A DNA stretch of 26,248 nucleotides from a virus, in IMG/VR virus record IMGVR_UViG_3300044627_000237, positions 1-26,248 of that record. One strand, given 5' to 3'. A program made the translations under genes and the position numbers. Below are positions 1 through 26,248 of the stretch, in pieces. Position 1 is the stretch's first letter; the number at the start of each line of letters is the position of its first letter. The notes below the pieces were generated by a model that was not told the DNA's origin, made no database searches, and was given only the letters and a program-made list of their open reading frames with translations.

Positions 1-23
1 TTTCTTATGTTTAAACGATTAGA

Positions 24-212
24 TTACTCTGCGCCTCTGCCGAAATTTGTGTCGGATGAGTCAAGCGCTTTTAGCAATGGTCCTGCTACACCTGTTAGTG
101 CTGCTAAGCCCAATGTTTTTAGGTCAGTAGTTCCTGCTAGATACAGGGCGAGAACAGCAGCAACCGCTGCACGCGCATAACTGCCTAGTATTGCTGCTAA
201 CTTTTGGTTCAT
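24..212 (-). CDS. Putative holin-like small membrane protein
   Basis: A 62-residue protein with one long hydrophobic stretch (about residues 5-27, rich in Ala, Leu and Val) and a second weaker one (about 32-48), ending in a polar acidic tail. It is the last gene of the leftward lysis block, directly after the endolysin. The ATG has a good ribosome site (AAGGTGG) that lies inside the endolysin frame. Size, hydrophobicity and position fit a holin, but no family signature is visible, and the two-helix protein at 669-935 is a rival holin candidate. A GTTTAAAC word lies just past its stop at 9-16. Confidence 0.6.
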   Translation of the reverse strand: MNQKLAAILGSYARAAVAAVLALYLAGTTDLKTLGLAALTGVAGPLLKALDSSDTNFGRGAE

Positions 213-672
213 TTATTACCACCTTCTTTTGGGGGACAACCGCAATGGTTGCTTTTATTTGGTTTACTAACTTAGGTGCTGCCATCCATGGGAACCATGG
301 GCGGACATCATCACCGTATCCATCATTGATGGAAATGTGCAAGTGTTTCGTGTGTGGATTTGAGCCTGTGTACTTGCGGTCACCTAACTTGGCTTTCTCT
401 TTAGACCAAATCTTTTTGTTAAAGATTAGGTATTTCACACGACTGTCTGTTTTTAGTTTTTGAAAAATCTCTGCACAATCAATCCCATTATCAGGGTCAT
501 GTGTTAAGTCAACAGCGTAACCAGTATTGTGGTCGCTAGTTGGGCTTTGCTTTATGTGAGCAGCAGAAGGAAGTAATCCATCAGATAACTTTTTGCGCTT
601 TGGTGCAATAGCAGTTGCTTGGCGCAATACTGCAAGTGCTGCTGGTGTTGCTTTCTTTGCTAGTTTATTCAC
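124..672 (-). CDS. Endolysin, M15-type (VanY-like) zinc peptidase
   Basis: A 182-residue protein with the signature of M15 D-Ala-D-Ala carboxypeptidase or L-Ala-D-Glu peptidase lysins. The motif SDHNTGYAVDL (residues 46-56) supplies His48 and Asp55, and KHLHISI (109-115) supplies His112; these are the expected zinc ligands, with His110 in the usual catalytic neighbourhood. It should cut peptidoglycan stem peptides at lysis. No separate wall-binding domain and no signal peptide are seen, so release would need a holin. The start is GTG, overlapping the previous stop as GTGA, with GAGGA six bases upstream. The last 28 or so residues overlap the next gene by 89 bases and are Cys-rich, which is odd for a lysin tail. 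Confidence 0.88.
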   Translation of the reverse strand: MNKLAKKATPAALAVLRQATAIAPKRKKLSDGLLPSAAHIKQSPTSDHNTGYAVDLTHDPDNGIDCAEIFQKLKTDSRVKYLIFNKKIWSKEKAKLGDRKYTGSNPHTKHLHISINDGYGDDVRPWFPWMAAPKLVNQIKATIAVVPQKKVVINEPKVSSNTRQLCACSGCCCSRPVSSRNY

Positions 673-935
673 TTGATTTCCTCATCTTTTTTTCTTGATT
701 TTAAACCATTAGCGCTAACAATTCCTGCTAATGTACCTGTTAAAAATACACACAATGTACTAACTAAATCAATAAACGCAGCATCATTAGGCGCTTGTTT
801 CATAGGTTGAGTAACAAACACAAGTGCATAAAGTAAAGAAAATACAGAGCCAGCAAATACAATGGCTAAAATAATTCCAATACTTACTATGAGTCTTGCG
901 TGCAGTTCCTCAGGGGTTAGTCGTGGTCGTGGCAT
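669..935 (-). CDS. Two-helix membrane protein, candidate holin
   Basis: Read from the ATG at 933-935 (MPRPRLTPEELHAR), this is an 88-residue protein. It has a charged N-terminus, two hydrophobic segments (about residues 14-43 and 56-76) and a charged tail (SRKKDEEIK). That layout is the class II holin pattern, and the gene immediately precedes the endolysin, whose GTG overlaps its TGA. A longer reading from 1028 is open, but it runs through the lipoprotein gene. The internal ATG has TGAGG eight bases upstream and is preferred. It could instead be a lysis accessory or exclusion protein. Confidence 0.6.
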   Translation of the reverse strand: MPRPRLTPEELHARLIVSIGIILAIVFAGSVFSLLYALVFVTQPMKQAPNDAAFIDLVSTLCVFLTGTLAGIVSANGLKSRKKDEEIK

Positions 936-1113
936 CTGTAAATACCTCAGGGGGTAGTAGGTCTTTAGTGCATGTTCCGGTTGCTTCACATTGTGGGGGG
1001 TTACACTCAGGTTTTTCCCAATTTTCAAATTGTTGGCACGGGTATCTTATTGTGCCATCATAAGCACAACTACTAAGAGTTAGTGCGGTTAACAAGCAAA
1101 GAATAAATTTCAT
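910..1113 (-). CDS. Small Cys- and Pro-rich lipoprotein
   Basis: A 67-residue protein from the ATG at 1111-1113: a short Lys-started hydrophobic signal, then a lipobox (LSSC), so the mature protein would be lipid-anchored at Cys16. The mature part is Pro- and Cys-rich (motifs such as KPECNPPQCEATGTC), suggesting disulfides outside the membrane. The gene starts inside the previous membrane-protein gene (41-base overlap) and ends inside the next. A small Pro-rich lipoprotein overlapping an inner-membrane protein resembles the Rz/Rz1 spanin layout, but superinfection exclusion is also possible. The longer reading begins at a TTG without a signal peptide and was rejected. Confidence 0.6.
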   Translation of the reverse strand: MKFILCLLTALTLSSCAYDGTIRYPCQQFENWEKPECNPPQCEATGTCTKDLLPPEVFTDATTTTNP

Positions 1114-1276
1114 CAACTCGTCTTTCAACTCTGTTTAAACGGTCAGACACACTTGTTCCCCCGTTTGGTTTAAGTTCACTTAGATAATGTTTGACCAAAA
1201 ATCTAATAGCAGCAGTAAAGCCAACTAGAAGGGTCATTACAGATACGGCTAGTGCAGCCCAGTTTGCAGGGGTCAT
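1073..1276 (-). CDS. Single-pass membrane protein with C-terminal coiled coil
   Basis: A 67-residue protein with an N-terminal hydrophobic helix (about residues 7-28), then a polar charged region with heptad-like spacing (DRLNRVERRVDEIYSLL, about 44-60). It is the first gene of the lysis block; the ATG has AAGGAAT upstream. With the overlapping lipoprotein gene that follows, it resembles the inner-membrane half of a spanin pair; small phage membrane proteins of unknown role look similar. A GTTTAAAC word at 1133-1140 encodes the Leu-Asn of the coiled-coil start. Confidence 0.5.
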   Translation of the reverse strand: MTPANWAALAVSVMTLLVGFTAAIRFLVKHYLSELKPNGGTSVSDRLNRVERRVDEIYSLLVNRTNS

Positions 1277-1288
1277 TTGTTCTATTCC

Positions 1289-3265
1289 TTAGACGACAGT
1301 TCTCGCAACGACTTGAACGATACCGCCAAAGCCTGAGAAGTTACGGTTGGGTGGAGTTGAGCGAATAAAAGTTATTTGCTCTATCACCGCTTCAATAGGC
1401 TCTCCGCCTGCGGTGAAATCTTGGATGACGACTGTTTCGCCAACACCTTCAACTGCTTCAAGTGCGCTTAATCGCGTTCTTGCATAGCCTTCGTAACCCA
1501 ATAGGTTACCAAGTTTGTCGGTTTCTCTATCAAAACAAAATAAAGGAATTTGAATAACGCGAGCGCGGGTAGGAGTAGGAAGCGCTTTAGCAGAATAACC
1601 ATAAATAACAGCGCCAGTAGTGGCATCAGAACTGTTGCGAGAAAGGGTGAAACGGAAAGAAGCATCAGGCGAAACATCCGGGAATACAACCGCAAGGTCA
1701 TAATCGTACTGTTCGGTTGTGCCTTGTGCAACAGTAGTGAGCGCATCAGCAGCAGTTTCTGTAACTCTTGCAATTTGTATGTCCCCTTGCAATGTATCAG
1801 GTGTACGCAAACGAAGTCGCTTCCACGCTTTATTTTCTAATGTATCAAAACGAATTAGTCCAGTAGTAAATGTTCCTGACTCAACTAAGTCAGTAGAGTG
1901 TTCAATCCAAAGACCTGAGCCTTCAACGGTAAATGCTTTGCGACCATTATCAAATGTTGCAACAGAGTGGATGTGTCCAGTTACGCTAGTTGCAACCAAG
2001 TCTGTTGCGTAGGCATAACCATTATTAGCCAATGGCGCACCAAGATTGATACGAATTAAACCTGATTGTCCACCAACACCTGCGTTTACACCAGCCCAAA
2101 CAAATGAGTTACGAGCAGTAAATGCATAGACACCACCAGTTGCTTCAAAGACAAGTGGACCGTAAGAAACATTGCCATCAGTATCAACAACAGCCACACG
2201 CACACCACGGCTTGTTCCAAGCATTACATAAGAACCTAGATAGCCATACATTTGTAGTAACTGTTCGCTCTTTGGTAAAAGGAGTACACGAACCATTGTA
2301 GATAATGCACCACTATTATCTACTGTAACTTTAAAAGCCATGCCTTCATCACCCGAATAACCACCAATGTAGAAAGCATTAGATGACTCAGTTACAGCGG
2401 TAAAAGTAAATCCCGAAGGTAATGTTGTTGAACCATTGATAGCAGTTAAAGTGCTAAAGTTAATTGATGAACCTGTGTTTCTTGCAAGTGCATAAGATTG
2501 TGTTGTACCGCTAGTAGTAGAATAAGCAATAACAAAACGACTTTTAACATAGTTAATTGCAACTTTATCACTAGCAGCATCTGCTGAGTTAATAGCATAA
2601 TCTTGATGTATCGCTGGACTGGCATCATCAAATGAATAACGCCATACTTTAGTAGGAGTAACAATCATAAGGTCGTTACCACCCATAGCAGCAGCCAAGA
2701 TTTTTTCATTTATTGCTGTATTATTAACAAGCGTTGTTTCAGTACCAGTAGTAGAAGTTCTTAATACGCGAGATGTGGCAGATGCTGACTCTGCAACTTT
2801 AATAAGAAAGTCTGCGCCATTAACAGTTGTGGAAAAAACATAAGATTTGCCAGTTGCTGCTTCTGTAAGCGTGGCTTTCTTTAATAATTTAATTTGTCCA
2901 GTAGTCCAAGGGTCAATGCCTTCACCAGTCTTGTAACGGAACTTGGTTTGGTCAGGGTCGCCTTCAAGTGGTTCCTGATAGTTAATGCCTTGACCTAGAT
3001 GCAAAGATGATTGCGACCTAATCCAGTAACCTGAACCAGCAAGTGACTGCTCACCGGGGTCACGCTCTTGGTCAACGCGCTGAGTACGAAACTCTGCGGT
3101 TTGTCGGCGGTAAGGTGTAGAGTCAGTTACGCCAAGAATAAAAGGCAAACCAGCAATAGCCACATCAAAAGCATTACCTGTAATCTCATAGTATTGAGAT
3201 ACGGAACCCGACAGGTCAATCTGTGGGCGTTCGGTAATGTGGGGCGCACGGCTTGTTATTGCCAT
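1289..3265 (-). CDS. Large beta-rich virion tail protein
   Basis: A 658-residue protein without transmembrane segments. The first 110 residues include GLPFILGVTDSTPYRRQTAEF and an EPGEQSL-like stretch (DPGEQSL) followed by WIRSQSSLH. I associate this opening with minor tail or receptor-contact proteins of actinobacterial phages; that is recall, not a search. The rest is a long run of short hydrophobic beta strands separated by Gly, Asp and Thr turns, as in beta-propeller or beta-sandwich tail proteins. The ATG follows AAAGGAAG, which overlaps the stop of the upstream zinc-ribbon miniprotein. Its position between the fibre genes and lysis genes supports a tail role. The exact place in the particle is unknown. 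Confidence 0.65.
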   Translation of the reverse strand: MAITSRAPHITERPQIDLSGSVSQYYEITGNAFDVAIAGLPFILGVTDSTPYRRQTAEFRTQRVDQERDPGEQSLAGSGYWIRSQSSLHLGQGINYQEPLEGDPDQTKFRYKTGEGIDPWTTGQIKLLKKATLTEAATGKSYVFSTTVNGADFLIKVAESASATSRVLRTSTTGTETTLVNNTAINEKILAAAMGGNDLMIVTPTKVWRYSFDDASPAIHQDYAINSADAASDKVAINYVKSRFVIAYSTTSGTTQSYALARNTGSSINFSTLTAINGSTTLPSGFTFTAVTESSNAFYIGGYSGDEGMAFKVTVDNSGALSTMVRVLLLPKSEQLLQMYGYLGSYVMLGTSRGVRVAVVDTDGNVSYGPLVFEATGGVYAFTARNSFVWAGVNAGVGGQSGLIRINLGAPLANNGYAYATDLVATSVTGHIHSVATFDNGRKAFTVEGSGLWIEHSTDLVESGTFTTGLIRFDTLENKAWKRLRLRTPDTLQGDIQIARVTETAADALTTVAQGTTEQYDYDLAVVFPDVSPDASFRFTLSRNSSDATTGAVIYGYSAKALPTPTRARVIQIPLFCFDRETDKLGNLLGYEGYARTRLSALEAVEGVGETVVIQDFTAGGEPIEAVIEQITFIRSTPPNRNFSGFGGIVQVVARTVV

Positions 3266-3278
3266 TTAAACACTTCCT

Positions 3279-3386
3279 TTACTGGGGTTCGCCTTCGCAA
3301 CAATTTGCTTTGGTCTTACAAAAAGGGCATAGCCATCTAGTGGCAACAGGAGAAAATTCCTTGCCACAGTTTAAACAATCAATCAA
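3279..3386 (-). CDS. 35-residue zinc-ribbon miniprotein (TTG start)
   Basis: A very short frame with a clear zinc-ribbon pattern: CLNC at residues 4-7 and CPFC at 20-23, followed by a CC pair at 28-29. The start is a TTG that overlaps the upstream TGA as TTGA, the same style as the other overlaps here. Its TAA forms the start of the ribosome site of the next gene. Four paired cysteines at correct spacing in 35 residues are unlikely by chance. Without this gene there would be an unexplained 117-base gap in a tightly packed region. A GTTTAAAC word encodes the Leu-Asn between the first two cysteines. Likely a small metal-binding protein; partner unknown. Confidence 0.65.
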   Translation of the reverse strand: MIDCLNCGKEFSPVATRWLCPFCKTKANCCEGEPQ

Positions 3387-3730
3387 TTACTAATTACTTC
3401 AATCCAAGATGTTGTTGCTTCATCCCAGTTGTAACGCTTGCCGTCAGTAGGTGCAGCAACTGGTGGCTCCCATAGGTATGACTCTGTGTTAAGACTCCAT
3501 GATGCGTATGGCTGTGGGGCTGCAAAGCCTGTGCCATCCCATGTATATCCAATACCTGCATAGTTTTTGTTTAATGGCGTACCACCTAGAGTGTGAACTC
3601 CACCGATTGTGTTGTATGAAGTCTTAATCCAAGTGCCTGTGTAGCGGTCAGGGTTTGCTTGCAAGAAATCATCCTCAACTACATTAACTTGAGTAACAAT
3701 TCCATTTTCTACTTTAGCCCAATGTGCCAT
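3383..3730 (-). CDS. Fibre-associated phage protein of a common aquatic-phage family
   Basis: A 115-residue protein opening with MAHWAKVENGIVTQVNVVE. It continues with GTWIKTSYNT, then NYAGIGYTWDG, and ends with the Trp-rich stretch YNWDEATTSWIEV. I recognise this pattern from small proteins next to tail-fibre genes in many marine and freshwater phages, with no experimentally known role that I can name. Its ATG shares a base with the previous TAA (TAATG), so translation is probably coupled to the 66-residue gene. It is soluble with no signal peptide. Confidence 0.7.
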   Translation of the reverse strand: MAHWAKVENGIVTQVNVVEDDFLQANPDRYTGTWIKTSYNTIGGVHTLGGTPLNKNYAGIGYTWDGTGFAAPQPYASWSLNTESYLWEPPVAAPTDGKRYNWDEATTSWIEVISN

Positions 3731-3930
3731 TATTTTTTATCCTTATCTTCGCCGTAAAGCGTTACTGTGTTTACCAACTTAACATCACGCTTAGTGACAA
3801 TGCCGCCTTTTTCATCTAGTTGCGATTTAGCGGTTGCCTCATCATCTGCAATGATGTGTACCAACATAGTTACTTCGTATGAAAAGCATTGAGTTGGTTT
3901 TGTTTCTTTAATCTTAGTTACATTTGACAT
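3730..3930 (-). CDS. Small hypothetical protein in the fibre block
   Basis: A 66-residue soluble protein. Its middle (FSYEVTMLVHIIADDEATAKSQLDEKGG read in pieces) alternates strand and helix and is followed by a strand, as in small alpha/beta folds. Similar small proteins sit beside fibre genes in aquatic phages by my recollection; the function is unknown. The ATG has AAGGGGA upstream, and the stop overlaps the next start as TAATG. Confidence 0.6.
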   Translation of the reverse strand: MSNVTKIKETKPTQCFSYEVTMLVHIIADDEATAKSQLDEKGGIVTKRDVKLVNTVTLYGEDKDKK

Positions 3931-3939
3931 ATATTCCCC

Positions 3940-5685
3940 TTATGCTAGATAACGAACGATAACTATACCTGAACCACCAGTACCACCGCTTCCAGAAGTA
4001 GCATTGCCTTGACCACCACCACCACCGCCACGATTTATAGTGCCATTATTTGCAGTACCAGTACTAACTCCAGCACCTCCGCCGCCAGCACCGCCAGCAC
4101 CATTTGTGCCTGAGGAAGTACCACCACCACCGCCACCTGCGTAAGTTACAGATGAACCTGAAATACTTGAGGCAGTTCCTGCACCACCTGCACCGCCATT
4201 ACCGCTAGAGCCACCATTTGTAGTTGCGTTTGCACCAGCAGCACTTGCACCACCACCACCACCGCCACCGCGTTCGTTTGGCGCATTAACTACCGCACCT
4301 TGTCCGCCTGCGTTACCTTGTCCAGATGTGCCAGCAGCACCGGGGTGACTGTTGTTATACGCCCAGCCTCCACCGCCACCACCTGAACCTCCAGTAGTAG
4401 CAGTAGATGTAACCGTATCGCCTTGCCCTCCACCGCCACCACCAGTAGCGGTTAAAGTAAAGGCTGTGGAGTTTGTACCTTGTGTTCCAGGAACAGTAGT
4501 TGAAGTACCTACTGAACCTGCTCCACCGCCCCCTACGGTAATTGTGTATGAAGTGCCACTAGTAACAGAGGTAGTTCCTGAAAGCAATCCACCTGCTCCA
4601 CCACCACCACCTGCATAGCGTGAACCTCCTCCACCACCACCTGCAACAATTAAGTATTCAGCACTTAAGTTTGCACTAGGAGCAAATGTTCCGTCAGAAT
4701 TAAATGTGTGAACCCAATATCCACCACTAAGACTAATTGTTCCGCCAGTTGCTTTAGCAAGGGCAGTAATAAATGTTCCGTCAGAGTTAAATGTATGAAT
4801 TGTATTTCCGCCTGATGTGGTTACAGTTCCACCAGTTGCTTTTTGAACTGTGCCTGAGTAACGGGCTATAACAATTCCTGAACCGCCTGCGGAACTTGTA
4901 TAACTATTATTATTTCCACCGCCACCACCGCCTCTATTAGCAGTTCCAGCAGTTGAGTTATTAGCATTTCCTGTGCCGCCATTTCCAGCGTTAGTTCCGC
5001 CTGTGCCACCAGTTCCACCATTGAAAGATGAACCGCCACCACCGCCTGAATAAGTTACAGATGAACCTGAAATTGAATTAGCCGTTCCAGCACCACCAGC
5101 ACCGCCAGTTGATGATGTTCCGTTGCCACCTACTCCTCCAGCACCGCCACCACCGCCTGTACCGTAATTAGAAGCAGTACCAACACCAACACCACCATTA
5201 TTACCTTGTGAAGGTGATGTTGAAGGAGTGTTACCTGCTCCACCAGTTCCTGCTGTGCTAGTTGTAAAGTTAAAAGCACCACCACCGCCTGAACCACCAG
5301 CGACACCATTTTCTCCGCCTACTGGGTAACCAAAACCAGTTCCTCCAATAGAAGCACCACCGCCACCACCTGTTGATGTAATTGTACTAAAAATGGAATC
5401 TACTCCTGAGCCACCTTTGTTGATGCTTGACTGTCCTGCGCCACCAGCGCCAACTTGAACTGTATAAGAAGTATTCAAAGAAAGTGTAAGTGGAGTCCCA
5501 CCTATTGAAGTTCTAAAACCGCCACCACCGCCACCACCACCGCCTGACGAACCATTACCTGTTGTTCCACCACCAGCGCCACCAGCAACAACAAGATAGT
5601 CAACAACCAATTCTGCTGGTGCAAAAGTTCTCATACCGCCCAAACCTCTAGCGGAAGCACCTGCTAATGAACCTATAATTGGCAT
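3940..5685 (-). CDS. Glycine-rich tail fibre or tip protein with two tandem modules
   Basis: A 581-residue protein dominated by poly-Gly loops. It has two related modules. Each opens with YLVVAGG or YLIVAGG (about residues 30 and 342), continues through glycine blocks containing SISGSSVTY, and closes with SGIVIARY or SGIVIVRY (about 268 and the C-terminus). Between them are two copies of HTFNSDGTF (about 295 and 325), preceded by KATGGT. Glycine-rich domains of this type occur in distal fibre tips, where variable loops contact the receptor; here that is inferred from composition and from the neighbouring fibre genes. The ATG follows AAGGAG, which overlaps the stop of the previous gene. The plus-strand frames in this region are shadows of the codon bias. 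Confidence 0.75.
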   Translation of the reverse strand: MPIIGSLAGASARGLGGMRTFAPAELVVDYLVVAGGAGGGTTGNGSSGGGGGGGGGFRTSIGGTPLTLSLNTSYTVQVGAGGAGQSSINKGGSGVDSIFSTITSTGGGGGASIGGTGFGYPVGGENGVAGGSGGGGAFNFTTSTAGTGGAGNTPSTSPSQGNNGGVGVGTASNYGTGGGGGAGGVGGNGTSSTGGAGGAGTANSISGSSVTYSGGGGGSSFNGGTGGTGGTNAGNGGTGNANNSTAGTANRGGGGGGNNNSYTSSAGGSGIVIARYSGTVQKATGGTVTTSGGNTIHTFNSDGTFITALAKATGGTISLSGGYWVHTFNSDGTFAPSANLSAEYLIVAGGGGGGSRYAGGGGGAGGLLSGTTSVTSGTSYTITVGGGGAGSVGTSTTVPGTQGTNSTAFTLTATGGGGGGQGDTVTSTATTGGSGGGGGGWAYNNSHPGAAGTSGQGNAGGQGAVVNAPNERGGGGGGGASAAGANATTNGGSSGNGGAGGAGTASSISGSSVTYAGGGGGGTSSGTNGAGGAGGGGAGVSTGTANNGTINRGGGGGGQGNATSGSGGTGGSGIVIVRYLA

Positions 5686-5700
5686 TATTAAATCTCCTTA

Positions 5701-6261
5701 TTAAGCAAACTTAGTTTGTGTTTCAAGAACTGTAAATGTTGCTGATGCTGTTTTAATAATTGTAAATGAATACGCATCAATGGATGAAGCATTACCTGCG
5801 GTAATTGCAGCAGGAACTTTTGGAGTTACTGTGCTTCCATCAATTTGAATAACATTTGGATAATAAGCAGTTGCACCATTGGTATTGAGCCATACTACGG
5901 TGATAGCATCACCAACTGCTAAAGCAGTATTAAGTGATACTGTGCTACTGTATCTAATGTTAAGTGTATGATTAGCAGTTGCGTTTGATGTGTAGTACCA
6001 AATAGAAGCAGTACCTACTTCAAGGTTAATTGTTCCTGTTGCAGCAGAAGCAACAACATTTACATTTTCCTCTAGTCCTTTAACTGCTGTATCAGCAAGT
6101 GTTCCACCCGCTGCTCTAGCAAGTGGCACTCCACCTGCGGTTGAACCGTCATGTACTACTACGGTCTTTTTGTCTGTATCAACTGTTAGTTCAGCGAGCA
6201 ATCCTGTGAAAGAAGCATGCTGTGCAGTCGTACCTCTACGGCGTTGAAATGCAAATGGCAT
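5701..6261 (-). CDS. Fibre or base protein with phage-fibre N-terminal domain
   Basis: Read from the ATG at 6259-6261, this is 186 residues. The first 45 (FQRRRGTTAQH, then LLAELTVDTDKKTVVVHDG) match the N-terminal trimer domain seen in many phage tail fibres, in which an Arg-rich opening leads to ELxVDTxxxxxxxxDG. The remaining 140 residues are Thr/Ser/Ala/Val-rich strands, consistent with a beta-rich shaft or head domain. Its ATG shares a base with the TAA of the large fibre gene (TAATG) and has GGGGA upstream. An in-frame upstream start at 6294 lies inside the fibre gene and is less likely. Confidence 0.7.
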   Translation of the reverse strand: MPFAFQRRRGTTAQHASFTGLLAELTVDTDKKTVVVHDGSTAGGVPLARAAGGTLADTAVKGLEENVNVVASAATGTINLEVGTASIWYYTSNATANHTLNIRYSSTVSLNTALAVGDAITVVWLNTNGATAYYPNVIQIDGSTVTPKVPAAITAGNASSIDAYSFTIIKTASATFTVLETQTKFA

Positions 6262-8204
6262 TAGATTGTTCCCCAATCTGATAGTGATGCCCAAGAAGCG
6301 GTAGTTCCGTTATTGGTTAAAAAGTACCCACTAACTCCTGATGTTATTGCGGGTATGTATCCGGCAGCAAGTGTGGCGCTGGATGCAGCAGCAGTTGCCG
6401 AAGCAGCAGCACTTGTTGCGCTGGTAGCAGCAGCCGTGGCTGATGCAGCAGCAGATGTTGCAGATGTAGCAGCAGCCGTAGCAGAAGCAGCAGCGCTTGT
6501 CGCGCTAGTTGCTGCTGCGGTAGCAGATGCTGATGCGCTAGTTGCGGAAGTAACAGCAGCCTGAGCATGATACTTGGCTGAGAACTCCCCACCAGCGACT
6601 GGACCAGTTGTTAATGTAGCCCAATCATTTGCAAGAGTTGCACTAGCAGCAGAACTTGTAGCACTTGTGGCAGCAGCGGATGCTGATGCAGCAGCGCTTG
6701 TAGCACTTGTTGCTGCGCTTGTTGCGCTTGTTGCAGCAGCGCTAGATGATGCCTGTGCGCTTGATGCTGATGTGGCTGCTGCGGTAGCACTAGCAGCAGC
6801 GGATGTTGCGCTAGTTGCAGCAGCGGTAGCACTTGCTTCTGCGCTTGTAGCGCTAGTTGCAGCGTTTGTAGCAGATGTAGCAGCAGCGCTTTGGCTTGCA
6901 GATGCGGATGATGCGCTAGTCGCAGCAGCAGCAGCAACAGTTGCAATGTTAATGTAGGTAGTAGAAGTGGTATCGGCTTCATCAATTCCACCCATGTCGC
7001 GGACAAGACCTGAACCCGTAACACCTGTAATAGCACTAAATGAAGCAGCAGCGCTAGATGCGGATGTGGCAGCGGATGTGGCTGATGTTGCAGCAGCGCT
7101 GGCACTAATTGCAGCAGCAGTAGCAGATGCACCAGCAGATGTTGCCATGGTATCAATGTAATTTTTAGTAGCAGCATCTTGTGCAGATGTTGGGTCACCA
7201 AGACCAGTAATTTTATTTGTACTCATTGCAATAGCACCAGTCATAGTGCCACCACTTAGCGATAGTTTTGCTGCTAAAGCATTAGTTATTGTTGTTGCAT
7301 AGTTAGGGTCATCACCTAAGGCAGCAGCAAGTTCATTAAGAGTATCTAGTGTTCCCGGTGCTGAGTCAACAAGGTTTGCAACTTGTGTATCTACATAACC
7401 TTTAGTTGCAGCATCTGATGTAGCAGAAGGTGTAGCCAAACCTGATACAGTAAATCCACCAGCAGCAAGGGCAGAACCTAAAGTATTGCTTGTTAAAATT
7501 TTGTTTTCTAATGTTTGTGAAGCATCAAGAATTGCAACAGTACCAGTCACATTTGGAAGCGTAATAATACGGTCAGCGGTTGGGTCAACTACGGTAAGTC
7601 TTGTTTCATTACCATCAGCAGTTGAGCCTTCAAAATAAATGCCATCACCATCAACAGTTGGGCTTGTTAAAAGTTTATTGGTAAGTGTTTCAGAACCAGC
7701 AAGAGTAGCAACACCAGTAAATGTATTATTGGTTGTGCTTAATGTTTTATTGCTAAGGGTTTGAGCCTTTGCAGTACCTACTACCGAACCATCACCTGTA
7801 CCAAGACCGTGAACATGTGTTTCAATGTTAGTCATAATGCCTGAGTCGGCATCAAAACCACGGGCTGCAATGTGGGTTTGTAATTCACGGAACTCGCGGG
7901 CAGATACTGCATGGCGAACTGTTGCGCCTGCTGAGTGGGCTACTGCCTGTGTATTATCTTGACCACGAACAACTTGTAGAGTTGTGCCAGTACCAGCGGT
8001 GACTGTGACTACTTCCTCTTTGTTTGTATCAGGGTTAACGAGAAGTGTGTAAGGGAAACTTGCAGCAAAACCGCTTGTTGATGCGACAACAAAAGATGTG
8101 TAAGTATCTCCTTGTGATGCCGAAGGAATAGCAGCAGTAATTGTTGTTTCTACTGCTGTTGCTGAATAGTACCGTTTTGGTGAGCCTGCATCTCCTGCTG
8201 CCAT
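6261..8204 (-). CDS. Main tail fibre with Ala/Ser/Thr coiled-coil shaft
   Basis: A 647-residue fibre protein. Residues 35-100 form a small beta module ending in RGQDNTQAVAH, also seen in the adaptor gene. Residues about 148-245 carry QTLSNKTL, ETLTNKLL and QTLENKIL repeats. DAATKGYVD (about 262) and DAATKNYID (about 342) are typical fibre shaft joints. Residues about 355-612 are almost pure Ala, Ser and Thr with 7- or 14-residue periodicity, which is expected to form a long trimeric coiled coil. The C-terminus (YLTNNGTTASWASL) is a short cap. AAAGGTAGGT precedes the ATG. The protein probably projects from the tail, with the next two gene products at its tip or base. Confidence 0.85.
   Translation of the reverse strand: MAAGDAGSPKRYYSATAVETTITAAIPSASQGDTYTSFVVASTSGFAASFPYTLLVNPDTNKEEVVTVTAGTGTTLQVVRGQDNTQAVAHSAGATVRHAVSAREFRELQTHIAARGFDADSGIMTNIETHVHGLGTGDGSVVGTAKAQTLSNKTLSTTNNTFTGVATLAGSETLTNKLLTSPTVDGDGIYFEGSTADGNETRLTVVDPTADRIITLPNVTGTVAILDASQTLENKILTSNTLGSALAAGGFTVSGLATPSATSDAATKGYVDTQVANLVDSAPGTLDTLNELAAALGDDPNYATTITNALAAKLSLSGGTMTGAIAMSTNKITGLGDPTSAQDAATKNYIDTMATSAGASATAAAISASAAATSATSAATSASSAAASFSAITGVTGSGLVRDMGGIDEADTTSTTYINIATVAAAAATSASSASASQSAAATSATNAATSATSAEASATAAATSATSAAASATAAATSASSAQASSSAAATSATSAATSATSAAASASAAATSATSSAASATLANDWATLTTGPVAGGEFSAKYHAQAAVTSATSASASATAAATSATSAAASATAAATSATSAAASATAAATSATSAAASATAAASSATLAAGYIPAITSGVSGYFLTNNGTTASWASLSDWGTI
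6367..6534 (-). repeat. Four tandem 42-base (14-residue) coiled-coil repeats
   Basis: Four back-to-back copies of a 14-residue unit (ASATAAATSATSAA, the last copy slightly changed) lie near the C-terminus of the fibre. The unit equals two heptads. The copies agree in protein sequence, but their codons differ, with Ala and Thr/Ser codons varied between copies. They have therefore been kept as protein and have drifted or been edited as DNA. Looser versions continue to about 7145. Confidence 0.8.
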
Positions 8205-8212
8205 TTATTTAC

Positions 8213-9118
8213 CTACCTTTGATAGTGACTGCGGACTGGGAATTGTCTGCGTTGGTTTTCCGCACACTCGTTTAAACGCTGTTGGTAAACACCAAACAGG
8301 AAGCGTGCTGCGGTTTCGCCTGAACGAGCAGTTTGTTGTGAGTCAAGCAAGTCTGCTGCTGCGTGTTGCGGACCAAGGCGAGATGGGTCAAGAAAGGAAA
8401 TCATCCTAAAGGAAGCGCCATAAAGGATTACATCCTCAGCGTATGAAGGCAGACCAGTAACAGTTGCAAAGTCATCAGTTGCTGCCGACAATAAAGTTGG
8501 GCGCTTTGAATAAACAACATTGACTTTACGCCCCGGAACGATAGGAGAGTAAACGCTGATACTCTTTCCTAAGTTACCGCCTGTGCCAAATGTTGTTGGG
8601 TTTGCAAGTCTGTCTAATTGCCATGCACGAACTGGAAGCCACTCATTGCTCGGACCAACAACAGAGTGTGTAATGTTTAAAATGTTTTCTGCATCATCAG
8701 GTAAATCATAAGTTGTTTTAGCAGCAACATAATTAAACTCTGTTTGTCCAGTTGCAAAGATAGCAGGATAGACGGCATTGATAGTGTCGTTGATTGCCCG
8801 TTTAATTTCATTGCGTGGAAATAATGGTGAAACTGTAACTCTATCATTAGCAGCATGAGCAGCAGCGGTAGTACCACGCTGTCCTCTACCCCAAGGGGCA
8901 AGAGTTAATGTGCTTGATGCTGGGTTAACGGTGTTTACATACACCATTTCATCATTGATTTGTATGAAGCCACGACCAATTACTGATGTATCAAAAACAG
9001 TAAGGGAAGTTGTAGAAGTTGTTGCGCTAGTTGTTAGCCATGTGCTGGCTTCGGAGTTAACCGTGTAGCCATGCAATAGCGTATCAATACGCTCAGTTAA
9101 TTGGTTAAGTGTACTCAT
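8213..9118 (-). CDS. Probable head-tail adaptor or tubular connector protein
   Basis: A 301-residue protein. Residues 1-20 form a helix, and 31-96 form a beta module ending APWGRGQRGTTAAAHAANDRVTV (in part), related to the fibre's module. Next comes a helical part beginning FPRNEIKRAINDTINAVYP. The C-terminal third is helical, with YASFRM-like packing (YGASFRMISFLDPSRL) and a conserved-looking helix QQTARSGETAARFLFGVYQQRL. This order, short helices around a beta core with a long C-terminal helix, fits connector proteins that dock under the portal. The place between head and fibre genes agrees. Its ATG overlaps the previous TGA (ATGA). A GTTTAAAC word at 8270-8277 encodes Leu-Asn in the last helix. 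Confidence 0.55.
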   Translation of the reverse strand: MSTLNQLTERIDTLLHGYTVNSEASTWLTTSATTSTTSLTVFDTSVIGRGFIQINDEMVYVNTVNPASSTLTLAPWGRGQRGTTAAAHAANDRVTVSPLFPRNEIKRAINDTINAVYPAIFATGQTEFNYVAAKTTYDLPDDAENILNITHSVVGPSNEWLPVRAWQLDRLANPTTFGTGGNLGKSISVYSPIVPGRKVNVVYSKRPTLLSAATDDFATVTGLPSYAEDVILYGASFRMISFLDPSRLGPQHAAADLLDSQQTARSGETAARFLFGVYQQRLNECAENQRRQFPVRSHYQR

Positions 9119-9381
9119 AGGTTAATAGACCTCAATGCATCTACCGCAGATTTTCCGGTTGTACTAGCAAGTTCATTACAAATTGCGTTTAAACCTTTAT
9201 AGTCTTTTGGTTGTCGGGATGAACTAGCCTTGTAATTAAGGGCAGCAATAAGACCTAAGCCTGTTGTGCCTGCATAGGAATTGGCAGCACCTTGCGGTGC
9301 TTTAAAAGATGCCACGCTGGTAATACCTGCAAGGCGATTAAGTTCACCTGTTAATGTACTGCCTGCTGTTCCTAGTGCCAT
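9115..9381 (-). CDS. Small virion-region protein with NxLAGTTG-like repeats
   Basis: An 88-residue protein with a threefold internal theme: LNRLAGITS (15-23), YAGTTGLGLIAALNYKA (36-52) and LNAICNELASTTG (64-76). I recall this theme from short hypothetical proteins in the connector region of actinobacterial phages. It has no membrane segment or known motif. It is translationally coupled on both sides (TAATG before, ATGA after). GTTTAAAC at 9187-9194 encodes Leu-Asn in the third repeat. Confidence 0.6.
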   Translation of the reverse strand: MALGTAGSTLTGELNRLAGITSVASFKAPQGAANSYAGTTGLGLIAALNYKASSSRQPKDYKGLNAICNELASTTGKSAVDALRSINL

Positions 9382-9542
9382 TACTTAGCCTTTCTTTTTG
9401 CTGCTGCGTTATCCACTAAATTTGGATAAGGGCGACCAGCCCTCTTAGCCATAGCCTTAGCCTTGGCTTTCTGTGCTGGTGTTAAAGGTGTAGATTTTTT
9501 ATTAGGGTTTTTAGTATCCCAAAATGCTTTTTTCTTTTTCAC
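9381..9542 (-). CDS. 53-residue Lys-rich protein (GTG start)
   Basis: A short frame from the GTG at 9540-9542 (GTGA overlap with the upstream TGA, and AAGGAG a few bases before) to the TAA at 9381-9383, which overlaps the next ATG as TAATG. The product begins KKKKAFWDTKNP, has a Lys/Ala helix (AQKAKAKAMAKRAGR) and carries the motif GRPYPNLVDN. I recall that motif from small basic proteins of actinobacterial phages. It is strongly basic, so binding to DNA or to the acidic capsid interior is possible but unproven. Confidence 0.7.
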   Translation of the reverse strand: MKKKKAFWDTKNPNKKSTPLTPAQKAKAKAMAKRAGRPYPNLVDNAAAKRKAK

Positions 9543-9805
9543 CACTTCTCCTTATTCGCCCAGTATGCTGCGGACATTTTGCCTTTGGCAATGTTCTTAG
9601 CATGACGAGCCTTGAAGGATGCTTGGCGTGCGGTTGGTTGTTTATCACCAGTCACGCCTTGCTGTCCAAAACGAATTGTTTTTACTTGTGAGCCTTCTTT
9701 AGCCACAACAACATGAGATTTAGTCGGATGACTTGGAGTACGCTTAGGTTTGTTAAAACCCGATACTCCTGCTCTTGTTAGTCGTGGGTCTTTCTTGGCA
9801 GGCAT
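9539..9805 (-). CDS. DUF5872-type basic protein
   Basis: An 88-residue, very basic protein with the run MPAKKDPRLTRAGVSGFNKP, then SHVVVAKEG, IRFGQQGV and the ending KARHAKNIAKGKMSAAYWAN. I recognise this as the DUF5872 family found in aquatic phages and some large viruses; its role is not known to me. It is full length by that comparison. It sits in a run of small basic genes between the protease-like gene and the adaptor. Confidence 0.82.
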   Translation of the reverse strand: MPAKKDPRLTRAGVSGFNKPKRTPSHPTKSHVVVAKEGSQVKTIRFGQQGVTGDKQPTARQASFKARHAKNIAKGKMSAAYWANKEKW

Positions 9806-9807
9806 GC

Positions 9808-9966
9808 TTAGTACATCCCACCCATTTTTTTCATTGACTTAACTGCTTTTTTCATTGGCTTAACTGCTGCTTTCTTTGCAGGTGTCTTTGGTGCATTGGC
9901 TGCTTTCTTAGCAGCAGCCTTACCTTTTGCTGTGTATGGGAATTTCTTTCCGTTTACCATTGGCAT
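9808..9966 (-). CDS. 52-residue Lys/Ala-rich basic protein
   Basis: The ATG at 9964-9966 overlaps the previous TAA (TAATG); the stop is at 9808-9810, just before the DUF5872 start. The product begins MPMVNGKKFPYTAKGKAAAK and continues as a Lys/Ala/Met helix ending MKKMGGMY. The composition is histone-tail-like. Small proteins of this kind beside head genes may condense DNA or line the capsid, but there is no motif to prove it. Confidence 0.65.
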   Translation of the reverse strand: MPMVNGKKFPYTAKGKAAAKKAANAPKTPAKKAAVKPMKKAVKSMKKMGGMY

Positions 9967-10118
9967 TATTCGTTCTCCATTTCCATGTTGTTTTTGTGAT
10001 ACATACCGGGTTGAACTGTGACCTTGTTTAAACTTGCTTCTGTTGGTTTACTGCTTACTTCCCTACCGCCTACGCCGTAAGGTTCAACAGCACCATAGCA
10101 TCCACACTCAGCACACAT
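9966..10118 (-). CDS. 50-residue protein with an N-terminal Cys cluster
   Basis: The start ATG at 10116-10118 shares a base with the TAA of the protease-like gene, and AAAGGAG lies upstream. The product opens MCAECGCYGA (Cys at 2, 5 and 7), suggesting metal or disulfide binding. Its second half (VTVQPGMYHKNNMEMENE) is polar. The stop overlaps the next ATG as TAATG. GTTTAAAC at 10026-10033 encodes Leu-Asn. The coupling on both sides and the ribosome site support it as real; the function is unknown. Confidence 0.65.
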   Translation of the reverse strand: MCAECGCYGAVEPYGVGGREVSSKPTEASLNKVTVQPGMYHKNNMEMENE

Positions 10119-10681
10119 TACTTACTCCTTTGTGTTATGACTTTTACATCTCCGCCAACACTTATGTTGTAATCAGCGGAAACCTTAATTGCTCTACGAG
10201 CCACAGCCTCAACGCTCTTAATAGAGTTCTTGCTCATGCCTGCTGCTGCTAGCGCACCAAGGGCTAAATCGCCCCCACTACCTACCGCATACAAACCACG
10301 GTCATCTCTTGACCATAAATAATCTTGGTCAACTTCGTAGATAACTCCGTTTAAACAAATAAGTGCATCAAATCCGGCATCTTTATCTTTAGTTGTATCA
10401 GGGTTGTACCCATGTTCAATCATTGTTTCCCGTAGGGAAGGCAGAACTTTTGTCTGCATAAACACATCTGTTGGTATTGTCTTAATTACTTTCGGTGGAG
10501 TCCAAAGGTAAGTTGCAATGTTTCCTGCAATAGCATCACCTGAAAACCCAAATACATAGTCGCCTTTTTTGATAACTTTATCCACACCTTTTGCATAGTA
10601 TGGTTTGTCCTCATAGGTAGTCATGGAGTCGGCTGCGATTAACGCCCAACCCTTTCCCTGAATACCTACAATGGCAGTCAT
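10118..10681 (-). CDS. Proteasome-beta/HslV-like Ntn hydrolase
   Basis: A 187-residue protein with the proteasome-beta or HslV fold signature. It begins M-TAIVGIQGKGWALIAADS. Removal of Met exposes Thr as residue 1, and Asp falls at mature position 17, exactly as in proteasome beta subunits. A Lys is at mature position 34 (33 in proteasomes). GVDKVIKKGDYVFGFSGD and AVGSGGDLALGALAAA match the family strands and the Ser-Gly turn near position 129-134. There is no propeptide, as in HslV. The gene sits between capsid and connector genes and is coupled to its neighbours, so the protein may act on or within the virion head. No unfoldase gene is in the window. The family is clear; the role is inferred. 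Confidence 0.8.
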   Translation of the reverse strand: MTAIVGIQGKGWALIAADSMTTYEDKPYYAKGVDKVIKKGDYVFGFSGDAIAGNIATYLWTPPKVIKTIPTDVFMQTKVLPSLRETMIEHGYNPDTTKDKDAGFDALICLNGVIYEVDQDYLWSRDDRGLYAVGSGGDLALGALAAAGMSKNSIKSVEAVARRAIKVSADYNISVGGDVKVITQRSK

Positions 10682-10683
10682 AG

Positions 10684-10956
10684 TTACCCCTTAAATGTCC
10701 CTGTATTTGCATCAAAGGCTTTGCCAGCCTTGTCAGATTTTTCAACTGCATCTTTAATTTTTGCCATTGAAGTTCCAGCAGGTTGAATACCTTGCGCTCT
10801 TGCAGCAGCATAGGCATTAAGTTCAGCGTTCCATTTTTTATCAGTCATACCTTTAGCGCTGTTAGCATCACCTGTGCTGAACTCTAGGTTAGATGCTCTC
10901 AAACACTCGCCCCAATTTGTATGGTCTTGTGTTGGACAGCCAGTTCTACATGCCAT
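10684..10956 (-). CDS. Small head-region protein with CxxxC N-terminus
   Basis: A 90-residue protein opening MACRTGCPTQDHTNWGECL, then helical (KKWNAELNAYAAARAQGIQP and KIKDAVEKSDKAGKAFD). I recall this MACRTGCPTxDHxxxxECL pattern from hypothetical proteins encoded a few genes after the capsid gene in actinobacterial phages. The three Cys (3, 7, 18) could bind metal. Its ATG follows directly on a GTTTAAAC word that contains the stop codon of the preceding gene. Confidence 0.65.
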   Translation of the reverse strand: MACRTGCPTQDHTNWGECLRASNLEFSTGDANSAKGMTDKKWNAELNAYAAARAQGIQPAGTSMAKIKDAVEKSDKAGKAFDANTGTFKG

Positions 10957-10958
10957 GT

Positions 10959-11216
10959 TTAAACCGTTGTTATGTATTCCTCATAGCCTGCTGCTATGAG
11001 CCGTGTTCTTGTTTGTTCATCAATGTCGTAAATGTGACCACCTAAATAAACTTCATCTGCTTCCAAGGTTTGAGTTTGACTTGGATAACGAAATGATGAA
11101 TACACACCATTAACTCGTAGGACAGTAATCCCACGGTTTATGCCCATACGCTCAAAAAGGGTATGTCCACCAGCAGGGGTTTCTTTAATGCTGGGTGGTG
11201 TGAATTGGTATGCCAT
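10959..11216 (-). CDS. Post-capsid head/connector protein, actinophage family
   Basis: An 85-residue soluble protein with PPSIKETPAGGHTLFERMG, then RGITVLRVNGVYSSFRYPSQ, LGGHIYDI and LIAAGYEEYIT. I associate the pattern (TPxGGHxLFxR, RYP, LGG, LIAAGYxxY) with a small protein encoded immediately after the capsid gene in actinobacterial phages; its role in the particle is unknown. AAGGAG precedes the ATG. Its stop codon is the TAA inside a GTTTAAAC word. The gene lies just beyond the strong RNA hairpin. Confidence 0.65.
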   Translation of the reverse strand: MAYQFTPPSIKETPAGGHTLFERMGINRGITVLRVNGVYSSFRYPSQTQTLEADEVYLGGHIYDIDEQTRTRLIAAGYEEYITTV

Positions 11217-11233
11217 AATTCTCCTTAGTGTAA

Positions 11234-11267
11234 CAGGGTAGCGGGCGTTTAAACACCCGCCACCCCG
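11234..11267 (-). promoter_or_regulatory. Strong RNA hairpin downstream of the capsid gene
   Basis: In the minus-strand RNA, bases 11267-11254 pair with 11247-11234: a 14-bp stem, 11 Watson-Crick and three G-U pairs, around the 6-base loop TTTAAA. In the plus-strand RNA the three G-U pairs become C-A mismatches, so the structure is tuned to the transcript actually made. No T-run follows, so it is not a standard intrinsic terminator. It may protect the capsid mRNA 3' end or reduce expression of later genes. The inner stem and loop together form a GTTTAAAC word. Confidence 0.7.
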
Positions 11268-11283
11268 GTACTAATCTCCGAAA

Positions 11284-12429
11284 TTAGTCAGAGATGCTAG
11301 ATGAAGTTTCAATGCGGAACAACGCATCATCACGATAGCGGGCGAAACCAAGTACGCCGTACCATCCGATTGGGCGGAAACGCATTAACTTATCAGTAAC
11401 AGGTCCGATAACTACGCCCGGTTCCTGTGCTACTGCTTCTGCCAAAGCCTGCTTTCCGCAAAGAATTGTGCGGTAAACATTTGTCTTTGGAGTAACAGTT
11501 ACAGTTGCACCTGATGTTACAGCAGCAGTAGTTGCTACTGAAAGGGTGAGAACTGCACCGTTGATTGCTGAAACAAGTGTGCTTGCGCCAGTTGTTGCAG
11601 AAATCGCTACACCATCACCGACATCAATACCTGATGTTGATGCAACAGTAATTGTTGTTGCACCTGATGCAGATGTTGTTGTGGTTGTAGTTGTGAAGGT
11701 TGACTGATTAGCACCTTCTGCCTTTTCGTACATGCGTGGTGTTTCTACAAAGAAAGCACCTTCGTATGTTCCGATTGTTCCAGCCCATAGGTTACCCTGT
11801 GCAGAGTCTGTTTGAGCGTGGATGTCGCGCCATCCGACTGAGCCGGTTTCGGCGCGAAGGTCGTGTGAAACCTCAGGGTGAATACCTGCCCAGTACAAAG
11901 AACCTTGGCGTGGAACAGCCTTGTTGCTACGCAACTTGGCTACCGCACGGCGGATTTTTGCAGATGTTAGGGTATCAGCAGATGATACTGTTGCTGTTGA
12001 AGTAACAGTACCACCATAGATAACATTTGTTCCCTGACGGAGAGTTTCCATTGCTAACTTATCAAGTGAGTCAGCCATGTTGAAGGCAATAATGTCTGCA
12101 ACTGCTGGGTCCACATCTGATAGTGAGAATAGTTGTAACTTACGAGTTACAAGTGATGCATTACCGTATTCTGCAAGTGTTACAGAAGTGGTTGATACAT
12201 CTGATAGCGCTACTGCATCAGGGTCTGTTGCCTCTGATAGTGCAGAAGTTGCCGCTGCCAAATCATTGTAAAGTGAAAATACAACGCTTGACCCCGGCAT
12301 TGCTTGCTGTGCTGGTCGCTTGTCTGCAACGCTACGAACTAGCGGTTGCGAACGGAGAGCGAACTCAACATAGCGGTCATACGCAACTTTTACCAAGCCT
12401 GCAAGGGCTGTGGTGTTGGTATCTGCCAT
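11284..12429 (-). CDS. Major capsid protein, HK97 fold, N4-gp56-like
   Basis: A 381-residue protein with the layout of N4-gp56 or P22-type coats: an N-terminal helix with FALRSQPLVRSVADKRP, LSDVSTTSVTLAEYGNA (76-91), a central TSAKIRRAVAKLRSNKAV, WAGIHPEVSHDLRAETG (180-196), and a C-terminal CGKQALAEAV followed by WYGVLGFARYRDDALFRIE. Residues about 242-313 are an inserted Thr-rich beta domain with TITVASTSGIDVGDGV, which probably lies on the shell surface. It follows the scaffold gene, has a strong AAAGGAG site, and is followed by a strong RNA hairpin, as expected for the most expressed gene. The family call is by recalled motifs and context. Confidence 0.85.
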   Translation of the reverse strand: MADTNTTALAGLVKVAYDRYVEFALRSQPLVRSVADKRPAQQAMPGSSVVFSLYNDLAAATSALSEATDPDAVALSDVSTTSVTLAEYGNASLVTRKLQLFSLSDVDPAVADIIAFNMADSLDKLAMETLRQGTNVIYGGTVTSTATVSSADTLTSAKIRRAVAKLRSNKAVPRQGSLYWAGIHPEVSHDLRAETGSVGWRDIHAQTDSAQGNLWAGTIGTYEGAFFVETPRMYEKAEGANQSTFTTTTTTTSASGATTITVASTSGIDVGDGVAISATTGASTLVSAINGAVLTLSVATTAAVTSGATVTVTPKTNVYRTILCGKQALAEAVAQEPGVVIGPVTDKLMRFRPIGWYGVLGFARYRDDALFRIETSSSISD

Positions 12430-12459
12430 GAGTTATTACTCCTTTAGATTGGTAGTTGG

Positions 12460-12927
12460 TTAATTTAATCCAAGGATGCGATTTAATTCATCTGCGTTTC
12501 CTGCTGAAAGAATTTTAGCCATAGCATCTGAGTCAACTTCCGGAACTTGTCCTGTTGAAACCACTTGGTTAATTCTTGCATTTGCAGAAACATCTAGTGA
12601 ATTGTTATTTGAAGCCTGCTCTAAATTAGCGTTTTGGGTTGAACCAAATACATCACCGTATTCATTTAGCCAGCCATTGATTGCTTCCTCAGAAGTATCA
12701 ATGTCTTGCGGTATGAACGCAGCAATCTTTGGGTTAATGCCCTTGGCTTGTAACACATCCTTCACAGTACGCTGGCGGGTCTGCGATTGCAGTCCTTTCA
12801 ACTCCTGTTCCAGTTCTTTTGCACGCTTTTCAAGAGTGCGATTTACTTTTCGGAGTTGCTTAACTACATCCGTGCCTTCGTCACCGAAGTCATCAAACTC
12901 GTCATCATACTCGTTATTTTGGCTCAT
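12460..12927 (-). CDS. Scaffolding protein
   Basis: Read from the ATG at 12925-12927 (MSQNNEYDDEFDD), this is 155 residues. It has an acidic N-terminus, a charged coiled coil (KQLRKVNRTLEKRAKELEQE), a middle containing NPKIAAFIPQDIDTSEEAINGW, and a polar C-terminal part ending in a short helix (AMAKILSAGNADELNRIL). Acidic, helical, and encoded directly before the capsid gene is the standard scaffold position. AAGGGAG precedes this ATG. A longer reading from 12987 has no good ribosome site. It should direct shell assembly and leave before packaging. Confidence 0.82.
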   Translation of the reverse strand: MSQNNEYDDEFDDFGDEGTDVVKQLRKVNRTLEKRAKELEQELKGLQSQTRQRTVKDVLQAKGINPKIAAFIPQDIDTSEEAINGWLNEYGDVFGSTQNANLEQASNNNSLDVSANARINQVVSTGQVPEVDSDAMAKILSAGNADELNRILGLN

Positions 12928-12944
12928 TAGCCATCTCCCTTTCG

Positions 12945-13022
12945 TTAGTTGTTGTATTCGCAATCCACAATGTATGTAGGGGAACATACCTTGGCTATTG
13001 CTACCAGACTTCTTACACTCAT
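12945..13022 (-). CDS. Possible 25-codon ORF after the 503-residue gene
   Basis: An ATG at 13020-13022 opens 25 codons (MSVRSLVAIAKVCSPTYIVD and so on). The frame is the same as that of the preceding 503-residue gene and is open right up to that gene's TAA. No clear ribosome site lies before the ATG. It is either a chance frame filling the 125-base gap or a readthrough extension. Weak support. Confidence 0.25.
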   Translation of the reverse strand: MSVRSLVAIAKVCSPTYIVDCEYNN

Positions 13023-13052
13023 CCGGGCTGGTCGGTCAGATAAGGAACCTAG

Positions 13053-14564
13053 TTATTGGTTAGTCGTACTGCGTAGTGAATAAGCACCTACGCCTGACTG
13101 ACCACCAAAGCGGAACATTTGTTCACGCTCTGCTCTGCGCTTTGACTTTAACAATTTCTCTTGCTCGCCACCTACAACGGCTTGTACTGCTTCTAGTTCG
13201 TTGTAGTTTTCGCGTTCAAGTTTTGCTAGTGATGATTGAGTATCAGCAAGTATTCTTGCTTTACCAAATTCTTGTTTTAACATTGATACATCTGCTGTAC
13301 CAGTAGCACCAATTAAGGCTTCTGCTTCTCTAGCACGGGCAGCAGCATCAGCGCCTAACATAAACCTAGCGCTAGCAGCAGCAGCACCAATTTCAGCAGA
13401 ACGAACCTGCTTCTTAATAACATCCATTGCCTTCAATGGGTTAAGTAAGTAGCCAATGGCATCTGCTTCTGTTACATACATTTCGCCAAGAGCCTTCATA
13501 ACATCAGGTTCTTTTTTCACACGGTCTGCTGCAAGGGCTGCTCGTTCCTCAAACTCAGGAAGTTTAACAAAGTTACCAATGTACTTTCCTAATTCAGAGC
13601 GTGAGCCATAAACCTCAGCATCAAGTCCCCGTGAACGAAGGACTGAAATCATGCCTGTTTCTAGGTCAATGTATTCACCTTCGGTAATTGCTCTTTGTGC
13701 ATCACTAAGAGCCTTCATACCCGGAAAGCGTGCTTCATAAGATTTAGTTTTACGGATTTCAAGTTTAATTTGTGCAGCAGTCTTATCATCTAAAATCATT
13801 TTGTTTACTTCATCAGCAAGGTCTTTTAAACCTGCGCCTGAAAGAATAGAAACAAATTCCTCTAATGCTGTGCGTTGTCTATCGCGCTTTTCCTCTGTAA
13901 GAAGTTCAGCAGCCCTAAGATTACTTTCAGTATTATCTCCACCTGCATCATCAGGAATAAAGGCAACAAATTCCTCGTATGTTCCACCTTTACCGTTGGA
14001 GAAAACATTGAAAATGTTTGTTCCGCCACCAACTTTAACTGACTTTGTTGTTATGAACTTTCCAACAAAATCATTGCCAGTACCAGTACCGTCATCATCA
14101 GTACCGTCATCCTCAGTACCCTTACCTTTGTTTTTAAGAGCATCTGCTTCGGCTTTTTTCTTTTTAGCCAAGTCAATTTTTGCTTTAGCCTCAGCAGCCT
14201 TCTTTTTTGCTTCCTCGGACTTAGCCTTAGCAATAGCAATTTTCTCATCTGCTAATTTTTTAGATGCTGCTGCTTTATCAAGAGCAGCCTGAACCTTAGG
14301 GTCAATAGGAGAATACTTTGAAGGACCAGTAAACTCTACTGTCGCACCAGCACCTTTAGTTCCTGTTGTGCCAGTAGTTTTAGTAGGTGTCTTTGTAGGG
14401 GTAGGAGTTTTAACAGGTGTTGACTTAGGTAAATTACTGGGACCCGGTGATTGTGGAACTTGTGTTTTTGGCGCAGGAGTAGGCTTTGGTGTTGGCTTAG
14501 GTGTAGGTTTTGGCGCAGGAGTAGGCTTTGGTGTTGGCTTAGGTGTTGGTTTAGGAGTTGCCAT
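13053..14564 (-). CDS. Probable internal virion protein with Pro-Thr-Lys N-terminus
   Basis: A 503-residue protein. Residues 1-35 are KPTPKPTP-type repeats, followed by more Pro/Thr/Lys-rich linker to about 75. About 90-150 is a Lys/Ala/Glu helix (many AKAKSEEAKKKAAEAK-type turns), then an acidic Gly-Thr linker. Residues about 165-503 are mostly helical (TALEEFVSILSGAGL, LNPLKAMDVIKKQV) and end in a long helix and a basic tail. There is no catalytic motif or signal peptide. Three such proteins in a row before the scaffold, next to a giant protein, suggest virion-internal or ejected proteins. Function unproven. Confidence 0.6.
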   Translation of the reverse strand: MATPKPTPKPTPKPTPAPKPTPKPTPKPTPAPKTQVPQSPGPSNLPKSTPVKTPTPTKTPTKTTGTTGTKGAGATVEFTGPSKYSPIDPKVQAALDKAAASKKLADEKIAIAKAKSEEAKKKAAEAKAKIDLAKKKKAEADALKNKGKGTEDDGTDDDGTGTGNDFVGKFITTKSVKVGGGTNIFNVFSNGKGGTYEEFVAFIPDDAGGDNTESNLRAAELLTEEKRDRQRTALEEFVSILSGAGLKDLADEVNKMILDDKTAAQIKLEIRKTKSYEARFPGMKALSDAQRAITEGEYIDLETGMISVLRSRGLDAEVYGSRSELGKYIGNFVKLPEFEERAALAADRVKKEPDVMKALGEMYVTEADAIGYLLNPLKAMDVIKKQVRSAEIGAAAASARFMLGADAAARAREAEALIGATGTADVSMLKQEFGKARILADTQSSLAKLERENYNELEAVQAVVGGEQEKLLKSKRRAEREQMFRFGGQSGVGAYSLRSTTNQ

Positions 14565-14567
14565 TTA

Positions 14568-16055
14568 TTAACCTACAATTCCGAAGTCACGAAGCAGGCT
14601 GAGTGCCTGATTGGTGTAAGTTTCTTTAGCGTTCTTTGTGTATTGCCATAGTGGGTCATTTTTAACAGACTTAGTAAAATCTGCAAATGTAGATTTAGCA
14701 GGCTTACCGTCAACGCCAGTTTTCATTGCATACTTCATAAGGTCGTTCCACTTGATTGAACTTTCATCCATTTCAAGAAGGGAAGCCATCTGATTGCGAT
14801 AATTACGAGTCATGTCGTAAAGACTTCTACCTTGATTTAAACCCTCAGCAAATGGGGAATAAAGTTCACTAGATTGGCGTTTCATTTCCTCATACCAAAA
14901 TGACTCATCACGACCATCCATTGTGTCTAACAATGATTGGTTAATTGATTTCTTGTAATTGTCGTCAAGGCTAACGCCATACTTCCAAGCCAAATCATTG
15001 ATACGGCGAATTGAACTTCCAATACTTCCGCCACCTGAAAAAATAATGTCTGACTTAGTAGCCAAGTAATTATCTAACTGGGCATCAGTCCAATCGTTTT
15101 TAACAGTTTCTAGGATGATGCCGTTTACACGCTTATTGTATTCCTCAGGGGTCATCATCTTGCCAGTAGTCGGGTCAATTTGGTTTAAACGGATACCCAA
15201 GGCTTCAAGCCGTTGTCTTACTGCATCTGTTTTATTGTTAATCTTTTGACCAAAAGTTGCAGCGTTGCGTGGGTCATTAGACTCTAAGAAAAAGTTACGG
15301 AAAGTTGGATACTCGGTTTGCCACCAAGTTGTGCCTTTAAGGGCTTCCATAAAGGTTGCTTCATCCCAATTCTGCTTCTTAGCAGTATCAAGAAGTTTCT
15401 CAATGTCGTCACGCATTTTGGCATCATCAAGTGTTTTAAAGGTTTGTCGCATGTAAGAAACCCATACGGTCTTATCAATAACAACTTTATTCTTATCACC
15501 TGTGCCACCAGTACCGCCTGTGCCACCTGTTCCGCCAGTTACTCCACCAGTAGAACCTTTTGTGCCACTTTGTGATGCTGAACCTTTGGCTGTGTATGGC
15601 TCAGGGTCAATGGAGTTAGGAATACCATCTCCATCTGCATCCTCAAAACTTCCAGTACCCTTACCACCGCTACCAACAACTGATGTAGGTGTAACCGTTC
15701 CACCAAGTTCTTTAATCTTGGCATCAATGTCTTTAATCTTTTTATCAGTTTCTTTAGCACCAAGAGTAAGCGCTCTCTTGCGCTCGCCCTGTAAGCGAGT
15801 AACTTCTGCTTGATTTTTCTTTTGCAATGCAGCAGCAGATGCTGTTTTAACTTGTGCATTAAGTTCGTCAAATGCTTTCTTTGCTGCTAAGTATTCTTTT
15901 TCTGCTTTTGTGTATGCAGGAGTGTTTAACTTAGCGCTTGCAAACGCTTTTCTTTTTTGTTCAAGAAAATAACCTGTTCTAGCAAGTTTTTCCTCAGGGG
16001 TCATTTCATCAGGTTGGACATTACCTCTACCGCCACCGCGTGGACCGACTGCCAT
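14568..16055 (-). CDS. Probable internal virion protein with Ca-binding-like loop
   Basis: A 495-residue protein. Residues about 17-125 are a charged helical region. At about 137-152 lies DADGDGIPNSIDPEPY, the type 3 thrombospondin-like or EF-hand-like calcium loop. A GGTGGTGG linker (about 170-185) leads to a helical C-terminal domain of about 310 residues with many Trp and Tyr (TTWWQTEYPTFRNFF, FWYEEMKRQ) and a C-terminal LLRDFGIVG. The domain resembles in style the neighbours' C-terminal helical domains. The Ca loop suggests folding or stability outside the cell. TAATG coupling joins it to the gene before. The exact role is unknown. Confidence 0.6.
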   Translation of the reverse strand: MAVGPRGGGRGNVQPDEMTPEEKLARTGYFLEQKRKAFASAKLNTPAYTKAEKEYLAAKKAFDELNAQVKTASAAALQKKNQAEVTRLQGERKRALTLGAKETDKKIKDIDAKIKELGGTVTPTSVVGSGGKGTGSFEDADGDGIPNSIDPEPYTAKGSASQSGTKGSTGGVTGGTGGTGGTGGTGDKNKVVIDKTVWVSYMRQTFKTLDDAKMRDDIEKLLDTAKKQNWDEATFMEALKGTTWWQTEYPTFRNFFLESNDPRNAATFGQKINNKTDAVRQRLEALGIRLNQIDPTTGKMMTPEEYNKRVNGIILETVKNDWTDAQLDNYLATKSDIIFSGGGSIGSSIRRINDLAWKYGVSLDDNYKKSINQSLLDTMDGRDESFWYEEMKRQSSELYSPFAEGLNQGRSLYDMTRNYRNQMASLLEMDESSIKWNDLMKYAMKTGVDGKPAKSTFADFTKSVKNDPLWQYTKNAKETYTNQALSLLRDFGIVG

Positions 16056-16687
16056 TATGCCTTCACCTCACGCATCTCTCCTGCTAATTCATTGTAGATA
16101 GCATCTAAGTATTTATTTTCTTGGCGAGAGTCATACTCATCTGATGATTTAATAAAGTCAACAACAGCCTGTTGGCGACCACCAGCACCAGTTGAACTGG
16201 ATTGAGTCATAGCCTTTTGAAAAGCCTTTTCGTATTCTCCACCAGTAGCATCACGACCAAGTAATGATTGGTATGTGCTTTGAACTAGAGCCTTAGCATC
16301 CTGAGATGTGTAAGAAATACCTGAGCCAACACCTTGTTTAGCATCCATGGCAATAAGTTCATCAGGTGTAAATTTACCACCCTGTTGAAAGTAACCAATA
16401 GACTTGCGACCATAGGCAATCCACTCATCAATACCATTAACAACATTAACTTTCTTACCAAGGGCGTTGAACTTATCTACCCACTTTTGGCGTTCTGTTT
16501 CAGACATTGAAAACCATCTTTTGGTCCACTCATCTAAGCCAACAGTTTTGTCTTTACCATCAGCGCCTTTGCCTTGATAAACACCGCCTGCTGCTAAAGC
16601 ATTATTAAAGATGTCCATAGAACTGGTTGAACCAGTCTTATTACTAGCAGTTGTTTCAACCGCTGTTTTATCTTTTTCGTCTGCCAT
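16055..16687 (-). CDS. Helical virion-type protein of 210 residues
   Basis: A soluble protein with a low-complexity polar N-terminus (about 1-25), then helices around WTKRWFSMSETERQKWVDKF (about 54-73) and FTPDELIAMD. The C-terminal half (VQSTYQSLLGRDATGGEYEKAF, then VVDFIKSSDEYD) resembles the short helix-loop GRDAxxxEY pattern seen in DUF4214-like secreted or structural proteins; that similarity is only suggestive. It directly follows the giant gene (TAAATG) and overlaps the next (TAATG), so the three are made together. Probably structural. Confidence 0.55.
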   Translation of the reverse strand: MADEKDKTAVETTASNKTGSTSSMDIFNNALAAGGVYQGKGADGKDKTVGLDEWTKRWFSMSETERQKWVDKFNALGKKVNVVNGIDEWIAYGRKSIGYFQQGGKFTPDELIAMDAKQGVGSGISYTSQDAKALVQSTYQSLLGRDATGGEYEKAFQKAMTQSSSTGAGGRQQAVVDFIKSSDEYDSRQENKYLDAIYNELAGEMREVKA

Positions 16688-19600
16688 TTAAATCACCACC
16701 GGGTCGTTAGGAAAGTATCTATTGTAAAAATCGCTAAACTCAGGTGACTCAGCACCAAGTTGGGTAACAAATCTATCCCAAAGGTCTGCTAAGTCATCAT
16801 TACTATTTGCTTCCAATGAGCGTGAACCACCCATTTGGTCGCGTTGCAATAATGCTTGACCAATCTTTTTACGAGCATCTAGGTACAAAGCAACAGCCTT
16901 TACAACTGGGCGATTACCATTTTGTGCCATCCATGCTTTGTCTTGAAGTGCTTGTCCAAGGACATCAGCACGCTTCATGTACTTACCACGGTCAGGGGAC
17001 ATGTAGGCTGCATACCAATCAACATTGTTTTCAGCCATGTAATCTAACCATGCTCGCTTAGCATTATTGTATTGTTCTAATAATGGGTCACGATTACTGC
17101 CAATACCGTTTTGGATTTTAAATGCATCAATTACATCTTGTATCTTACGGTATTCAGTCCAGCCACGCTTTAAGTTTGCATCTTTAATAAGTTCTGCTGG
17201 GTTACGGTTTTGACGATAGGTGTTAGCCGAACCGGGGTATGAACCTGTGCGATACTGCCATTGATAGGCAGCCTGCGAGAAATCATACTTACCGTCAAAA
17301 TCATTAGCAAGCCATCCCATAAGTTCAGGCTCACCCTTTGCCTCTGCTTCTGCCATTAAACCGCTGAACTTACGAAGGTTACGAACGGTGTCTAGGTTGG
17401 CTTCAAGGCTGCCGGGGTTCTTAGATAAAGATACTGTGGCTTCAAAGAAGTCAGGGTACATCTCAAAGAACTTGGCTTCTGCTTCGCCGGGTTCTGTGTA
17501 TTGATTTTGGAACTGGCGGAAAACTTGTTGGTAGAAATCTACCTCAGGTGAGATAGCAAACGGTGCAGAAATTGCAGTCAAAGAACGAAGTAAATAAAAC
17601 TTGTTAACTTTGCTGGTAATTTCATCTACCGTTGGTGTTTCTTGGCGCTTACCTGTGTTGTAATTGTATGTTTCATAACGCAACATTTGGTTAAAGGTAC
17701 GAACATACATTTCGTCTTTAGACCACATGGTCTTTAGACGGCGCAATGTGCTAGGTAGAAAAATCTCAGATGCGCTGTTAGGCATACCTGCTGGGAATAA
17801 CGGTTTAAACGCTTCCTCAAATTCAGGGCGTTGGCGCAAGATTAAATAAGTTGGGAATACGGCATAAGGACCAAAACCCGGATTACCTGCTTGACCTTGG
17901 GTAATAACATCAAGGCTTGATAATGGGATGTTAACTCGTTTAAACGCGTTCTCAGCCACATCTTGCCACTCACCCGGCAATGCTTTGATAAAAGCATCAG
18001 GTACTTGAACCACAAGGTTAGCCATACCACCCTCACCAAGTTGCTTGGTATCGGTAATACGGTTGCCTTCTTGGTCAACTACTAATTGTCCATTAACAAT
18101 TTGTGCAATAGTTCTAGCAGCAGTTGTAACTACCTGTGGGTTCTCGGCAACAATGCCACCCCAACGCATTAAAGTATTTTCATAGGCTGCATAGAACGGG
18201 AACAACAAGCGCATTACTTGGCTTGATGATGCACCAGTTCTACGAACAATAGTAAACAAAGTACGCTCTACTTCACGGCGGGCTTCCTCACGGGCAGCAC
18301 GCTCAGCACGGCGTATTTCATCACCTGTAAGTTTATCTACACCTCTAGCCTGTGCAATTCCATCAATGTTTCGTTTAACATTTTCTTGATAAACAATGTT
18401 TACTAATGGGTGACGAGCAAAGGTATCCTCAGGAAGTGAGCCTAGGAAGCGCATAACACGGCGGTTAACCATGTCCACAATACGCTCTTGGTCACGGTAT
18501 TCCTTACTTGTAGTTACAAGCAGACCGTTAATTTCAGGTAAATTCTCAGGTTGAGTGCCAAAACGATTAAGTAAAAATACTTCTACATCTCCACCTGTAA
18601 GTGGCTTACCATCCTCTTTAGCAGCAGTAAGCATAAGTGCTGTATCCTCATCAGGAACATACAACTTAACAGCATTGCGTGTATCACTAATACGAGTTAA
18701 TAAATAATCATTTTCCTCGCCAGCCTTTAACTTACCAAACCCAAGTCCCTTGCCGGGAATTGTGTATGTGTTATTGGCATAGATACGCCCACCACGGGTT
18801 CTAGTTAAAAATCCTAAAATCTCATCATTAGTTGCACCGTCAAGAATACGACTTACTATTGGGTCCATAATCCCAGTTTCAGGGTCACGGAAGTGTAGAT
18901 TTAATACACCAGCCCATGCTTCAAAGTAGCGTGGGTCGCCGGGCTTAACTGGTCGCATTGCTCTTGAACCGGGACCTGCAAGGAACGCCATTTGCTGGCT
19001 TCCAATAATGCTGCCCCATGTTTGTTCAGATGATGTACGAGCAAGCATCCAAGATGCATTGTTAAATACTTCATCAACTTCGTATGAGTGACCATTTGCT
19101 TCGTGAGTAAAAGTTCCAAATCCAACTTTTGACTTAACAGACATTTGTTCTGATTGACTGATACGAGCGCCTAAGCGACCCATCATGTCGTCAAGTTGAG
19201 CATTGACCTCTGCGTATGAACGACCAATGTTAGCAGCAGCATCCTCAACACCATTGTTAATCATGGCAATTAAGTTCTCATCATCATAGTAAGGAGAAAC
19301 TGCTGGGCGAGTACGGCGTGATTTTTCTTTACGGCGTACCTGTGTCCGAGCAAGACGGCGTTCTTTAGTTGTTTGCAATGGCTGAGCAATGTCTAATGCA
19401 GCATCTGCTTCTGCTTGTGCTGCTTCAATTTGAGCGCGAGTTAACTTAGTAACTTCACGACCACGACCTGCTTCGCCTACTGCCTCAGGTAGAACAATGT
19501 GTGATAGTCCACCTGCACGGCGGTCATCACCTACAACTGCACGACCAAAATTGTTTTCACGAAGGTACTTGTACAAAGGAGAGTTTTGGTCTTGCCAACC

Positions 19601-22600
19601 TTTACTCTTTACCCAAGCACGCCAAACTTTTGCATCTCCACCAAATACTTCTTTGCGTACATCCAATGGGATGTCTGACCATTTATTAAGATAAAGGGCA
19701 TCACCATAAACACGCATTGGAGTAACGCTTCCACCATCACGGCGGACACGGAATACTGCACGCTCTAATTCTTTAGGATTAAGGTTGCGTATTCTATCCT
19801 CATCAACCTTAACAAAACCTTTACTTGTACCCTTGCGAAGTTCAACAATGTTTCCAGCACGGCTAGCGCCAATCATGTCTGACTTCATGCGGGCTGCTGC
19901 GGTAAGTAACTTTTCAGGGTACGGCTTACGGGCAGGGCGTGGGTCATAACCCCACTCAAACCAAGAATTGCCATCTGTAAAAATGTCGCCTGCACGAACA
20001 CGCATTTCCTCAATACGATACTCAGGGTCTAGGTATCTACTTCCATGAAGGTCTGCATACTCACGAAGTGGTGTTACCCAATCACCTTGGTTAATAACAG
20101 CAGGTGCATCTTTAGGAACAGCACGATAAACGGTAACCATACGATTTGGGTTACCTTTGTATTGATTGATAAATTCAACAATTTGTTTATCTAATCTACT
20201 AAAATCTTTTCCACCTACACCATAGATACGAGCAGCATCAGCAGAATAGACATCCTCAGGATAAATACGAGTTATGTTGTCTAGTGATGCACCAAACTCG
20301 CGGTCAGGTGCTGTGTGTGCGCCACGGTATCCAGCAGTAAATGATGATTGTGGATGGCGTTGTGGACCTTTACGAGTAACAACTCTTAGTGGAACTGGTC
20401 GCCCAGTATCTGAGATGTAACGCTCTAGTCCAAAACTAAATTCTTGTGTTGCATAACGGTCAGCAATTTGTGCATTAGTAGATGCAGATAATGGTCTTGC
20501 TGGGTCAAATTCAAAAGTATTTGTTGCTGAGCCATGATACAAAGTAACGGCTTCTGCTTCTGCCAAGGCAGAACGAAGTCTTGTAAGTTCTCTAGGTAGA
20601 ACAATGGCTGCTGCTTCCTCAACACCAACTAAATTACCTTTAGCCTTTTCAGCAGCAATGTAGTTAGCAATTAAGCGCTCGCCACCACGCTCAATGTCTG
20701 CCATGCGGGTACGGATTTCTCCTGCAAGACCTTTACGAGAAAGGTCAAGACCACGAAGCATGTCTTGAAGTTTTGCAACTTCATCACGCAAAACATTGAT
20801 GTCGTCTTTACGACCAGCCAAAACTTCAACATTATCAATAAGACGGCTAACTCCCGCTTTACGATTTTGTAAAAATCTTTGTACAGCCGAAGGACCACCA
20901 ACTGCTACTGCTGCTGGTAGGGCAAAAGCCTTAGCCATCATAGATAGTTGTGCTTCTGTAAGGTTACGAACTGTGTAACCTAGGCGCATAAGAACGGATG
21001 TTTTGAAAATGTCGTTAACATTATCAAGTGTGTTCATAAACTTTTGTCCACGAACAGCAATTTCCGTTGGGTCAATGCCTGAAAGAATACTTGGAAGTAC
21101 ACGCTCGTAAGAGTCAATGCCATCTTTTAGTCGGCGTAAATCCATTGCAATAACAATGTTTGCAGACTCACGCTCTAACTGTGGAAACTTAGCAATTACT
21201 GGACCGTTCTCTGTAAAGATAGACAAGAAGCCACGGTCTTTATGTTCTTTAAGTGTCTTAGCACGGCGGTAATCAAAAATTGCGTACAGTTTTTCAATTT
21301 GTTGTTGGCTCATGTTTGGGGCAATAATTCCCAAAGCATCTTTTTCAGCCAACTTAATAATGTTTAAACGCTCGCCTTCGGTGGCTGCTGCAAGATACTG
21401 GTCAGCGTATGCCCCAGCCTTTGGTGCAAATGTTCCACCTGAAAGTTCAACAGCCTCACGCAAAAATGCGTTCATCTCTACATAGGAGTCGCCATCATTT
21501 ACTCTGAATACACCACTTGGGCGAAACTTTGTAAAGAACTCTGACTTACCCTTCATGTAATTAACAACCATAACGGCTGGATGAAGGCTAGTTTTTTGTA
21601 TCATGGTTACTTCGGGGTCAGCAAAAGTCTTTGCTAACTTTTCTGCACGATTGCGTGCATAACCTGATAGTGGACCACGGGCAAAAGTTCCACCACGGAA
21701 CTCATTACCGCCAGTTGAAACTCTTTCTAATGCAATACGGAAACGGTCATCCTCTTTAACAAGGTTGCCTAGATAAGTTGAAACTGCATTATTGTACTCA
21801 GGGCTAACAATTAAATCACCATCAAGTTTTCCATTAAGTGCTTCACGGAAAGGCTTTGGTGTATCTGTTAAATTATCAAGAACAAGCGCTGCTTCGTCAT
21901 CAACTCTTGCGATTGCTGCCATTGCTTGCTTATCTGAACCAAGTACGGCACGGAAAGTATCAACAACTTCTTGGTCGGTAGTTGCACGACCAAATAAATA
22001 AGCCATAGCATCAGGGTGTGTAACACGCTTTTTAGACCAGTATGGATACTGAGTCTTTGCATCAGAGCGTGCAAGGAATTGAACATCCTCAACTGCACGA
22101 CCCTCACCTTTAAGAGCGCGACCTAATAGGTCATCCACTCCATCAGAAGTCATTGCTAACTTACCAAAAACTTTACGAGTTGCAGAACCCGGAATTGATG
22201 CAATACCAGTACGACCAGCACCCATCAACCCTGCTGCCATTGGCGCACGGGCTGCAATAGAAACACCTTTACCAGCAAACCCTGCAAAAAATAGCGGGTC
22301 AATAGTCATAGATGAAGTAAAATCAAGAGAACCACTAGCAAACTTACCAATAAATTGGTCGTTAAATGCTGCTTCTCTATCCTCAGGATTAAATAAATCA
22401 AATCCTGCTGCTAAATACTTTACATTACGGTCAAGAAAATCATGGAACCAACCTGAATTTTCTGCTGCGTTCTTGCCTTGACCAAACAAAGACAGGGCAA
22501 CTTGTCCCATTGAAATGTCGTCTTTGTTGTCGGCTACGCGCTTTTGATACTGCTCGTATGTTTCACCAACATTTTTGTATCGGTTGTACATAAAGGGCAG

Positions 22601-22861
22601 TTCAAGTCCCTTTGTAACAATTCCTTCACGGACTTTTCCGCCTGCTTCATAGGATGCTTCACCTACTGCAAATAGTCCTTTAACTGCACCACGAACTGGC
22701 GTGGTTCCAATCTTAACTACACCTTTAGCAACATTAACAGCATCAACATACCAAGGGTCATCATTAGAACCTGATGTAGCAATGTCGTGGACTAAGCCCG
22801 GTATGCCTGTAAAATTAACAACGCCTTTGGCAATGTCGCCAATACGGTTAAACCAAGACAT
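16688..22861 (-). CDS. Giant 2057-residue virion protein with ADP-ribosyltransferase-like stretches
   Basis: This is the largest gene, nearly a quarter of the window. The N-terminal 80 residues are Gly/Val-rich and amphipathic (GLVHDIATSG, GVVKIGTTPVRGAVKGLF). Another hydrophobic patch lies near 640-660. Around 770-885 a stretch opens LYHGSATNTFEFDP, and around 905-972 a second opens VTVYRAVPKDAP and continues GDWVTPLREYA to AGDIFTDGNSWFEWGYDP. Both resemble the first strands and turns of ADP-ribosyltransferase-fold domains found in polyvalent and minor-head phage proteins. About 1550 on is LLFPFYAAYENTLMRW, then helical regions to the C-terminus. No tape-measure repeats are seen. By size and place it is probably an internal or ejected protein entering the cell with DNA. 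Family and activity are inferred. Confidence 0.6.
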   Translation of the reverse strand: MSWFNRIGDIAKGVVNFTGIPGLVHDIATSGSNDDPWYVDAVNVAKGVVKIGTTPVRGAVKGLFAVGEASYEAGGKVREGIVTKGLELPFMYNRYKNVGETYEQYQKRVADNKDDISMGQVALSLFGQGKNAAENSGWFHDFLDRNVKYLAAGFDLFNPEDREAAFNDQFIGKFASGSLDFTSSMTIDPLFFAGFAGKGVSIAARAPMAAGLMGAGRTGIASIPGSATRKVFGKLAMTSDGVDDLLGRALKGEGRAVEDVQFLARSDAKTQYPYWSKKRVTHPDAMAYLFGRATTDQEVVDTFRAVLGSDKQAMAAIARVDDEAALVLDNLTDTPKPFREALNGKLDGDLIVSPEYNNAVSTYLGNLVKEDDRFRIALERVSTGGNEFRGGTFARGPLSGYARNRAEKLAKTFADPEVTMIQKTSLHPAVMVVNYMKGKSEFFTKFRPSGVFRVNDGDSYVEMNAFLREAVELSGGTFAPKAGAYADQYLAAATEGERLNIIKLAEKDALGIIAPNMSQQQIEKLYAIFDYRRAKTLKEHKDRGFLSIFTENGPVIAKFPQLERESANIVIAMDLRRLKDGIDSYERVLPSILSGIDPTEIAVRGQKFMNTLDNVNDIFKTSVLMRLGYTVRNLTEAQLSMMAKAFALPAAVAVGGPSAVQRFLQNRKAGVSRLIDNVEVLAGRKDDINVLRDEVAKLQDMLRGLDLSRKGLAGEIRTRMADIERGGERLIANYIAAEKAKGNLVGVEEAAAIVLPRELTRLRSALAEAEAVTLYHGSATNTFEFDPARPLSASTNAQIADRYATQEFSFGLERYISDTGRPVPLRVVTRKGPQRHPQSSFTAGYRGAHTAPDREFGASLDNITRIYPEDVYSADAARIYGVGGKDFSRLDKQIVEFINQYKGNPNRMVTVYRAVPKDAPAVINQGDWVTPLREYADLHGSRYLDPEYRIEEMRVRAGDIFTDGNSWFEWGYDPRPARKPYPEKLLTAAARMKSDMIGASRAGNIVELRKGTSKGFVKVDEDRIRNLNPKELERAVFRVRRDGGSVTPMRVYGDALYLNKWSDIPLDVRKEVFGGDAKVWRAWVKSKGWQDQNSPLYKYLRENNFGRAVVGDDRRAGGLSHIVLPEAVGEAGRGREVTKLTRAQIEAAQAEADAALDIAQPLQTTKERRLARTQVRRKEKSRRTRPAVSPYYDDENLIAMINNGVEDAAANIGRSYAEVNAQLDDMMGRLGARISQSEQMSVKSKVGFGTFTHEANGHSYEVDEVFNNASWMLARTSSEQTWGSIIGSQQMAFLAGPGSRAMRPVKPGDPRYFEAWAGVLNLHFRDPETGIMDPIVSRILDGATNDEILGFLTRTRGGRIYANNTYTIPGKGLGFGKLKAGEENDYLLTRISDTRNAVKLYVPDEDTALMLTAAKEDGKPLTGGDVEVFLLNRFGTQPENLPEINGLLVTTSKEYRDQERIVDMVNRRVMRFLGSLPEDTFARHPLVNIVYQENVKRNIDGIAQARGVDKLTGDEIRRAERAAREEARREVERTLFTIVRRTGASSSQVMRLLFPFYAAYENTLMRWGGIVAENPQVVTTAARTIAQIVNGQLVVDQEGNRITDTKQLGEGGMANLVVQVPDAFIKALPGEWQDVAENAFKRVNIPLSSLDVITQGQAGNPGFGPYAVFPTYLILRQRPEFEEAFKPLFPAGMPNSASEIFLPSTLRRLKTMWSKDEMYVRTFNQMLRYETYNYNTGKRQETPTVDEITSKVNKFYLLRSLTAISAPFAISPEVDFYQQVFRQFQNQYTEPGEAEAKFFEMYPDFFEATVSLSKNPGSLEANLDTVRNLRKFSGLMAEAEAKGEPELMGWLANDFDGKYDFSQAAYQWQYRTGSYPGSANTYRQNRNPAELIKDANLKRGWTEYRKIQDVIDAFKIQNGIGSNRDPLLEQYNNAKRAWLDYMAENNVDWYAAYMSPDRGKYMKRADVLGQALQDKAWMAQNGNRPVVKAVALYLDARKKIGQALLQRDQMGGSRSLEANSNDDLADLWDRFVTQLGAESPEFSDFYNRYFPNDPVVI

Positions 22862-23334
22862 TAAACTTGACTCCGTAAGTAGCGATAAAAGTTACGCATA
22901 GAGTTTGATGCATTTGGTGACTCAGCAATTCGTGCATAGATTGGCAATACAGCCATAAGTCTTGCAACATCCTCAGAATTTTGAGCAGCAACCATTGCAG
23001 GTGTAGATAAAATTTCAGGTCCTGCGCCTTCACCTGTTCGTAAACCAGTAGTCATAGGTTGGTCAGGGTATTGAGTTGGTGCATCAAAAGGCACTACTTC
23101 TTTTGCATAATCTGCTAAAGCAGAGCCTTGATTTAAAGGTAAAGATGCTGGGCTGGGTTGTCCACCACTCATGGGCGCTTGGGTTTGTAGGTCATAAAAG
23201 TCCTGCCCGTCACCATAAGCCATGCCTGCTGCGTATCGCGCAGGTTGTCCATCCGTTCTTTGAGAGAGCGCACCGGGTCCTGAAACTGGTGCAGGGTTGG
23301 TCGGTTTCCTGTATCCACCGCGCTGGTCTGCCAT
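22861..23334 (-). CDS. Hypothetical virion-region protein, 157 residues
   Basis: A soluble protein. The first 100 residues are Gly/Pro/Gln-rich and probably disordered (MADQRGGYRKPTNPAPVSGP). The last 40 are helical (NSEDVARLMAVLPIYARIAE and SMRNFYRYLRSQV). It is encoded between the portal and the giant protein, and its TAA overlaps the giant gene's ATG, so the two may be made in a fixed ratio. It has no motif I can name; a portal- or core-associated role is possible from position only. Confidence 0.55.
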   Translation of the reverse strand: MADQRGGYRKPTNPAPVSGPGALSQRTDGQPARYAAGMAYGDGQDFYDLQTQAPMSGGQPSPASLPLNQGSALADYAKEVVPFDAPTQYPDQPMTTGLRTGEGAGPEILSTPAMVAAQNSEDVARLMAVLPIYARIAESPNASNSMRNFYRYLRSQV

Positions 23335-23440
23335 TTTATCCTGCTTTCATTTTCGCTTTAAGAGCGTATCTAAAGTGCATCTTTTAAAATTATGAGTAGT
23401 TTTGTTTAAACAGCATACTCAGGCTGCATCAATAAACTTC
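23335..23440 (-). other. Largest non-coding gap, between a 53-residue gene and the 157-residue gene
   Basis: This 106-base AT-rich gap is the longest without a supported gene. It holds a GTTTAAAC word (23404-23411) and a CATAAT -10-like hexamer on the minus strand (plus 23389-23394), but no convincing -35 at the right spacing, so a promoter is only possible. No hairpin is obvious. Confidence 0.35.
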
Positions 23441-23602
23441 TTACTTATTTTTTGAACCGCGTGTTCCTTTTGGCTGCTTGCCAAGATAAACCATACCGCC
23501 CTTAGGATTGCCCTTTTTTGGAGTGCCATCTACGCGTGGCTTCTGTACATTAGCCTTGCCTGCTGAACCTTGGTTTGCTGGCTTCTTGCTGTATCCCTTC
23601 AT
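23441..23602 (-). CDS. 53-residue basic Gly/Lys-rich protein
   Basis: A short frame right after the portal gene, with a strong AAGGGGGTGA site before the ATG at 23600-23602. The product (MKGYSKKPANQGSAGKANVQ, then PKKGNPKGGMVYLGKQPKG) is rich in Lys, Gly, Pro and Asn, with no hydrophobic core beyond MVYL, and is probably flexible. Small basic proteins are a theme of this phage (see 9381-9966). Binding to DNA or the capsid interior is conceivable. No family recognised. Confidence 0.65.
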   Translation of the reverse strand: MKGYSKKPANQGSAGKANVQKPRVDGTPKKGNPKGGMVYLGKQPKGTRGSKNK

Positions 23603-23615
23603 TTATTCACCCCCT

Positions 23616-25430
23616 TTACGCTGGTACTCGCCGAATTAGGCTAGCCTGTAAATTAGGCTCTCCTTGTTGAGTTAGACTTGCTAAAAGTGATTGAACATCA
23701 GGGCGACCACCGGGGGCTATTTGACCCGCTGCTGTGCCTACCATACGACCAGTTGGACTTAAACCAGCAGGTAGTTGTCCAGCACCTGCGGGACCCTCAA
23801 CTGGCATGCCATCAGGACTTACTGTTTCAGGAGTTATGCCCGCAGGTGTTGGAACCTCAGGTTGTTTAAACGCATCTGCCACAGCAACTTCAATAGAAGT
23901 TCCCTTTTGACGAGCGTTAATTACCGCTGATAAAGCAACTAAAATTTCACTAGGGTCTTGTCCTTGGGATGCAAGGGCTGGAATAGCCTGAGCATAAGAA
24001 GCAATCGCTTGCTTCATTGCATCACGAAGTTCCTCGGTATCAACCTTGGCTTCCTCTTGTGTTGCATTGAAAGAGAAGGGCATTTGTCGGCGCAAGAAAT
24101 CGCGTGAAATCAATTTATCACCGCGAGCCTGTAAACCAAATACTAATGCCCTGTTAGGGTCCAAACCAGCCATGAGTCCGTATTGGACATCTACGGTGTA
24201 ATCGCCATCAATGTCGCGATTTGGCTTGTATTTGATGGAGTAAGGGGTTCCGTGATGATTACCCTTTAACTCTTTTTCATCATTGCCAAATACTGCTTCG
24301 TCAACCCTTAGGCAAACGCTAACAAGGTCAACAAAAGTACGGGCAAACATAGAGTGTGCAGTTTTAATTTGTGTATCAAAGCCACCCATAAGAGCCTGAA
24401 CACCACGACCAGTAACGATTGAAGCATCAAGGTTACCTGTACGGCTCTCAGGATAACGAGAACCTAGGCGTAGTTCTTGTTCAAGAACTCCCTGTTGAGC
24501 AAAAGCACCTGCTGGTATTTCAAGCGGAACTCTACGGATTGCTTGTGGGTTAGCAGAACGCATGATTGCATCAGGTCCAAGAGCCAACTCTTGTACATCA
24601 GTAGGCATAGCGATTGGTGCTTGTACTGCCTTAGTTGCTGCCTCTAATGAAAGCAAGGCATAGCGTGCCTTGGCAACTTGAATTGCTAGTACATCATCAA
24701 ACTGACCGCGTGATTGGTCGTCAATAGATGGTCGTTGTACAACCCTAATCATTACTTCACCGATTGGGTTTACTGCACGGTCAAGAATTAGGTTATTGCG
24801 GTTAGGAATAAATAAAACATCTTGGTCTTTGTCGTGATAACGGACCACTTCCATCATGTCTGATGGGCTGTCTTTGCTGTAAATCAAATTAGCCAACTCA
24901 GGATACTGAGCCATAAGTTCAGTCGTTGGCTTCATAATGCGTTGATAGAACTTGACTACCCGACCAAAGCGGTCAATTACTGGGTAGGAACCAATGGAGT
25001 CAAGGAAACGGATGCGTGGCATTTTATGCTTAACATCAATTTCTACCTCTGCTGGTACGAACCCATAAGTTACATAACGGTCAGCAGCGGTAAACATCTG
25101 AGATTGTAAATTGGAGAAGTCAACATAACCGTTAACAATCTCTCCACGCTTATCAGCCTTCTTACGGGCTGACTCAGATACCATGGTAGTTGAATTACAA
25201 TTAAATGCTGGTAGTGGTGCAATAACTTCTGCCAAGTCACGGGCAGCAATGTCCACCATGTTCGCAACAATAGGGCTTTCAAATGGACCGTCAGGGAAAA
25301 GGTCAGGGAATACATCTCGCATTTTGCCTTGGCGTACCAATAGTACATTGTACATACGGGTATCACGGTCAGCGTATGCACGGCGATAACGGTCAAAACC
25401 GCTAGTTATTTCCTCAATGGAAATTGCCAT
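23616..25430 (-). CDS. Portal protein
   Basis: A 604-residue protein from the ATG at 25428-25430 (GAGG five bases upstream; a GTG two codons earlier lacks a site). It has the portal pattern: an N-terminal helix with YADRDTRMYNVLLVRQGKM, SPIVANMVDIAARDLAEVIAP, a wing with YGFVPAEVEIDVKHK and IRFLDSIGSYPVIDRFGRV, a long stem/crown helix region (VAKARYALLSLEAATKAVQ), LGSRYPESRTGNLDASIVTG, and a Pro/Gly-rich C-terminal tail. The gene follows the large terminase directly, which fixes the call. The portal forms the DNA channel and terminase dock at one capsid vertex. Confidence 0.85.
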   Translation of the reverse strand: MAISIEEITSGFDRYRRAYADRDTRMYNVLLVRQGKMRDVFPDLFPDGPFESPIVANMVDIAARDLAEVIAPLPAFNCNSTTMVSESARKKADKRGEIVNGYVDFSNLQSQMFTAADRYVTYGFVPAEVEIDVKHKMPRIRFLDSIGSYPVIDRFGRVVKFYQRIMKPTTELMAQYPELANLIYSKDSPSDMMEVVRYHDKDQDVLFIPNRNNLILDRAVNPIGEVMIRVVQRPSIDDQSRGQFDDVLAIQVAKARYALLSLEAATKAVQAPIAMPTDVQELALGPDAIMRSANPQAIRRVPLEIPAGAFAQQGVLEQELRLGSRYPESRTGNLDASIVTGRGVQALMGGFDTQIKTAHSMFARTFVDLVSVCLRVDEAVFGNDEKELKGNHHGTPYSIKYKPNRDIDGDYTVDVQYGLMAGLDPNRALVFGLQARGDKLISRDFLRRQMPFSFNATQEEAKVDTEELRDAMKQAIASYAQAIPALASQGQDPSEILVALSAVINARQKGTSIEVAVADAFKQPEVPTPAGITPETVSPDGMPVEGPAGAGQLPAGLSPTGRMVGTAAGQIAPGGRPDVQSLLASLTQQGEPNLQASLIRRVPA

Positions 25431-25444
25431 GCTCACCTCTATTC

Positions 25445-26248
25445 TTAGTTTGTGTAAAGTAGTTCATCTAATGAAATGTTTATTTGATTGCCACGGTCAT
25501 AGCGTGTATGGAACATGTTTTGACGGCTATGCGAACGAGCAAAATTATTTGCTGCTGCAAGGCGGTCACGGCATGCAAGTTCTGCAAACCAAAATGCCAT
25601 AACGCAGTCTTTCTTTTGTGACTTAGGAGAGTCGGGATACCAAGTCACTAATTGTTCTATCAAAGCCTTTAATCCCTCGGAAGCATGAGTAGAAGGAAAC
25701 TCAATAAGAGCATTGCCTTCTGTATGTCCGTGGAATAAGGTCGTCAAAGAAGCGACTCCGAAGTCGGTGTCCCATTTATTTTGTCCTGTGTGATGTTCCC
25801 GTAGAACCGCACCCCTTGACGAAAGGTATTCTCGTACTTCACGGTCCTGAGTTAACATTGTTTGAAAAGCGTTCTTTTCAATTCGCCACTCGGTGATGTT
25901 GTACTTATCAGTCCAGTCTTTAATCAATGTTCTAATCTCATCAGGTAACATGCCTGCCACATTGGACACATCTAGTATGTATCTCTTTTGGGTTGAGATG
26001 TCTAAGGCAATGGCAACGGCAGCAGAGTATCCAGCACCTGCTGGGTCAAAACCTGCTACGACTATTAAGCCATCCATACCTTCGGGTCTAACACCGGGCA
26101 TACCCTTAGGTATTCTGCCAATGTTGCGACCACCGTTAATTACACCTTTAATAGCATCCGAAGGAAAAGCCGAGTCCTCATGTACATGCTGTTGTTGATA
26201 CACCATAGCCCAAAGATTTGGGGACATACGCCCACGCTTTTTGGCTAG
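25445..26248 (-). CDS. terL: Large terminase subunit, C-terminal nuclease part (5' end beyond window)
   Basis: The frame is open to the right edge; the visible part is 267 residues. An early RMSPNLWAMVYQQQ is the linker that normally joins the ATPase to the nuclease. VVAGFDPAGAGYSAAVAIALD gives the first catalytic Asp, RIEKNAF the Glu, and KKDCVMAFWFAE the late Asp, the RNase H-like triad that cuts concatemers during packaging. The ATPase Walker motifs should lie outside the window. TTA-type stop (TAA) at 25445-25447, 15 bases before the portal ATG. Confidence 0.85.
   Translation of the reverse strand, partial: LAKKRGRMSPNLWAMVYQQQHVHEDSAFPSDAIKGVINGGRNIGRIPKGMPGVRPEGMDGLIVVAGFDPAGAGYSAAVAIALDISTQKRYILDVSNVAGMLPDEIRTLIKDWTDKYNITEWRIEKNAFQTMLTQDREVREYLSSRGAVLREHHTGQNKWDTDFGVASLTTLFHGHTEGNALIEFPSTHASEGLKALIEQLVTWYPDSPKSQKKDCVMAFWFAELACRDRLAAANNFARSHSRQNMFHTRYDRGNQINISLDELLYTN

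Follow-up and report, generated by a model that had tools for sequence, protein, structure and literature searches.

An iterated 8-bp word in an uncultured phage genome as a candidate operator read by a SprT-like zinc-ribbon protein

Introduction

Why does an uncultured freshwater phage carry one eight-base word many times over, both inside its genes and between them, and which protein, if any, reads it? The question is raised by the first 26,248 nucleotides of the IMG/VR record IMGVR_UViG_3300044627_000237 (the window), whose host is inferred to be a freshwater actinobacterium. A preliminary description of this DNA had reported 15 exact copies of GTTTAAAC, less than one copy being expected, and had proposed a repressor operator or stoperator-like site, a methylation mark or a host-type iterated palindrome among the candidates.

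Results

The word is over-represented and conserved in place

The 15 copies were all recovered where they had been placed (Table 1), and the GC content estimated by eye at about 44% was computed as 44.2%. The chance expectation is indeed below one copy (0.81 from dinucleotide shuffles, 0.99 from an order-2 Markov model), none of 100 dinucleotide shuffles of the window reached 15, and a reversed control word does not occur in the window. A codon-shuffled null with similar counts had been named beforehand as what would refute the excess. It did not: 500 within-gene synonymous-codon permutations gave 0.74 +/- 0.81 copies (maximum 4), against 9 observed wholly inside called genes, a tenth copy (10957) being left out as it straddles a gene end. 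We therefore confirm that the over-representation is real, and it is larger than first noted. Since a record of the same species, 99.6% identical over positions 19883-26248 of the window, holds 55 copies, most copies of this phage lie outside the window; an overlapping record, L472, extends leftwards past the window edge with 12 further copies.

Table 1. Copies of GTTTAAAC and the capsid landmark in the window
Feature	Position	Strand	Context
GTTTAAAC copy 1	9..16		window edge, outside called genes; also in overlapping record L472
GTTTAAAC copy 2	1133..1140		within ORF 1073-1276(-); next gene start 104 bp on
GTTTAAAC copy 3	3369..3376		intergenic; 103 bp before start of gene 1289-3265(-)
GTTTAAAC copy 4	8270..8277		within gene 8213-9118(-); next gene start 65 bp on
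GTTTAAAC copy 5	9187..9194		within gene 9115-9381(-); next gene start 68 bp on
GTTTAAAC copy 6	10026..10033		outside called genes; may be in uncalled gene
GTTTAAAC copy 7	10349..10356		within HslV-family peptidase gene 10118-10681(-)
GTTTAAAC copy 8	10957..10964		junction of 10959-11216(-) and 10684-10956(-); adjoins start codon of latter
GTTTAAAC copy 9	11247..11254		intergenic; 30 bp before start of gene 10959-11216(-)
GTTTAAAC copy 10	15183..15190		within gene 14568-16055(-)
GTTTAAAC copy 11	17803..17810		within 2057-aa gene 16688-22861(-)
GTTTAAAC copy 12	17938..17945		within 2057-aa gene 16688-22861(-)
GTTTAAAC copy 13	21362..21369		within 2057-aa gene 16688-22861(-)
GTTTAAAC copy 14	23404..23411		intergenic; 69 bp before start of gene 22861-23334(-)
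GTTTAAAC copy 15	23864..23871		within portal gene 23616-25436(-)
major capsid protein gene	11284..12429	-	phrog_1357, E 5.8e-80

Some details needed amending. The reading as Phe-Lys in three copies and as a stop codon at 10957 holds, but Leu-Asn accounts for six copies and not eight; to the non-coding copies at 9, 11247 and 23404 the new gene calls add those at 3369 and 10026, giving five. The flanks had been described as differing between copies, yet they show a bias: in seven long relatives, 74-88% of half-sites have an A or a G next to the word on its 3' side. The concentration of copies outside the window, the variant words and the candidate protein had not figured in the preliminary description.

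The word was looked for in related phages, located through the major capsid protein gene, and is kept in place. Where relatives share 65-70% identity, GTTTAAAC is intact in 64 of 128 comparisons (50%) against 9% of all 8-mers, and at 85-90% identity in 43 of 47 against 49.5%. Conservation so far above the surroundings, together with the use of three frames, bears out the proposal that selection acts on the word itself and not on the protein. In alignments below 80% identity, copies 4, 5 and 7 are intact in 31/48, 31/53 and 18/25 cases, respectively. Copies 8 and 9 are each kept in 12/12 near relatives and in none of the far ones (0/4 and 0/15), and copy 6, kept in 7/11, is the sole copy not kept by all near relatives aligned. 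At some places another word is found: GTTTAGAC stands at the place of copy 4 in four relatives (L043, L045, L073, L080), and GTCTAAAC at that of copy 11 in 2/10 far alignments.

Across 13 early-region loci GTTTAAAC is over-represented 65-fold (419 vs 6.5). Its highest one-mismatch neighbours there are the position-3 variants GTCTAAAC (4.0-fold) and GTATAAAC (3.6-fold), the third such variant, GTGTAAAC, standing at 0.75-fold and the remaining neighbours at 0.15-2.1-fold. In 81 loci 335 copies were found against 24.3 expected, so the word is enriched and does not behave as a restriction-modification site that phages avoid. Our best reading is that GTTTAAAC is one lineage's form of GTNTAAAC, which appears by lineage as GTTTAAAC, GTCTAAAC or GTGTAAAC.

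The word tracks a phage SprT-like protein

A GATase/amidoligase cassette at first fitted the role of reader, being present in seven high-count relatives and absent from four low-count ones. It was ruled out by nine loci (L251-L254, L258-L262) that carry the GATase with zero copies of GTTTAAAC, two of which (L251, L258) use GTCTAAAC instead, and it is present in only 9/47 dense fragments.

A scan of viral contigs that required three sites and was blind to SprT left 53 records of 20 kb or longer to compare. All 26 records with a SprT-like gene reach 4.3 copies per 10 kb or more (18-54 per record), while 26 of the 27 without it stay at or below 3.9 (3-13 per record; Fisher p 2.9e-14, with no correction for relatedness). 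The exception, G088, holds 21 copies in 23 kb with no SprT detected; short dense fragments without SprT (G117, with 24 copies in 8.6 kb, G119 and G127) decide nothing, being fragments. The SprT profile was built in part from dense contigs. For the species of the window, the 99.6%-identical record has a sprT gene, outside the window, whose product carries KKQTTR.

The protein belongs to phrog_6361 (profile E 8.1e-13 for P0003 and 5.2e-27 for the L370 protein), with homologues annotated as SprT-like protease, and carries a C-terminal zinc-ribbon pattern, K-K-Q-x-T-R ... C-x-x-C ... C-P-x-C. The catalytic HExxH is present in 31 of 63 distinct SprT proteins and absent from 32, all 32 of which keep Q-x-T-R; the protein of the window's species is among those without HExxH and so lacks the signature of an active SprT-type metalloprotease. 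In G003 and G009 the only open frame found was that of the zinc ribbon, although these genomes hold 29 and 47 copies. What is conserved in the SprT-like protein is its zinc ribbon. Q-x-T-R is not strictly required, because the contigs L314, L360 and L369, dense in GTTTAAAC, have a SprT without it. No significant Pfam domain was found in the protein, nor a significant solved relative in a profile search, nor a significant match in a Foldseek fold search (best E 0.043, M. jannaschii selecase).

Twenty cultured phages were chosen by SprT match before words were counted. In every one of the 15 with Q-x-T-R, GTTTAAAC or GTGTAAAC occurs 4-41 times, against 0-1 times in the five without it, although these five represent about two lineages and the records overall are phylogenetically non-independent. 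Crosby has 41 copies of GTGTAAAC (0.05 expected), Lego 25 (0.11 expected) and R5C 17 copies of GTTTAAAC (0.04 expected). The weakest cases, Mano (4), Mica (7), Arya (7) and Alexa (8; about 1 expected in each of the last two), do not reach the more than 20 copies of an L5-type system. Among 14 word-bearing genomes, 11 of them picked by SprT, 13 have SprT and the fourteenth its zinc ribbon, the next family being found in 10 (at BLAST sensitivity, the listed families being unannotated); SprT is also present, with an altered motif, in five of the six word-negative genomes of this comparison. The word family follows the phage gene in Arthrobacter, Microbacterium, Streptomyces, Dinoroseobacter, Burkholderia and Acinetobacter phages.

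Sites adjoin promoters and start codons

In three Arthrobacter phages the site adjoins a -10-like box of the sprT promoter, and promoter-adjoining sites are present in Lego, Emotion and Soondubu. Five promoters of Lego and three of Emotion, that of sprT included, read TTGCGN or TTGCAC, 17-18 bp, TAGACT, with GTTTACAC directly following; a strict sigma-70 scan around Lego's sprT returned no promoter. A site lies within 150 bp upstream of 39 of 53 sprT genes (11.7 expected), many of them close relatives, and of none of the other 14, R5C included. In Lego, 10 of 25 sites are intergenic (excess p 1.3e-5) and 15 lie inside genes, as do 30 of 37 in Crosby, unlike textbook operators; six of these 37 adjoin a start codon (0.16 expected).

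Orientation bears on whether the word acts in DNA or RNA, which had been left undecided. In the first 50 kb of Crosby, where nearly all genes are on the plus strand, the non-palindromic GTGTAAAC is found 20 times one way and 17 the other, which argues for DNA rather than RNA; the near-palindrome of Lego is biased (6 vs 19). A promoter element for a phage sigma factor is disfavoured, the sites being palindromic, mostly intragenic and, where promoters are visible, downstream of the -10-like box.

Discussion

A candidate autoregulated operator network and its rivals

The operator or stoperator-like site is the candidate that the evidence favours, and we put a probability of roughly 0.6 on an autoregulated, genome-wide network of such sites read by the SprT zinc ribbon. 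The phage-encoded protein would read GTNTAAAC through its C-terminal zinc ribbon and would shut down the promoter of its own gene by covering the transcription start, immediately downstream of the -10 box. It may act at tens more sites, at promoters and inside genes, which in the window's family are densest in the replication and regulatory gene region, taken as early. The excess, the conservation in place, the associations of the word with gene and protein motif and the promoter geometry are computed observations. That the protein binds directly and represses, and that it has any part in lysogeny or in shutting off early genes, are inferences, for which there are no binding or expression data.

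The sites could instead belong to a different, unidentified phage repressor, with sprT merely one controlled gene. A site at the sprT promoter suits a target as well as a regulator, and two annotated DNA-binding proteins of Lego (gp44, gp45) adjoin sprT. We consider this unlikely, since at BLAST sensitivity every other family is confined to 10 or fewer of the 14 genomes that bear the word, the words are absent from cultured phages in which the zinc-ribbon motif is changed, and G003 and G009 have the ribbon without the protease part.

Slightly less probable again is that SprT is loaded at the sites for a non-transcriptional job, such as removing proteins from phage DNA, shaping the nucleoid, replication or packaging. 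In cells, SPRTN cuts DNA-protein crosslinks, and the spread of sites through genes, at a fairly even density in Crosby (1-5 sites per 4 kb), would suit such a job, as would the intact HExxH in about half of the proteins. Its loss in the other half, the window's species among them, speaks against it, and gene control is indicated by the abutment on -10-like boxes, Lego's intergenic excess and Crosby's start codons.

Little room is left for a methylation or modification mark, or for an iterated palindrome copied from the host. HIP1 of cyanobacteria is a highly iterated 8-bp palindrome, mostly in coding DNA and a feature of the chromosome; GTTTAAAC resembles it in being such a palindrome mostly in coding DNA, has a sharp consensus, and Lego encodes a DNA methyltransferase. 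However, unlike HIP1, GTTTAAAC tracks a phage gene and has operator geometry, and both candidates are disfavoured because the word family follows that gene across phages whose hosts are unrelated. Of the 14 genomes bearing the word, no more than 10 share any one family besides SprT, in a comparison where methyltransferases were not sought by name, and the Planktophila-isolated phages LanE43AprE7 and F5 have 1 and 0 copies with no SprT detected. A scan of cellular genomes for three sites within about 85 bp gave at least 114 stretches, and the titles among the matches listed name Lachnospiraceae, Bacteroidota, archaea and others but no actinobacterium, two saying only "bacterium". Composition, codon usage or chance, for which we found no support, is negligible as an explanation given the shuffles, Markov expectation, codon permutations and conservation.

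Known systems and the Cluster AZ repressor

The favoured network of operators read by SprT has its closest parallel in the Cluster A phages L5 and TipsytheTRex. They carry tens of copies of a short site genome-wide, at promoters and elsewhere, bound by a phage-encoded regulator; the L5 sites are asymmetric 13-bp sequences oriented with transcription, and the reader is a monomeric repressor with an HTH and a Stoperator domain, which, once bound, blocks both the initiation and the elongation of transcription and confers immunity (PMC9283540). Tens of copies, promoters included, are common to both systems, more than 20 being reached by the window's species (55), Lego (25) and Crosby (41), and a phage-encoded regulator is here inferred. 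In contrast, the word here is no asymmetric 13-bp site but an 8-bp palindrome or near-palindrome, which Crosby carries in either orientation. The protein proposed to read it is SprT-like with a zinc ribbon and occurs in phages whose hosts span at least two bacterial phyla. The SPRTN/SprT proteases that act on DNA-protein crosslinks share a SprT-type metalloprotease domain with a zinc-binding part, whereas about half of the phage proteins lack HExxH; we know of no sequence-specific double-stranded site for those proteases. The SprT-like protease of actinobacteriophages (Arthrobacter, Microbacterium and Streptomyces phages) is of the candidate's own family, phrog_6361; its annotation in those phages goes no further than a predicted protease or "transcription elongation protein", and in the literature we found no DNA word tied to it.

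The temperate Cluster AZ phage Powerpuff is reported to form homoimmune lysogens, yet its repressor could not be identified (PMC8758107). Powerpuff has a SprT gene; in the related Lego, which carries 25 sites, the SprT gene has a predicted operator at its own promoter, so the Cluster AZ repressor question becomes directly testable. The SprT-like protein is a candidate for this unidentified repressor, its binding and repression being inferred. A wider hypothesis, to which we would give somewhat less than even odds, is that metalloproteases of the SprT type, many of them without catalytic activity and some cut down to the zinc ribbon, became sequence-specific repressors, each with operators across the whole genome, in phages that are unrelated and infect at least two bacterial phyla, and would be the missing immunity repressors of temperate Cluster AZ and EH phages. 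With a DNA word linked to it, a widespread but orphan family of phage proteins acquires a function that can be tested, and in uncultured phages, those of freshwater such as the window's among them, the word can help to flag the regulator, its operators and promoters.

Related words in low-count relatives

Two low-count relatives, G004 and G010, are rich in other words, CTTAAGAC and TGTCTTAA (26-27 and 31-36 copies, about 2 expected), and their SprT lacks Q-x-T-R (KPKGRNTN). That these words are the same operator with shifted specificity has weak support; L020 and L024, which have CTTAAGAC at 8270, are not G004 and G010. The two words may be a start-associated sequence.

Selection on the word and its variants

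The 26,248-bp window contains 15 copies of the 8-bp palindrome GTTTAAAC against 0.81 expected, with 0 of 100 shuffles reaching 15 (order-2 Markov expectation, 0.99), and the over-representation claimed in the preliminary description is upheld. Selection on the word itself, which that description had also proposed, found support in two checks: genes hold 9 copies against 0.74 ± 0.81 (maximum 4) in 500 permutations of synonymous codons, and at 85-90% identity the word was kept in 43 of 47 cases, compared with 49.5% of all 8-mers. It was intact in 13/15 cases at 75-80% nucleotide identity (15.5% of all 8-mers), 18/28 at 70-75% (12.7%), 64/128 at 65-70% (9.0%) and 0/4 at 60-65%; the relatives in these alignments overlap and are not independent. 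Conservation in far relatives is found at three places, 8270 (31/48), 9187 (31/53) and 10349 (18/25), and other window sites are not kept there (for example 11247, 0/15).

Three loci without GTTTAAAC (L043, L045, L080) have GTTTAGAC in its place at 8270 and 9187, and L251 and L258 also have none, but carry GTCTAAAC 30 and 26 times (0.3 expected). Within GTTTAAAC phages the most flexible base is position 3 (GTCTAAAC 4.0x, GTATAAAC 3.6x, GTGTAAAC only 0.75x). We therefore treat these words as one family, GTNTAAAC.

The capsid protein matched 596 contigs. In the window and the best 80 of these, GTTTAAAC occurs 335 times against 24.3 expected, is above expectation in 75 of 81 loci (zero in 6) and ranks first for over-representation among the 256 8-bp palindromes. 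It is present in 22 of 24 whole viral records, most abundantly in G008 (58 copies, the maximum), G001 (56), G011 (48), G009 (47), G002 (43) and G007 (37); G004, G005 and G010 have 2-3 copies, and G018 and G019 none. The window's own species is represented by two further contigs: L472, identical across window 1-12622, whose leftward extension adds 12 sites, and L235, 99.6% identical across window 19883-26248, whose 40,846-bp record has 55 copies. The best 80 of 94 loci around GATase, a neighbouring early gene, contain 1812 copies in 871 kb against 24.5 expected, with zero in 9.

Sites in G001, G008, G009 and G011 are concentrated in one region, where each 2 kb holds about 4-11 of them; the other parts have mostly 0-3. 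The crowded region of G001 is taken as early because it encodes a sigma factor, WhiB, a dNMP kinase and a metallophosphoesterase; no such region lies in the window. A gene group in this part of G001 is listed in the table, and an SLT transglycosylase and a WhiB protein are encoded near it.

Other palindromes also depart from expectation. In L005-L084 plus the window (968 kb), GCAGCTGC (0 against 56), CAAGCTTG (0 against 49), TTGATCAA (0 against 36), CAGATCTG (0 against 34) and TGCATGCA (2 against 61) are missing or nearly so, as if restriction sites were being avoided, and GCTGCAGC (209 against 56) and TAGCGCTA (67 against 11) are enriched. G004 and G010 (L217, L218, L221, L222), with only 2-3 GTTTAAAC, have 31-36 copies of TGTCTTAA (about 2.4 expected) and 26-27 of CTTAAGAC (about 2 expected), which may be start-associated or may be the operator word of their divergent SprT.

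An SprT-like gene accompanies the word

Viral contigs were scanned for clusters of three GTTTAAAC spanning no more than about 100 bp, which gave 108 stretches, some from the window's family and many not. The most widespread protein family of dense loci was SprT-like (phrog_6361), found in 26/47 dense loci against 2/39 others (86 of the 108 loci, fragments). When only whole records of 20 kb or longer were compared (53 of the 104 distinct ones), all 26 with SprT had 18-54 copies (4.3-16.1 per 10 kb), and 26 of the 27 in which it was not found had 3-13 (0.5-3.9 per 10 kb; Fisher p 2.9e-14, uncorrected for relatedness), the exception being G088, with 21 copies in 23 kb. Records below 20 kb, outside this comparison, had SprT in 19 of 30 dense ones and in 6 of the further 21; it was not seen in the dense fragments G117, G119 and G127, which as fragments cannot show absence.

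Cultured Arthrobacter, Microbacterium and Streptomyces phages carry the protein under the annotation 'SprT-like protease'. Further matches come from phages of Dinoroseobacter, Enterobacter, Achromobacter, Burkholderia, Acinetobacter, Bordetella and Pseudomonas. SprT searches matched 162 phage records, and 144 with the G001 protein as query; from these, 20 were chosen by SprT match for diversity before words were counted (17 and 3, respectively). Fifteen have Q-[GST]-T-R ahead of the zinc ribbon, and all 15 have repeated word copies: GTGTAAAC in Crosby (41), DrManhattan (26), Lego (25), Barnstormer (23), Zeta1847 (22), Soondubu (19), Emotion (17), Maureen (17), Floof (16) and phage 4A (13), and GTTTAAAC in R5C (17), Alexa (8), Mica (7), Arya (7) and Mano (4). 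Expectation for the main word, computed for 11 of the 15, was 0.04-0.24 in nine and 0.95-0.96 in Alexa and Arya, which are for this reason the weakest positives; Mano is weakest by copy number. Quenya, Franklin22, Armstrong, MW2 and Psa21-HRN, about two lineages, lack Q-x-T-R and have 0-1 copies of GTGTAAAC or GTTTAAAC. There are counter-examples: SprT of L314, L360 and L369 lacks Q-x-T-R, and these contigs are nevertheless dense.

The window, from a virus record with all called genes on the minus strand, carries the portal, major capsid and tail genes together with a terminase end and a gene for a 2057-aa protein. By capsid its nearest cultured relatives are the Planktophila phages LanE43AprE7/F5 (58-59%); Streptomyces Beephvirinae phages match at 53-55%, with about 78% of the protein aligned. 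The LanE43 phages, described as isolated on, and lysing, the freshwater actinobacterium 'Ca. Planktophila' (PMC10202952), have no detectable SprT and no iterated word.

Sites at putative promoters and at gene starts

In Lego, an Arthrobacter globiformis phage of Cluster AZ, five sites (GTTTACAC) sit immediately after TTGCG(C/T)-17/18-TAGACT, and one of these five is the site at sprT (gp46). The same pattern precedes three sites in Emotion, three similar ones occur in Soondubu, and it found none in Floof or Zeta1847. As no promoter was called around sprT of Lego in a strict sigma-70 scan, the reading of TAGACT as a -10 element is our own interpretation. In Mica, Mano, Arya and Alexa GTTTAAAC lies 16-28 bp upstream of the sprT start, and among non-identical sprT upstream regions a site lies no more than 150 bp from the gene in 39/53, where local density predicts 11.7; 14/53, R5C among them, have no such site. 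Intergenic sites are in excess in Lego (10/25, in 8.1% of the DNA, p 1.3e-5) and in the first 50 kb of Crosby (7/37, in 6.0%, p 0.006), where six of the 37 end 0-2 bp ahead of a start codon (0.16 expected); the majority of sites are nevertheless intragenic. Since nearly all genes of Crosby lie on one strand and the asymmetric form of the word runs both ways (20 vs 17), an RNA-strand signal is disfavoured there. The split is 6 vs 19 in Lego and 9 vs 21 in L251.

The putative reader and its possible role

Several features of SprT point to its C-terminal zinc ribbon as the reader of the word, although this is not proven and there are no binding data. Invariant across 26 sequences are R3, E4, P68, H128, R142 (of Q-x-T-R), C148, R156 and C170. 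HExxH is kept in 31 and lost in 32 of 63 distinct proteins (many of them close relatives), and Q-x-T-R is kept by all 32 proteins without HExxH and missing from 8/31 with it. G003 and G009 have the ribbon with KQTTR alone as an open frame, and 29 and 47 copies of the word. The joint absence in the LanE43 phages fits the same reading, as does the predicted model of the G001 protein (pLDDT 88.7, pTM 0.69, confident overall), with N-terminal helices and strands, then a C-terminal strand pair and helix, and a weak loop (131-140) containing the KKQ segment. Neither fold nor profile search gave a significant match to a solved structure.

The simplest view is that SprT would be a repressor that controls its own gene and has operators spread over the genome, occupying the sprT start site and tens of further sites. 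Such a network could, by inference, keep the prophage of a temperate phage silent; in the window's family, which has isolated cousins that lyse their host, the crowding of sites in the early-type region suggests, also by inference, early-gene shut-off. The protease motif, kept in half of SprT proteins, would leave room for a second role, for example self-cleavage or clearing DNA. We found nothing in the open-access literature linking SprT to GTTTAAAC or GTGTAAAC. PMC8758107 describes homoimmune lysogens of Powerpuff (Cluster AZ, like Lego) with no identifiable repressor, and lists SprT among genes common to clusters AZ and EH; Powerpuff was among our SprT matches with the G001 query. The closest known system is the L5/TipsytheTRex stoperator network (PMC9283540), which differs in site symmetry, site orientation and repressor fold.

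Other occurrences of the word

In three records without detected SprT, GTTTAAAC is arrayed in tandem with periods of 22, 24 and 36 bp, which is another, local use of the word. In genome contigs, the matches listed (L085-L198) include many from Lachnospiraceae/Erysipelotrichaceae with three GTTTAAAC over about 73-80 bp, possibly a mobile or repeat element common to them, as well as three contigs of the Planctomycetia MAG H5_AMX3 and three of two Euryarchaeota bins (BM5/BL5_bin.6).

Locations of features in the window and in other viral records
Feature	Location	Strand	Remarks
2057-aa protein gene	window:16688-22861	-	residues 838-976 match PHROG 2579, annotated 'ParB C-terminal domain', E 9e-30
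HslV-family (proteasome-like) peptidase gene	window:10118-10681	-	phrog_1040, E 4.3e-25; within structural module
Gene group, G001 early-type region	L204:4225-9434	-	class II glutamine amidotransferase, Amidoligase_2, SprT-like and DUF3846 proteins
Tandem GTTTAAAC array	G082:C1:29-124		
Tandem GTTTAAAC array	G082:C1:49346-49419		
Tandem GTTTAAAC array	G089:C1:40576-40655		
Tandem GTTTAAAC array	G122:C1:24496-24611
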